Positions 1 to 64,000 of a stretch of 64,000 nucleotides of DNA are shown here, piece after piece (the stretch's first letter is position 1; each line of letters begins with the position of its first letter). Source of the DNA: Exobasidium rhododendri (Eukaryota; Basidiomycota; Exobasidiomycetes; Exobasidiales; Exobasidiaceae); NCBI GenBank assembly GCA_026210745.1, contig CP110631.1:5146001-5210000 (forward strand), given 5' to 3'. Made by a program: the position numbers and the translations under genes. Under the pieces are notes generated by a model, which was given only the letters and a program-made list of their open reading frames with translations, made no database searches and was not told the DNA's origin.

Positions 1-38
1 GAAGGTGGAGTAGCAAAACGAAAGTAGGGCGACACAGA

Positions 39-1942
39 TCAGTACAGCGTGCCGTTCATGATGGAGGGACCGGTGATGTTGAAGTCTGTCCCGTTGACAC
101 CGAAGCAGGTCTTGTTGAAGTTTGCAGCGGCGACAGCGTACGTCTGTTGGTAGGTGACAAAGTCGGAGAGCAAGCAGAGACCGTTGGCGGAAGGCGTGCA
201 GCCTTGTCCCTCGTTCAGAGGAACGACGGCGTCATTGAGCACCGTTCGGATGTACTGCGTGGCGTTGCTCGTGCTTGTGGAGTTGCTGCATTCCACGATC
301 TGGTAATGTCAGAAGGGAGGAAGAAGAAGAAGGGAGGTAAGTTTGAGATCTGGGAAGGTTTAGCACCTTGTCTTTACGCACCTCAAAGGCCAATCGAGCG
401 GCAAACGGTGTGATCTGGCTCAATACAAATGTCCGGGTAGAGTTGATCGCTGATGCATTGAGGTAGTCGCCTACGATTTGGGTGTAGTTGAGAGCAGTCA
501 AGACAGAGACGATGACGTCGTCGTGGGTAAAGTCAAAGTAGAAGGGCTGGTCGATGGGGAAGTACGTCGAGGAGCTGTCCAAGGTGGTATTCTGCAAGGT
601 GACGTTGGCGGCGCTGAAAGTGGTGTTTGTCACTCGGTCTAGGAACTCTTGTACCCAGCCGATTCCTTGCGCTCTTCCAGTAGGGCTCATGAAGCCGTAG
701 TCGCCTGTTATAGCGAGGTAGGAAGATGAAAGTCAGTCTGTGCCTCATTGACAGTTCTTCTCTTCACTCACCTTGGAATTGCAGGTCCAAGTCGTACTCG
801 TAGCCCTCCCACTCGGCCTTGGTGAAGAGGGGGCAGAAATTCGAATAGCCGAGAGCGACGGTCTCGTATGCACAGAGGCTCTGCATGCCGTACACGAGTT
901 CCGTGGTGAGGTTGAGACCGGTGACGTACTGTTGCAAACGTGTGGTTGCGTTGGCGAGGTAGATTGGATCCCACACAGGTCGCAAGTAGGTGTCTCCGAT
1001 GGTGATCGTGTCGCTGTTGTTGCAGGTGTCGTAAGGTGCCAAGGTGTTGTTGGAGGAGGTGCTAGTGAGGCCTTCTCCGTTCTCGATGATGACTTCTAAA
1101 TCGACGAGTTCAGATGCATTGAAGCCGAAGAAACCCAAATTGAAGAAACGAGCAGAGTCGAGCATTCGTTGCTCACTGGTGGTGCGGACGACGGGCTTGT
1201 GCGTCTGCGTGGTTGCATTGTAGAGTTTGCCGTAGCGATAGAAGGAGTGCACGCCAGAGTCAAAGAGCTCCTGCGTTCCGACGGGGACTAGTACCTCTGC
1301 TCCCAGTTGGTACTGCCAGGTGTTGAGGAAGCTCAGGATTCCGGTAGCGTTGAAGTCAGAGCTGGAGTTGGTCGTCTTGGAGATGTTGGCAAGGGTAGCG
1401 CCGAAGAAAGGAGCGCCTTCCGTGGTCGAGGAAGTAGGGTAGCGAGCTCCGTGGCGGTGCAGCAGGTGGACTTGGCTAACCGTGCACTGCTCTGGCAGCA
1501 CGGCCGCTCCTTCCTGGTAGTCGGCAAAGAGGGGTGTGGAAAAGTAAGGAGATTCATTGCCTACGCTTTGGAAGATGTTGAAAGTGGTGTCGTCGGTTGC
1601 GTTCCATCTGGTCTCGATGGGACTGTTGCCGAGCGACCCGTTGATTCGATCGTTGAACACGAGGAAAGGGGAAGCGCCGTATTTGATCGTGCCTGCATAC
1701 CCTACGTCAGTGGGGAAGGATCCATCGGAAGAAGCAGTGGATGAGGCGGTAGTCGAAGAAGAAGAAGAGGAAGCAGAGCTGGTACTGGATGCGCTGCTAC
1801 TCGAAGCACTGGTGGTGCTGCTACTGCTTGAAGCGCTGCTGCTACTGGAGGTGTCCTGACGAGGATAGATGGATGCCTGAGCCGATTTCGAGGCAATCAA
1901 GCACAGCAGCACAGTCTGCACTAGCTGAAGAGAAGCAAACAT
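39..1942 (-). CDS. Secreted histidine acid phosphatase (phytase-like)
   Basis: Exons on the minus strand are 1942..772, 704..382 and 299..39 (introns GTGAGT/CAG and GTGCGT/CAG), giving 584 aa. The N-terminus is a hydrophobic signal peptide followed by a KEX-like PR dipeptide and a Ser/Ala-rich low-complexity stretch (about residues 33-70), then the branch-2 histidine phosphatase motif RHGARYP that carries the nucleophile His. The second exon supplies the partner HDD motif near residue 430 (the proton donor Asp in this family). Many N-x-S/T sites fit an extracellular glycoprotein. Known members release phosphate from phosphomonoesters or phytate outside the cell; the exact substrate cannot be read from sequence. 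The ATG lies about 80 nt downstream of a TATA repeat. The spliced frame runs FQ-GDYGF across intron 1, supporting the junction. Family call is firm, phytase versus general acid phosphatase is open. Confidence 0.9.
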
Positions 1943-2674
1943 GGTCGAGTGGGGAAGAGGAGGGTGGGTGGTGGATGACGAAGAGGACGGAAGAAGCTGT
2001 GCATCGAGAAGAAATCCACATATATATATATATAGGCAAAGTGAGACCTGGAATAATCGACTTTAGTACTGTAGCGCAAGATTTGACAGGAAGAAATACT
2101 ATTGTCGCGAGCCGAGAACAGTATAGACAGTGTTTTTAGTGTAAAAGGTGTTCTATATGAATGAGACTTAGAATACGGTGGGAAGGAACGTGTGAACTCA
2201 CCGTCATTCTGGGCTTCGAGGGCGCGGTCTGTGCGAGATTTCTGTACCGCATTATTGCATGAGACGCTCCACAAGCACTCGCCGTTTAGGCTCTGATGCG
2301 CACTGCGTCATTACGTGATGATAACCTTCTTTTTTGAATTGTGGCATTGATGCAGCAAACTTTATCAGACTTTATATCGTGTGGCAGGAGAGAGGACATA
2401 GAGATACATTGTGGCTTCCCGATGATTTTAGCATCGCCACACGCCCCCTCATGAAGAAAACAGAAAGTGGGCTTATGTAACACCCAAAGGAAGTCTATGC
2501 GGATGCTTGCTCTGCTCCATTTTAGAGCAACAAGAATGGCGAGTCCGTAGAAGCCCCGGTAATACGTCGAATCGAATAGTATACATGATGAGAATCGAAA
2601 GGGGAATGCGATCGTTAATACAAGGGAAACGGCTTCTAGGAACGTCGTTGCATATTGTTTCCTTTCACTCAGTT
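1943..2674. other. Intergenic region, no gene seen
   Basis: Apart from the TATA repeat, only short reading frames without recognisable protein sequence are present. It separates the phosphatase start from the 3' end of the decayed P450 gene, so it should contain one promoter and one 3' region. Confidence 0.6.
2020..2034 (-). promoter_or_regulatory. TATA box of the acid phosphatase gene
   Basis: A perfect alternating AT run of 15 bases lies 78-92 nt upstream of the phosphatase ATG on the minus strand, the same spacing as other TATA-ATG pairs in this window. Confidence 0.6.
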
Positions 2675-5288
2675 TCATCCCCACACGTCCTCTAGAAGCC
2701 TGCCTTGCGACCGCAATGTGCCCAAGCAGCTTTCTGCATCACTCGAGATATCGTCTTTCAAAACTGACGGGAAAGAAGAGAAAATTGCGCTCAGCAGGAG
2801 TCAAAATAGCGAGACGCTAAATTGAAAATAGACCCACCTTCACATAAAGCATCATGCGCATTCACGGCCATGGTAGATGCGGCGCCACAAATAAGAATCG
2901 TCGACTTTTCCGAGCCACAGAATTCGGAGCGGACGTAGTCTTTCTCTCCACGGATAGCATCGCCAACATACTTGTAGGGAGAATCTTTGTCTCGAGATCT
3001 CGCCACAATCAGCTAGAGTGACGAAGAAAAGACTCAACAGGAGTTTCCACCGCGACTGCCAACTCCGCCGACACACACTCACATGACTCAATGTACCCTC
3101 TTCCATATACTCTTGCAATTCCTTTTCGCAAAGAAGATCAGAGGAACCTCTGCAACCGTAAATCAGCGTAGTGCGATCTATAGACGATATTTGGTGCTTC
3201 TTGGCCTCTAGGAAGCTTAGGAAGGGCGCCAATCCTGTTCCTGCCGCAATCAAGAGCAATCTGCTATGTGTAGGAGGGCGAAAGTTGGAAGTGGAAACAC
3301 GAGCAGTCAATCTTGTGCCCTTTTCACATCGTGCAAGGAAAGCGGTCATCTGACCAAGACCATCCGGTGGAACGGAAACTAGCAGTCGGACAGGTTCGTC
3401 CGCCGTGAGAGGGGAAGAAGCGACAGAGTACAAGCGTGAACGCATGCTGGGAAGCACAGAAAGCCAGTCGGTAAACGTTAGACCATGATCCGATGTTCGT
3501 AAGATCAGATCATGCACGGTAGACACAGACTCTTCACTTCCTGCTTCGAAGAAAAATGCTACTTTGTTCGCTTGATGAATCAGTCCCTTTGCCTGAAGCT
3601 TACTGGAGAGGATGCTGGCCATTGCCTGTGTCGGTGGGCAGAGTAAATTTACCTTGTGCGTGAAGAAATCAGAAAGGAGGAGCGGCTCTTGAAGTTGAGA
3701 AGAGGCATTGTTCTGCGATAGACCCGTGTCCGATACACTGACGACCGTCGTCGGATCGAGACCAAGAGCCTTCAAGGAGGATGTTACAATGCTCTCGGGG
3801 TTTTGCGGCATCACTTCAATGTGATCACCTGGACAGGCGACCTCCTTGCTTGCGAGATTGATCCACACGGAGAGAGTACTTCGTCCACTTTGATTGACGT
3901 CTTGCAGTTCTTCTAGGCTGCTGATTGTTGCATTGGGATGTAGAGATGCCACCGCGTCTTTGTGCTCGGTAATCTGCACTTCCGCTGCTCTGCCAGGTCC
4001 TCTACCTTCTTGTACATCCCTCACTAGCTCAGCTGTGGCAAGCTTACTGAATCTAGGTGAAAGCTTTGCAATCCAGGTTCTCCAGTCGAGGTCGAGATCA
4101 TCCTCGGCGTCACCTTCTCCTCGGTCTGCGAACCGTGACGGAACCTCCAAGCTCTTCAAGACTAGTATCGATGTACCTTGGATACTTTTGGAAGGAGGCG
4201 CGCCAATCCGAATTACCCAGTCCGAAAACGCAGAATTTCCGATCTTGCCAGAATGCTCTGCTAAGATCTTTATTGGCGAGGAAAGCGGAGAATTCGACTC
4301 CGTTCCTTGAAAGGCTCGCCGTTGTATGTCGAAGTGATGATGATATGATGCGCGTTTCTGTCTTTATCCTCCTTGTCTTGCGCCTGACTGATGACAAGTT
4401 GATCTAATGTGCATATGTCTGCGGTGGGGATTTCTAGGTGACGAAGTAGTGAAACAAGCTCAGAAGCCATGGAACGACCTTCGCCATGATCGCTTGCATA
4501 GAACACCTAATTCTGCCAAGTCAATGCGGTCCTTCGTCGCGGCATTCTTTTCCAACTTCTCACACATCGTCTCGGCTGCTTCGCACATTGCTGCAAAATG
4601 TCGCGCTGTTCCCTGTCGACCGAAAATTGGATCCATGAGTCTGTCATAAAAGCAGGATTTGGGGGGGCTCAAAAGTCAGGTCAAAGCACCAAGATTCTTC
4701 TTAGCAGACGTATACATAATGGGAGAAAGCACGTACTTTCTAGAATGCTTCCAGACAGCTGTGTCGGTGTTTGCGGTAAGTAAAGATTCGCCTAGAAAGG
4801 TCTTGTATTGCCACAAGATGGACATTTGCGGGCTAGATTTGCCTGGTGAAATGTTTCTCATCGTTCAGCACTTCGGCAAATCCGCCATCATTAGACCAGA
4901 GCAGAGCTCGCCCAAGCCGGTCTGCGTTGCCTAGGACAACAGGCCCCTTTTTCAGTAGCAGCGTGTCCAGACAAGTGCGCGTATCATGCAAGAGAAACGA
5001 GAGCTTGCCCACGAGCGGTATCGAGCTCAGTCCTTTCCAAGGTACGGTGTAATATCAAAAAGAGAGGGGGGACTACGTTAGATTTCAAGGAGGCAATGAG
5101 CGCCAGGATGCAGACCTTTCACACTCACTTGGCATTCTTGCTCTTGTCACGACATGCTCTTTTTCTTCTTCGTCGTCTGTTCGCTGCATTTCATCATTCG
5201 AACCTGCTGCGTCTTCGCTTGCGTCAGTCTCAAGCGAGTCAGCCTCACTAGCAGACGTGGTTCCCGTCTGGAGATGTGACAATGCCAT
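2675..5288 (-). pseudogene. Decayed CYP505/CYP102-like P450-reductase fusion lacking the heme core
   Basis: Read on the minus strand, the pieces follow a self-sufficient P450-CPR fusion: an N-terminal heme-domain part (IPLVGKLSF, EVLNDEKHF, GESLLTANTD, LMDPIFG, IDLAEL), a flavodoxin part (FYASDHGEGRS, TSTYNGEPF, CVFGLGNSDW), FADRGEGDAEDD, then an FAD/NADPH part (RLYSVASSP, AAGTGLAPF, ICGAAST) ending DVWG. Plausible introns are 5031 region to 5128, 4743 region to 4634 (GTACGT/ACAG), 3082..3013 and 2837..2764. About 350 residues of the usual heme domain (I helix, ExxR, heme-Cys loop) are missing: IDLAEL at about 4505 runs straight into the flavodoxin start. Frameshifts occur near 4835, 4305 and 4130, where two frames of good homology overlap. 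The C-terminal reductase third is open. Intact relatives hydroxylate fatty acids in mid-chain or near the omega end; this copy could not. Confidence 0.8.
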
Positions 5289-6151
5289 ACTTCCTCTTTT
5301 TTTCCAATAATACCGAAGAGATTGAGGTGCCTTTCGACGTCTTCGCTGTCGCCTGAACCTTTTACTGACGATAGTCAATCGACGATGACGTTCTGTGAAA
5401 GAGCTCTCTGTGCGCGACTGTCTCTACCTACTTATTCCCTCGACTCTAAATCGCCCTGCAGAAGATGGCACTCCAAGGTGGTAGGCACCCTTGTCTAAAT
5501 ATAATCTATTCATCGAGGAACACCAAGAGGCTGCACCACTACATCCCTACCATCAGAGCCGGCCTTTTGCACACGGGACAAATCAACCTACACCGGAACA
5601 AACGATATAATTTGCGCTAGAGGTACATGTCACAGGTTAGTACAAATTCAAAAGCATCATTTGAGATTCTATAGATCGGGCATTTGAAATCTCGCGTCGT
5701 TCAAACCGTTCAGTTTCACTTCTTATCTTAATTCCCGGCGTAAGGCCTTTTTTTTCGTCTTGCAAACTATGCAAAGGCAGCAATAGGAAATGTGTGCCAA
5801 TCAGACAAGCTCTGTGAATGTATTGTGACGCACCGACGGGAATAACTTTGTCTTTGCCGCTGAGCCGTGTGATCAGTAAGATAAGATAATCGCACAGTCG
5901 CTCTGTGCAGTAAATTCGATCCGAATTTACAAGATGTGTGTATCTTAATTCTAATTACAGAACAAGAAATCTCCGCGCGACGGGGCAATTGCGTACATGC
6001 GCTAATAATGAATGAAATTTTAGACTATCCGCTAGGCACCGCTTCTCCAAGCTTTAAGCCCTTCGCCTTTGTTTCAATTCAGAAACGGCTTGATGGCCGA
6101 TCGTAACTTCTTCTCTCCTTCTTCTCCACTCGCTCGAAGTAATCAAAGAAC
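5289..6151. other. Divergent intergenic region, no gene seen
   Basis: About 860 bases between the divergent P450 pseudogene and the MFS gene. It is AT-rich near 5640-6010 with no clear TATA box and no convincing coding sequence. Confidence 0.5.
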
Positions 6152-7911
6152 ATGTCAAGTCAACTCGCTGCTGATAGATCCGTCTCCCTTGAGAGTGCCG
6201 GCAACGTCCAACACAGTATACAGAGGTCGTCCGATGAAGACGGGAGCGGGAGAAGTAGCGACCACGACCACAGGGAAAAAAGCAAGGTCCATATCGTCTC
6301 TTTCGACGATGGCTTCTATCCGCACGAGTATCGTGATCCCTTGACTACGCCAGTGCACCGCTACAATCTCTACAATATACTCATCGCCATCAACTGCTTT
6401 CTCGTATCACTCTTTGCCAGCGCCTACCTCTACGTTGCACCTGCTGTTCAGGCTGAATTCGACACAACCGTGTACCTATGTAAGAGCACTAAATTATGAT
6501 GTGATGGTGTGTATCTCACATTTCTATTCTTCTCCTCCACAGCTCGCTTGCCGTTTGTCTTCTATGTGATGATGTGGGGCATCGGCCCCCTTTTCCTTGC
6601 GCCTCTGGCAGACGTTTATGGAAGGGTGAGTGTTTCCGTAATCTGCAGATGGTCAGGAGGGTATTGATCTGTCCCGATCTTTTTGAACTGCAGAAAATAG
6701 TGGCTCTGTCCAGCACTGGCTTGTGGATCGTGTGGCATGTCGGCGCTGCCCGATCCAACAATCTCGCTAGCTTAACCGTAACAAGAACCTTTGCTGGCCT
6801 CACAGGTACTGCGTCTTTCGTGAACGGCGCTTCCGTGGCCACCGATGTTGCACAGGGCCTTGTCATAGCAAAGGGGATTGCCTTGTACTGCACGTTCGTC
6901 TTCCTCGGGCCTGTGATTGGACGTGAGTGGTGGAGCAATGTAAAAGACCGCAAATTACTGACTTCTCCCTTTCATTATTGGCTCTTCGCAGCTATTCTAG
7001 GAAGTCTGGTTGCCGAGTACGCTCAGCCATTAGTCTCGGACGTGGCAGGATGGCGTTGGGTGTTCTATGCTGCCATTATCGCAGGCTCTCTCAGTTTCGT
7101 TTCCCTACTTGTTTTTCTTCCTGAAACGAATCGAAAAGTTCTCTTGCAGAGGAAAGCAAGACGAATGTCCAAGGAACATCCTCAACTTGATGTTCGTCTG
7201 GACTTTGACGTTCCCTCCCTCGCAAAGAAGATGGAGTACGTCTCGTCTGCGGCTTGTAGGATGGTCTTTGCCGAGCCGATCATCCTCTTTATCAGCCTGT
7301 GGCAAACGACTGTCTTGGGTGTCCTTTATCTTTTTTTCGAAGCGTATCCGATCGTCTACGGGCAAGGGTACGGATTCTCGACTGTCGAGGTGGGAGCCGC
7401 TTTCCTCGGAATAGGGATAGGTATGACGATCGCGTGTGCATACTGCATGACATATGACCTCAAGTTGTATGTCAACATGATCAAACGTCGAAACGGAGAT
7501 CGTCAGCCTGAGTTGCGAACCTACTTTGCCATCGTCTCAGCGACAATCGTTACGCTCAGTCTATTTTGGTTTGGCTTCACGACGTACACGTCTATCCACT
7601 GGATCGTCTCGATTATCGCCACTACTTTCTACGGATTTGGCATGTTGGGTGTCATACTTTGCACGTTTGGTTATACCGTCGACACGTACGGCATCAACGC
7701 CGGACCCGCTTTTGCTGCCGAAAGTTTCTTGCGGAGTATGCTCACGTCCATTTTGCCACTTTTCGGTGACAAGATGTTCAATGACTTGAATCCAAGATTT
7801 GCTGTGCTTGTGCTAGCCTGTATCAGCCTGTTGGAGATCGCTATTCCTGTCCTTGCTCTCCTTTACGGAAGCAGGATGCGCAAGCGATCTGCCTTGGCTG
7901 TCAAAAGCTGA
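6152..7911 (+). CDS. MFS transporter, DHA1-type
   Basis: Exons 6152..6479, 6543..6625, 6694..6922 and 6992..7911 give 519 aa; all introns are short GT-AG and the joined protein reads VYL-SRLPFV, YGR-KIVAL and GPVIG-PILGS. The hydrophobic pattern fits 12 membrane helices with a soluble, charged N-terminus (about 70 aa). The loop between helices 2 and 3 has the MFS motif A form LADVYGRK, and GPVIGPILG is the antiporter-like motif C seen in H+-coupled drug/polyamine exporters. FLPETNR follows helix 6, typical of fungal DHA1 members. It probably sits in the plasma membrane; the substrate cannot be deduced. A second, distinct DHA1 MFS gene lies 0.8 kb downstream on the other strand. Confidence 0.9.
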
Positions 7912-8336
7912 ATTCGCCATGTATCGCACCACACATCGGCGACAGGATCACAAAGCCAGGTTGTGCGGCTCGAAATGGAATTGTTTTCATATGTATTTTT
8001 AGTTTGCACTGTATCCAATACTACCGTTGCCGAAAATGAAACCAAAGACAGAAGAATCGTCAGGAAAGGGTGGTGTTTGGTGATAGAGGTGATGGTCAAC
8101 CAAGGAGGCTGCAGTAATGTGACGCGAGCAAAGATGAAATGACCCGGGCTGAGTCAATGCACCACACATATTGCAGGCAATTGATTGACACACGCATTCA
8201 ACATGTAGAATCAAAGATACTTTATCTAGATACCTTCCTTTTCCCGGCCGTGTGACGTCCAAGATTTAGAAATACGGTGACTCATACATGGACAAGCGTG
8301 AGAGTGTGCGCAACAACGACGTACGGGTCGACGATC
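7912..8336. other. Intergenic region, no gene seen
   Basis: About 425 bases between the MFS stop and the small orphan ORF. Reading frames here are short and have no recognisable features. Confidence 0.5.
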
Positions 8337-8714
8337 ATGGCCGACGAACTTCAAGAGCTGCGTGACTGGACATGGATGGCGTGCGAGGCTCCTTTCAACG
8401 GACTGGTCAAGTGGCCCGCATTTGGAGGAACTTACGAAGAGTTCGTGGAGGCTGTAGAGCTCCTGGAGGGCAAAGACTCCGGTCAGCTCTTGACAGTAGG
8501 CCTACGAGCAAATTGTGATGAGCGGGTATCTTACACCGACTGTTGCACATATGCAGGGCAGATCACAGGCCTACTTCACCTTCTGGGGAGCGCCTCAGAG
8601 CCGGTCAAAGCTGATAAGGATGCGTGGGATACTATCGTGCGAATTGATCTAGAAGGAAGAAAGCAAGGCTTCTACACGCTCGATTATGGGACAAGCTGGT
8701 TGATCATCTTGTGA
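8337..8714 (+). CDS. Small orphan protein (hypothetical)
   Basis: A 125-codon ATG-initiated frame begins MADELQELRDW and ends SWLIIL. It has no signal peptide or membrane helix, is moderately acidic, and carries three cysteines in a short stretch (CDERVSYTDCC). The composition looks protein-like and the stop lies only 29 nt from the convergent stop of the next MFS gene. The open frame extends upstream to a GTG, but 8337 is the first ATG. I do not recognise the family; it may be a real small gene or a chance frame. Confidence 0.4.
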   Translation: MADELQELRDWTWMACEAPFNGLVKWPAFGGTYEEFVEAVELLEGKDSGQLLTVGLRANCDERVSYTDCCTYAGQITGLLHLLGSASEPVKADKDAWDTIVRIDLEGRKQGFYTLDYGTSWLIIL

Positions 8715-8743
8715 GAGAGGATCGGGCACTCTATGAAAGGATA

Positions 8744-10294
8744 TCAAGATACAGTATTCTTGGACCGTGAGCGGAGAGTGGGTCCATATCTATACAGAAC
8801 GAATGGAATGGGTACCATCAGGGCACTGAGGAAGCCCAGGAGAGAAGAAGCCCATTGTGTACCGAGGCGATCGTACATCTGACGAGCAAAGAGTGGAAAA
8901 GCGGCGCCTATCAAGCTTCTGAAGATGGTCGATGCTGCTAGGGCAGAGGATGCATTGGCGGTGTAGGCGTCGACGATGTAATTCATCAGGCCACCAAAGA
9001 TGAGAAAAAACCCAAATCCAAGAAGACTTGTGGACATGAGAGGTGCCCAGTAGGATACACTGGGATAGCTTGTCCAGCCAAACCCTGAGCAGGCGGTCGA
9101 TAAACGATGTGGAAGCATGTCAGTACATGGTGGAGAAAAAGGTGAACCAGAATGCTGCAACTCACAGAAGAAGCCAACGACGATAAACGGACCTCCGATC
9201 ATGGACATGGGCAGTCTCGCTTCCGGCGCGACGACGCCGCTGCTCGATTTGTCGACCTTGTGTGTATAGCGAGGGTAGAGGATGAAGACGTACACTGCTA
9301 CGCCTGCGAAACCACCAACGGTGAAAGGGAGGAACATCAAGCCACCGATGCCTTGACTGAAGTGATGGCATTCTTGGAACACGATCGGTAGCGCTTCAAA
9401 TAGCAGATAGAGAAGCCCGAAGATGTACGATTGGTAGAGGATGATTGCTTGCAGCATCGGCTCTTCCCACACGATACGGAAAGGTTTGGTCAGAACGGTC
9501 TTTGTCAAGGACAGTATACTCTGTTGCTTCAGTTCGGTGCTGGACTTGTAGCGAGGATCGCCCGTCACCTTTCGAAGTCTTTGCGCCTTTTGACGAAGGA
9601 GGACAGGAGCATATGTTTCCGGAATGAACAGGACAACGACAAAGCATGCGCCAGAATACATGGTCAATGTCCAGAATAGCCATCTCCATGATGCGCCTGA
9701 TGTCTGAATGAAGCCGCCTACGATCGGTCCCAACGCTGGGCCAGTAAGAGGAGCCGCTGCGTAGATGCCCATGGCAATACCTCTTGTCCTCGCAGGATAC
9801 AGATCGGATATCAGTCCTCCACTGTTGCTCTGTGAGGCAGAGGCACAAGCGCCTGCGAACAATCGGAAGATGAGTATGGAAGCGGTGTTGCGAGACAAGG
9901 CACATCCGACGTTCCAGCTGGTGTAGAGGAACATGGAGAGTAAGAAGACGAATCTGCGGCCCTTTTGCTCCGAAAGAGGTCCCCACAGTATCGGTCCGAC
10001 GGCATAACCAGCGACGAAGATCGAAATGTTCAGAGTAGCAATCTCTGTGCCGAAACCAAAGTAGTCCATCAGATCGTCACTGATTGCAGAGGGCGCAGAA
10101 GATGAAAAGGTCGCATTGAGGACGACCATAGCAGCAATTACGCTCAGTGTCCCACGTTTGAGGGTAGACCAGTTGCGGGGGTCTTCACGGTCGTCGCTAC
10201 CGTCCCACTGCACGAGAATGACGTCTTTTTCAAGAGTTGATGAAGAGGGAGAGCCCGTCTCACCATCCAAAGGAGGAGTCGGCGTCGTGCTCAT
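8744..10294 (-). CDS. MFS transporter, DHA1-type (Flr1/Tpo-like)
   Basis: Exons 10294..9166 and 9084..8744 give 489 aa. The intron (9165..9085, GTGAGT...CTCAG) is 81 nt and has no in-frame stop, so an unspliced reading is also open; splicing restores GFFWFGWTSY, the usual fungal DHA1 helix sequence, and removes a polar insert. The protein shows about 12 helices, motif A-like PLSEQKGRRF after helix 2, GPALGPIVGG as motif C, and FIPETYAPVLLRQKA after helix 6. This resembles fungal polyamine/drug exporters; the substrate is unknown. It shares a 450-base divergent promoter with the isochorismatase-like gene, suggesting co-regulation. The 5' leader contains a GAA/TTC repeat. Confidence 0.9.
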   Translation of the reverse strand: MSTTPTPPLDGETGSPSSSTLEKDVILVQWDGSDDREDPRNWSTLKRGTLSVIAAMVVLNATFSSSAPSAISDDLMDYFGFGTEIATLNISIFVAGYAVGPILWGPLSEQKGRRFVFLLSMFLYTSWNVGCALSRNTASILIFRLFAGACASASQSNSGGLISDLYPARTRGIAMGIYAAAPLTGPALGPIVGGFIQTSGASWRWLFWTLTMYSGACFVVVLFIPETYAPVLLRQKAQRLRKVTGDPRYKSSTELKQQSILSLTKTVLTKPFRIVWEEPMLQAIILYQSYIFGLLYLLFEALPIVFQECHHFSQGIGGLMFLPFTVGGFAGVAVYVFILYPRYTHKVDKSSSGVVAPEARLPMSMIGGPFIVVGFFCELQHSGSPFSPPCTDMLPHRLSTACSGFGWTSYPSVSYWAPLMSTSLLGFGFFLIFGGLMNYIVDAYTANASSALAASTIFRSLIGAAFPLFARQMYDRLGTQWASSLLGFLSALMVPIPFVLYRYGPTLRSRSKNTVS

Positions 10295-10746
10295 TGTGAG
10301 GAGAAGAAGAAGAAGAAGAAGAAGAAGAGACGAAGTGACACCATTATTCTGGATACATCCCCCTCCCCTGTTTATACTTCACACGGAATCCTCATACATG
10401 TATGTACACGATGAAGAAGCAGGGGAGCACCACTATTCGTCACTCGCGGTTACGCGAATTGACGCGCGGACTTATTTCGGGAACTTCGGAGATTCTTCGG
10501 GCGAAGACCTTGCTTTCTCCGTCGGTCGACAGCTGGAGAAACGGTCCACGGGCTGCACATCATCAATCTACAATGTCGCTAGTGGAGGGCTTCGGCGATA
10601 TTAGGTCGCAAGGAAAGGACGGTACAGAGCCACTCGTTATCGCTATATATACTGAGCGCTGTCACATCAACATTTCCTTCCCCCATCCTTCCCCTTGCCC
10701 TTTTCAACTTTGTGCTGACGCAAACGACGATCTACTAAAAAGAAAA
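10295..10746. promoter_or_regulatory. Divergent promoter between MFS and isochorismatase-like genes
   Basis: This 452-base region separates two divergent starts. A TATATATA box at 10644..10651 lies about 96 nt before the plus-strand ATG, followed by a pyrimidine-rich stretch (10676-10710) typical of fungal initiators. On the minus-gene side a GAA/TTC repeat occupies 10301..10328. Confidence 0.55.
10301..10328. repeat. GAA/TTC microsatellite in 5' leader
   Basis: About nine uninterrupted GAA units directly upstream of the MFS ATG; read on the gene strand it is a TTC tract in the leader. Confidence 0.8.
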
Positions 10747-11445
10747 ATGATGCCTGCTCCAAATGTAGAGAGCAACAAAACGGCCGTCATTGTTCTTGAT
10801 GTTCAGCCTATCATCATTTCCATGATTCCGGGATCACAAGATCGACTCAGCAACATCCTTCGAGTCATCGACGCAGGACAGGCCGCTTCCTGCTTGACCG
10901 TCTACGTGCGTGTCGCGTTCGAGCATCATGAATGGAAGAGCATCGGTCCCAACGTCAAGAACTTTTATGAGATGAAGCAGCAAATGGGAAGCCACGAATC
11001 GGCACCAGATTTCCTTCACGTGAGCAGCGACATGACTGCGCTGCACCCCAAAGTACAGGAAAGAGTAGCAACGGGCGCTTCGCTCCTCATTCGAAAGACT
11101 CGATTTGGGGCCTTTTCCAGTCCGGAGCTCCTCGAAACACTCAAGGCGCACAAGATCGACACTCTTGTAGTGGTGGGCTTCAAGACCTCTGGTGCTGTGC
11201 TCTCCACGGTCCGGTTTGCAGCTGATCACGACTTCAAGGTGGTGGTGGTTCGAGACGCCGTGCTCGATCCGGACGAGGAGGTCGATACGGTGTTGCTGGA
11301 CAAGGTCATTCCGGAGCAGGCCCATGTAGTCGATCTTGCGGACGTTGAGGCTTCTCTGGCCACCTCCGGCAAAGCGGTGAATGGCGAGAGCATGTGGACT
11401 GATGTTGGAAGTGAGAACGGCGCGTGTGAGGCCCGTGTTGTGTAG
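10747..11445 (+). CDS. Isochorismatase-like hydrolase family protein without catalytic Cys
   Basis: A single-exon 232-aa protein starting at a double ATG about 96 nt after a TATA box. It has the alpha/beta cysteine-hydrolase fold signals: AVIVLDVQP (family Asp), RKTRFGAF (family Lys) and VVRDAVLDPDEEV. At the position where active members carry the nucleophilic Cys (G-x2-T-x2-C-V), this protein has GFKTSGAVLSTVR, so the Cys is absent. Many fungal and bacterial homologs share the TSG-V-LSTVR form, so this is a subfamily trait rather than decay; its reaction is uncertain. It is divergent from an MFS gene and convergent, 28 bases apart, with a Zn2Cys6 factor, which hints at a small module for import or export and processing of a small molecule. 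Confidence 0.85.
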   Translation: MMPAPNVESNKTAVIVLDVQPIIISMIPGSQDRLSNILRVIDAGQAASCLTVYVRVAFEHHEWKSIGPNVKNFYEMKQQMGSHESAPDFLHVSSDMTALHPKVQERVATGASLLIRKTRFGAFSSPELLETLKAHKIDTLVVVGFKTSGAVLSTVRFAADHDFKVVVVRDAVLDPDEEVDTVLLDKVIPEQAHVVDLADVEASLATSGKAVNGESMWTDVGSENGACEARVV

Positions 11446-11473
11446 TATTAGTCCTCTTTCCCCTTTAATTCAT

Positions 11474-13663
11474 TCACTCTTCCAGCAAGTCAATGAAACT
11501 CTCCCAGAAGAGCGGGTCATCAAAGCTGGCTACGACGTCAGATCCCGCAACGGCAGTCGAAGGAAGCGGGTGCTGTTGATGACGCTGACTGTACACTGGT
11601 GCACTTGATAGTGGAGCTGCTCCTTGCATCTGCTGCTCAGACCGAAACCAGCGATCTATGATGTCTTGCATGCTGCCATCGATCATTTCCCTTCCCTTCT
11701 CTGGCTGACTAGAGACAGCCTCTACGTTGAAATCGTCATGGAGCGGTATCCTTTCTGACGCTGCCCCTGCTAGGAGCGGTGGTCTCGCTGTGGATAATGA
11801 TGACGATTTCTGCTCTCCCACTCGATGTAAGAACATGCGAATCACTTTTGCTTGACGATGTAAGATCTGCTCACTCTCTCCTTCCGATGACGTACTCTTA
11901 CGCTGATCGACGAGACTTACATAGTGCTCAAGGTGCTTCCTTGCCTCTCTGCCGATTTCCTTACTTTGACGATGTTGCTCTGACTTTCGGTCAGCGTCGC
12001 GTTGACTGGCTCCTTGCCTCGTTTGCCGATCGCCGATCAAGAGATACACTCCACAGATGATGAGAGAGGCAAACCAGCGAGATGTGTAGATGTGGTCTTG
12101 AAGAAAGCGAGAGTGTGACTCGACAGTGTCAATCTGTTCCACGAGGCGCTCTCGTAGGTCCAAGTCTTGACAGGCGGCTTCCGTGCAAGCTATTCTACAG
12201 GCCAAGTGTCTCTTTCGACTTTGACGTGAAGTGTGCTGGCTGATGGAGCGCAGGAAGTGGGGTCGAAGTAGGTTGATGCGGATTTGGAGGCAGTGCGAGT
12301 GTACCATGAATCTATGAACAAAGCTGAAGTGCTGAGAGAGGTCGTCGCTAGGAAGTCGATCTCGTCGAAAGGTAGCGATCTCCTCGTCTAGAGATAGAAC
12401 CTGACCAAGATTCACCTTGTCGCCGTTGGTCCCCTGCGAAAGACGCAACACTCTGCCAATCAAGATGGCCAACTCATGCCGCCAAAGCACAAACAAGGAA
12501 CAGTCTGCGGAAAGTCTCGACGATGGAGGTGGTGTGAGTTGGTTGCAGTCCTTTTCATCGACTGAACTTGGCAGCTCTAGCATCAGTGCGACCGTTCGCT
12601 CATCATAGAAGAGCAGTGCCCATAGCAGGCGTTGTTCCTCGATCAACGTCGGGTCTTTGAGATGCAGTGATCGTCGATGCAGACCGATACTTTGCGCAGT
12701 ACGGACCGCGCTTGTCGCTGCCTGCCAAGAATTCTTAATTCGTCGATCCAGAAAGAGGAATCGACCAGCCAGATGCCACGCCAAACAATGCTCGGATGTG
12801 ACACATCCGATCAGTTCGCCAGCTTGGAGAGCGCGCATGCCAGCATGGTGAAATCTGCGCGCTTTCTGTATACGAGTCATACTTCTACCACTTTCATCTT
12901 CGCATTGAAGAGTGCTCATGGCAAACATGCCAAACGTGACGGCAAGGGAACCGGTGTCGTTTGCTTGCACCACCACACCCTCTTTCTTCAATCGAGAAAC
13001 GACGCCAAAGCAGCGATAGAATGGCGCAAGAGAGAGCGGGTAACTCAATCTAGCTGCTTCTTCGAGATACACTTCTACGAGTTGGTGCATTTCAGTCGAC
13101 TCTGGCAAGCTAGCAAGGAGAGCGGTCGAGAGACCTGGGCTATCGTCTTGGGCCCCCAGATTGGCAAGAGCCTCGTCTAGACCAAGGGCGGGAGGAGCGT
13201 CTTCGAGGATGAGCAAAGAACCATGCTCTGCCGCACTGGATCTTACCCGCTGGAGAAGGTCGTCGCTCTCCAAGCTGGCCTGTTGCTGATTGGAAGAGGG
13301 GGACCGTCCACTGAATTGGTCGCCAATGTCATTCTCGTCGTCGTCGTCCTCGTCGTCCTGGAGCGAGTCGTCTGAAGAAGCGCTGATCGACCACAGTCTT
13401 CTCCGCTTCAAGGTGTCTGTCGTCTTGGCGATGCTCGGCACTTCTTGTGACACAGCGGACTCGATGTACCAGCAATCAGTCTTGCGATCGGAGCAGTTAC
13501 TGCAGGGTACTTCTCGATTGCACTTCTGCTTTCGTCTTTGGCAGTTTCGACAGCTGCAATCGTGAGCAGTCCACCACTTCTTAGTGCTCCACCACTTCTT
13601 TCTACGGCAAGCACCATACTCACGACAGCGATGTGCGAGCCTTACGCTTGCGATTGGACCCAT
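11474..13663 (-). CDS. Zn2Cys6 fungal transcription factor
   Basis: Exons 13663..13620 and 13553..11474 give 707 aa. The intron (13619..13554, GTATGG...GCAG) is 66 nt with no in-frame stop; splicing creates HRCRDCRNCQRRKQKC, so the binuclear cluster starts at residue 16: C16-x2-C19-x6-C26-x5-C32-x2-C35-x6-C42, with the basic QRRKQK loop that contacts DNA. An acidic D/E-rich stretch follows (about residues 85-105), then a long helical middle region with features of the fungal-specific regulatory domain (for example YPLSLAPFYRCF, RTAQSIGLHRR, RLLWALLFYDER). The only upstream in-frame initiator is GTG, so the ATG at 13663 is chosen. It lies next to the isochorismatase-like and MFS genes and is a plausible local regulator. 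Confidence 0.88.
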   Translation of the reverse strand: MGPIASVRLAHRCREYGACRRKKWWSTKKWWTAHDCSCRNCQRRKQKCNREVPCSNCSDRKTDCWYIESAVSQEVPSIAKTTDTLKRRRLWSISASSDDSLQDDEDDDDENDIGDQFSGRSPSSNQQQASLESDDLLQRVRSSAAEHGSLLILEDAPPALGLDEALANLGAQDDSPGLSTALLASLPESTEMHQLVEVYLEEAARLSYPLSLAPFYRCFGVVSRLKKEGVVVQANDTGSLAVTFGMFAMSTLQCEDESGRSMTRIQKARRFHHAGMRALQAGELIGCVTSEHCLAWHLAGRFLFLDRRIKNSWQAATSAVRTAQSIGLHRRSLHLKDPTLIEEQRLLWALLFYDERTVALMLELPSSVDEKDCNQLTPPPSSRLSADCSLFVLWRHELAILIGRVLRLSQGTNGDKVNLGQVLSLDEEIATFRRDRLPSDDLSQHFSFVHRFMVHSHCLQIRINLLRPHFLRSISQHTSRQSRKRHLACRIACTEAACQDLDLRERLVEQIDTVESHSRFLQDHIYTSRWFASLIICGVYLLIGDRQTRQGASQRDADRKSEQHRQSKEIGREARKHLEHYVSLVDQRKSTSSEGESEQILHRQAKVIRMFLHRVGEQKSSSLSTARPPLLAGAASERIPLHDDFNVEAVSSQPEKGREMIDGSMQDIIDRWFRSEQQMQGAAPLSSAPVYSQRHQQHPLPSTAVAGSDVVASFDDPLFWESFIDLLEE

Positions 13664-14275
13664 CTGATGTGTCCCTCTTGGCCTTGCTAGCAGGCACAAC
13701 ACGGGGTATCATGTTGTGATCCGGTCTACTTAACATGACAGAATGCAAGTGCGGGCGATGATGGATATCCTGGTCGATTCAAACTTTAAATCAGAGCGCG
13801 AGGGGGAGGCGGGGAGGAAGATGGCCGTAGGCAACATTTGTAATCTCGCACGATCTCCCATCACACCCCCCGCATTGACAGGCGGCGCGAACAAGGGGGA
13901 CGAAAATCTCCACTAATTTAAGCAATGAATAAAAGTACAAGTGGTGCGTGCAGTTTAGGCTTGTTGTAGTACACGAACAAAGTTATTACGTGGACTTTCA
14001 AAGACAAATTTAGTGATGTGCATCACTGCAGCAGGGCCATGATGCGGCCGTGTGGTGCGCTCGTTTTCTGCTTGTGGTCCGAGTCGTCTGACGGCCCTTT
14101 CAGTCTATGCTGAAATATCTCGTCTATGCTGATAGCGATGGATACAAGCGCGGGCGTCATCGTGCAAGCATCCTCTCAAGAACGTCTTTGCAGGGCATTC
14201 AACGGACAAGACCCGTCGACATGATCTTGGCTAAAGCGTCGTGATCTAGGATGCAACAATTCGAGTAGCTTCCAT
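13664..14275. other. Intergenic region, no gene seen
   Basis: About 610 bases between the Zn2Cys6 factor start and the histidine kinase stop. No reading frame of interest and no clear TATA box were seen. Confidence 0.5.
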
Positions 14276-17200
14276 CTAAGACGGCTCCACAAGGAGAAAT
14301 CTGTTCAAAGCTTGTCGAACGTTGTCATCGAACAACCACTTGCACAGTGTGTTTTCCAAATCGGCCCTCTTCACTGGTTTGGACAGGTAGTCCACCATAC
14401 CTGCATCGAGTGCTCTTTCACGATCACCGGTGATTGCACTGGCAGTCAACGCAATGATCGGCAACGACTTCACATCGTCCCTTGTCGATTGACGAATCCT
14501 TCGCGTCGCTTCATAACCATCACAGTCTGGCATCTGACAATCCATCAAGATCAAATCATACTTTTGATTGTAGATCTCTTTCACTGCAACGTTTCCATCT
14601 CTTGCGATGTTGCAGCTGAAACCCATCTTCTGAACGTTTCTAGATGCAATCTGGGCGTTGATTTCATTATCTTCCGCAATCAGGATCCAGATGTCCTTCT
14701 TCGGTCGACTGAGACTGCTGGTCGAGATACCGGAATTGCCGAAAGAGAGAGAAGCGCTGACGGACTGCTTGCGGTTATGACCACTTCCAGTGCCGTTCAC
14801 GTTGCCATTCGTGTCGATGCTCCTGTGATTGTTGTCGTCTACATCGTTATCTGGAGAGGGAGCACCGGCCTTGCGGAACGGTATGATGAACCAAGCATGA
14901 CTGCCTTGCCCCTCGACTGAATCCAAACCAATGACACCATTCATCAGCTGCACTAGATTCTTGGAGATACTCAATCCTAGTCCTGTGCCTCCAAAGCGTC
15001 TGGCAGTAGTCGAATCAGCTTGCGAGAATGGTTTGAATAGCCTAGAACGTGCTTCTTTCTGGATGCCACAGCCTGTATCTCGAATGTCGAATCGAATCGT
15101 GACGTTGTTGGCGTCCGAATATTGTTCAGTCACTTCGAGAGAGATGTGACCCGTAGAGGTGAATTTGATGGCGTTCGAGATGAGATTTGTGAGGATTTGC
15201 TTCAGTCGCCCCAGGTCGCCCAGAAGATTTCCCTGAAAATCTATACTCAGAGCCTCTCGAAAACTCAAACCTTTCTTTGTCGTGGAGAGCATGTGCATTC
15301 TCTTCAGGTCCTTCAGCAAGACGACAATGTTGAATGGGATCTGCTCCACTTCCAACTTTCCAATCTCCACCTTGGAGAAATCCAAGACGTCGTTGATCAC
15401 TGTCAGAAGACCTTCGGCTGATCGTTGTATCGTCCCTGCAAACTCTGCCTGACGAGCGCTCAAGTCTTCCTCATCCAGTAACAATTCCGACAAGCCAATG
15501 ATGCCTGCAATCGGTGTTCTGACCTCATGAGACATGTTGGCTAGGAATTCAGATTTGAGTCGACTTGCCTCTCGGGCAGCTCCTTCTGCCGCCAACGCTC
15601 TCGTCTTTTCCACAATCGACAGTTGTAGGCTTTCCTCCACCTTCTTTCGAGACGTCACATCCATCGAAGCGCCTACAACGCCGATGATTTCTCCTTCGTT
15701 CGTTTTGATGCTATCTGCTTTGACAGTATTATGAAGAGAGAAGGGTAAAATGTCTCGTCCTTGCGCTCGCAAAGGAGTATAGGAAGTTCTGAACCATCGA
15801 CCGCCTAACTCCATCTCATTCACCACAGTTTCCCCTTCAAGAGCCCTCGCGATCGTCTCTCGAATGTCTGTCGACTGCCACGCTTCGTAGAGCGAAGAGC
15901 CAATGATGCTGCTCTTCTCTTCCTTGCTTTGCATGTTGTTGACAGAGGGCAATTTTGATCCAGCGTCGTTGTCGCAAGTGGCTTCGTCTGATGCCCTTTT
16001 AGTAGTAGTCGTGTTCTTGCTGTTTGTCGCCGCCGTTGTCGTCGAAAGGTTCAGTAAGCCAAGTCCAGGTCCTTCTGCTATCGTAATGATCCCATCCCGA
16101 TCTACTGCCCACAGAGTGATGTCGGCATGGTGAATGACGCTCTGCAGCTGCGATTGCGTTCTTTGACTTGCAGAAAGTGCTTCGACTTGATCATCCACGT
16201 CTGTGCTAGTCCCGAACCACTTTAGTATCTCGCCAGTCTCTGGATCTCGCAGGGGTAAGGCCCTAGCCAGATGCCATCTATACACCCCATCATGCCGTTT
16301 TAGTCTACTTGCCGTCTCCAAAGGAGTCCCCGTACCGAGTGCATGACTGAAGTCTATGCCAGTCTGTTCCAAATCGTCTGGGTGTACGATAGTCTGCCAA
16401 CCTGCGCCATGAAGCTGCTCTGTCGCTCCTGTATACTTGTAGAACGAAGGACTGTACCAATCAAAGAATCCAGAAGGCCTTGTATGAAACACCAATTGAG
16501 GCATCGTATCTACCGTCTGTCGATAGTGCAGGTCGCCCTGTAGCTCTGCGTCCAGTTTCTGCTTCTTGAATTCTGCCGTCATATCCCGAAAGATGCAGAC
16601 ACCGCCAATGTGATCACCGAATCCACCCTTATCCCGAATAGCATGAGTAGTAATCTCGATGGTCACCCTGAATCCTGTCATGGACGATTCCAGACCCATC
16701 AATCTTTTGGAAGCGGAATGACCTAGTACGGCACAGCGATAGATCGGCCAATCTGACTGCTCCAAGCGCCTTTCAAAATTTCCATCGTACACTGTGAGCG
16801 TCTGACCGGCACCTGGAAGAAACTCTTCTTCGTTTCTAAAGTCGAACTTTGATAGAATGTCATCGAACGACTTGTTCTTGATCTCAGTGTTTCCGTCCTT
16901 GCTTAGTGCAATCACGCCCAAGTCGATACAGTCAAAACACGACGCTTTGATGTATTCCGCTATGCTTGATCTCTTGTGAGTAGAGTTAGGAGACTCTGAT
17001 CTGGTGTAGGGATGTGCTTGTTCTCGCAGACCGGTAGGATGTATTGGCATGACTGCAATTGTGTAGAGTGCATGATGAGGAGCACGAGCTGAAGCGCCAA
17101 GTTTGCTTGATGTCGAGCCATGGCGTGACGTCGACCGATTGGAAGAAGAGGAGCCTTCTGGTTGAAACACAGGGTCGGTCGGAAACCATGCAGAGATTGT

Positions 17201-17524
17201 CGCATCGACCATTAGATGTTGTGACAGCGCTTTCTCCGGCGTATTGAATGTGATGCTCGTAGTGACCGGATCAGCCTTTCCAAGCTCGCAGGAAGCAAGT
17301 GATTCGGTGGCATCGCTTAGAGCACTCCCGAAGACTATCCTAGAGGAAGCTTCGACGTAGTCATTGATCTTCTTTCCAATGCAGGTCGAAGACGATAAAC
17401 CCAGCAGCTTCTCGGCAGGCTGGTTGAGTAGCTTGATGGTGCGATTGGGTGTCAAGACGATGAGAGGAACAGGCGCAAAGTAGATCGATCGCAGCGTATC
17501 CGCCTCGTCCATATTGGCATTCAT
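14276..17524 (-). CDS. Hybrid histidine kinase with multiple PAS domains
   Basis: A single-exon 1082-aa cytoplasmic sensor. The N-terminal half carries PAS-like segments at about residues 10-75, 195-330 and 345-450 (MPQLVFHTRPSGFFDWYSP is a PAS_3-type start; IFRDMTAEFK and TSTDVDDQVE are PAC ends), and a fourth at about 460-640 split by a Ser/Thr/Asn-rich insert. The HisKA H-box is SHEVRTPI with phospho-His at about residue 666. The ATPase shows an N-box (LISNAIKF, about 780), DTGCG and GGTGLGLSIS. After an Asn/Ser-rich linker, the receiver domain has AEDNEIN, phospho-Asp in LMDCQMP (about residue 995), the T of LTAS and the K of SKPV. In fungi such kinases signal through an HPt protein to response regulators; the stimulus cannot be told. 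No transmembrane helix and no LOV cysteine motif were seen. Confidence 0.95.
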   Translation of the reverse strand: MNANMDEADTLRSIYFAPVPLIVLTPNRTIKLLNQPAEKLLGLSSSTCIGKKINDYVEASSRIVFGSALSDATESLASCELGKADPVTTSITFNTPEKALSQHLMVDATISAWFPTDPVFQPEGSSSSNRSTSRHGSTSSKLGASARAPHHALYTIAVMPIHPTGLREQAHPYTRSESPNSTHKRSSIAEYIKASCFDCIDLGVIALSKDGNTEIKNKSFDDILSKFDFRNEEEFLPGAGQTLTVYDGNFERRLEQSDWPIYRCAVLGHSASKRLMGLESSMTGFRVTIEITTHAIRDKGGFGDHIGGVCIFRDMTAEFKKQKLDAELQGDLHYRQTVDTMPQLVFHTRPSGFFDWYSPSFYKYTGATEQLHGAGWQTIVHPDDLEQTGIDFSHALGTGTPLETASRLKRHDGVYRWHLARALPLRDPETGEILKWFGTSTDVDDQVEALSASQRTQSQLQSVIHHADITLWAVDRDGIITIAEGPGLGLLNLSTTTAATNSKNTTTTKRASDEATCDNDAGSKLPSVNNMQSKEEKSSIIGSSLYEAWQSTDIRETIARALEGETVVNEMELGGRWFRTSYTPLRAQGRDILPFSLHNTVKADSIKTNEGEIIGVVGASMDVTSRKKVEESLQLSIVEKTRALAAEGAAREASRLKSEFLANMSHEVRTPIAGIIGLSELLLDEEDLSARQAEFAGTIQRSAEGLLTVINDVLDFSKVEIGKLEVEQIPFNIVVLLKDLKRMHMLSTTKKGLSFREALSIDFQGNLLGDLGRLKQILTNLISNAIKFTSTGHISLEVTEQYSDANNVTIRFDIRDTGCGIQKEARSRLFKPFSQADSTTARRFGGTGLGLSISKNLVQLMNGVIGLDSVEGQGSHAWFIIPFRKAGAPSPDNDVDDNNHRSIDTNGNVNGTGSGHNRKQSVSASLSFGNSGISTSSLSRPKKDIWILIAEDNEINAQIASRNVQKMGFSCNIARDGNVAVKEIYNQKYDLILMDCQMPDCDGYEATRRIRQSTRDDVKSLPIIALTASAITGDRERALDAGMVDYLSKPVKRADLENTLCKWLFDDNVRQALNRFLLVEPS

Positions 17525-20500
17525 GATGGAAGACGCTCGCGTTAGATTTCACAATGGTGGGGGCCCGGATCCCATCTGTCGCGAGGATGACCCGTCTAGC
17601 TGTCGATGCTGCTGCCTATGCTGAGAGAGCTCGCCCCAGCCACCAAAAGAATGTGCCACTTGCAAGGATCCTCTATTCTGCACGCTGTAAAGGCAGAGAG
17701 AAAGAGGGAGAGAAGGTGTGCAGAGTGAATCAAGGAAGCAAACCCATTCGTCCGCTCTAGGGATGCATTCTGACTTTGATTTTCTCAAGCAAGGCACAAT
17801 TTCTCGCGGGCTGAACACATTAAAATGGTTGCACCAGCCGGTATCATTAGCAAAGTGCAGCAGCAGAGTATGCATTATACCCGGCCAGATCTCCGCAATA
17901 CTATTCCTACAATCTCTCTCTTCGCTTCTATGCGAGTGTGTAGACCACGGGGAATCATTAAAAAGATATTGTGATCTTACTTAGAATACAGATCTTGGAA
18001 TGCGATTAGACCTTTCATACGCGCCTATCTACTTGAAGTGGTACAGTCAAAACAAAAGCCAATCACCTGCAGTAAACAGAGATACAGTCGTCATCTACAC
18101 GCAGAGAGGAGCCCCGATTAATTACATGACGCACGCTTACATAACGCGCATGCAACCTTTTGCAGATGAATACATCATCGTTTTCTATTTATGTCTTATA
18201 TACAGTATCTAGATGAGTGCAATTGCTCATTCCGTAGACGTCTCCACAATTAGAGTCGAACGATAGAACAAATGGCACGTCCAGACAAAATTCACAGGCT
18301 ACGCCCTTTTTTCCCGATGACTTACCGTGATCACACTCAAGTAAAGGTCGAAGAGCAAGGACCATGACAGTATTACATGTGAAGAGGAGGGCCATTCTTC
18401 TGGGCGAGTGAAAGAACTGGTCCTCTTCCACCCGCTCCTAGTCTCAACTCAGAAATAACCCGTGTGAAGTTGCGCCTTTAGGAATGGGTGCTTCATCCAG
18501 GGTTATCCTTTCAAAGCTTGGCCTGTGAGACAAGACAAATCACGTCGTTGCAGCTGTCAAAGGCTCCTATCGTAACGACTGAAGGTCTGCTCAAGCCTGC
18601 GCTGACAGGCAAGAACCACTTTATAAAGACGCTACGTCAGACTACTCTAGACCATCGCACTTTCACGTCTTCCAAGCTTTCTCCCCCTTGCCGGTCTTGC
18701 GATTTTGCTATTACTGAGTCCACCCCTTGAGGAAGAAAGAAGAACATCATTTGGTGATGCCAGCGCATGGTGGGGAGGATCAGTCTACAAAGACGGTGTA
18801 CCACGCACAAATCGCTGCCTTTTGATCTGTCGAAAGCTTGACTTACAATGGCAGCTGCCATTTAGTGCAGCAAGTGATGTGCCAAGGAGGTACATTGCAG
18901 TCTATCTCGGCATTCCTATCGGTTGTCTACTTTGAGTACTTGTTTCGACGAAAGGCAGTGGATATCGGAGGGAGACTTGGGGAGCACGGTAAGAACGTTC
19001 GAAGGGCCACATTTCACACGAAATCTATCCGACGTGACCCGAAACTCTGTTGGAGAAGAGCTACGACAATCGAACTTGTAGAATCGAGGCTGTAGAGAAG
19101 ATGATTCGAATCTGTCTGTCATCAGTGCTCCGCCTTCCTTCCTATCTTCCTTCCTCCAATACGCTAGACATCGAAAGGGATGGATCGTTCCTTGACACAC
19201 CGTGCAAATGCGTCATTGAGAGCAATGACGCAGTCTAACGGTATGAGGTCTTGCTCATAGTGCGTCGATATGGCGAATACCTCATCAATTCTCCCATATG
19301 ATGTCCGGTTGTGCCTAAACGAATTTTAGAAGCATTCAGGACGGTATGAGGAAAGGGACTTCCTCTTTGTGGAGCTAGTAATAATATACGTCCTACGGTA
19401 GCAGTAAAGTGTAAGTCGCCGGCAGGAAATTTCCTCATTGACAAGTTAGAAGAGCACAGTGTAAGTAGAGAAGATGAACTCTACTCTAAGTCATTCTCAC
19501 AAAGGTGCAAAAATCATCAAACAAATCCGATCAAAGTGAGAAAGTGGAGTAGGAAGAGTAGTACAGTATACGTATTGAGTTGATCTTATTGGTCAGTCTC
19601 GCCCTGCTTTCTTGCGCAAGTGTCACATTCCGCTCGCAAAACATAGCGCAAATCGTCCTTCCAACAAGAGCCGTGGAGTGTTCGCAATGGAGTTTCGGAC
19701 GTCCGTTCCCTTTTCTTCTCCTTTCTATTCCTCCATCTAGAAGAGCCAATTCGAAGGGCCCCGATGGCGTGCGCGCTAAATGGTGCTAAATTAAGTTTAG
19801 CTTCGCGACTTCTCAATTAGACGGTGTGATAGAAGTGGAGAAAAATCCTTGCGCACGCCATCTCTCATTCATCTGTTGGATCCAATCGGAGGCACGCTTT
19901 GTGTGAATTACTGCCTTCTCGATTCGCCGGCACGATGTTGCATAAATTTCACCGTTGCCTCAGGGTCTCTTGTAGATCTGGTAAATTGCATCATACACCC
20001 AAAGCTAATCAGAGTTTGTCCGCTTGAAAGATTTCCAAATCGCCGTCGCCGCAGAGGGGGGGGGGGGGTGACAACAGGCCCGAAGCGAGGGGAGAAAGGG
20101 GGCCAGGAATATGGCCTGATCATTCACTCGCAAATCAGAAAGTGTCTATTTACAAGGCAACGTCCTCCCAAGTTGGTCTCTCAATCAACGCTAAAACAAG
20201 CAATCTAAAGGACGTTAGCTGGAAATGGAGGAGATCGATTGCGATATCGGGCATGGAGACCTGCACCCTCTTTCTCTCTTGCCGCCCCTGGTGGAGAAGA
20301 TCCGACACACGATCCATCGCAGGAATGGCGTCTTCGAGAGCACAAAGATGTGCTACACTGATGGAGAAGAAGGAGAGAGGTGTTCGGAAGGGCGGCATCG
20401 AACGCAAAGTCGTCGGCATATAAAAGATAGGATGATCGATGAAATTTTTATGCCGCTCCTCATCAGCTCTTTCTTCTGCGTCCACTCCTTTGAAAGACAT

Positions 20501-20532
20501 TCCCTCCTCCTCCCTACCTTTTCATATACACC
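17525..20532. other. Three-kilobase region without a supported gene
   Basis: No reading frame on either strand looks like a known protein, and no spliced model could be built. It holds the kinase promoter on one side and the peroxidase promoter on the other. A G10 homopolymer lies near 20056-20066. A non-coding RNA or a decayed gene cannot be excluded. Confidence 0.5.
20419..20426 (+). promoter_or_regulatory. TATA box of the heme-thiolate peroxidase gene
   Basis: TATAAAAG lies 107-114 nt upstream of the ATG, followed by a CT-rich stretch, the standard arrangement in this window. Confidence 0.65.
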
Positions 20533-22047
20533 ATGCGTGTCGCTCTTGCTTTGCTCCTCACCTACGTCTCCACAGCGATGGCTCTTTGCCCCATGGGTGA
20601 GCTTGCCAAGCGTGGTCTTGCACCCCCGGACATGCAAGAAGCCTACAACCAGGGCAGAGGATTAGGAACTCCCGGTCAAAAACGACAAGACAACAGTCCT
20701 CCTCTCGTTGAACCGATTTCCGAGATCCTGTCGCCACTAGGGCTAGGAGCTTTGACCCCACGAGGGGAGAAGATGTCGGAAGCGCACATTCGAGCTGTTG
20801 GCGACCATGTGAAAGCTCGCTTCAACGAAAGAGATGAAGACGTCAACATCGATGCACCAGTCCTGACACCAAAGGCACACAAACGATTCTTCCAGGAGAG
20901 GGGGCTCATCGGCGGTCTGCTTGCCCCTCTGACGGGAGTCTTGAGTGCCTTGGATGTCCCTACCCCACAAGCGTCAGGTCTACAGGCTATCCCGGGCAAC
21001 GATGCTGCTCATCAGTATATAGCACCTGGCGCCACCGATGTTCGCGGTAACTGCCCCACTTTGAACACCCTGGCCAATCATGGATACCTTTCACGGGACG
21101 GAATCACCTCCTTTGCCGAAGCTGCCAACGCCATTCAGACGGCATACTCCATGTCCTTTGACGTCGCCGTCTTCCTATCCGCCTTGGGACTACTGGCTGG
21201 AGGCGACATTGTGACGGGAGCGTACAGCATCGGAGGACAGGACTCGCGAGTGCCAAACACCGTCGGAACAGCGTACGGCATTGACAGACACGGACTCTTT
21301 GAGATCGACGCTTCCATCTCAAGAGGCGATCGCTACTTTGGTGACAGTCACTCCTTCAACATCTCCCGATGGAACAAGCTCGTTTCCGATGCAAACACAT
21401 ACGGTGACGGTCTCTTCGACATCACTGCCGTGTCCCACAACGCTGCAGACGCTGTGGACGCATCTCGCGCCGACAACCCAGAGTTCACCTTTGGAGGAAA
21501 CTTTGCCGTCGTCTATGCCACTAGAGCTCTTCTGTCTCGACCCCTTGCCAACGGAACGGCGCCCAACACACCCGACTTTAAGAATATTGCTCCGTTCTAT
21601 CTCAACGAGACCTTCCCCGAGAACTGGTACAGACTTCCCACTACCTACTCGCTCGCCGACTTGCTCGGAGACATTGCCACCCTGTTCCTTTTCAAGCCTC
21701 AACTCCCTGGAACGAACTACAACGGAGGATTTGTGCCTGCAAACTTCACCATCCCCGAAGCTCCAGCTGCGATCGGGTGCTTGGCGCTGCGATTGGCTGC
21801 CTCTGCTGCTCCAAGTGATGCATCGGATGTTGTCTCGGCCGCTGACGCTCTCTTTGACCAAATCTTCGTGCCGCTGATCAACGCTCAGAGCTGCGACACC
21901 AGCGACTACAGTGATGATCCTCCTACTGCCAGCAATGCAACCGGAGAGGACGCCAACGCCGGTAGCGGAAGTGGTATCACCCACTTTGGTGAATACGACA
22001 GCCAAAGTACCGCGCCAACCGGTGCTTCGGCTGGTCAGGCTGTTTAG
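20533..22047 (+). CDS. Secreted heme-thiolate peroxidase-like protein (chloroperoxidase/UPO family)
   Basis: A single-exon 504-aa protein with a signal peptide (residues 1-17) and a possible Kex2 site (KR at 50-51). The family signature is GNCPTLNTLANHGYLSRDG, in which Cys174 is the expected axial thiolate ligand of heme. The second motif, normally EHD (short type) or EGD (long type), reads FEIDASISRGD at 257-259, so the middle residue is Ile. In the long type an Arg and a Glu seven residues apart act in acid-base catalysis; the matching segment NFAVVYAT appears to have Asn323 and Thr330 instead. A C-terminal tail (about 455-504) is Ser/Asp/Gly-rich. Known members use peroxide to halogenate or oxygenate substrates outside the cell; whether this protein does so is doubtful. 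Confidence 0.88.
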   Translation: MRVALALLLTYVSTAMALCPMGELAKRGLAPPDMQEAYNQGRGLGTPGQKRQDNSPPLVEPISEILSPLGLGALTPRGEKMSEAHIRAVGDHVKARFNERDEDVNIDAPVLTPKAHKRFFQERGLIGGLLAPLTGVLSALDVPTPQASGLQAIPGNDAAHQYIAPGATDVRGNCPTLNTLANHGYLSRDGITSFAEAANAIQTAYSMSFDVAVFLSALGLLAGGDIVTGAYSIGGQDSRVPNTVGTAYGIDRHGLFEIDASISRGDRYFGDSHSFNISRWNKLVSDANTYGDGLFDITAVSHNAADAVDASRADNPEFTFGGNFAVVYATRALLSRPLANGTAPNTPDFKNIAPFYLNETFPENWYRLPTTYSLADLLGDIATLFLFKPQLPGTNYNGGFVPANFTIPEAPAAIGCLALRLAASAAPSDASDVVSAADALFDQIFVPLINAQSCDTSDYSDDPPTASNATGEDANAGSGSGITHFGEYDSQSTAPTGASAGQAV

Positions 22048-23777
22048 AGCGCCATCGTGTACTTCACATCCTATATCTAGCTAGCTACCCTTTGTCTTCG
22101 GTTCAGTAGTACAGAGAGCTAAGCATTTATTGCCTGATAAATACGTTCTGCCATATATCTGTCGATTGAGCGTGTGCAATGTCTGATCCGAGTCGTGATT
22201 TTTCCTTGATGTAGTCGCCTCATGAGAAGGAAAAATTTGTGAATCTTCTGGAAAGATAAATGTGCTCCGTTTCTATTGAATCGCTTTGCCGCGCAATCAG
22301 ACTTGCTTCCGCGCCCTCTCGGATTTTATCGCAGACCAATGAGTGCATCCCTTCGTCCTGCTCACATGGCCTGTATATATGCCACAATCCTCATGCATGA
22401 TGGCGGATCGAAAAATTGCCAGTAGCTTGCATGAGTATATATACTACATGCCGCTACCGATTTGACCCTTCCGATTTCTTTTTCTTTGGTGAAATATCGG
22501 CTCTGCTGTAGCAGCCTGCGCAGGTACCTTGTCACGAATTCCCTGCCTGAAAGCCGATCAAAGACTACCAATTGCTGCCTGATTTGATTGCCGTTACCCA
22601 ATTTGACCCTTCCAAGATGACTTTGGGAGCCCTCAAGTGGGTGAAAGTTGTGCTAAGTCTGCGCTACACTATTATTCCTCGCATCAAATATCCAATTTGC
22701 GCACAGCCATGCGGCGAAACAATATGCATACAAGGGAGCAGACCTCTTTGCAAGGAAAAAGTAGACAGACTTGTATCTGAGTTGGTAGGATTAGCAGCGT
22801 CCAATCATAAAGAAAAGCGCTGCAGACAAGAGGGGTACACATTGTATGTGACCTGAAATTGGGTAAGAGTCTCTTTGGTCATCACTATCACTTGCTCAGC
22901 CAGAAGCGCCTAAGGTCTAGACGTCCTCTGACTTTGCAAAGGGCCAAGAAAAATGTCTGATTAACGAGTGGAGAATTTCACTCTTCTCGTGCCCAAACAC
23001 AAATACACAAAGCGGGTAAAGCTCTATAATATACAGTATTAAGATGATCAAAGTTTGGAGTATAAAAGTGTTTATGAGCGTACATCGGTGCTTTGGTTTA
23101 ATATAAACGCGCCGAGGTGGGAGCAAATCTTTCATGCACTTGCGTGGGATGAGTTTAATATCTTGGTGCTTTAGGAGAAAAGCTTTGACAGCTGTTTCCC
23201 AGCATAAGATGGAAGTATTACAAATCCAACGACACAGGCACAAGAACCCCCTTTTAGCAAGCAAGGGACTCCGATAAACTCAGGACTGTCAAATGTTAGT
23301 GGTGTAATGTAGCAATAAGCTTATCAATCTTCCCAGTCATGAAGCGAGAGGAAACATACACACCGGACCAGCTGTTGCGTATCCTATCAATTCTTTCGAT
23401 GAACCACCTGCATATTGAATCGACAAACTTGATACCCTAAGAGCCCTTAAATATGTTCTGCGCCCAGCGAGCCCCTCACAACGAATCCTTCGAATGACAA
23501 AACAGGCGCAGGGAGAGTACGTTTCTCAAACGATCGTATGTGACTTCTGGGGCATTAAGGGACCAAAGAAAACTTTAAAATCCCAAGCGGACGGACGGCA
23601 ATTTGCAATAATCCGTCCCCCTTCCCTCCCCATTCTGTGCTTCGAAAAGGAAAAGCTGTCACCATCCACTCTCGATTTGCCGTCAACAAGGTCTTCACTT
23701 CCATACTCTTCAGGCGGCGACTTCACAGCACCCAACGAATCTTTCGTGATCGATTCTCGTCTGATAGAGACCTGGTG
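22048..23777. other. Intergenic region upstream of zinc-finger gene 1
   Basis: About 1.7 kb with no supported gene. It holds a direct repeat with the core ATTTGACCCTTCC at 22460..22472 and 22601..22613, and an AAGGGACCA motif near 23554..23568. The frame of the zinc-finger gene is open back to a GTG at 23637. Confidence 0.5.
22451..22613. repeat. Direct repeat pair around ATTTGACCCTTCC
   Basis: The blocks 22451..22472 and 22591..22613 match over about 22 bases with one indel and two substitutions, 140 bases apart. Read on the other strand the core is GGAAGGGTCAAAT, close to the AAGGGAC motif seen before the zinc-finger genes. Confidence 0.6.
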
Positions 23778-25316
23778 ATGCACGATTCTAGTTGTTCAAA
23801 AGAAGCACCATTCTGGGCAGAATTCGCCAGCTCGGATACTGGAAGCAGGCCTGGCCCGCTTGATGATACGCCATGGCAAAGTAAAGATCTCTCTGAACAG
23901 AACATGCTATGCTACAGCAATGCATCGGCAGAGTATGCCATGTCTCCTTATGGCGCCGGTATAGACCTCACAAGTTTTCTTATGCGTACTTATGACGCAA
24001 GTATGGAGGCAAACATCATCCTCACAGACACGGATTTCATGATGGGAAGCTGTCATTCGGAAAGCCAGAATGCATGGAGCTATGGTGATCAAGACTCGTC
24101 CCAGTCCAACACAGGCACCACTTCTTCGGATTCGTCTAGCCAGATAGAAGCATCTAAATCTCAGATTGGTCCGGCATTACTTGACACTGCCGACGACACC
24201 GACTTACATTTTTCAAATCACGCCTCAAGTAGCTATCACATAAAGAGGTCATCAAATGAGACAAGATCACGGAGATGTGCCATATGGAGACGTCGATCTA
24301 GAAGAAGGGAAGAGGACGGGAATAGAATTCAGAGGAGTGACTCCAATAAAACGTCACCTATCACAGAAGTAAACACTTCAGCGACAAGATACGAAAGTGG
24401 TCTTGGGCTCTATAACCCATTTCTCTCTGTACCCGATGGTGCTGAATACTTTGCAAGCGAGATGGCAGCTCAGCAGCAAGTTTTCGCGGACCCGTTCGAT
24501 CCAAGTACAGTTGACACACTCATGGCTAAAATCGCAGAGAGGCTCGACCAGAACAAGAGAAGTCTACATCCTCTCACTTCCAATATCGAAACCAATTGGA
24601 ATGACGACATTTCGGCCGCTGCCCATGCTTATGACCCGTCTCACCATCCCCGCTTTGCAAAATCGTGTGCTTCCATGCCTGACTTGGAGCTTCAATCCAT
24701 TCAGCTTCGTACGAAACCTGCTGCTACAACACCGAGCCAACCGTCTACTCCCCCTCAACATCGCCGGCACTCAGCAGCTTCGGAGGATGTCAATGGAGGG
24801 TCTGCGGCCGGAATCTCGGTGGTGAAGTTGCATCAGCTTGACGAAACAAAGGAAGAGAAACCGAAAAAGAGAGGAGCCCTTCGCGTCAAGAGACCTGATG
24901 GGAAGGATGTATTGCGTCAAGAAAAACAAGTATCATTGAGTGATAGGAAGAAATGCGATGGAAACAACATGAATCTCAAGCTCTCTCGCGTCGGAGGGGA
25001 CGATAGGGAAAGGGATCCTATCCAAAGAGTAATCAAAGCCAAGGGGAGCGACGGGGTGGACCGCGGCTTCAGCCCTCATGGTACAGCGAGTAGTAATGAA
25101 GATGTTCGGTATAAATGTCCGCATCCCACTTGCGACAAGCTTTACAGCACAAGTGGACATGCAAGGAGACACAGCCGAATTCACACTAGTACATGTCTTT
25201 TCCAATGTCCTATTGAGGACTGCCTCGCTACCTTTACCAGAAGAGACAATTGCACTCAACACCAGAAATCTGTTCACGCCGTAGGTCGCAGCAACGTTAT
25301 TCTGCCAGGAGGATGA
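23778..25316 (+). CDS. C2H2 zinc-finger transcription factor, paralog 1 of 3
   Basis: A single-exon 512-aa protein beginning MHDSSCSKEA; 23778 is the first ATG, since the frame upstream opens only at GTG. Two C-terminal fingers have the form C-x4-C-x12-H-x3-H and C-x4-C-x12-H-x4-H, with CDKLYSTSGHARRHSRIH and FTRRDNCTQHQKSVH. The spacing and the TSGH/RRDNC-QH cores resemble the yeast repressor Nrg1/Nrg2 finger pair. The rest is low-complexity, but four short blocks recur in the paralogs: AIWRRRSRRRE, ATRYESGLGLYNP, FDPSTVDTLMAKIAE and PIQRVIKAKG just before the fingers. It is expected to act in the nucleus as a DNA-binding regulator; targets are unknown. It is the most diverged of the three in the finger linker. 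Confidence 0.88.
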   Translation: MHDSSCSKEAPFWAEFASSDTGSRPGPLDDTPWQSKDLSEQNMLCYSNASAEYAMSPYGAGIDLTSFLMRTYDASMEANIILTDTDFMMGSCHSESQNAWSYGDQDSSQSNTGTTSSDSSSQIEASKSQIGPALLDTADDTDLHFSNHASSSYHIKRSSNETRSRRCAIWRRRSRRREEDGNRIQRSDSNKTSPITEVNTSATRYESGLGLYNPFLSVPDGAEYFASEMAAQQQVFADPFDPSTVDTLMAKIAERLDQNKRSLHPLTSNIETNWNDDISAAAHAYDPSHHPRFAKSCASMPDLELQSIQLRTKPAATTPSQPSTPPQHRRHSAASEDVNGGSAAGISVVKLHQLDETKEEKPKKRGALRVKRPDGKDVLRQEKQVSLSDRKKCDGNNMNLKLSRVGGDDRERDPIQRVIKAKGSDGVDRGFSPHGTASSNEDVRYKCPHPTCDKLYSTSGHARRHSRIHTSTCLFQCPIEDCLATFTRRDNCTQHQKSVHAVGRSNVILPGG

Positions 25317-26676
25317 CAACACGGTGCTTGGTCGCCCTCTTGATCCGTATTAGTTGCCTTCTGGTTCATTCTGTCCTAAATTCAACGCTCTTTACTTTCC
25401 GTCACACAATCCATGACCCTCATGGTCTTCTGCATCATTCTTCCGAGTCTCTTAGGTGCCCCTGTTTCACACTCTAAGGTCATGGAGAGAATTATTCGCC
25501 GCAGCTGCAGTATCGCAACACGGTCAAACGTGATCCTGCTCTTTTTGATTGTTCAGACGGCATGCTCATCATCGACACGAATATGCTATATATCAACCAC
25601 TTCACTCTGCGTGGCAGAGTAGTGATGTGTAGCGCAGAGTGAATCGAACCTCTTCACGAAGTACGAAAGGAACTTGAGAGTACACAGCATGCAGTTGACG
25701 AGCGCACGAGGGCATATTTTCTTACGATACAAGGCTGTAAAATAATAGCAAGTTATTTCCTTGCTCAGCAAACTGCCCACAACTTCAATGACAATTGACT
25801 CTGCAATGAACAACTCATTTGCAATTTATGAGTGGGAAATGGCTGTCGAAAACTTCTCGGGAAGTCCCATTCTATCTATTCTATCAAGATAGTGTACATG
25901 TGGAGCCTGATTAACGTATTGAAGCTAAAGAATTCTACCACAGTTCTGATGCTTCGATCGAGAATGATTATGTTACAAGCGCAAGCAATGCAATACACAG
26001 GGGACTAGATTCTGTGGTTCTCTGCGAGAGGCAGAATAAGGGCTTCTGCTTTTCCTACCCGCAAGTGAAAAACCCCCACCCAAAATGAGGGTACAATCGC
26101 ACCTTACGCGGAGGTACAAGCTAATTTTCGGGCCTTCACACTTATTCGTACGTACTACTAGCAGGATGGTCGCAAACTTAAAAAGTTCCCCGGTCAGACT
26201 TTCTTTTAAAAGTCTTGCGGTTCTGACATGAAATCACCGGCATCGTAGAAGTAGAGGCACAATTCAAGTCCCCTTAGACCCCCTTCGGGCTTCATCGGGC
26301 CCGCACAGACAATCTGAGGGGACAAAGAGTCACCATACAAGTGCGCTGAAGGGACCATACGTGTAGCACGATCAGGCGATAGTACTAGAACATATGCAGC
26401 CTGAAGGGACCATCCGTGTGCGTTTTTCAAATGGTAGTACGGGGGACAATCGGACTTGAAGGGATCAAAGGAACTCTAAATCCTCTGCAATGTTAGCCTC
26501 AAAGACTGATACCTCCTCCCTCCTGCCTATTGAAGCAGAATGGCTTAACCGCAATCCTTTTCCGTTTGTCGTAGCTGAGGTCTAAGGCTACTGCGCAAGA
26601 AGATCTCATCGTCAAAAGACATTGGGTGTCTTGCTACTCCATTCGATATCGAGATGTTGACGTTGTAGAAACGAAG
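25317..26676. promoter_or_regulatory. Intergenic region upstream of zinc-finger gene 2 with repeated AAGGGAC motif
   Basis: About 1.35 kb with no supported gene. Two near-identical 19-base copies of CTGAAGGGACCATACGTGT occur at 26346..26364 and 26401..26419 (one mismatch), and TTGAAGGGATCAAAG follows at 26456..26470. These lie 200-330 nt before the ATG of zinc-finger gene 2. Confidence 0.5.
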
Positions 26677-28284
26677 ATGCAAATTTTCACTTACCCAGAA
26701 GAGGCATCGCCATCTTCAAATAACCCATATTCGAACGTCCTTCAAGAGTCCGACACGTATCTCAGCAAAGACACCCGTCAGTACGACGATGCGCAGTGGC
26801 AAATTGTAGACTTCCCCCAACAAAGTTCATCAAGCTCCGACAGTGCTCCGCCACACATCAAAGCGCCTGTTGGTAATGTGGGTGCAGAGGCGTCAAGGGG
26901 AGCAAGGCGAACAGCTGAAGGCAGTACTACGGCAAGGATGATCTTCGAACATTTGTTACAGAAAGATCACTACTACAGATCCCACGATTTCAAGAACACG
27001 GATGGCCGAGCAGTCTTGCTGAGTCTCGAGTCGAGTCCGTATACGTCTCAAGTAGACGTATGCGGTGGCTCGTCAGATCAAGCAGAATACCACAGTATTC
27101 AAGCCGAGCCAACGCTGTTTCACCCGAACGTCGACAGTAGAGTTCCGCTCTCACACGAGGGTCCGAATAATTTCACAGAGACCGCAACAGCTGACACTAG
27201 ATCTGCAGGAGACGCCATCTGGAAACGGCGTTCCGACAAGAAGAAAGAAAATGAGCGACAAAGTCAGAGTCACGATGCTCTTGAGGGATTTCCCTCCACT
27301 AGATTGGGTGCCTCAGCGACAAGGTACAAGCGAGGCCTTGGGCTCGATGATCCGTGCCTTGAACTACCGCGAAGTGAAATCAGTCTTGACAACTACGTAG
27401 AGTTGCCGCAGCAGGCATCTGTGAACTCGTTCGATCTAAGCACAGTGGATGCTCTCATGGCTGAGATTGCCAAGAACATAGAACAGAAGAGAAGAAGTTT
27501 TCGTATTACTACACCGACCTCCGAAAATCTTTCGCTCGGGCGCACCTACCAGAACAACGACCAGAACAACGACATCGCTGCAACCCACGGCGTGCCAACC
27601 TCTGTGTCTGCTCCGGTTGAATTTACGTGTGTCTCAATGCTCGATTTGGAGCTCAGGGCTACTTTCATACAAGCGTCCGGAGAACATACAACTACGGAAA
27701 TGTCTTCACGACCGTCTTCTTCTTCTTCTTCTTCTCATCATCAGCTTTCTCTTACGTCTCCAGAGAAGGCCGAGAAGTCTGAATCAGGAACGCAGATGGA
27801 GAAAGTGAAGATTGAGGAAGCTTCAGAAGACACGAAAGCCATATCGTCGAGAAAGAGTCTCATCAGACGGAGTAGTGAAATCGATGCAAAGGATCCGCAC
27901 GAAGGAGATCTACATATTCGCAAAAAAAGTAACGCAAGCGACACGATTTCCCCGCTTCCTTACTTTAAGAGTGACAATAAAGAGACAGGCCCTATTCAAA
28001 GAGTAGTCGCTGCTAAGGGCAGTGGAGTCGGTGGTACTTTTCATCAACATAGCACCGCTAAGGAAGGTGAGGAAATCCGGCATCAATGCCCGCATCCTAC
28101 GTGTGATAAGCACTACAGCACGAGCGGGCACGCAAGGAGACACAGTCGATATCACGTCCATTTGCGACCCTTTCTATGTCCCGTCGAGAACTGCAATTCC
28201 ACGTTCACTAGGAGAGACAACTGCTCTCAGCACCAGAAATCCATCCATGCCACAGATGGCAAGCTGTATGTGACGAGAGAGTAG
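26677..28284 (+). CDS. C2H2 zinc-finger transcription factor, paralog 2 of 3
   Basis: A single-exon 535-aa protein beginning MQIFTYPEEAS; the frame opens upstream at a GTG (26626) but 26677 is the first ATG. The two C-terminal fingers (CDKHYSTSGHARRHSRYH and FTRRDNCSQHQKSIH) match paralog 1 closely. Conserved blocks outside the fingers are AIWKRRSDKKKE, ATRYKRGLGLDDP, FDLSTVDALMAEIAK and PIQRVVAAKG. A Ser/Pro-rich region lies near residues 345-365 and a Lys/Glu-rich region precedes the finger block. It is a nuclear DNA-binding regulator by family. It sits head-to-tail between two paralogs, which points to tandem duplication in this lineage. Confidence 0.88.
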   Translation: MQIFTYPEEASPSSNNPYSNVLQESDTYLSKDTRQYDDAQWQIVDFPQQSSSSSDSAPPHIKAPVGNVGAEASRGARRTAEGSTTARMIFEHLLQKDHYYRSHDFKNTDGRAVLLSLESSPYTSQVDVCGGSSDQAEYHSIQAEPTLFHPNVDSRVPLSHEGPNNFTETATADTRSAGDAIWKRRSDKKKENERQSQSHDALEGFPSTRLGASATRYKRGLGLDDPCLELPRSEISLDNYVELPQQASVNSFDLSTVDALMAEIAKNIEQKRRSFRITTPTSENLSLGRTYQNNDQNNDIAATHGVPTSVSAPVEFTCVSMLDLELRATFIQASGEHTTTEMSSRPSSSSSSSHHQLSLTSPEKAEKSESGTQMEKVKIEEASEDTKAISSRKSLIRRSSEIDAKDPHEGDLHIRKKSNASDTISPLPYFKSDNKETGPIQRVVAAKGSGVGGTFHQHSTAKEGEEIRHQCPHPTCDKHYSTSGHARRHSRYHVHLRPFLCPVENCNSTFTRRDNCSQHQKSIHATDGKLYVTRE

Positions 28285-29492
28285 ACGTGTCCATTTCTTG
28301 TGCGACTTTATGTAATAATGTCTTGCTTGCGCAATGCTGGCTGCTGCATACCTTCCCCAACTTTACATATGCCTGTCTCTTTCTCTTTCGAAAATGTCTC
28401 CTACCGTTCTCTACTAAAGATGGCGAAGAGAGATGCCACTGCTGGAGAAGTATCGCAGAAGAAGGCCCGACTGATTTTCCGTCTCTATGCAACATTTTCT
28501 CTCTCTTTGTGACTTTAGGCATGTAGCGCCGCCATTCACCAAGCTGCACTTTTCCTTCCCCAGAATTCAAAATTCGTTGTCTTCGGCACCGCGCTGTATG
28601 GCCTGTTTGTATAGTAAAGCAAAGCGAAGGTACGCTCTCTAGGTGAATAGAAGATGTGATAAGCAGCGACCGCTTTCTAGACAGCAACGCGGGACAGTCT
28701 ACAGACACCAACAAACTCATTACGTAACAAGGCAGATTTCATTAGAGAGATAATTGTAGTATTCTTCTCATCTTGCTATTTCCATCTCTGTGCCTACGTG
28801 ACCTGCAGCATACCTATATAGCACGTGCACTGCTATTGGCATGCTCTCCGTCTTGTAGCATCATAACATGGAAATAAACCTCGGTACTGTAGATGGCTCG
28901 AGTATTGGAAGGGACTCCTCCTGGTCGGGATCTCTGGAAAGGCAAAACTGTAACAGGGGTTTAAAAAGGCAATCAATCTATCACCGATTGGAGAAGGGGA
29001 GAGAGGCTTATTAAATTCGTCCCTTCATGCGTGTGCCCGTCAATAGAGAGGTATTTGTTAAATGAAATCTGTGTCCGTACCGAGAATGAAATAAAAAACA
29101 TCGGATTCGCCGCGAGACGAGATTACAAATTCTTTCTGCGCATTGAATACTAGAAAATAGGCTCTCGAACTCGGAAGGGACCATCACCGATTCCCTCGTT
29201 GGGCTTGCTATTCAATCATGAAAATCCCGTCGACTCATCTGTCCCCGAGGAAAGATCGGGAGTACGAGCAAGTGAAAAAGGAAAATGGGATGCTCTAAAA
29301 ACAGGAGTCGTAGTCTGTGACCATTTTGTGAAGCCACTTCACCCAAGTTCAGGAGCTGCTCGCGCTGCCATCACCTCGAACGTGACGCTCCCCACCTTTC
29401 ACGTCTGGTGTCCTTCTCGCCAGCAACGAAGCAGACCCTCCAGCCCGTCACAACATCCTCCTCACAGCTCAGTGGCGTCGCTTTTTCGAGCA
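28285..29492. promoter_or_regulatory. Intergenic region and leader upstream of zinc-finger gene 3
   Basis: About 1.2 kb with no supported gene. GGAAGGGACT occurs at 28907..28916 and GGAAGGGACCATC at 29173..29185, the same motif seen before the other two paralogs. The zinc-finger frame stays open back to a TTG at 29199 but has no ATG before 29493. Confidence 0.45.
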
Positions 29493-31073
29493 ATGGTGGA
29501 CACGGGCTACCTCCAAGAAGTCTTATCATGGCCTGCATACAACAAAGACGACCTTCTGGCTAATCCCGATCTCAGCTTTGACGACTATGCGACCGGGCAA
29601 GACGGCGCGGCGTGGCAAAGTGCGAACACATCCCAGACTGGACCCTGGGTATACCCTTGTGCTACACCGCTACACGATTTTTCTCTCTTCGGATGTGGAT
29701 CAGAATTCACAAGCGGATCGATGAGTACGTTTCAGACTGACAGCAGGGCAATGAGTACGGTTCAAGATCTCGGAACGGAGAAATCGGGTCAAGGGAGTCA
29801 TGACAGGATCGGGACGGACTATCCTGAACTCCAACGGCAGCAACAACACAGTGTGTCGACTTGGTCGGATGCGAAACCCTTCCTAATGGATGTGCCCAGC
29901 CAATCGCTCACTATTGCACATCAAGCTTGGACGGACATGAATGGATCGGATGGCCATGATAGCAACAATGCGCAACCTCCCTTGATTTCTCGTTCGGCTG
30001 GGAAAGGTATCTTGAGGGACGCCATCTGGAGGAGACGATCCGACAAGAAGGAGAACACACAACCGCAGAACAAAAAGGAGGCTCAGCACGTTCGACGAGC
30101 AGCTCTGTCGGCCATTTCGGCAACTGCAGGTTTCTCCGACACAAGATACGAACAGGGGCTTGGTGTGGATAACCCTCTTCTCGTCCTACCTAATGCGATC
30201 CTCAGCAGAGTCGCATCCCAGCAGCACGTTCACAGCGGTTCTCAAATGTCTGCTCATTCGACGCCAGTGTACACTTCCGTGACTAGCTCGGCCGCGCATG
30301 CTGATCCAAGACATGGCAACCAGTATCCGACGTCAGCCTCTTCTTCTTTGATGCTGCCGTCTGGACACACTTACTGGGATCGAGATGCTGCGGCTGCTCG
30401 CGGCCTCAATCCTTCTGTGCTCTACCCTGCCTTTGATCATAACACTCTATCTTCGCATTCAATCAAAACACCTTACGACGAATCGACGGCTGTGCCTGTT
30501 GTGTTTCTATCATCCAGTCCTCTTCCCCCTTCCTTTTCCTCAAGCTCTGGTCGTCAAGGAGATGCCGTGAAGAAGCATAAATCCGGAAAGGAGAAGAAGG
30601 AAAAGGAGGTGGAAAGAGATGAAAGGCCAGGCAGAACAAAACGGAAGGGGGAAGATTCCTCCTCAGAGGAGCAAATGGAAGCGGTCTGGACCACAAACAA
30701 CGTCGATCGGCGTGATGCAAAGAGCCAGAAGAGGGCCAGCGAGATTCAAGCAATGCTGAAGGTGCCCTCTTTCAAGAGCAGCAATAGAGATGCCGGTATC
30801 GTTCGCAAAGTCGTAGCCAGTAAAGGTTGTGGTGTGGATGATGACATCCTTCATGACGGGACAGCAGGTGACGGCGAAGAAGTAAGGCATCAGTGTCCAT
30901 ATCCCGGTTGTGGGAAGCATTACAGTACAAGTGGGCATGCTAGGAGACACAGCCGTTACCACGTAGATCTGCGGCCTTTCCAATGCCCCTTCGATGGTTG
31001 TTTCTCTACTTTCACAAGAAGTGACAATTGTTCTCAACATCAGCGTTCCATCCATGCTGTCGAACGCGAGTGA
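29493..31073 (+). CDS. C2H2 zinc-finger transcription factor, paralog 3 of 3
   Basis: A single-exon 526-aa protein beginning MVDTGYLQEV, chosen because the upstream frame has no ATG. The C-terminal fingers (CGKHYSTSGHARRHSRYH and FTRSDNCSQHQRSIH) are the same type as in the other two genes, with Ser replacing Arg before DNC. The blocks AIWRRRSDKKE, DTRYEQGLGVDNP and VRKVVASKG are kept, but the FDxSTVDxLM helix block found in paralogs 1 and 2 is missing. A Lys/Glu-rich stretch (about residues 350-385) may include the nuclear localisation signal. It ends the tandem array, followed by a long GT microsatellite and an oppositely purposed flavoprotein gene. Confidence 0.88.
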   Translation: MVDTGYLQEVLSWPAYNKDDLLANPDLSFDDYATGQDGAAWQSANTSQTGPWVYPCATPLHDFSLFGCGSEFTSGSMSTFQTDSRAMSTVQDLGTEKSGQGSHDRIGTDYPELQRQQQHSVSTWSDAKPFLMDVPSQSLTIAHQAWTDMNGSDGHDSNNAQPPLISRSAGKGILRDAIWRRRSDKKENTQPQNKKEAQHVRRAALSAISATAGFSDTRYEQGLGVDNPLLVLPNAILSRVASQQHVHSGSQMSAHSTPVYTSVTSSAAHADPRHGNQYPTSASSSLMLPSGHTYWDRDAAAARGLNPSVLYPAFDHNTLSSHSIKTPYDESTAVPVVFLSSSPLPPSFSSSSGRQGDAVKKHKSGKEKKEKEVERDERPGRTKRKGEDSSSEEQMEAVWTTNNVDRRDAKSQKRASEIQAMLKVPSFKSSNRDAGIVRKVVASKGCGVDDDILHDGTAGDGEEVRHQCPYPGCGKHYSTSGHARRHSRYHVDLRPFQCPFDGCFSTFTRSDNCSQHQRSIHAVERE

Positions 31074-31348
31074 TTTGCGACCCAGTTACACACGAGCAGC
31101 ACTTCATCACACCATCTCCCAGTCATCCTCTATCATGTAGTGTATCCCCCCTTTTCTGTTGTCATCCAAGACTGTAAATGCTGTACATCATCGACTCTTT
31201 TCTTTTGCGCAAGAATTATGAACCTCACTATACATTCAGAGTCTGTATGCCGCACGACGATCGCTGGCATGCGGGGGAGCCCGCGAGAAGATGCTTCGGC
31301 ATCTGAAGTGCGCGCGATTGTCTTCAGCAATCAGACATATCGAGATTG

Positions 31349-31436
<88 letters not shown>

Positions 31437-31625
31437 AGTAGACCTTTCCCTCACGCAACAAATCGGAGTGGGCAGGCCCTGTTTCGGGGGCAACTTCTGT
31501 TCCGATTAGCCGGAGAAGGCGGAGGAGCTTATTTGCGCGAGAAGACTGTAACTCCCCACAAATGCTGCTACTTGCCTTCCTGTGATCTTCACTCTTAAAC
31601 TTCCACCAGCGACGTCCGCCCGCCC
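31074..31625. other. Intergenic region with GT microsatellite
   Basis: About 550 bases between zinc-finger gene 3 and the flavoprotein gene. Besides the GT repeat, no gene or clear TATA box was seen. Confidence 0.55.
31349..31430. repeat. GT dinucleotide microsatellite, about 41 units
   Basis: An 82-base GT tract with a single interruption (a TT near 31361). Long reading frames across it on both strands are artefacts of the repeat. Confidence 0.95.
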
Positions 31626-32784
31626 ATGTTTTACCAGCCAGGTGTCACGCCTCACAATCTTCCTCATGACCCGTTCAAGGCCTGCGTAGTGCCGCGACCA
31701 GTGAGTCTCGCTGATGATAATTGCTCCCCCCTGCAAGATGTGTGGGGGGGGGGGGGAGAGGGAGAGAGGCGAGGTGAATCAGACCTTTTACGCATATTTT
31801 GCTCTCCGTTCTCTCCTGGAAAGATCGGATGGATCTCCACTGTGAACAAAGACGGCTCCTCCAACTTGGCGCCCTACAGTCAGTTCACCAATGTGACGTT
31901 CGATCCGCCGATGGTCATGTGTGAGTGCGCCGGGTGCTTCACCTGTCTGCCACTTGAAGGGAGTGCTAATTGTGCCGATCGACCAAACAGTCAGTGCCAA
32001 TAAGACAGCTGCGGACCGCGCGAGCAAGGACACAGTCATCAATGCTGAGAATCATGGAAGCTTCTGCTGGAATCTCGGTGGGTGCTGAAGCTCTTCCTCA
32101 ATCACTCCAGTGTCACGCTTACACCTCCCTCCCTCTTGGTGTGTCGCGTTACGTGCAGCGACGTGGGACCTTCGAGAGGCAGTCAACAAGTCATCGGAGC
32201 AATTCGAGTACGGAGTAGATGAATTCGAGATTGCTGGTCTGACAAAGGAGAAGGGCAACGTCGTCGACGTACCCCTAGTCAAGGAATCTCCAGTGAAGGT
32301 GAGAACGTTAGGCGTTCATCCACGTCAGATTTGCCTCTCCTGACGCAGACCCTCTCTTGACTCTTCCTCTCCTCCCCCCCCCCTGGGATCATTTTAAAGT
32401 TTGAGTGCGTCTACCACACCACCCTTCGAATCCCTGGAAACGGCCAGATGGGATCAGTCGACATCATCATCGGGCGAGTAGTAGGCATCCACGTCTCGGA
32501 CTCGGTGCTCACGAACGGGTTGGTGGATGTGTCGAAGACCTTACCGATTGCTCGATGTGGCTACATGCAGTACGCCGTCATTCGCGAGACATTTGAAATG
32601 GTCCCGCCAGGCGATCCGTGAGTGTGTGCAGGGAAAACACGTCGACCCTGTGAATGGGATCTGGCACTGATGATGTAAATCCACACTCTGTCTTCTTCTC
32701 AGCCGTATGCGAGCAGGTCTGGAGGGCTCTGCGGCCTTGAATCGGACGATGAAGGGTGGCAAGTACGAAGAGGAAGAGGAATAG
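31626..32784 (+). CDS. FMN-binding flavin-reductase-like protein (flavoredoxin family)
   Basis: Six exons (31626..31700, 31824..31920, 31991..32077, 32159..32298, 32400..32617, 32703..32784) give 232 aa. Spliced, the N-terminus reads VVPRP-IGWISTVNKDGSSNLAPYSQFTNV, the hallmark of the FMN-binding split-barrel flavin reductase/flavoredoxin family, followed by PPMVM-FSANK, WNLA-TWDLREAVN and VDIIIGRVVGIHV. It has no signal peptide or membrane helix and should be cytosolic, binding FMN and reducing flavin or an unknown partner with NAD(P)H. Intron 1 contains a G12 run near 31743-31754. The protein ends in an acidic EEEEE tail. All junctions are GT-AG and the coding length is divisible by three. 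Confidence 0.88.
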
Positions 32785-32901
32785 ATGTATCATCAAACTT
32801 GTCACTTGATATTACATCATCTACATCACGTCTTTCTGGGAGACGATCCTTACCACGGCGTTGCAGAGATAAAGGGAAAGTGAAGGGGCGGGCGCACACA
32901 T

Positions 32902-33840
32902 TCACAAGTGGGACGAGCTTTTGCCTGGGCAGAGTGTGACGACAATGTCGGCGCCAGAGCAGTACGAGCCGAGGTTTCTAGTTCTCTGGTCCGAGTCTTG
33001 ATCGCCCCCTGTAAGAAGGTGAAGAGATTGATATACACAGAAGAAGGCCGGGTGTCAGAACGGCAACCTCTACAGCATCGCACCCCTGCCAGACTCACAT
33101 GCGTAGGTGTTGGGACAGGCGCTGACGTAGAAGTCACTGTGTACCCCCTTTCCTCCGTGTGGATCTCCTCTGGATCCAGCAGGACAGGAGTCAGCACCTT
33201 GGCATCCACTAGAAGTGCTACAGCAGGGCGACAGACAGCTGCCATTGGGACCGGGAGCAGGACAGCCAGAGGCGATGTTGCAGACGTAATCTTGGCAGCC
33301 ACTTCCAGTGATCTCGGTAGCGACAGAGTAACCGTATTGCTGTTGTTCGGGATGGAAGATTGGGTTGCTGAGCTGAAGTGATTGAAAAAAATGAAAAAAA
33401 AACAGAAACATGGCGACACTCACGTTGCTCAAGTTGATGAAAGCAGCTCCGGCAGCGACGTGGGGCCAGCTGACCTCTGCGCGGGAATAGGCTATTCGAT
33501 CGGTCGCACAGCCATTGCCATTAGTGTCGCAGCCAGTGAGGAAGTCGAGGGCAACTCCACCTCCGCTGGCAGCAGTCTGCGATATGCCTTGAGCAGCGCC
33601 TACAGTCTGGCCGGCGGGGGCATTGATCATGCGTGCGCCGCCGGGGTAGGCGTCACGGATCCAGACATTGCTGTAGGGAAGGGGGCGACTTTGAGGAGAG
33701 TGTTCTGCGGCGTCTTCCTCTGATTCTGCATCTACTTACGTTCCACATCGATTGACGACTCTCAGACTGTCAGCTCGAGCGAGGGAAAGGGCGACAGCGG
33801 ACAATACAGCTATGAGAGTTGACACAGGAACTTTGACCAT
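32902..33840 (-). CDS. Thaumatin-like secreted protein
   Basis: Four exons on the minus strand (33840..33740, 33670..33424, 33372..33099, 33008..32902) give 242 aa. The signal peptide MVKVPVSTLIAVLSAVALSLARA is followed by VVNRCGT-NVWIRDAYPGG, the usual thaumatin start. Further family features are the Cys-rich block with CCSTSSGC and the CPNTYAW segment, related to the CPxxYxYAxDD signature, then GADIVVTLCP near the end. Many cysteines should form the family's disulfide network. Fungal thaumatin-like proteins bind or cleave beta-glucan and remodel the wall; the acidic cleft cannot be verified here. It is convergent with the flavoprotein gene, 117 bases apart. Confidence 0.87.
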
Positions 33841-35142
33841 TTCGAGAGGGAGGAGATCAATATTGATGATTAGACTGAGAAGAGGTGATGGTGTGAGGAG
33901 GGGAAAAGGAGGATAGTGTGGATACGAAGGGTGAAGAGCGAGATGGACTGCCTTGGATATACCTACGAGTGAGCTCTTCTTTAGCATACTAACCCCCATC
34001 GTACGCGAGCCCCACACTGTCCAAGGCGGCGCCGGATTACTAAAAGAGTAGTGCGGTCCCTACTCGAGTAGATGACCATCCCCCAAGCAGCAGTGAGAGG
34101 ACGAGTACTAAGCTCCCAGACGTGTACAGATCGTGAGCAACGTCGAGCCTGGATATCGTAGATATTGGCACTATCATCAGATGATGGTGTTTCGAAGTCT
34201 AGTCGAGAGGATGTGTAGGGTGGTACGTATATATGAGCAAGCAGAGCACTGCCCATACATTAGCCTCACGTCTCTCCATTTGTAGCATTCACCAGTCTCT
34301 GCTTGCTCTGCGAGTCATTCGCTCATTCTACATGTGAGGAAGACTCATGTTGAGCACTCTGCAGCAAAAGCGGTCGATTTATGGCTGTTCTTGGGGTTTA
34401 CAGGAAATAGATGATTACGTAATCCTTCTCTGCTACTGGCCAAATTGTCAGATCGAAATGACACTGCTGTTTTCCCCGAGTCGCTTTTGTTTGTTTATTC
34501 AGGACAATCTAGTTAGTCTAGACGCGCACGTCACCTCAAACCTTGATACCAGTGACAGTTGATTGACAGGGCGCAGCGACAGGGCAAATTGAATAAAGAT
34601 CTTGTACTATCGGAAAAGGAAAGTCACTTTGCGTCACACAGCTCAGTCGTCTCAGAGCAAAATTAATGTAGCGCATATCCCATGGTATGATGTCCAGTGT
34701 GGCGTCCTTCAAGGGCTGGAAATGCTCCTCTTCGCAAAGGAATTGGACTCTCCAATCTCCCTTTCTCCGCTGCTAGGGTGTCCGCCTTTCAACTACCGTT
34801 TGAGTGACATGCACAGAGACACAAGTACGTCTTCTGGACATAGTCTCACGTAATGTTCCAACTGCGACTGAAAGGGGGGAATACAGTATACAACGACCGG
34901 CACCGACTGTGGGCGGCGCCACAACGAAGGTGCAAATCCACTGAAGGGGGTTCTCAGATAATTCAATGCCAGCGTTGTGCTTGCCGCGGAATCGTGAGTG
35001 CTGATCCAGCCCCTTGAAGAGGTACATAAGGGCGAAGACAACGGAAGATTTGCAGAGGATGATCTCCCCTCTTCAACGCACTCCATATCGTCTCGAGGCA
35101 ACCTCACCCGCCCCCACTTGCAAGTTTATTACCACGCCCATC
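33841..35142. other. Intergenic region, no gene seen
   Basis: About 1.3 kb between the divergent thaumatin-like and small secreted protein genes. A TATATATG element at 34229..34236 is far from either start. No coding frame is supported. Confidence 0.5.
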
Positions 35143-35628
35143 ATGCGCACCTTTACAGTGGCAGTGTCTGTTGCTCTCCTGGCGATAATGTCCCTTTTCC
35201 AGGTCGATGCGAGGGGGATCGGCGCATCTCCCGGCAAAGGCGGTGGCAATCGTCCTGAAGAAATTACAAAGTGCAACCTTGTCTGTACGACAAAGCCAGA
35301 TCATAAATGCGAGTACGACGATTGGTGGGAATTGGGAGCTACCAGCTCTTTTACGACTAGCAACTGGCGGGGTGAAAATGTAAAGAGTTGGTCGATCCAG
35401 GACAAGTACAGAGACCTTGCATTCACTGGAGTAGTCACCGATGGCAGCTTCATGCGCATTATATCAGACGGCACCTATGCGCCACAGGACGACTACTACG
35501 TCGGCTATGGATCTGGGAACAACATCGATTGGTATAAGATCACCGGAATGACCCACTGCAGCGTCACGAATTATTACGGCTATAATTCACTCAACAAAGT
35601 GACAGTCCGACAGCAATTCGCGGCATGA
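35143..35628 (+). CDS. Small secreted protein, unrecognised family
   Basis: A 161-aa single-exon protein starting MRTFTVAVSVALLAIMSLF, a clear signal peptide cleaved near VDA-RG. The mature part has a basic Gly-rich start, a CNLVC pair, two further cysteines (HKCEY, THCSV) and is rich in Trp, Tyr, Asp and Gly (DDWWELG, DDYYVGYGSGNN), which suggests a beta-sandwich or lectin-like fold. The frame extends upstream, but the signal peptide fixes the start. I do not recognise the family; it could be a wall protein, lectin or effector-like protein. It is divergent from the thaumatin-like gene. Confidence 0.65.
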   Translation: MRTFTVAVSVALLAIMSLFQVDARGIGASPGKGGGNRPEEITKCNLVCTTKPDHKCEYDDWWELGATSSFTTSNWRGENVKSWSIQDKYRDLAFTGVVTDGSFMRIISDGTYAPQDDYYVGYGSGNNIDWYKITGMTHCSVTNYYGYNSLNKVTVRQQFAA

Positions 35629-36028
35629 GAAGGCGGGCTAAAGTGAGGAGGGAAAGCGGAACGAGAGATTATCTTGCCAGTCGTTTCCTATATTCAGCTC
35701 CCACATTTCACCCCCCCCCCCCCACCTTTCCTCTATCTTCCTCTAGATTAGCAAACAGACCTACTCTTGTATGCTATTCACTTCCTGCCAGCTTGACTTT
35801 GAATCCCTAGCGACACTGGCGTTCGTTTGTCTTCGCAGCAGGAGTGTGGCTGACATACTAACACAACGATCGCTCATCTCGTCGCTATCTTTATGCAAGC
35901 TTCTCGTTATTCTAAGAATGGGACGTATTACAATTGTGTTCCTGGCAGGTGTGAATTAGAGTGACATGTACAGATGAAGACGAGACAATGGGAAAGGATG
36001 AAGTAAGAAAGAGAAATTAGGAGGATCA
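35629..36028. other. 3' flanking region between convergent genes
   Basis: About 400 bases between two stops, with a C13 run near 35711-35723. No gene seen. Confidence 0.5.
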
Positions 36029-37260
36029 TCAGAAGAGCCTCGTGTTGTCGAAGCTTCCCTCCCAGAAAGAAGCCACTTCCGCCTTTAGGCCGCTCTCTTC
36101 CGGCGTTGGCTCGTACTGGCGGAGATGGCGAGCAGCTGTCCGGACCAATTCTGGGAGCTTGACTTTCGAATCGGCCACAGCATGCACAAGAAGGTAGCCA
36201 GGCTTGAAGACGGTCAAATCTTGGTCATACACGTAGGCATTCATCCATGTGCGTGGAACCTGGAAAGGAGAGCAAGGGGCGGGGAAAGGGATAGATCAGT
36301 GTGACGCTCGTTCATTTAGAGCTCTAGTATGGAGAGCACACGACACACACTCACGACTGTTGTCTTTGATCGGAAGAATTCGGTCATGGTGATGATGTTC
36401 TCCATAGCACCTTGATCTTCATGATCCAGCTTCAGTTGAGGATTGACCTTGTTGATACCGATGATGCCACTGAACAGCTCTACTGCCCATGCATTCACTC
36501 GTACGAAGAAGACACCGTTATTCAGACCATTGTGATCATTCGTGACGAGCAAGTGTATGTCGTCTTTAAATTCTGGACCTGGCAAAAAGGTAGCGAGGTC
36601 TATGGTGGGGTTCATGATGACTGTGTCTGCGTCGTGCCAGAAGACCCACTCGGCCCGCTTGTCCTCTGGCTTGTTGAGCTCTTCCAGGATGACGTTCAAA
36701 ATGGTGGCAGGCTTGGTGTAGATGCTGCCCATCAAGTTCTGCTTTTGAATAATCTGCTTGTGCCCATGTCTCCTTGCGTGCTCGGTATGACCGGCCAGGA
36801 TCTGCGGAGAGACGTTCTCCTCGCTGCCCTTGTACAGCATACCCTCGCCATAGAAGACGGTGACCTTGATAATGCGAGCGTTCTCCGTCGTGAGGCTTTG
36901 CTCTCCTACCAACGCTGTCTTGTGACCGCCTCGCAGCATCTGAGAGATGCTGCTCACGTTTTCACCACCTTGATAGAAGAGAAAGACTAGCAGAGCGATG
37001 ATGGTGAGACCGGCGTAAGCGGCATTCTTCCGCATCTGTTAAAGCAAGAAAGATGTTGGATTCATCAGCATAGGGATCCCCAGACAGAGAAATCTTATCG
37101 CTCGCCCATTCCTCACCTTGCTTGACCTGCTCACGATCTTCTCCTCGTGTAGGAGTCCGTACTGTTGAGCTGCTTGTTCTGATGTATCTGGACCTAGTTT
37201 GCTTTGGCTCCAGACGGGTGAGGAGTTCCTTAGACGGAGGTAGTCTGTGATGGACGTCAT
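36029..37260 (-). CDS. GT34 glycosyltransferase (galactosyl/mannosyltransferase, Gma12/Mnn10 type), copy A
   Basis: Exons 37260..37117, 37035..36355 and 36259..36029 give 351 aa. A 50-residue cytosolic tail and one hydrophobic helix (about 54-68, AYAGLTIIALLVFLFY) mark a type II Golgi enzyme. The catalytic domain shows KVTVFYGEGMLY, the metal-binding D183-A-D185 in WVFWHDADTVIMNP, LVTNDHNGLNNGVFFVRVN and the HEDQGAM motif, all standard for GT34. Members move galactose or mannose from a nucleotide sugar to glycans. It is divergent from copy B, with the same exon 2 length (681 nt) and the same final intron between V and PRxW. The following genes encode a UGM-like enzyme and a UDP-sugar transporter, so galactose is a plausible donor sugar. 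Confidence 0.92.
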
Positions 37261-38118
37261 TGATCAGGACCCAAACTCTACGAGCAGACAGGAAAAGTTG
37301 GACAACAGTGGTGCTCTTATAGATCAGCGACAGAGTTCATTTTGCATGTGCTCCTGGTGGGATGTTATAGAGAGAGAGACGTCTGCGAGACGAAGTCTGG
37401 ACGAGAGACAACACAGATCTGAAACACAGTCCTTTTGCTAAGGTGTTCCAAGCCACGGATGATGGGGAGATTTCAAACGAACAGATTGAAGCGTCAGCCA
37501 GTACCTAGGTATATCCAAGCCACAGGGGCTCGAGGCAAAATGTACCCGTAATGCGCCATGATTCAGATTTCGGGGTGTGGATTTTCCAAAGAGAGATTAT
37601 TCTTGTCTCGAAGCGGAAAAAACAGTCTGTCTTCTCTCTCTCTCTCTCCTCTCTCTCAGTCCCCTCGGAAATAGTCTAATCTGAATTAGGCTACACGAAG
37701 TTTGAAACAGGGATTTTTAAAATAAAAAGTAAAAGAAACTATTCGAAAGGTAAGGGCAGCACTGACTAGAATCAAATTCTTGAGATTTTTGTTCTAGGGG
37801 ATTTATAAGTGATTCCGGACAAACGCTAAGACTCTCGTCGCGCAAGGTGAGACCGGCGGGGAGGCGTACGAAGACAACGACCGCTCCAATGGACTTCCCA
37901 AGAAGGGCAGGGTCGATCTTCTACACAATTGATTCAGAATCAGAACCCCTCCAGTGAAGATTTCATTTAGAGGGAGAGAGCAAACAGACGGAGACAGAGA
38001 GAACGAGGGGAAGGCAAGAAGTCGGATAAAGTGATGAGGGATTTCCCTGACGAGTAGACACCGGCTCTTGATCCCTTCACCACCTTGTCAATACCCCCTT
38101 CATCCTCACACCTACGCC
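37261..38118. promoter_or_regulatory. Divergent promoter between the two GT34 genes
   Basis: An 858-base shared upstream region, with a CT-rich tract at 37632..37658 and no perfect TATA box. Shared control of the two copies is likely but unproven. Confidence 0.4.
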
Positions 38119-39270
38119 ATGAGTCTCCCATCGTACTCAACTCCACGCAATTCAGGGAAAAGGCGGGTGAGTAACAGTGTGTCGGCCAGATATACCCTCG
38201 AAAGTCAGGGAATTCCTCACTAAAGGCTATTGCTCTGATTCAACAGTGGAACCTACTCGCCTCTGTCGCCTTCATCCTCTTCATCTCGTACTGTCTCTGG
38301 CAGTCCCTTACACTCTCACCAGAAGGAGCAGCGTCTACGTCTATACCACCACTTCAAGTGGATGAAGTCTCTGCAAAGAGCGGCTTCGTATTCGACAAGC
38401 CAGGCACCAGGATTACAAAGGTGACGATCTTCTACGGCACTGGGATGCTGTACGATGGACCAGCAGACGTTTCGGAAAGAGTTCTTACGACGCATCAGTA
38501 TCACGCTGATCTGCAAGGACATCGACAAGTCATTCAACGACAGAACATCATGAACACGATCTGGACAAAGCCGGCGACGATCCTAGCTGTGATTCTCGAA
38601 GAACTGCAGAAGCCAAAGGGCGAGGGAGCAGAGTGGATCTTGTGGCATGACGCCGATACTGTTTTGATGAATCCCAACATCCATCTCGAGACGTACCTGC
38701 CCCCTTCGCACTTGGACGAAGATGTGCACCTCTTGGTGACGCACGATCAAGCAGGCCTCAACAACGGCATCTTCTTCATCCGGGTCAACACATGGGCGGT
38801 CGAGCTTTTCAGCTCTATCCTCGCTCTCCCCAAGCTCTCCAAGAACACGGGCTTCTCTCATGAAGATCAGGGAGCGATGGAGCACATGACTACCAAGGTG
38901 CCCTTCTTTGCCGAGAAGACGAAAATCGTGAGTGTGATGTCGCACGTTATCTATGTTGAGCTGCGACGTAACATTCCATCTGATGCAATGCTGTCTTCTT
39001 CCCATTTTCTTTCTCTGTGATCAGGTGCCTCGACACTGGTTGAATGCTTACCCTCAGTACAATGACGACGATGGAAATCCAAAGATCACAATGTTCCATC
39101 CTGGCTACCTCCTTGTCCACACTGTCGCCTGGTCCAAGACTTTCCTACCCGACTTTGTTGCAAAGGCGGAGCAACACCTTTTCGAAAACGAGCGCTCGCC
39201 GGAAGTGACAGGACTGAAGAGAGAGGTGCAATCCTACTGGGATGGCTCCTACGCAGGCGGCATATTCTGA
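38119..39270 (+). CDS. GT34 glycosyltransferase, copy B
   Basis: Exons 38119..38166, 38247..38927 and 39025..39270 give 324 aa. The first 16 residues are cytosolic, then a helix (WNLLASVAFILFISYCLW) anchors the protein in the Golgi membrane. The catalytic part matches copy A: VTIFYGTGMLY, WHDADTVLMNP with the DxD, LVTHDQAGLNNGIFFIRVN, SHEDQGAME and PRHWLNAYPQY. The central exon has the same length and the same intron phase as in copy A, so the two arose by inverted duplication; the N-termini have diverged, with a shorter tail here. The donor is probably UDP-Gal or GDP-Man; the choice cannot be made from sequence alone. Confidence 0.92.
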
Positions 39271-39809
39271 TGTCTGTCGCCAAATTTCAGTCAATGAGCA
39301 GCAATTCAGCTACGCGCTCTGACAGCGTATTCCTGTACGTTCGCATAGGTCCCAACAGCCGGTCTGACACGATATCACTACTCGTAAGATACCTGGACTC
39401 AGCGCTGAATCTAGTCGCCTTTCCCTCGCCTTTCACTCTGCAAGCTTCCTGAAACGGTCTGTCGACTGGCTCCCCGTGAATCCTTAATCTCCATGCAAGC
39501 CGCTTGTCCATGTACACTACCATTCCTCTTGTCCTTACTTTACACTACCATTCGTCCTGTCCTTAATTTGATAATCCTCGCAAATCTCCCACCATGAGCC
39601 TTATCTCAAAACAGATCAAAGAAAAGAAGAACATAAAGTGACGTTGAGACATTAAAGATAAGCCAGTGATGTAGGTGTAGGTTTTACAAAGATGTTTGAA
39701 TGGGGGTATAAGATGAGTTCGTTGAAAGAGAAAAAAATTGTTTGAGATGGGAGCGCAGTACGCCTTTCGTTATCATTGGGGAGGGAAGTGGAGAAGGAGC
39801 GTGCTTTGA
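39271..39809. other. 3' region between convergent genes with a tandem repeat
   Basis: About 540 bases between two stops. An imperfect tandem repeat starting TACACTACCATTC occurs at 39512..39537 and 39541..39566. No gene seen. Confidence 0.5.
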
Positions 39810-41504
39810 TCATGCCTGCACTTTGTTCAGATGTAACAAGGAGAGAGCAACATTATCAGGACGAGAAGACCAGTACACCTTTTCAGGCACACCTTTTGTG
39901 AGGACGTTGACAGCTTCGATTCCTTGTACGAATGCATAGTCTTGGTTGGAGGATTCATACCTCCATCCGCCGAATCGTCCTCGGGATAGAATTCCATACT
40001 TTTCCAGTTCAGGTAGGATCTGATTCTGTTCGGAAGAGGAAGATGAAGAAGAGAGCAGATCGTCACGGCCAAGGAAGGGGAGGGGGTAGCCCATGGCCAA
40101 GTGTTTGTACCAAATGGATAGAGGCTCTTCCTCTTCGGTGATTGCGCCCCATCGTCGTAGCTCGGCAAGGTGATCGACCACGAGACTGCCTTGGTCGACT
40201 GCAATTGGTCGATGGGCGGAACTCGAAGTTTCAAACATGATACTCCATCGCGGTTCAGCGTTGCTGTCGTCGTTGTCGATGTTGGAAAGAGAAGAAGAGA
40301 AGTTTGTCAAGACAGTGGCACGGTGGAAGCTGACATTGGAGTCGGCGGAGAAGATCCATGATTTGCCTTCGAGTACCGAGGGGAGCTTACCCCTGAAACC
40401 GAGGCCAACTGCTGTCGTGGACGAGTTCTTGAAATTGGGTATTTGTGCTGCTAGATCTGGTCGTTGGTCGCCAGTCAGTTTGAGAAGTTGATTGAGTGGG
40501 ATGGAACTGATGCAGCGAGAGTAGGAAATTGTTTCCCCGGTAGAGAGGTACGCTTTACGAGCCTCGATGTCGATCCTCTCTACGGTGGCACTGTACAATT
40601 GGTTCTGTGCGGGCAGCGACGAAGCGATGCTCTTCCACAGCGAGCCAGTGCCGAGTCGTGGGTAGGGGAAGGAGGTGGTGTCCAGTGGCCCCTGAAGCTT
40701 GACAAGCGAGTCGGAAGGATCGGGCACGTTGATCAGCTGTGACCCGGCTCGAAGACTTGTCCATGAATGATCCAATTCGCTCAAGTCCCACGCCCACTGC
40801 TTGCGGTTGAAGGGCTCAAAGAAGGTCTTTGACAGCGTCGAGCCGAATTTGTTGCGGTAGAATTCGCCCAGGTTGTCTGAGCTGGCAGAGCTACTTGCTG
40901 CTCCTTCCACTCGAGGATCTTCAGAGAGTTCTTGCAAGATCTGCTTGCCGTTGCTGAGATTGCCTAGGCTCTGTTGGATCGGCGTGGGGCACCATTGGTC
41001 TTGGATCCTTGCCCAGCCGCCTCTCTTGGGGTGCACCCAATCATCGTGTAGAGCCAGGGCCTTATCGAAAGCTTCGTAATGGGAGTGGATGACGTGTCCT
41101 CCCAGATCCCATCGGAAGCCGTGTTCGTCTACTTCGGTGATTGCCATGCCGCCTGGTCGATCCTGAGAATCCACCATGAGCCAATCGGAGCAGCCAGCGT
41201 CCTGCAATTGATGAGCAGCGCCAAGTCCAGTCGGTCCAGCACCGAGGATCAAGACTTGGACTTCGCTGTGCATGGCCCGCTCGAGATCACTCTCGAGCTG
41301 GCTCTCGTACTTTGCGTTGCTGGTGAAAGTGTACTCATCGTCGACGTCGGAGTCGTATGGCGTGATGGGTGATCGAAGACCGTCCGAGAATGTTTGGACA
41401 GACGACCAGGACGTCGACGGGGTGAGAGGCTGTGAAAAGTCGAGCATGCTGTCCTTGCTCAGAAAGGACGTCAGATAGTGCTGTGAGGTCGACATTGACA
41501 CCAT
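39810..41504 (-). CDS. UDP-galactopyranose mutase-like flavoenzyme
   Basis: A single-exon 564-aa protein. Residues 82-115 form an FAD-binding Rossmann motif (VLILGAGPTGLGAA), followed by RPGGMAITEVDEHGF and DLGGHVIHSHYEAFD, the region that in fungal UGM holds the flavin-gating His. Other fungal UGM segments are present: GTGSLWKSIAS, a Trp in the SWIFS segment, FHRATVLTNFS (contains a diphosphate-binding Arg) and GRFGGWRYESSNQD near residue 515. The segment that normally reads RPYNFKVW is EPFNRKQW, so one substrate-binding Arg is Glu230. UGM converts UDP-galactopyranose to UDP-galactofuranose. The ATG at 41504 lies about 83 nt after a TATATAT; an upstream in-frame ATG at 41582 is too close to that box. 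Between the GT34 pair and an acyltransferase. Confidence 0.85.
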   Translation of the reverse strand: MVSMSTSQHYLTSFLSKDSMLDFSQPLTPSTSWSSVQTFSDGLRSPITPYDSDVDDEYTFTSNAKYESQLESDLERAMHSEVQVLILGAGPTGLGAAHQLQDAGCSDWLMVDSQDRPGGMAITEVDEHGFRWDLGGHVIHSHYEAFDKALALHDDWVHPKRGGWARIQDQWCPTPIQQSLGNLSNGKQILQELSEDPRVEGAASSSASSDNLGEFYRNKFGSTLSKTFFEPFNRKQWAWDLSELDHSWTSLRAGSQLINVPDPSDSLVKLQGPLDTTSFPYPRLGTGSLWKSIASSLPAQNQLYSATVERIDIEARKAYLSTGETISYSRCISSIPLNQLLKLTGDQRPDLAAQIPNFKNSSTTAVGLGFRGKLPSVLEGKSWIFSADSNVSFHRATVLTNFSSSLSNIDNDDSNAEPRWSIMFETSSSAHRPIAVDQGSLVVDHLAELRRWGAITEEEEPLSIWYKHLAMGYPLPFLGRDDLLSSSSSSSEQNQILPELEKYGILSRGRFGGWRYESSNQDYAFVQGIEAVNVLTKGVPEKVYWSSRPDNVALSLLHLNKVQA

Positions 41505-42801
41505 GTCTAAAAACGGGTGGCGTCGAGAGCGAGGGTATGGGTATGTCAATTGATGGTGGTAACGGTCGAGAAGAGGGGACACAGACTATATATGCGATCT
41601 CACCCTTGAAAGAAGAAAAAAGATTCAAAGTCTCAGATCGGCCACAGGACGTACGTACCACACACTTTCTTCAGCCGAACAACAATGGAACTCTTACCCG
41701 AGGAGGGGCAGCCCAGGGAGAAGAGGGACGGGCCATGCTTAGTGCGTCCTTGGCAAGTGGGTGCACTGGGCGCTTCTTCCCTTCTTTTCCAACAGTGAAA
41801 GAATAATCTAATTCCTTATTTTTTTTCCTTCGTCATGTACGCACATCATTTTAGTTCTTACCAGTATTGAATTTCCCTGAGTAGCCCTGTTTTGAGACAG
41901 AGTTTAGCGTGATGTGACTTTCCTTGTGATGTGATTTTGGCCCCATCTGTTAGTTCGGGGCAGCCAGAGACTAAGGAAGGCTAAAGGCCCAGATCTGCAG
42001 TGTGTGAATCTCACATTGTTACTAGAAAAGGCAATCACACCAAATTTCGAATTTATATGTTTGCTTGGATCGTATACGCGCGTCTGAGACACGGCTTTTT
42101 TGGAACACGCGGTTTAGAAAGGGGTGGGTCGGGAGGGGGAGGAGAGGGGGGGGCGCCAAAGAAGGGGCGCGGCTGACGATGCTTTCAATCTCAGTCGCAT
42201 GACCATCCTGTACCTTTTTTTTCAACAGATTTTGGCCACTTTTGAGCGGGATGACTGTGCCTTTGCTAAACACATCAAAAACTTCTCAAATGTCTCATGA
42301 GTAGCAGCTCAGCGCTGGTGGGCGTACACATTGAAGCTACGTTGCGAGCATGTGAGACTCGACGATCAGTGTGTAGACGCAGAGCAATCGTTGACAGGCC
42401 AAAGACAAGGGAAGGGTGTGTCATGTGGTTCTACACCTCAGCGTTGAGAAGACAAAGAAGGCCAGCATCAGAGCAGTGACGACATTTCTTGCTGCTGTAT
42501 GGGTTGCTGCTAAGATGGGTGACACCCGCGGGAAGCGAATGGAAGTCTTGGCACGGCTGCTCGAGGGAGTCCCGCTCGCAGCTCGCAGCTTTGCATGACA
42601 ATAAATCACGTACGGACCGCTTTCACACGGCTGCTCTACACATTGACCTTTTGAAGAGGATTAGCCGTAATGGTAGATTGCAGGCCCGACAACACAGAGC
42701 GCTAAGGGCCCTTGATAATATAGTACAGAGTGCAGGGCAGGTGTAGGGAAGCGTTGCAGAGTAGACAGAAGGAAGCAAAGTAGGCAGAGTGGAAATGCAC
42801 A
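41505..42801. other. Intergenic region, no gene seen
   Basis: About 1.3 kb between the UGM-like start and the acyltransferase stop. Beyond the TATA box there are only short frames; a G-rich block lies at 42120-42155. Confidence 0.5.
41587..41593 (-). promoter_or_regulatory. TATA box of the UGM-like gene
   Basis: TATATAT, 83-89 nt upstream of the chosen ATG. It helps decide the start, because the longer frame would begin within 5 nt of this box. Confidence 0.55.
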
Positions 42802-44146
42802 TTAGACTGGTTGATGTCGAGCATTCTGTCGGCGTTCTTTGACTGATTTGTACCACTGCCCGATTGGTTTCTCGATGAGGAAGGTCGAAACCAGTGCCAA
42901 AAGGAAAGCAGTACCGGTGTCTCTTGCGGATTGAGCTCCTCGTACCCAGTGAGTAAAGACAAGTAGGGACGTTTGCCAAAGGTACCAAGAGTACGACACT
43001 TTACCGGCAAACCGTAGTGCTCTACCTTCCAATAACCAGATGCCTCCATGCTCTCCGTGTACTCCGATGATGACCAAGACAGCACTGATGGCCGACAAGG
43101 GGTCTGTCCAAGTCTGAGAAGCAGCGGCACGATCAGTCCAGCCTGACCCATACCTGTTTGCTTTATACTCGAATGGTTGAGGTCCCACCATGGCGCAAAG
43201 TGTGAGGACGATCCCTAGGACGCCAATATATGCTGTGCTCTGACGATACAGCCAACCTGGAATAGGAACGAAACGCAACGCTGACCCGAGAACCATCTTC
43301 CAGACATTCGATGCAAGGCTAAATTTCCAGTTGACACCGTACACGATGCCCACCAAGCTGGTATGCACCCTGATGAAATACGAGATCGCTATCAGGCCAA
43401 AGGCGACTATGCAACGAAGTCTAACTTTCATTCGAATGATAAAAGGGAGAAGCAACGACCAGATGATGTAGTACTGCTCTTCACATGCCAGTGACCATGT
43501 TTGACCAAAAGGACCTGGATCCAGGCTTTTAGGCCACAGGTCGGGAATATTCTGGACATAGAACACGGCGAGGAGTGAATAGCCTTGGATATAGCTTGCG
43601 ACATCTTCCATATCAGTCCTGAAGAATCGATATAGCACGTTCATGATTAGGACCATAAAGAGCAGAGCTGGAGCTAGTCGAACCATTCGATCAGCATAGA
43701 AATGGCCGAGGTGTCGATAAGATACTCGATTCTTCTCGCTTGACTCCGCTGTGATGTGTTTGTTCTGAAAGGGGGGGGAAGAGGAGCATGGGTCTCGGTA
43801 AGAACGGAACGGCTCTCCCTGTAGATGGGTGTAGAGGTCGTTCACTCACCTCCAAGCGAATAAGCACGCCTGTGATCAGGAAGCCAGACAAGACGAAGAA
43901 GATTGTCACCCCCATCGAACCGCTCGCTTCTCGAAGAATGTACGGCTCCTCAATGGTGTGGCCAAACAGTGTCAAAGCGATGGCTATTCCACGCAACCCT
44001 TCTAGGGAGGGTACGAAGCTTGCGTCGCCTGATGAAATGGGCTGCCATGATGACGTCGATCGATGGTGATCAACGTTCACAATTTCATCTGTCTTGCTCT
44101 CCTCGAAGCCGGCGTCCTGAAGCGATACGATCGTGTGCGCTGCCAT
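42802..44146 (-). CDS. Membrane acyltransferase, family 3 (OafA-like)
   Basis: Exons 44146..43850 and 43764..42802 (intron GTGAGT...TTTCAG) give 419 aa. The start SFVPSLEGLRGIAIALTLFGHTIE contains the acyltransferase-3 signature R-G-[IL]-A followed by the conserved His of the first helix, and SGSMGVTIFFVLSGFLI is the second helix of the family. Later TWSLACEEQYYIIWSLLLP matches the conserved W-S-L-x2-E-x2-F/Y segment. About ten helices are apparent. Members transfer O-acetyl or other acyl groups to sugars, cell-wall polymers or glycolipids in membranes. Its place between glycosyltransferases fits decoration of a glycan or glycolipid. Both junctions keep the frame. Confidence 0.9.
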
Positions 44147-45047
44147 AGTAGCTCAGTAGGAAGGCTCTCACTCCACCACGACAGTTTGATGCGCCTAGCG
44201 GTGGTGGTAAATCTCTTCAATCGCAAAGCTATTCCTCCTACAACATATGCGGTGAGTTAGCGTGCCATTGCAGCATGTACCCTCCGCTGCTGAACGTAGA
44301 ACATGTGACCGGGGTTCTTCGGCTAGTCTCCTTCTCGATGCACCTTTCTTCTGTTTACGGATGTTGGCCCGAGTCCTACCTGACCTTCCCTTTGTTGGCA
44401 ACGGGATGAGAGAGAAAGACTGTTCTGGTGAGGAAACACAAGCATTGTCATCACTGCAGTAATGTACTTCCTAGCCTAGCAGATTAAAAAAGGGTAACGG
44501 AAGGATAATCGTGTCTCGCATTGATGTTTCAGATTTCTGGCCGCATTGGCTCTGCCCGTACGCGTGTGTCCACATTGATCAAAAATGCTAATACAGACAA
44601 CACTAAGGGAATAGTCTAAATATGGAGATCTTTATTAACAAAACAAAGAGAGAAAAAAGAAAAGAATCAAATTTGGCACTTGCAAGCCCAGACCTCTCCG
44701 CCCGGATGGAGACTTACAATGTAGCACTTCCCTTGATCCCAACTTGAAATTCTTCTTACCATTTCCCAAGCGTCCCGGTCGCAGTGGGAGGACAATGCAG
44801 TAGACGACTATGGAAGGGGCAAGGTCGAGCAGCATTGTCCTCCAAGGAGGGTGCAGTGAAACACACGTGTGCCGCTGCCAAGGGTAGAAAAGGATCAGAC
44901 GCAGGCGCTCCCGTCCTGATAAAACTAGGCACAAACAGGAATCGCATCCGAGACACAGAAGTGTCGTTTAAATATTCCCACCACCACCAACACCACCACC
45001 ACCACTAGCTAGATCCTCGCCTCGCATTCTTTGTGGCATCCCGCAGT
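44147..45047. other. Divergent intergenic region, no gene seen
   Basis: About 900 bases between the divergent acyltransferase and GT25 genes. A TTTAAATA-like element near 44967 and a CAC repeat at 44980..45005 lie in the 80 bases before the GT25 ATG. Confidence 0.5.
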
Positions 45048-46467
45048 ATGGTCTACTCGCATTCCTACAAGCAGGTGCTACCCAACGACAATGACAACTT
45101 GTGAGTGCCGTCGCATGATGCAGATGTACTTGCATGCTGACCGGTCCACCGCTCTTTCCTCCAAAGTGACAGGTATGGCCTTGAAGCACAGTCAAGTCCT
45201 GGCAATAAAGGCCGAGCAACCGTCTCGTGGAAGAGGTTGGCTGCACTGAGCACCGTCTTGACCATTCTCGTCTCGCTCTTCTTCATAGCTCGAAGGCCAA
45301 GCTTTGCCGTCTCTCCATGGCAGTCAAAACTACCGACAGGGGCCGCATTAGAGTACAATTATGGGGAGGTGGCAGCAAAGGACATCAAAGCGCTCAACTC
45401 TACATTTGGCTTTGAGAAAATATACGTACTCAACATGCCAAACAGGACGGACAAAAGAGCAGAGATGGTAGTGCTGTCACATCATTATGGTTTTGCGATC
45501 GAGTTCGTAGAGGGAGTGGATGGAGTGTCCAAGAAACCTCACCTACACCATTTGGCTGCCGGCATTTATGGCACGGCAGAAGGCCATGCCAAAGTATGGC
45601 AAAAGATCTTGACCGATCGAATCTCGACGGCTTTGATCTTTGAGGATGACAACGATTTCGACATGCGAATTCGCGAACAGATGTCGAGGCTGCAGAGTGA
45701 GTTACTACGGCCGCTCAACGACATTCACGTAGACGGGGCAGCTGACAATGATTAATCTCAGAACCCCTCGAGACTCTCTTGACACTCGTCTCTTCGGAAG
45801 GAAGGATTCCTCGAAGGATAGCCTCTGATCCATGGCACTCTTCGGAGTGGGACGTTCTGTGGCTCGGTTCTCAGGTGGAAAAGGCATGGCCGAAAGCAGG
45901 GGTCAATGAGACCTTCCTGCGTCCCTTCATCACCTATCAAGACCCCACGACGATGAAACCCATGTCGGAGGAAAAGTTTGTGAACGAAATGATGCAACAC
46001 TATGGACTGCAAGCGGATCGGGATGCAGAGCTGCCCGTTGGTCAAGTCAGGATTCTTCAAAAGGTGCAGGAGACTTTCGCTCTGAATGGGTACGCAGTCT
46101 CGGCGTCGGGCGCCAAGAAGCTGCTCTATCACAACGCACACAAGGGCGACTACATGTGAGTACATCGCGTTTTCTGCTCTTATTGTGATGAATAAGGTAT
46201 TCAATCTTTCTGTCTCTCTCCCTCTTCAGCGACCACATCGACACAGTCATGCACCGAATGGCTGCTGCTCATGAGCTTCGTGCCATCTCATTGACTCCAG
46301 GCATCTTTTCCCAGTTCCACGGCCCAGCAGGCGTCGGATCGGACAGTGATCGAGAGCACAAGATTACGAGCTTAGCGGGTGCGGATGGAAGCTCACCAAG
46401 TATTGTCAAGAGTGCCAAACAACATCTGAAGACGGACCTCATGGCGGACATCCCCAAAGGATGGTAG
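45048..46467 (+). CDS. GT25 glycosyltransferase, copy A (four exons)
   Basis: Exons 45048..45100, 45173..45696, 45762..46155 and 46230..46467 give 402 aa. The spliced N-terminus MVYSHSYKQVLPN is followed by a signal anchor (about residues 44-58, LSTVLTILVSLFFIA), so the protein is a type II Golgi/ER enzyme. The GT25 domain begins NSTFGFEKIYVLNMPNRTDKR, and ALIFEDDNDF carries the acidic motif; SEWDVLWLGSQ and NGYAVSASGAKKLLY are further family segments. GT25 includes procollagen galactosyltransferases and bacterial LOS galactosyltransferases, so UDP-Gal is a likely donor. A related single-exon GT25 gene lies 2.5 kb away. Coding length is divisible by three and all introns are GT-AG. Confidence 0.9.
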
Positions 46468-47389
46468 TTCCTCGTCGCTGTTAGGAGATCTGACGTAAAT
46501 GCTGTGACTCCCCCCTCATCTATCCTTGTACAATATGAATACGATAATAATGCGGACTGCCGATTTTGGAGCCTACTTAAGACAAGCATGGCACCATCTG
46601 CAATAGACAAAGGCAGAAGGGAAGGAAGGTCATGCGTTGCCATCTAAGTGTTCTAGCGAGAAGAAGCAGGAGATGGAAGCCATCCCCACGTTACGCTACG
46701 CTCTTGATAGCGCCAGAACAGAATAAAGAAGGGCTCACATGTAAGAGTGAGCAAGGGCCGCTCTATACAGGTAATTCGTGTTCAGGGGAATGTGGGAGGA
46801 CAGAGGGCAAGGCGCTGGGCGAGTCGAAAGTTCTTTGAGTGGTGCCAAGACGTGCCTAGCGCGTCCTCGTCGGTGCAATAAAATAAGGTGGGGAGGGCGC
46901 AAGGCAAGAGCAAGACTTTTCCCATTGAGCTTAAAATGCCATCAAATAATACAGAACACTATGACATTGAATACTGAGTAGGGGCGGGGACTATGATGAT
47001 AGTCTGCGCCTTCTATGAGAAAGGGGCTGTTGGATTCTTCGCAAATATCACAGAATGCATGGACAGTCGGAGCAGCCAAGCAACCAGGGCTGCCATCTCA
47101 ATTCTCAGCCCAACCAGGCTGATATAGACCACTCGGGAAGCATATGCCCTTTCTCCCTCCTTCACTTACTCCTTCGTCATCCCTTGTCGATACCCCCTCC
47201 CTTCATCTCTCACATCTCCCCCCTTTCTAGCACTCGTCCTTCTCTTCCTCCCCTTGATTCAACAAAGCCACCACCAGGACACCTGACACACACTCTTTCG
47301 ATATATACCTTCGTGGCCTGCTCAAGTATCGAGCATACTCGACACTCCTTTCAAACCCAGAAGAACAAAGCCTCTACGCCAGCAACACC
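46468..47389. other. Intergenic region upstream of the expansin-like gene
   Basis: About 920 bases without a gene. It ends with a CT-rich stretch (47150-47260), an ATATATA box and the leader of the expansin-like gene. Confidence 0.5.
47301..47307 (+). promoter_or_regulatory. TATA box of the expansin-like gene
   Basis: ATATATA, 83-89 nt upstream of the ATG and preceded by a pyrimidine-rich region. Confidence 0.6.
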
Positions 47390-48447
47390 ATGAGAAGTGC
47401 AATTCTCGTTTTCCTACTTGCTTTTGTGCTCGCTGTGACGATCGAGGCCCGAGACGATCCTGTCAATCGGAGACACCACAGCAAGATCAGTCGCTCCGTG
47501 TCACAAAACATCGAGCGTAGCAATCTAGAGAAGAGATCTTTCTCCGGTACTGCGTAAGTGAATCCTCGGCATGCTATTGCCTCTTGTTCTACATTTTTGC
47601 TGACTGAGATAGATACGAATCACGGAATCCACAGCACCTGGTATAGCTTCACAAAGGGTGCTTTTGGTGCCTGCGGTGATGCTCTTGACCCTGCCGACTT
47701 TGTTGTAGCACTCAACGAGGGTCAGTACGGCAGTCTGAATGCGCAATCACCCCATTGTTTCAAGACCATCACGATCAGCAACGGACACAAGACCACGCAA
47801 GCAAGGATCATGGATGCCTGTCCGAGAGGAGTTCAGTGCCAATCGGGTGCTTTAGACATGACTCAGAGTCTGTTTGAGTTCTTTAATCCACTTGGCGTGG
47901 GTGTTTTTGAGATGACGTGAGTGTTGCTTTGACGGTTGCAATTCAAGATAGTCAGCAAGTGATTATCAGTCTCATCACCCTCTTTCTTTTCTGACACAGA
48001 TGGTGGTTCGGTGATGATGGCGACAATTCTGACTCCTCCGCCAAGAAGACAGTGAGCGCAGCCTCTCAAGCGCAAGCAAAGAATGAGAAAGCTCAAAAGA
48101 AAGCTGCTGCTGAAAAGTCAAAGAAAGCCGAAGAAGCGAAAGAAGAAGCAGTAAAGGAGAGCAAGATAGCCAAAGCGAAAGCAGAGAAGGAGAAGAAAGA
48201 AGAGAAGGAAGAGGAGAAGAAGCAAGCGAAGTTGGCAAAGGAGAAGAAGGCCAAGGAGGAAGCAGCGGAGAAGAAGGCAGAGGAAAAGAAGAAGGAAAAG
48301 GAGAAAGAAGAGAAGGAAAAGGCACAAGAGAAGAAGCAAGCGGAGGAGGCAAAGGTTGCTCAAGCACAGAATGAGAACATCGCCTCCTTTGGTGAGATCA
48401 TGGAGACGCTCAACGCACTGGTCGTCGACGCCATCGACAGCAAGTGA
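47390..48447 (+). CDS. Secreted expansin/RlpA-like protein with a charged helical tail
   Basis: Exons 47390..47553, 47635..47916 and 48000..48447 give 297 aa. A signal peptide (MRSAILVFLLAFVLAVTIEA) and a KR processing site (about residues 47-48) precede a double-psi beta-barrel domain: TWYSFTKGAFGACGD, DFVVALN, RIMDACPRGVQ, LDMTQSLFEFFNPLGVGVFEMTWWF. The rest (about residues 158-272) is an almost uninterrupted Lys/Glu/Ala stretch (for example AEKEKKEEKEEEKK), as in a stable single alpha helix or coiled coil, before a short non-charged end. Expansin-like proteins loosen wall polymers without hydrolysis. Such a highly charged helical tail on a secreted barrel is unusual and may act as a spacer or wall anchor. 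It interrupts the row of Golgi enzyme genes. Confidence 0.88.
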
Positions 48448-48950
48448 GCCCAACTTACGACACACTCACCTTCATCTCTCCTTTGTATGCCCCCTCGTTG
48501 TCTCTCCCATGTCTGACTCTAATTACACTACTCTGCGCCGGCCGCTCCCCCTTTCCATCTCATCTCACCAGCAGGTTCGACACTCGCTTCCTTCTGCTGT
48601 GCCAAGTGCTTGTTTTCTACCTTGCTGCAATACACAATACTTTCATTGACGATCATATCTGCAGCCAGAGACGACCATGAAACAGGGGGGAGAAGAACGG
48701 GACAAGCTTTGACGTTGGGTAAAGCAGATGCAAACCGCTTGACGATACTTGTCATCGTATGAGGCTCAGTCAAGAAGACGACCGCCACAGCTACGTCTCA
48801 TTACAGCACCGGAATACAAAGTACAGAAGATAGGATTATACTACAACAGAAGTGTCTTCGGACACAAGCAAACAAGGCATATACACACGATCGGCAGTGA
48901 AATCTACAATCTAAGCCAAGTGGCAACCTCTAAAAGGAATGAAGAAGAGA
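48448..48950. other. 3' region between convergent genes
   Basis: About 500 bases between the expansin-like and GT25 copy B stops. No gene seen. Confidence 0.5.
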
Positions 48951-50339
48951 TCACGAGGAGAACTTCGGATCTAGGAGCCGATGCAAGCTTCCTCGCACAC
49001 TATTGTGAATATTGAGAGATATCCCGACATCTGGACCGTCGTGGCGCTTGTCGAGCTGTTGTCCTTCTTCTCCTCCTGTTTCTCCGTGAGCGAGATCCCT
49101 CTTCCCGTTGATGTCGCTGTTCTTGAAGTTGCCCGCCACACGCCATTGATCCATGATGGGCGGAAAGACGGTGTACGACTCCACTCTACCATCCCCGGCT
49201 GCCCAAGCCATCGCTAGATCGATCGGCGCATTGAGCGTTCGAGTCAACTGATAGAGGAGACGAGCTGCACCCCTTCGAGTCACTGCATAGCTGTCGGTGC
49301 AGATAGGACCACGAGAGCGCTGAATGACTCGGCGTCGGGGAATACTAAGAGCGTCGGGCATGTCGATCTGAAGGCCGTAATTTCTGAACATTTCCTTGAC
49401 GGAGTCGCCCATGTTCGTGCCATCAGGTGCGGTCTCGTCTTCATAAACGAGGTAGGGAGGTGCATCGTAGTCTACCGTCTTATTCCCAACAAGAGGCAAA
49501 GGCTTCTTCTCGACCGTTGGACCTGCCCAAGCGCCTTCGAGGCATGCACCGAGGTAGAGGAGGTCCCAGTCCGCCTCTCCATACGGAGCAGATGCTATAG
49601 GTCCCCTTGTCTTCCTATCCTTTTTCATAGATCCGATCAAGGTCGCCAGTGGATCCTGGAAGCTCTGAAACGTCTTCTTCACATCCACACTCCAATCTAC
49701 GTCATCCTCTAAGATGAGGGCACTCTCGACTCCGTCCTCCAGCACCTTTCGAAGTGCGTTGATGTGGGAACGATAGCTGCCAAGCAAGGTGGGTAGCATA
49801 TCCGGTGCATGCTGAGCTATGGATAGTGAGCCAATCTCTTCCTTCGTCACAGCGTCTAGGAACTCAAGTCGAACACCAGAAGCATACGCCATCAATGCCA
49901 ATTCATCTCGTTTGTCTACTCTGCTTGGCAAGTTGAGGACGTAGATCTTTTCGAAGCCTAGCGTGCTGTTCACCGGCACACCCTGATGAGTGCCAGTGTA
50001 GTTCAGTGGCAGATCGAATTCATGCACAGTTCTGTCGTCTGTTTGTGCTTCTATATACCCGGTTGTGACGTCTTCATGCTGCTGGTACGGATAGGATGCA
50101 TTCTGGCGGAGAAAGTCGCCCAGAAGAGGCGTCTCCTGAGCTTGATGTTGCCGTAAGCTAAAGGAACAAGAGGCAAGAAGGGTGACAAGGACAACCAAGA
50201 CGAAGATGACGATGTACTTTTTCCTGTCTATTCTTCTTGGGATCTGGAAGACCGGTGGAGCGTGGTGAGGAAGAGAGTACGGGAGATCGCCGCTGCTCTT
50301 GTCGCTTGCTGCCGACACCGGCAGAGGATGATACGACAT
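48951..50339 (-). CDS. GT25 glycosyltransferase, copy B (intronless)
   Basis: A single-exon 462-aa protein with a cytosolic tail and a membrane anchor at about residues 43-62 (IVIFVLVVLVTLLASCSF). The catalytic part parallels copy A: NSTLGFEKIYVLNLPSRVDKR, SALILEDDVDW, DWDLLYLGACLEGAW and DSYAVTRRGAARLLYQL. It lacks all three introns of copy A and carries longer loops (for example around PTVEKKPLPLVGN). The C-terminal 60 residues are polar. As in copy A, a galactosyltransferase role in the secretory pathway is likely from family knowledge. The missing introns suggest an intron-loss or retrocopy origin, or an old, separate lineage. Confidence 0.9.
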   Translation of the reverse strand: MSYHPLPVSAASDKSSGDLPYSLPHHAPPVFQIPRRIDRKKYIVIFVLVVLVTLLASCSFSLRQHQAQETPLLGDFLRQNASYPYQQHEDVTTGYIEAQTDDRTVHEFDLPLNYTGTHQGVPVNSTLGFEKIYVLNLPSRVDKRDELALMAYASGVRLEFLDAVTKEEIGSLSIAQHAPDMLPTLLGSYRSHINALRKVLEDGVESALILEDDVDWSVDVKKTFQSFQDPLATLIGSMKKDRKTRGPIASAPYGEADWDLLYLGACLEGAWAGPTVEKKPLPLVGNKTVDYDAPPYLVYEDETAPDGTNMGDSVKEMFRNYGLQIDMPDALSIPRRRVIQRSRGPICTDSYAVTRRGAARLLYQLTRTLNAPIDLAMAWAAGDGRVESYTVFPPIMDQWRVAGNFKNSDINGKRDLAHGETGGEEGQQLDKRHDGPDVGISLNIHNSVRGSLHRLLDPKFSS

Positions 50340-51326
50340 ACAAAGTGATGTTGGTGGGGTAAGTGAAGGGCGAGCAAGTCGACTAGTGCCGACTGCCTGC
50401 TACGAAACCTTGCTTGGGAGAACAGCCCGCAATCTCATCATTTTTTCCAACGTTGCCTACCTCGACACGATCGCCTTCATCGGACGCATTGGGATGGACT
50501 CCCCAATCAAATAATTTCTAATCTTTCGCCTCCAAAATTTTATAGTGTATGTTTGTTTCATCATGTATAATTTCCCCGCTACTGAAGAGAAAAGAAAAGT
50601 GTAAATCATTCTGGAGACGTTGGAAATAAAATCGAGACTTTCCGTGGAAAATCGAGGATCGCCCCCTTAGTGTCAACTAGCACAGTGCCGTTGCGTGTAA
50701 TTGAGGTAATGGTGTCTGGTCGATGATACGACTTGCGTATCTTAGTCAACCCGTGTAAGCCACAAAGCCGCCGTGTCCTTCCACCACCAATCTCTGTTCT
50801 CTAATACTGTAGTGGACGTGCGTGTTCGAGACAAAATGAATTGCGAGTCGCATACAAGAGAAAGAGAACAATAGTGTACGTGTCTCAGATTGAGTAAGGA
50901 CTTAAATTTACATAGTTTAAGCGTATTTGCGTTCGTCTCGAAGAATTGTTTGTCCGAGACTGAACTTTGTCCCTGAACGACCGTTGCGTGCGACTATTGG
51001 AGTGGCTGTCTCAGCGAGGCAAGTCAGATGATGTGACGCTGGGAAGGTGTCAGGAAGAAAATGTGATTGATCTATTAGTAGTAGTGATGTAAAGTGCTCG
51101 TGCAGTGCTAATTAGGCGGTTCGTTATATACAGATTCGTTCTCTCGCGAAGAGGACGACGTAGTTGAGGGACAGATAAAGATGTTGAGGTGGAGAAAGAG
51201 GCTCCTCGATGCGCCGGCTCGGTTGGCAGCAATCTCAGGTATTCGTTGATGATGATTGTAGGCAGATTCTTCCTTTGTCCAGCCTGTGTAATAGATGATT
51301 CTCTTGTTGACGTAAGGATAAGCTGT
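50340..51326. other. Intergenic region, no gene seen
   Basis: About 990 bases between the start of GT25 copy B and the stop of the nucleotide sugar transporter. AT-rich around 50520-50600 and without supported features. Confidence 0.5.
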
Positions 51327-52645
51327 TCATGACACCTTGTGAGTACTAGAAGACGCCCTCTTGCGATGTCCTCCCGAATTACGATCGATGGACACGCCTA
51401 GAAGCTCCTCGCTCTCGTCACTGTCGCTGCTGACGTCTCTCTCCGCGATAGGGATGGCTTGTTCTTGCGCCTTTGCCGGCTGAGCGAATCGATTGTATGC
51501 GATGATACTGGAGATGACAATCGTCGATCCGATCAATGCGATGACTTGGAAACTAGCTCTTCCCAGTCCGACACAGATCAAGAACGTCAAAACAATCGAA
51601 GCACTGATCGCCAGACTCTTCTGAATGTTGTCTGCGTACTTCATGATGAGAGCGACCACTAGGCCGCCCATTACGTTTGCTCCCACTGTCGTCCAGGCCC
51701 AGAAGCCAAAGTACATGAAAGGATGATTAATTCCGCTCTGCCAAGCATCTACGAGACAAGGCAAGAGTGCAGGCATTAGGCCAAAGGAGCCTAATTGAAT
51801 GTTTGTAGCCCATAGATTCGTCTTTCCGTCTTTGAGAATCTTTTCGAGAAAGACGCTGGCGAAACCAGAGATGAAGCAGGCAATGATGATGGAAGCCATG
51901 CCAAGGATAGGACTACGTTGAGCACTGCCGTTGACGACTTGTGTGGCCTTGTCTTGCCCGGCGAGTTGGACGAGTACAACACCGAACGTCAACGTGCCCA
52001 GACTGATCCACCTCCTGACTCCGATGACTCGATTGAGCATCAACGATGTGCACAGCGCCGTCGTGACAAATTTGAGCTGTGAGGCGATCATGAAAGTGGT
52101 TGCGTCTGTTGTCGAAGGGAGAGAGAGAGAGAGTTCATTGCATCAGCATCGTCTTTGCTGCTGACATAAAGATAAAAGACTGAACTCTACTCACCGAGAT
52201 TCTGCGCACCGATGACGGCGAGGTTTGTCTGGATGACGTACAGTGTCGCCGGGATGGCGAGCTTCCAGGCAGACTTGGAAAAGAGTAGGACGGAGACACA
52301 CTTTATCGTCGCTCGTATCCTGTCACTCCTAGCAAGGGAGGGCTTCTCGCTACTGCCCTCCTCTGGTATTGTTGGGCTTCGACTGGGCAGGAGGGTATAT
52401 TCGCTGTTGGCAGTGGCAGTACTGCTGGCGGTGCTCTTGTACTGGGTTATGGAGAGGATCGCGAAGGATATGATCGCCTTGAAGACTTCCACGAGGACCA
52501 CCATGGAAGGCGCAAAGTAGACATGGCCTTCCGCGTCTGGAATTCTGCCTTCGTGTGTCGAGAGGAAGAAGAGACTGTTCTGGAAGACGAGGATGACGAG
52601 ACAGACTGAGCCGATCCACGCCCCCTTTGCAAGTGCGTCTGACAT
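51327..52645 (-). CDS. UDP-galactose-type nucleotide sugar transporter (SLC35A family)
   Basis: Exons 52645..52195 and 52105..51327 (intron GTGAGT...CAACAG) give 409 aa; the frame opens upstream only at TTG, so the ATG at 52645 is used. Segments such as VYFAPSMVVLVEVFKAIISF, NLAVIGAQNLG-DATTFMIASQLKFVTTALCT, ILGMASIIIACFISGFASVFLEKILK and YADNIQKSLAISASIVLTFL are the conserved core of UDP-Gal/UDP-GlcNAc/CMP-sialic acid transporters, with about ten helices. Such proteins exchange cytosolic nucleotide sugar for UMP across the Golgi membrane. The C-terminal tail has a Ser/Asp/Glu cluster. In this neighbourhood it could feed the GT34 and GT25 enzymes; substrate specificity is an inference. The intron has a GA repeat. 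Confidence 0.9.
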
Positions 52646-55240
52646 GGTGTTCAATGGCAGAGTTGTGGTCGGGGAGGCGAATGTGATGATCGCAAAGAGA
52701 AGGGAAAAAAAAGATGACGGCGTGTTCTACAAAGCTTGGCAACCTCTTTTGCAACGCCAAGGGGTCAACCAGTGAGTGCACCTAACAAGATCACTATGTT
52801 GTCAATTTTTGATTCTAATTTACTTCCCGAAATGATCGACACGTATTTCGAATACAAATTGCACACAATCACAGACCCTCTGTAGCTGCTCAGGTGTACC
52901 GGAGGAGCACGCCCCGTAGCTTGCTCTTGCCTGCAGCATCTGTACTAGGGCGCATGCACTAGCATACACTATAAACAAGGAGATCTAAGGAATATTCTAA
53001 TTGGACACTCTAAGTCCCGCGGGAATATTGAAAGTCGTTCTTTGTCAAAAAGCAAAGCTAGCTTAGTGTCCCACAACCATTGAGTCACTTTAGTACAGAT
53101 GAAACAAAAAAGTAAGCCTATTCTTCATCTGCCAGGAACGAAGTGTCGATCAGTTCTATAGAGAGAGAGATGTAGGGGCGGTATATTCTTAAGATCTGGC
53201 GTATCGAGCGGCTCTATTCGAGCTGAGGAGGAAAGTAAAGAAATTACAAAAGTATTCGTCTTGACCGCAGGAATGGGACCGGGCGGCAAGGGCTTTGCAA
53301 TGCAGGAAAAGAAACAAGTAGGAGTGAGCCGCTGCTTTGTATACATACTAGAGACAAGGCGCGCCCCGCCATCCCGCCGTCGTACTGAGTCCCTCCATTG
53401 TTTCAATTGTTTCAAATTGTCGTCGTGCCTGTGTAGAGGAGGGGGGAGGAGAAGAAAGTGGGACGGTATCTGAGTGAGTCGAGGCGCAGTAAGCGGAAAG
53501 GACGGGGAGGGGACACTCGTCGCACATTCTGATTGTTTTATTGTATCTGAGACTTTCTCTCTGTCTCAGACTTTTCATCTTGTATCTATAGATAAATGTG
53601 GCGCGTGTGCGCTTGGTGCCTCACTGTCTCACTTTGCATTGTCAAAAAGGGTTAAGAGTAGGAAATGTCTCACAACTTGAGTGGATGGAGGGTCAGCCCC
53701 ATGGTGCAGGGTGGACTCTCTCACTCGCCAGTGAAATACTCAAGCAACATCGATAGTGATAATGACCATGCACAGCCAAAGGGTAAGAGACCAAGTGCAT
53801 CACGGCCAAGTCAGGCACTTGGTCCGGGAATTCAGAGTGCTGCTGCAGTACAGTTAGAGTGTTATGCTTGCCATTGTTCAATGTGATCCTATACTATGGG
53901 GCGGGTGTGCAGCAGCTTTACTGGCTGAGAATGCCAAGTCCGAGCAAGTGCGCAAGAGCCGGTGTGCTGCATCTCAAGTCTGCCTGCATGGACATGTAGC
54001 ACTCAGCCTAACCCCCCCTTATCTGAATTGAGCTCGCCTGAATGCGATGTGCCGGACGGAAGCCGTCTAGCCAAGTCGATCCGCCAGGTTTGCCGCTCCT
54101 CCTCTTCACGGCCCTCCCTGGTCCGCATTGTCGGTCAAGATTGGAACCCAGCATTCACCATTCAAGGGGGGAAGAGAGAGAGGGGGATGACGAACGCGAT
54201 CCCGCCGCTTCATTCCGGCATATCTTGTCTCGAATCCAGAGAGTAGGGTAAAAAGAGCAAGTGGACCTTTTTAGTTGTGGGGAGACGCATTGGGGGTGAA
54301 TTAATATTCCGAGATTGAGACTGTCACCTTCCAGAGAAAAGAAGGATATTGTATGCTTGTGTAGTTTACTATCGGCTGCTAGCTTGTGTGTCAAACTTTC
54401 GTGCTAATGCAGAACGCGGCTAGAAGGAAATTATAACTTCTATTCAAACTATTAATACACTCGGTCGATTTCTTGAATTTAACGAGAAGACTCCTCTGGA
54501 TCGGCTTCTTCGTCCCAAAGAGGAAGGTGTGTATTAAATTAAAAGAATAAAATAACAAATGAAATGTAAATTACAAACAATAGAACAAGAAAATTGTCTT
54601 CTCTTGCGTCAATTAATCATGCCACACGCATCCCACGCCCCTTTGACGCATGGGGAAAAGATTAAGGTAGATAGATCTTGGAGGCCTTTTGCATTCATAC
54701 GCCTTTTGAACTATCGCTTTTTCGTCGCCCTGTCCATTTACCTTTTTTTTTTCTCTTTGCGTCCTTTTGGCCGGCTCGACTTTGGCCCTAGAACCCTGGA
54801 AACCTTTTCCCATTGTTACGCATATGGGGGGCCTATACCGAGCGTACATGGGGGGAGAACTCGAAACATTATTATTGTTCCCTTTGCTGAAATCTGTCTA
54901 CGATTTTTATTACCCTCTGTCTTACACTTGTGCAGTCCCGATATTGCGATCCCATGTCGCAAGCAGCGTCCAGCAACTCGTTTGTATTCCCGTCCGGCTT
55001 TGGGTGCCAGAGGTGTTTCACTTCCGCAAAAAGGAAAAGCAGGAGTGTGGTGTGACTAAAGAGAGTCCTTTATGCGATATGCGATACGGGTCTTCACAGA
55101 TGCTTCATATAGTAGCCCTCTGGCCAGTTCAAGGGTCGTCTTCCTTCCTTTCGTTCGTCTACTACCACCACCACCTTCGCTGATCTACACACGCACGCAC
55201 ACACTCTCTCTGTCTCTTTCTCCCACCAAAGAAGAAGAAG
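52646..55240. other. 2.6-kb region without a supported gene
   Basis: Short frames only, none resembling a protein family. It contains an inverted repeat at 53546..53570, a strongly AT-rich part (54420-54620) and, near its end, a CT-rich leader before the PIG-L gene. Confidence 0.5.
53546..53570. repeat. Small inverted repeat (hairpin)
   Basis: TCTGAGAC and GTCTCAGA are perfect complements separated by a 9-base pyrimidine loop, an 8-bp stem if transcribed. Confidence 0.6.
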
Positions 55241-56338
55241 ATGATGTCGACAAGAGGTCCTGCACACACGCAAGACGCCATTCACCCCTTCTTGCAAGCT
55301 GATATCTCCAGCCAAGTAGATGCCCAAGAATTCCTATACAATGACGTACTTCAACTTCGAAGGCAAAGCGACATTGTCTTGATACAGGAACACACCACCA
55401 AGAAGAGGTCCTACAGTTTTCGTTCGTCACAGTACAGTCCCTATGCTCACGAAGCATCTCAAGTCAGCACTACTTCCTCCAGCAAACCACTGCCCTTCCT
55501 GCGCGAGCTGTTCATCTCACCGCACCCTGACGACATCTGCTACAGCTGCTTCGGTACTGCCGTGCAAAAGGAAGGCAACCCCAACAACACACACAATGGT
55601 CGAATGATCGTCACTGTGTTCAGCCAGAGTCGATGCTGCAATGGTCACCTGGCCGAGAAGCTGAACCGAAACGTTAGCGTCATCACCGACGTTCGAAAAG
55701 AAGAAGATGAAAGCTTTGCAAAGTCCGTCAACTGTAGGCTGCTACAATTGGGACTATCCGACTCCAGCGCTCGGGACGAGTTCAGTCGAAAGGAAGACTT
55801 GGCCATCAAGTCCAAAGCAGAGATGGCGGAAGCAACAAAGATGCATCCTTCCTACGCGCGGGTGCAACAAGCTCTTAACGATATCATCCGATGGGCCATC
55901 AAGTGCAAGGCTGCCATCTACTTGCCACTCGGTATCGGATGCCACATCGATCACATGATGACAAGGGTGGCCGCCGAGTCCATCATGGAAGAAATTCGAC
56001 GGGAGTCACCCACAAAGAAGCTGCCAGTCATGGTGACCTACTACGAAGACCTACCCTATGCATTCTACCAGACAGAAGAGACGATCGAAAAGATGGCCAC
56101 CACCGTGATTGCAGGAAAGTCCGAAGTCTGTCTAGTCCCGCTCGACGATGAACTGTGGGAGCGCAAAACGGCAGCTGTACAGGCGTACGTCACGCAGATG
56201 AAACCGACCATCCTACCCTCGATGGAGAGTAGGGCCATCTTCCTTGCAGGGAGTGAAACCCACTCAGAGGAAGAGGGGACGCAGAGAAGAGAGAGGACAT
56301 GGATCCTTAGCCCTGGTGAATGGCTAGCAGGCTTCTGA
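55241..56338 (+). CDS. PIG-L family deacetylase (LmbE-like)
   Basis: A single-exon 365-aa protein. The zinc-binding motif SPHPDD (H95, D97, D98) opens the domain; R152-K-x-E155 matches the conserved RxxE segment and H235-I-D-H238 is the C-terminal HxxH motif, so all metal ligands of the family appear present. No signal peptide or membrane helix is apparent. Members remove N-acetyl groups from GlcNAc-containing lipids or small glycosides (GlcNAc-PI in GPI synthesis, mycothiol, antibiotics). The length and N-terminal 85-residue extension differ from the ER-anchored GPI enzyme, so a soluble deacetylase is more likely. It flanks the glycosyltransferase stretch and could act on an amino-sugar intermediate. 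Confidence 0.88.
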   Translation: MMSTRGPAHTQDAIHPFLQADISSQVDAQEFLYNDVLQLRRQSDIVLIQEHTTKKRSYSFRSSQYSPYAHEASQVSTTSSSKPLPFLRELFISPHPDDICYSCFGTAVQKEGNPNNTHNGRMIVTVFSQSRCCNGHLAEKLNRNVSVITDVRKEEDESFAKSVNCRLLQLGLSDSSARDEFSRKEDLAIKSKAEMAEATKMHPSYARVQQALNDIIRWAIKCKAAIYLPLGIGCHIDHMMTRVAAESIMEEIRRESPTKKLPVMVTYYEDLPYAFYQTEETIEKMATTVIAGKSEVCLVPLDDELWERKTAAVQAYVTQMKPTILPSMESRAIFLAGSETHSEEEGTQRRERTWILSPGEWLAGF

Positions 56339-56796
56339 GTCCGCCCCTTTCCCCCTCTTGACACCATCGATTCAGGACCCCTTTTTCGTTCCACAACTTA
56401 TAGAGACACACACCATTATACTACTATCACCATCATCATTCGATCTCCTTTTTCCCAACGTCCCCCCCCCTCCCCTCGCATCATTCCTGTCTCGTTTGTT
56501 TTCTTCAACAACGGCTTCGTCACCTCTAATCTTCCACTGTGGGCGTCACGGGCTTTCGCATCCTCTCCTTAGAAACCCTTGTGCATCTTGTATAGTACTC
56601 TTAACCTCCCCATCACCCTTGTTACACTTTTCCCTTTTTTTTTTTATTCTTTGTGGATTAAATTACGGTGAATCATTTCATAATAGTCACACCTAAACTA
56701 CATCAGTCGCATCGTCTGATTCTCCCTTCACTTTGGTATGCTGCACATTGAGCAATCGTCTCTTTACATATGACTAATGCAGGTCTTGGATCCGCC
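56339..56796. other. 3' region between convergent genes
   Basis: About 460 bases with C- and T-rich runs and no supported gene. Confidence 0.5.
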
Positions 56797-59025
56797 TCAC
56801 ACGATCGCAATCGTTTCTCCCGACTCGAGAAGCCAGTCCTGCCAGAGCATGCCCAGTCCCGTCTCTTCGGACCGCTTCCACAGCTGCTTCACGAATCTTC
56901 TGTAGCTCGTTCTACCCACTTCTCTTTGTCCGATCTGTTCAAGTGCGTCGAAGCAAGCCCTTCGATCTTCGCTCGTCACAGCTACAAAGGATGCAAAGAG
57001 AAGTGGCATGGCCGGATCACCCATGGCAATCGTCATTGGTCGCAGTGCAGCTTCCTTGTACACTTGCAGGATGGAGTGGAGATTCTGCTGATTTGACGTC
57101 GACAATGGGCCCTGACGAAAGATGGTTGTGTGAAGAAAGATGTACGCAGCATGTCGCCACATCTTGCCCAAGGAATGATGTTCCGTCTTGCCACCGTAAT
57201 GCTTGCCTCGATCACCCGAATGTTGCACACGATCGGCCTCTGCTTGACTAATACTGAGACGAGTGCTCAATTCAATGGTCGCATGTAAAGCCCAAGGAGG
57301 CAATGACTCAGCTCCTTGCCCAGTCAGGACACCTGCTTTGCGTGCGTAGAGGAGTTGAAAGTGGAGATTGGCGATCGAAGCCATGACGACGAGCACATCA
57401 TCAGGACAACCAAAGCAGATCTGAAGACCGTCGCTGTTCCTCTCACGAGGATCTCCGGCTTCCACCTCCTCGCCGACGCCGCCGCCGCCGCCGTCTCTGT
57501 CGGAACTGCCTAGATCATCGTCTTCATCGTCTTCGACATCGCTATCTTCTGCGCCACGATTCTTGCTCCTTGTATGTTGACGCAATCGAGAAGCCTCCTC
57601 GTCGGAAAGGTAGTGCAGGAATGTGCTACGACCAGTGAGAACAGCATTGATGATGTCTGCCCATGCGTACGATCGTATGCCTGTCGTGTCGATACCTTTC
57701 AAGTCACTTAGCTTCACACACTGGCTCTGGCCTAGCAAGCTGTTGAGAAGGGCCGTGGTAGACTCCAACTGAGTGACGAAAGCCTGAGCGGATCGAGTAG
57801 CGTACGTGAAGACGGCGAGGTCCATACCTGCATGAAGGTACTTGTCGACATGAGCCAGTGCAGCTCTGTCGAGGGGAGTCGATCGATCCGTAGGCAATTC
57901 TTGGTCTTGATTGGCAGCGAATGCAATTTGATGAAGGACTCGCGAAGCAAGCGAGAACAACGTCTCCCCTTGACTTTGACTAGTCATCAGTCCATCTCCA
58001 TCCGGTGTAGCAATGGCTCCTTGCCTGATCTTCTCTGCTGCGCTCACGAAAGTCTGACCAGCACTTCCGTTGTTACTCGTCTGCCCAAGCCACTCCAAAA
58101 AAGAGCACAGCTTTCTCGTCTTGGTGGAGGTGACCACCTCGTAGATGCCGTTCCAGTGCTTGGTGAAGGACCTTCGAACGCTATTTTCCGGCAGAGTGAT
58201 CAGATTGTTGAAGCCGTAGCAAGCAGCCAAGCACGCTACTGAAATACAAAGGACCTCGGATCGTTGCAGTCGCTTCTTGAGAGCCAGTGCCAGCTCGTCC
58301 TTTGTGTAGCTGCGTCGCATTGGCTGCCATCGATACCAGCAGAACATGGCGTAGAAGTTGGAAAGCACTGTCAAGGCCCGGTCTTCTTGTCTCGCATCCG
58401 GCTGTTCTGCTGCCATCTGCATCTTCTGTCCATTGTTGTGTGCTACAGAGGTGGGCATTGTGGCGATACTGGTGTCCAATCTCTCCGCTAGGGGATTCCT
58501 GAAGCCTGCGTCGACGAACATCTCCTCGTAGAAGAGCTGCTCCCCATCATCCAAGGCTAACCAGTCAGAGAGCCTTGCTACACCCTCCTCTGGACCTTCG
58601 CGGTTCGCCATCGACTGCTGCGGCTGGCCAGTATCGTCTGCCGTATCGAAGATAAAATTGGGGGAGACCAAATCATATTGCTCTACTGCGGGGAAAGGAG
58701 TCGTAGTCGGTTGAGGATGGCCTCCCTCTCGAGCTCGAGCGACGCTCTGTTTCCATCGTGCTGAAGCAGGAGCGCTTCTCAGAGGGGGGAAACCTAGACA
58801 TTCGATGCCTGAATTGCGACATCGAGCACACGCACCACTCTGAGGGTCTCTTGCCTCATCGCACTTCTTTCTTCTTCCTCTACATGTGAAGCAGCCCGTC
58901 TTTGTCCTCTTTCGAGACGATCCTGTCGCGTCTTGAGGTAGTTGCTGTGACGAAGATGTGTGTGAGGTGTAGGGAGAAGCTTGAGACGTGTTGTGCTTTG
59001 GTGTTGTTTCGCTCTTCTTCGGCAT
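56797..59025 (-). CDS. Zn2Cys6 fungal transcription factor
   Basis: A single-exon 742-aa protein starting MPKKSETTPKHN; the frame is open further upstream, but that part looks like untranslated leader. The cluster TGCFTCRGRRKKCDE is C45-x2-C48-x6-C55-x10-C66-x2-C69-x6-C76, with the basic linker RGRRKK. The long middle part (DRALTVLSNFYAMFCWYRW, CISVACLAACYGFNNL, HWNGIYEVVTSTKTRKL) has the helical look of the fungal regulatory region (fungal_trans_2 type). A strongly acidic block sits near residue 500 (EDDEDDD) with a Gly run. It lies between the PIG-L gene and the cupin/2OG-oxygenase pair and may regulate one of these groups. Confidence 0.88.
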   Translation of the reverse strand: MPKKSETTPKHNTSQASPYTSHTSSSQQLPQDATGSSRKRTKTGCFTCRGRRKKCDEARDPQSGACARCRNSGIECLGFPPLRSAPASARWKQSVARAREGGHPQPTTTPFPAVEQYDLVSPNFIFDTADDTGQPQQSMANREGPEEGVARLSDWLALDDGEQLFYEEMFVDAGFRNPLAERLDTSIATMPTSVAHNNGQKMQMAAEQPDARQEDRALTVLSNFYAMFCWYRWQPMRRSYTKDELALALKKRLQRSEVLCISVACLAACYGFNNLITLPENSVRRSFTKHWNGIYEVVTSTKTRKLCSFLEWLGQTSNNGSAGQTFVSAAEKIRQGAIATPDGDGLMTSQSQGETLFSLASRVLHQIAFAANQDQELPTDRSTPLDRAALAHVDKYLHAGMDLAVFTYATRSAQAFVTQLESTTALLNSLLGQSQCVKLSDLKGIDTTGIRSYAWADIINAVLTGRSTFLHYLSDEEASRLRQHTRSKNRGAEDSDVEDDEDDDLGSSDRDGGGGGVGEEVEAGDPRERNSDGLQICFGCPDDVLVVMASIANLHFQLLYARKAGVLTGQGAESLPPWALHATIELSTRLSISQAEADRVQHSGDRGKHYGGKTEHHSLGKMWRHAAYIFLHTTIFRQGPLSTSNQQNLHSILQVYKEAALRPMTIAMGDPAMPLLFASFVAVTSEDRRACFDALEQIGQREVGRTSYRRFVKQLWKRSEETGLGMLWQDWLLESGETIAIV

Positions 59026-59512
59026 CCTAGCACTGCCTGAAATGACGAGATGGTGCTGATGAATGCAGGCGAGCCGTTCAAGGTGCGCTGCCACACATGG
59101 CGAGTGTGGTGAAAAATGGCAGTTGAGATAAAGGAGTATGGCAGGTAGGGGCGTGTGACTGTACAGAGCAGAACAAGGAGGACCAAGCACACTGGGTCGA
59201 TCAGTAGACCAAGGCCAACCCCCTTAATCTCGCCCCCCCCCCTCTCTCCTCCTTATCATGAGAGCTGCTGCATCGCGATTAGAGTTCCCAAGGAAACCTA
59301 AATAGAAAATTCCGTCGCAACTATCTCTCTCAGATTGGACTTTGGAGGGTAGCGTCAAAGGAGAGAAGCCGCGGCAGTGGGCAGATAATGTACTTCTTCA
59401 GAGGGCAACGTCGAGTTTCATTCTGTTTCATCACATTTTGAGCGCACGAGCAAGACAATGAATACAACAGACAGTGGACAAGAGGATCGGCATAGTCAAG
59501 GTATGCTACTCT
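59026..59512. other. Intergenic region, no gene seen
   Basis: About 490 bases between the Zn2Cys6 factor start and the cupin stop; a C10 run near 59231-59240. Confidence 0.5.
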
Positions 59513-60143
59513 TCACTCGAGCTTGGCCCGCTTGGCAACGTACTGTGTAGTGACGAGGACGAGACTCAGTGAAGCGAAGCAAAAGGAAAGGAAGGTGGAG
59601 GATAGGGACCACTCACAAAGATGCGTGCCTTGTCGGTCGAGTTGAACTCTAGTGCGGCTCCATTGGAGATGTTGAGAACGTCACCGACCTTGGCAACGAG
59701 CGATGTACCAGTGCTTGGCTCCTTGATGTGCAGCTCGCCCTCGATGACAATCTTCATCTCGTCGTCTGGATTCAGAAGGGAAAGGATTCGCGTGTCAGTG
59801 CGTGCAGCGAGCATTCAGGCAGCCATGTCAATACGCACAAGTGTATGTGTAGCTTCGAAGTGGGAAAAAGGAGCCGAGGGACATCAGCCGCCACACCATC
59901 AAATGCCACATTTCAGTCAAGCGCTTCACCTCACCTCAAAGGCTTCTCTGATTTGTGCTGAATGTAAAATCCGCTGCTGAGCTGATTGTCGGCGGATGCA
60001 TCGATATCACCTACAAGGAGATGGTCAGACGCTTCTCTCATCCGTACAGGTTCACTGCCCAGCATATTCTCACCAAGGAAAGCGCCGTTGCCCAGGTCAG
60101 CCATCTTTGCGCCTGTAGTGTCTACGATTTTAATGCCGGCCAT
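59513..60143 (-). CDS. EutQ-like cupin protein with a 14-nt microexon
   Basis: Exons 60143..59935, 59852..59839, 59765..59617 and 59542..59513 give 133 aa. Only the 14-nt microexon joins the flanking exons into LSYTYTYDEMKIVIEGELHI, the expected beta-strand pair of an EutQ-type cupin, and it keeps the frame. The rest is a typical small cupin barrel: KVGDVLNISNGAALEF and ARIF-YVAKRAKLE. Cupin metal ligands are not all visible (E of DEMK, few His), so a binding or stabilising role rather than catalysis is possible. No signal peptide. Related fungal proteins are mostly uncharacterised. It is on the same strand as the neighbouring Zn2Cys6 factor and the 2OG oxygenase. Confidence 0.83.
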
Positions 60144-60705
60144 TGTCTGGAAAGGAAGATGTTCATCAAGAGAGGTTAGCGAGAGCGAACCAGAACCCGA
60201 AGTTTCTGTTCACTCACAAAGTGTTTGGGAGGGGCTTTGAGATGGGAAAGAAAAGTGCAGTGAAATACTTGAAGGGGATAGATGCAAACAAGAAGAAGAA
60301 GCAAGGATCCGAAGGTGACCTACATATACTGCTTCGAGCTCGGTGCAAAGGACCTTTCTTGAGCTTAAATTTTGGGCACACCACACCCTCCTCTCTATGT
60401 GTCAAGCGCGCCAAAGATAAGAGCGCGCCCCACCCTGAAGGAAGGACATTAAGCGCGACAGGCGACACCAACGACCGTGCGACATTCTGGTGAGACTGTA
60501 ATGAGGGGAAAAAGAAGACCCTAGGGAGGGTACTCTCGATCACCAGTACCTCCCAATTGTCAATGAAAAGAAGGACAACATTGATCAATGACATTAGAAG
60601 AAACGGAAATCGATCATTACGACAGAATAAAGAGAGGAGGAGATGTACAGTGGAGAGGAACGTCGTGAGAGAGAGACAAAGAGTGGGAAAATGGGCGTGC
60701 AATGA
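60144..60705. other. Intergenic region, no gene seen
   Basis: About 560 bases between the cupin start and the 2OG oxygenase stop. Short frames only. Confidence 0.5.
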
Positions 60706-62245
60706 TCACATCTTGGACGGGTATGGGTGGACGTTGACTTCTTCATTAGGCTTGGGAGTGTAGATGTCAGCAGGATCGGAGCCGTATGGCACTGTCATTA
60801 TGCGAAGATGACTGATTAGCACATGGGATCTTGATGAGTGATGGACGCTCGCACTCACGCATTTGAGTCAGTGCATTGGACATGGTATCATCGATCATCT
60901 TGCTGAAATGCTGGAATTCTTGCAAGTTCACCGTCGGTCTCTTTAGTCCACCTCGACGGCCAAAGGCATCTTCAACGATACTGCGACGCTGCTTGAGCTG
61001 ATCTCGGTATAGTTTGATACTCTCCTCTAGAACGTCTAGGCGGCTGTTGACGAACTGGCCAGGAAAGCAGAGTAGAGTCTTGTTAAATGGGGTTTTCAAA
61101 CAAACAACATGCGGAACGGCTCACCTGGTCGTACATCTCGTACGAGTTGGAGCAGCTTCGTATCGTCTTCAAGTTGGAAATGTCGCCCACAATCTTGCCC
61201 TTTGGTCGAAAGGAGGTGACCATGGTGATTCGCTCTCGAGCACCGTGACAAGGCAGAGCGCAGTGCTCGATGTAGCCGCCTTGCATCATGACGCACTAGA
61301 CACAGATTCCCCACTTCAGCCTCTGGGATGCTTCTCAGCCGCGACACACCCTCTTCACACTCACCGACCCGATCTCGGGACCAATCGCTTTGATCTTGGA
61401 GCCGTCCCCCTTTTGGATCTCCGTCTCTCCTCCAATCATGCCTGTCACATCAGAGAGCATCAAGACACATACCCACGGACTGTCGACAGATGAGCTTGTC
61501 ATGCTCAAGATTTTAAAGCTCGTCACCGCCACTCACTAGGCATCGCGATGATACCCGACGACGGGTTTTGCTATTATGTCACCTTTGGGCGCTTCGATGG
61601 GAGGCGCCACCTTGTCGTATGGATCCACTGAGAGGCTGGTCGTGTACTCAATCCGACTCAATCCTTCTGGTACCTGGATGTTGGTGTGTCCCAATTCATA
61701 GTCAAAGATCGGCACCAACTCCTCACCTGCCGCTTGACTGACAGCGCCCAGCACAGCAGGTGAAGTCCAGAATTCATACACAAATCGAGCGGCTTCAGGC
61801 GCCATTCCTCGCAGCTGGCAATGTGGCCCTGAAAGAGATGAGGTGTTCCTGTGGTGATCGTGGAGGAGATAGTCAATTCAGTCTCGGGCCAGAAAGGGGA
61901 GCATGCTTCGTCTTAGACTTCAAGTACACACATGTAGCTCTTCAGAACGCTCGGTTGGAGGATATCTTTTCGCATCGCCTTTACCCCTTCCAGAGAGGCA
62001 AGGGAGAAGGGGGCCGTCACTCCGTAGTGGCTCTGCAAATCAACTGAATGTCAGCATTGGAGATGAGGCGCCACCATCCATCGTCATACACGCACCGGAG
62101 CAGAAACACCGTCGAGCCCGAGATCACCCATACTGAGTCGTTCTGCTGGCTCTCTGTAATTCAGGTGAACGCTGGGATCGAACTTCATGGTCGAAAGAGA
62201 TGAAACACCATTATGAGCCTCGTTGTACGATGTTTGAGTCGACAT
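60706..62245 (-). CDS. Fe(II)/2-oxoglutarate-dependent oxygenase family protein
   Basis: Seven exons (62245..62096, 62032..61930, 61828..61537, 61479..61365, 61295..61125, 61054..60859, 60791..60706) give 370 aa with a continuous frame. The core reads VGYHRDA-YPWVCVLMLSDVTG, where HRD is the HxD iron motif, and CVMMQGGYIEHCALP provides the distal His; GARERITMVTSFRPK contains the Arg expected to bind 2-oxoglutarate. These match a family of fungal 2OG oxygenases of unknown substrate. The upstream part (LRGMAPEAARFVYEFW) is also typical of it. The exon 2 donor is GTGTAC, chosen because it keeps frame. The N-terminus is the least certain part; the first exon could start elsewhere. Confidence 0.82.
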
Positions 62246-63976
62246 GTCGAGCAGTGTCAGGTTGTGGGGTTGAAGTGTGATTACCGAAAGTACCGTCGGC
62301 GTCAAACTTGTGAGGGATGGCAAATGACAGTCTTGGAGGGTCGTATCGTCCACCACAGAGCCATCTGCTATGCGTCGAGATAAGTACAATTCCTTGCCTT
62401 GGCAGCTTTCAAACGTCCTCCTCCCTCAAGACGAAGGGGCGACGGCAAAACTTCATTAGGCGCAATTAGCTCTATTGGATCATGAGATGCCCATCGAGCA
62501 CTCCCATTTACTAGCCCAAGTTACAAAGGAGTGGAAAATAAAGGGTCCTGCTTCTAATTGATGATACCAGGCCATTATCACAGTCTCGCTTTGACATTTT
62601 TTCTTAATGGAGAATAGCCTTCTCCGGTGAACATTCGTAGCGCATCAGGCGACATGAGGAATATTTTGGTGTGGCGCCTGGTGCGCTTCAGTCTCTCGTC
62701 GCTCTTTGCGCCCTTTCCGATCTCATCTTGCTCGTCTGGCCCGTACACAGTGCACGATTACGTCGATGAAGAAGAACTTCCGTCTGAGTTGGCCCCACTC
62801 CCATCGTCTTCGGTACGAGTGGTGAGTGGTGTGGTGTGGTCAGCGTGATCTCGACGATCGGGGTGCACGTAACCCTACAATCCTACCCTACAAGTGAGAG
62901 CGCACCGCGAGATACAAACGCGCTAGAGACATGGGAGATTCTTATCCCGAGGCTAGAGATGTAAAAGGTCTCCTCTGACGCATGACGATGCACACGACAA
63001 GGACGTCGACCAGGCGAATGCAAAGTCGAGCAAGACATATGACTGGACAGGACAAGCGGGGCAACATCGAACGAAGGTGACTTTTCATACAGACGACTGG
63101 ACTCTCTATGGCGCATGGCATGATGAGCTTGATCCAACACAGCTCATTTCCGCCCTCCTTTTCCCTCTACATCTTGACAGTTGTCAGCTTTCCGTGCACT
63201 TTTCCGCTCGCCTCGTGCGAAGTGTCTTAACGCTGCAAGTTGTCAAGTGAAAAGCCACCACTGTCAGCCCCCCGCCCCTTCTCCATCGAGATGCATGCGT
63301 ATGCTTCTGAGGGTGCCGGGTGCGCGAACAACACTCACCGGGACGCGTCTCGTAATCAAAGAATGCAGAGTTTATCCTTTTCACGTCGAAAGGAATGCTT
63401 ATTCGTTCTTCCTACAGAAAGGGATTACAGTACTGTGGTTCGTAAATGAAATCTGCGTCCCGCGGCAAGGTGACTTACCGCTTCAGTAGAGCAGCGCTTG
63501 AGTCAGAGCGTCGACACTTCCTTCCCGTTTTGGGAGGCACGGGAAGTGACCATTTCAAAGGCCTCGACGCAGCCAAGCAATTCCATAGATCACACACTTG
63601 GTGGAAGTGAAGACACAGTGGTACGAAGGCGCGGGGACATAGTGGTAAAGAACTCACCGCGACTGGCGAAAGGGTTCGAAGGGTCAGCAACGTCCCGCGT
63701 CGAAATGCAAAAAGGTTCCTTCTTATGCGGCTCTCGACATTGCCGTGGCTTGCTTGCTTCGTCTTCGGAAACTCACTTTCCACCAGCCAGAGTATCGAGT
63801 GCAGCGCTCTAGAGGCGAATTCAGTAGAGAGAGACCGTGTTGTGCGAAAGATGGCATATTTAAAAGAGAGTATAAAGAAGAGGTGCGGCCTCTTGGAGGA
63901 GCTGGGCTAATCCTCCATCCGCCCTCGACCCTCCTCTTTCTCCTCCGTCCACCGCACGCTAGTGAATCGACAGGAG
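62246..63976. other. Right-edge region without a supported gene
   Basis: About 1.7 kb. A frame at 62654-62820 (MRNILVWRLVRF, then YTVHDYVDEEELP) ends at a possible GTGAGT donor and may be part of an unmodelled gene, but no partner exon was found. Confidence 0.35.
63871..63877 (+). promoter_or_regulatory. Possible TATA box of a gene leaving the window
   Basis: TATAAAG, with a TTTAAA 12 bases earlier, followed by a CT-rich stretch (63910-63950) and an ATG at 63977. The spacing of about 100 nt matches other genes here. Confidence 0.4.
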
Positions 63977-64000
63977 ATGCGCTCTTTTCGCCCTTCTCCG
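63977..64000 (+). CDS. Possible start of a gene truncated by the window edge
   Basis: ATG followed by an open frame reading MRSFRPS to the last base, positioned about 100 nt after a TATA box and a pyrimidine-rich leader. Only eight codons are visible, so neither product nor reality of the gene can be judged. Confidence 0.25.

Follow-up and report, generated by a model that had tools for sequence, protein, structure and literature searches.

The window, a 64,000-nucleotide stretch of contig CP110631.1 from Exobasidium rhododendri, carries eight genes within 20 kb, all present and intact: two GT34 and two GT25 glycosyltransferases, a flavoprotein similar to UDP-galactopyranose mutase (UGM), an SLC35A-type transporter, an acyltransferase-3, and a PIG-L deacetylase. 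For every gene the spliced model gives an uninterrupted reading frame from ATG to stop. This content, as claimed in an earlier note on this DNA, is borne out by the Pfam matches and the intact splice models, the UGM-like protein being recognized by its Amino_oxidase and NAD_binding_8 domains and by its matches to solved UGMs. The features are as follows.

36029..37035, minus strand: GT34 glycosyltransferase a (Pfam PF05637, 54.5 bits, cut-off 23; two exons, intron 36354-36260, 303 aa)
38119..39270, plus strand: GT34 glycosyltransferase b (PF05637, 46.6 bits, cut-off 23; three exons, 324 aa)
39810..41504, minus strand: UGM-like FAD enzyme of actinobacterial type (Pfam Amino_oxidase and NAD_binding_8; one exon, at most 564 aa, no TM-like stretch)
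42802..44146, minus strand: acyltransferase-3 membrane O-acyltransferase (PF01757, 45.3 bits in exon 2, cut-off 31, and 29.6 in the first exon; two exons, intron 43849-43765, 419 aa)
45048..46467, plus strand: GT25 glycosyltransferase a (PF01755, 30.7 bits, cut-off 24; four exons, 402 aa)
48951..50339, minus strand: GT25 glycosyltransferase b (PF01755, 38.3 bits, cut-off 24; one exon, 462 aa)
51327..52645, minus strand: SLC35A-type nucleotide-sugar transporter (PF04142, Nuc_sug_transp, 178.2 bits in exon 2, cut-off 27; two exons, intron 52194-52106, 409 aa)
55241..56338, plus strand: PIG-L (LmbE-like) sugar N-deacetylase (PF02585, 35.1 bits, cut-off 28.2; one exon, 365 aa, no TM-like stretch)
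56797..59223, minus strand: Zn2Cys6 transcription factor ORF (PF11951 and PF00172), by its position beside the cluster a candidate regulator

The Pfam scan covered 29 ORFs of the window, many smaller ORFs lying outside it, and among the 19 further ORFs, one of which is exon 2 of GT34a, no match to glycan-building families beyond the cluster was found. Hydropathy gives a single N-terminal TM-like stretch in each of the four transferases and none in the mutase or the deacetylase. Both GT34 enzymes, which are 56% identical over 186 aa, keep an acidic metal-binding motif, DAD, and both GT25 enzymes keep EDD. A PDB sequence search gave no match for GT34 among solved structures, while the nearest solved structure to GT25b is procollagen galactosyltransferase 1 (24 bits), and GT25b has no match in NCBIfam. 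The transporter belongs to the SLC35A family by the Pfam cut-off, and among solved structures CMP-sialic acid transporters come closest to it; its predicted cargo is a nucleotide sugar.

The UGM-like flavoprotein and the PIG-L deacetylase

The UGM-like ORF has its best matches among solved structures in eukaryotic UDP-galactopyranose mutases, up to 244 bits, and its structure model (pLDDT 81.6) has TcUGM and AfUGM as nearest folds. With these eukaryotic enzymes (AfUGM, 3UTE and 3UKH; TcUGM, 4DSG) it shares the fold, at a TM score of 0.83 to 4DSG (target length), about 30% identity, and the FAD-binding motif. His63, Arg182, and Arg327 of AfUGM, at which mutants are recorded in PDB titles, correspond to H137, R252, and R395 of the window protein and are invariant in 12 aligned sequences. 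In AfUGM, His63 is the catalytic histidine, and Arg182 and Arg327 bind the diphosphate. The equivalents of Tyr419, Arg447, Tyr453, and Asn457 are also kept, and in the alignment the flavin and diphosphate contacts are conserved.

Eight NADPH contacts are listed for fungal UGM: Ile65, Phe66, His68, Arg91, Ser93, Tyr104, Tyr317, and Asn57 (PMC7662398). Four of the eight are altered in the window protein (Phe66 to His140, Ser93 to Gly163, Tyr104 to Thr174, and Tyr317 to Phe385), whereas Ile65, His68, and Arg91 are kept and Asn57 falls outside the mapped positions. The residue equivalent to Asn207 also differs from AfUGM. At the position of Tyr317, most of the aligned bacterial relatives have tyrosine. 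The bacterial Glf model of NCBIfam, TIGR00031, matches neither the window protein nor two bacterial relatives at 1e-5, and separate Glf genes (341-344 bits) are present in two of the six bacterial genomes searched, both mycobacterial. Many UGM-like relatives carry the name “protoporphyrinogen oxidase”.

In the tree, the window mutase is placed inside a fungal clade of 11 rows (support 100/100), whose next neighbours are two further proteins (98/94) and an Acidimicrobiaceae protein (99/97), and it groups apart from the one canonical fungal UGM included; compared with the eukaryotic UGMs it forms a separate clade beside actinobacterial proteins. The rows P0006, P0022 (a near-copy of L051), P0023, and P0025 were left out of this tree, and P0028, P0034, P0037, and P0038 were labelled actinobacterial and the remaining unlabelled P rows fungal by similarity and a preliminary tree. 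Judged by its sequence, the window mutase is a bacterial-type relative and not the canonical UGM. The canonical fungal UGM of this genome is found on another contig (C1:5393210-5394816; a further UGM-like hit at C3:62787, weak at 25 bits, was not counted as a UGM), and its presence rules out the UGM-like gene as the sole galactofuranose enzyme of the organism.

The deacetylase passes the PIG-L cut-off of Pfam, and its HPDD and GCH-x-DH (HxDH) zinc motifs are invariant in 13 aligned sequences. The nearest structures to its model are glycopeptide-antibiotic and diacetylchitobiose deacetylases, and it has the fold and the zinc motifs in common with the PIG-L sugar N-deacetylases Dbv21, Orf2*, diacetylchitobiose deacetylase, BshB, and MshB. 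In contrast to the solved members, with which it is 13-20% identical in the structural matches, it belongs to a fungal subfamily, of which no characterised member was found. It has no match in NCBIfam and scores 2.3 bits against a profile of nine bacterial partners, and on sequence grounds the fungal and mycobacterial PIG-L proteins are assigned to different subfamilies.

Linkage of mutase and deacetylase

Mutase and deacetylase genes are linked in bacteria. Of 28 bacterial loci that encode a UGM-like relative, 21 have a PIG-L gene in the flanks by tblastn (ORF calling recovered it at nine), two of these matches being weak (L070 and L076, 32-34% identity). At 18 of the 28 loci it is located directly upstream of the mutase, ending within about 50 bases of the mutase start or overlapping it, and only 3-6 PIG-L genes were detected per genome in the eight bacterial genomes counted. 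Mycobacteriaceae contribute 16 of these 18 close pairs, most of them at one conserved site, so that they stand for few independent events. No PIG-L was detected in the flanks of two Brachybacterium and five Gottesmanbacteria loci. The Acidimicrobiaceae mutase is found with cellulose-synthase-like GT2, GH26, PIG-L, and GH113 genes, and a GT4-type gene is near the mutase in Gryllotalpicola. At L053, the one mycobacterial locus with scanned neighbours, the three genes examined encode Obg, an amino-acid kinase, and NAD synthase.

Linkage is strongly implied in other fungi. Three presumed fungal UGM homologues have the identical longest-contig size and source as a PIG-L homologue (20 x 21 rows), a number that was reached in none of 200,000 randomisations. 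The same size match gives one further contig common to GT25b and PIG-L homologues, and no coincidence of UGM with GT25b among 119 x 57 rows. In Meira, PIG-L and GT25 relatives were found, and no Meira protein is named among the 120 UGM relatives listed. Conserved co-location in relatives, which the earlier note had put forward as the check on its cluster, was followed for some of the gene pairs: it extends to the mutase and the deacetylase in bacteria and, by matching contigs, in other fungi, and to GT25 and PIG-L on one contig, but not to the mutase and GT25. No report of the UGM-PIG-L pairing was found in the open-licence literature, also under the protoporphyrinogen oxidase name, and the same literature gave nothing useful on GT25 clusters or subtelomeric clusters.

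Since the PIG-L subfamilies of fungi and mycobacteria differ, the pairing may have arisen twice, and a common substrate is not implied. Joint transfer of a bacterial PIG-L and mutase into the fungus as one operon was rejected because of the 2.3 bits of the window PIG-L against the bacterial-partner profile.

Proposed pathway and its alternatives

The eight genes are read here, with confidence slightly above even, as a cluster whose product, a glycan or glycolipid, would be assembled in the Golgi and secreted, and in which a cytosolic mutase-deacetylase pair would make an unusual nucleotide sugar. The observations behind this reading are the gene content with its intact frames and active-site motifs, the bacterial-type phylogeny of the mutase, its linkage to PIG-L in bacteria, and the concentration of related genes on the chromosome arm described below. 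In this scheme, where we infer the substrate and the product as well as the sequence of steps, their compartments, and co-regulation, the actinobacterial-type FAD mutase and the zinc PIG-L N-deacetylase would act jointly in the cytosol, and the donor would most likely be an N-acetylhexosamine nucleotide in furanose or amino-sugar form, probably of the amino-sugar type. The SLC35A protein would bring this donor into the Golgi, where the GT34 and GT25 enzymes would transfer it, or sugars that go with it, onto an acceptor, and the acyltransferase-3 would O-acylate the product. The glycan or glycolipid pathway proposed in the earlier note is retained, but calling the key enzyme “galactose-type” is unsupported, since the genome has its canonical UGM elsewhere and the window copy is bacterial-type.

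The galactosaminogalactan cluster of Aspergillus, formed by uge3, gtb3, agd3, ega3, and sph3 (PMC4817252), likewise brings together fungal genes for converting a glycan donor, transferring it, and N-deacetylation. Agd3 is described as a family CE18 deacetylase that acts on the polymer (PMC7229062), whereas the window deacetylase is a PIG-L protein with no TM-like stretch. No epimerase, Gtb3-type transferase, CE18 enzyme, or Ega3/Sph3 hydrolase is present in the Pfam annotation of the 29 ORFs. The mannosylerythritol-lipid and cellobiose-lipid clusters are known from Ustilaginales, in the same subphylum, and contain P450s and a fatty-acid synthase, or the Emt1/Mac1/Mac2 set. The window cluster appears to have different transferase families, and neither a P450 nor a fatty-acid synthase was found by Pfam among the 29 ORFs scanned.

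A possible, though rather doubtful, alternative is that there is no dedicated pathway and that duplicated glycosylation genes have gathered on the chromosome arm, near the telomere, as a reservoir, only the mutase and the deacetylase being functionally tied. The cluster opens a 268-kb arm that ends at the telomere and, with 1.5% of the genome, holds 26 of the 54 loci that nine glyco families have in the whole genome; beyond the window, 18 of 46 loci are on the arm, against 0.63 expected. The limits of the arm, and GT71, GT17, and GT2 among the nine families, were chosen after these had been seen there. With only the six families of the cluster itself, nine of the 21 loci outside the window are on the arm (0.29 expected). 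All four GT34 loci from a genome-wide search with a GT34 protein (no others; three also by Pfam) and all three GT25 loci found genome-wide by Pfam are on this one arm, which is more than chance. Paralogous modules are present on the arm. In favour of the pathway, a transporter gene next to a GT25 gene is seen again at C2:5296-5300k. Against a mere reservoir, the cluster is denser, with eight genes in 20 kb compared with 18 found in 240 kb of the arm, where not all families were searched, and by contig-size match the UGM-PIG-L linkage recurs three times and that of GT25 with PIG-L once.

The scheme of the earlier note, in which UDP-galactofuranose comes from the UGM-like enzyme and goes into a galactose-type glycan, is quite unlikely. 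The UGM fold and the kept equivalents of His63, Arg182, and Arg327 agree with it, and the UDP-Galf pathway is reported to be consistently present in Ustilaginomycotina (PMC8092308). However, the canonical UGM is already available for that task, the window protein departs from AfUGM at Phe66, Ser93, Tyr104, Asn207, and Tyr317, and the NCBIfam UGM model gives no match at E 1e-5. GT31 is a family with a galactofuranosyltransferase role, and among the cluster genes we identified neither a GT31-type galactofuranosyltransferase nor a member of any other known furanosyltransferase family. Very improbable is a pair that makes a small N-deacetylated sugar metabolite (thiol-like or a natural-product sugar) beside unrelated transferases: two scanned bacterial PIG-L partners resemble BshB, the deacetylase of the bacillithiol pathway, with scores of 99 and 88 bits that stay below the cut-off, and no transferase is among the three neighbours at L053, but the Acidimicrobiaceae and Gryllotalpicola mutases are near glycan genes and the fungal pair sits among transferases and a Golgi-type transporter.

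The pathway favoured here has a broader and more speculative form, which we consider unlikely: a pair for an aminofuranose or other new donor would occur both in fungi and in Actinomycetota, each having recruited its deacetylase separately, and in this fungus would feed a subtelomeric, family-rich glycan system and give a glycan class undescribed in fungi. The pairing of mutase and deacetylase, side by side in soil bacteria and seemingly so in other fungi, hints at an undescribed sugar building block. If the favoured pathway is right, the fungal genes, each with one exon, together with the two-gene pair of bacteria and few candidate substrates, would lead directly to a new activated sugar. A bacterial sugar-remodelling enzyme would have been adopted by fungi and built into Golgi glycosylation, and the telomere-proximal arm would be a workshop for surface glycans.

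Content and borders of the cluster

The genome spans 17.65 Mb in four contigs, and the window lies at C2:5146001-5210000 on a contig of 5,450,147 bases. The last stretch of C2 ends in a TTAGGG-type telomere repeat, so the cluster (window 36029-56338) is located about 248-268 kb from the chromosome end. The eight-gene content claimed in the earlier note (two GT34 and two GT25 transferases, a UGM-like mutase, an SLC35A transporter, an acyltransferase-3 and a PIG-L deacetylase) is borne out, since every gene is recognized via Pfam or solved structures, and all eight spliced models are open from ATG to stop. Two of these genes are central here:

39810..41504, minus strand, FAD-dependent UGM-like mutase
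55241..56338, plus strand, PIG-L deacetylase

GT34a and GT34b share 56% identity across 186 residues and therefore look like a local duplication, while GT25a and GT25b are 30-35% identical. Golgi type II enzymes have a single N-terminal hydrophobic stretch; one is present in each of the four transferases and none in the mutase or the deacetylase. The nearest named relatives come from Acaromyces ingoldii for the mutase and from Meira miltonrushii for GT25 and PIG-L, which suggests that the fungus is an exobasidiomycete.

Within the ORFs scanned, the edges of the cluster are clear, with a phosphatase, a reductase, MFS transporters, regulators, a histidine kinase and a peroxidase on the left and a Zn2Cys6 factor on the right. 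Two small secreted-looking proteins were also observed. The one immediately left of the cluster (window 35005-35628) gave no family in a Pfam scan; the other, between both GT25 genes (window 47258-47920), gave no Pfam match in the portion scanned and has what we take to be an expansin- or RlpA-like look.

Active site and possible origin of the mutase

The UGM-like gene, grouped earlier with galactose-type sugar enzymes, does not encode this fungus's canonical galactofuranose enzyme: a genome search with the window mutase finds a second gene on contig 1 (C1:5393210-5394816). Against Aspergillus fumigatus UGM (AfUGM), one exon of this gene reaches 266 bits across 202 residues, and another has Phe66 and Ser93 of the NADPH site; the best score of the window mutase against solved UGM structures is 244 bits, across about 460 residues. 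The UDP-Galf pathway is consistently present in Ustilaginomycotina, according to PMC8092308, and the contig-1 gene can explain this presence.

In alignments, AfUGM residues His63, Arg182, Arg327, Tyr419, Arg447, Tyr453, and Asn457 are kept in the window mutase as H137, R252, R395, Y473, R510, Y516, and N520, while Asn207 is replaced by Leu or Asp, depending on gap placement. Eukaryotic UGMs contact NADPH through Asn57, Ile65, Phe66, His68, Arg91, Ser93, Tyr104, and Tyr317, and prokaryotic UGMs are described as having no counterparts of the ADP-binding residues (PMC7662398). Four of these eight contacts are changed (Phe66 to His140, Ser93 to Gly163, Tyr104 to Thr174, and Tyr317 to Phe385), three are kept and Asn57 is not mappable. 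We infer that the enzyme keeps its flavin chemistry but uses a different reductant, and possibly a different sugar or nucleotide. The AlphaFold model of the mutase (pLDDT 81.6) best matches TcUGM and AfUGM.

In the family alignment, the window mutase shows 42-46% identity to five rows regarded as bacterial and 53-72% to six regarded as fungal. A maximum-likelihood tree of 34 rows, chosen among 120 matches listed of 318, places it inside a fungal clade of 11 rows (support 100/100) that includes proteins of Acaromyces (P0015) and the ascomycete Cosmosporella (P0018). Next to this clade are two proteins of no assigned group (98/94) and an Acidimicrobiaceae protein (99/97), and canonical Glf and the contig-1 enzyme are placed elsewhere, with weakly supported deeper forks; this arrangement fits a transfer from actinobacteria to fungi. 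P0018, a close relative that clusters with P0014 and P0017, is nested with exobasidiomycete sequences, and its position makes a fungus-to-fungus transfer possible.

Pairing of mutase and PIG-L in bacteria and, probably, in other fungi

A pattern scan of a prokaryote genome collection with the family alignment gave 102 stretches and 28 confirmed mutase loci, whose flanks were searched by tblastn with nine PIG-L queries taken from some of those loci. PIG-L is found in the flanks of 21 of the 28, and in 18 it lies directly upstream of the mutase (16 Mycobacteriaceae, one Microbacteriaceae, one Treboniaceae), mostly 3-7 bases from a plausible mutase start, with one gap of 49 bases and two pairs overlapping or nearly so. 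In Acidimicrobiaceae PIG-L lies two genes downstream, in a region that also carries a cellulose-synthase-like GT2, GH26, and GH113; it follows the mutase in a Planctomycetaceae locus and lies 7 kb away in Brevibacterium. None was detected by tblastn in the flanks of two Brachybacterium and five Gottesmanbacteria loci. Thirteen loci have one neighbour cluster in common, whose member in the mycobacterial stretch L053 is Obg. On L053 the pair (about 4651-12263) is flanked by Obg and amino-acid kinase genes at one end and by an NAD synthase gene at the other. The eight bacterial genomes counted have 3-6 detected PIG-L genes each, and we estimate three to five independent pairings in bacteria. Six bacterial genomes were searched for a separate canonical Glf, and two of them, each mycobacterial, have one scoring above cut-off; this parallels the fungus with its separate UGM.

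Fungal linkage was approximated by comparing the exact size and source tag of each protein cluster's longest contig. Three of the top 20 UGM homologues agree in both with one of 21 PIG-L homologues:

16,900 bases, lgn
22,412 bases, jgi
5,403 bases, lgn

The other 99 listed UGM homologues gave no size and source match with PIG-L, and none of 200,000 trials with randomly jittered lengths gave as many as three matches. GT25b and PIG-L homologues have one 28,089-base contig (ena) in common, and UGM and GT25b homologues none (119 x 57 rows). The mutase and PIG-L are thus probably linked in other fungi too, on strong but indirect evidence.

At E 0.001 the window PIG-L matches 21 relatives in addition to itself, with SPHPDD and GCHxDH invariant in 13 aligned, and looks like a subfamily of fungal type. 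It is distant from the bacterial partners, scoring 2.3 bits against them; two of these partners show a likeness to BshB that stays below cut-off. Should the link be functional in bacteria as well as in fungi, one pair of activities would have come together on two occasions. The model of the window PIG-L (pLDDT 72.5) has its closest matches among sugar N-deacetylases, namely glycopeptide-antibiotic deacetylases, diacetylchitobiose deacetylase, BshB, and MshB.

The chromosome arm and the proposed pathway

The best rival explanation is that glyco-gene enrichment of the whole arm brings these genes together without one pathway. Whole-genome searches with nine families (the six of the finding plus GT71, GT17, and GT2), merged by hand, gave 54 loci, three of them below the Pfam cut-off; these counts are lower bounds. 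C2:5182000-5450147, from window 36000 to the contig end (stretches L033-L036 and L047-L050), is 1.5% of the genome and holds 26 of the 54 against 0.82 expected, including GT34 4/4, GT25 3/3, transporters 5/8, and GT71 4/8. Beyond the window the arm has 18 of 46 loci (0.63 expected), or 9 of 21 for the six families only (0.29 expected); the boundary and the three further families were picked after the fact, and tandem copies are non-independent. A neighbouring transporter-GT25 pair occurs again at C2 5296-5300k, and at 5420-5433k there is a transporter-GT34-GT71-GT34 stretch. One pathway is not proven by proximity alone.

The arm shows repeated modules of a transporter with GT25, GT34 or GT71. 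An acyltransferase-3-like stretch at C2:5385782-5386872 has three in-frame stops, which may come from introns or from decay of a copy. On C3, GT71 genes lie next to a nucleotide-sugar transporter (967137-971786) and, near the contig end, next to an acyltransferase-3 gene (4886203-4898635).

The known system whose logic comes nearest is the galactosaminogalactan cluster of Aspergillus, and none of its gene families (PMC4817252) was seen among the window ORFs scanned. In the proposed single pathway, PIG-L and the mutase would act in the cytosol, remodelling a nucleotide sugar, a step supported by their recurrent pairing. The proposal favours an amino-sugar donor, since PIG-L enzymes take N-acetyl groups off hexosamines, and, given the mutase fold, a furanose form. 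The later steps are proposed from family knowledge and co-location only: the SLC35A protein would bring the remodelled nucleotide sugar into the Golgi, GT34 and GT25 would assemble a glycan, acyltransferase-3 would acylate it, and the product would be secreted or wall-bound.
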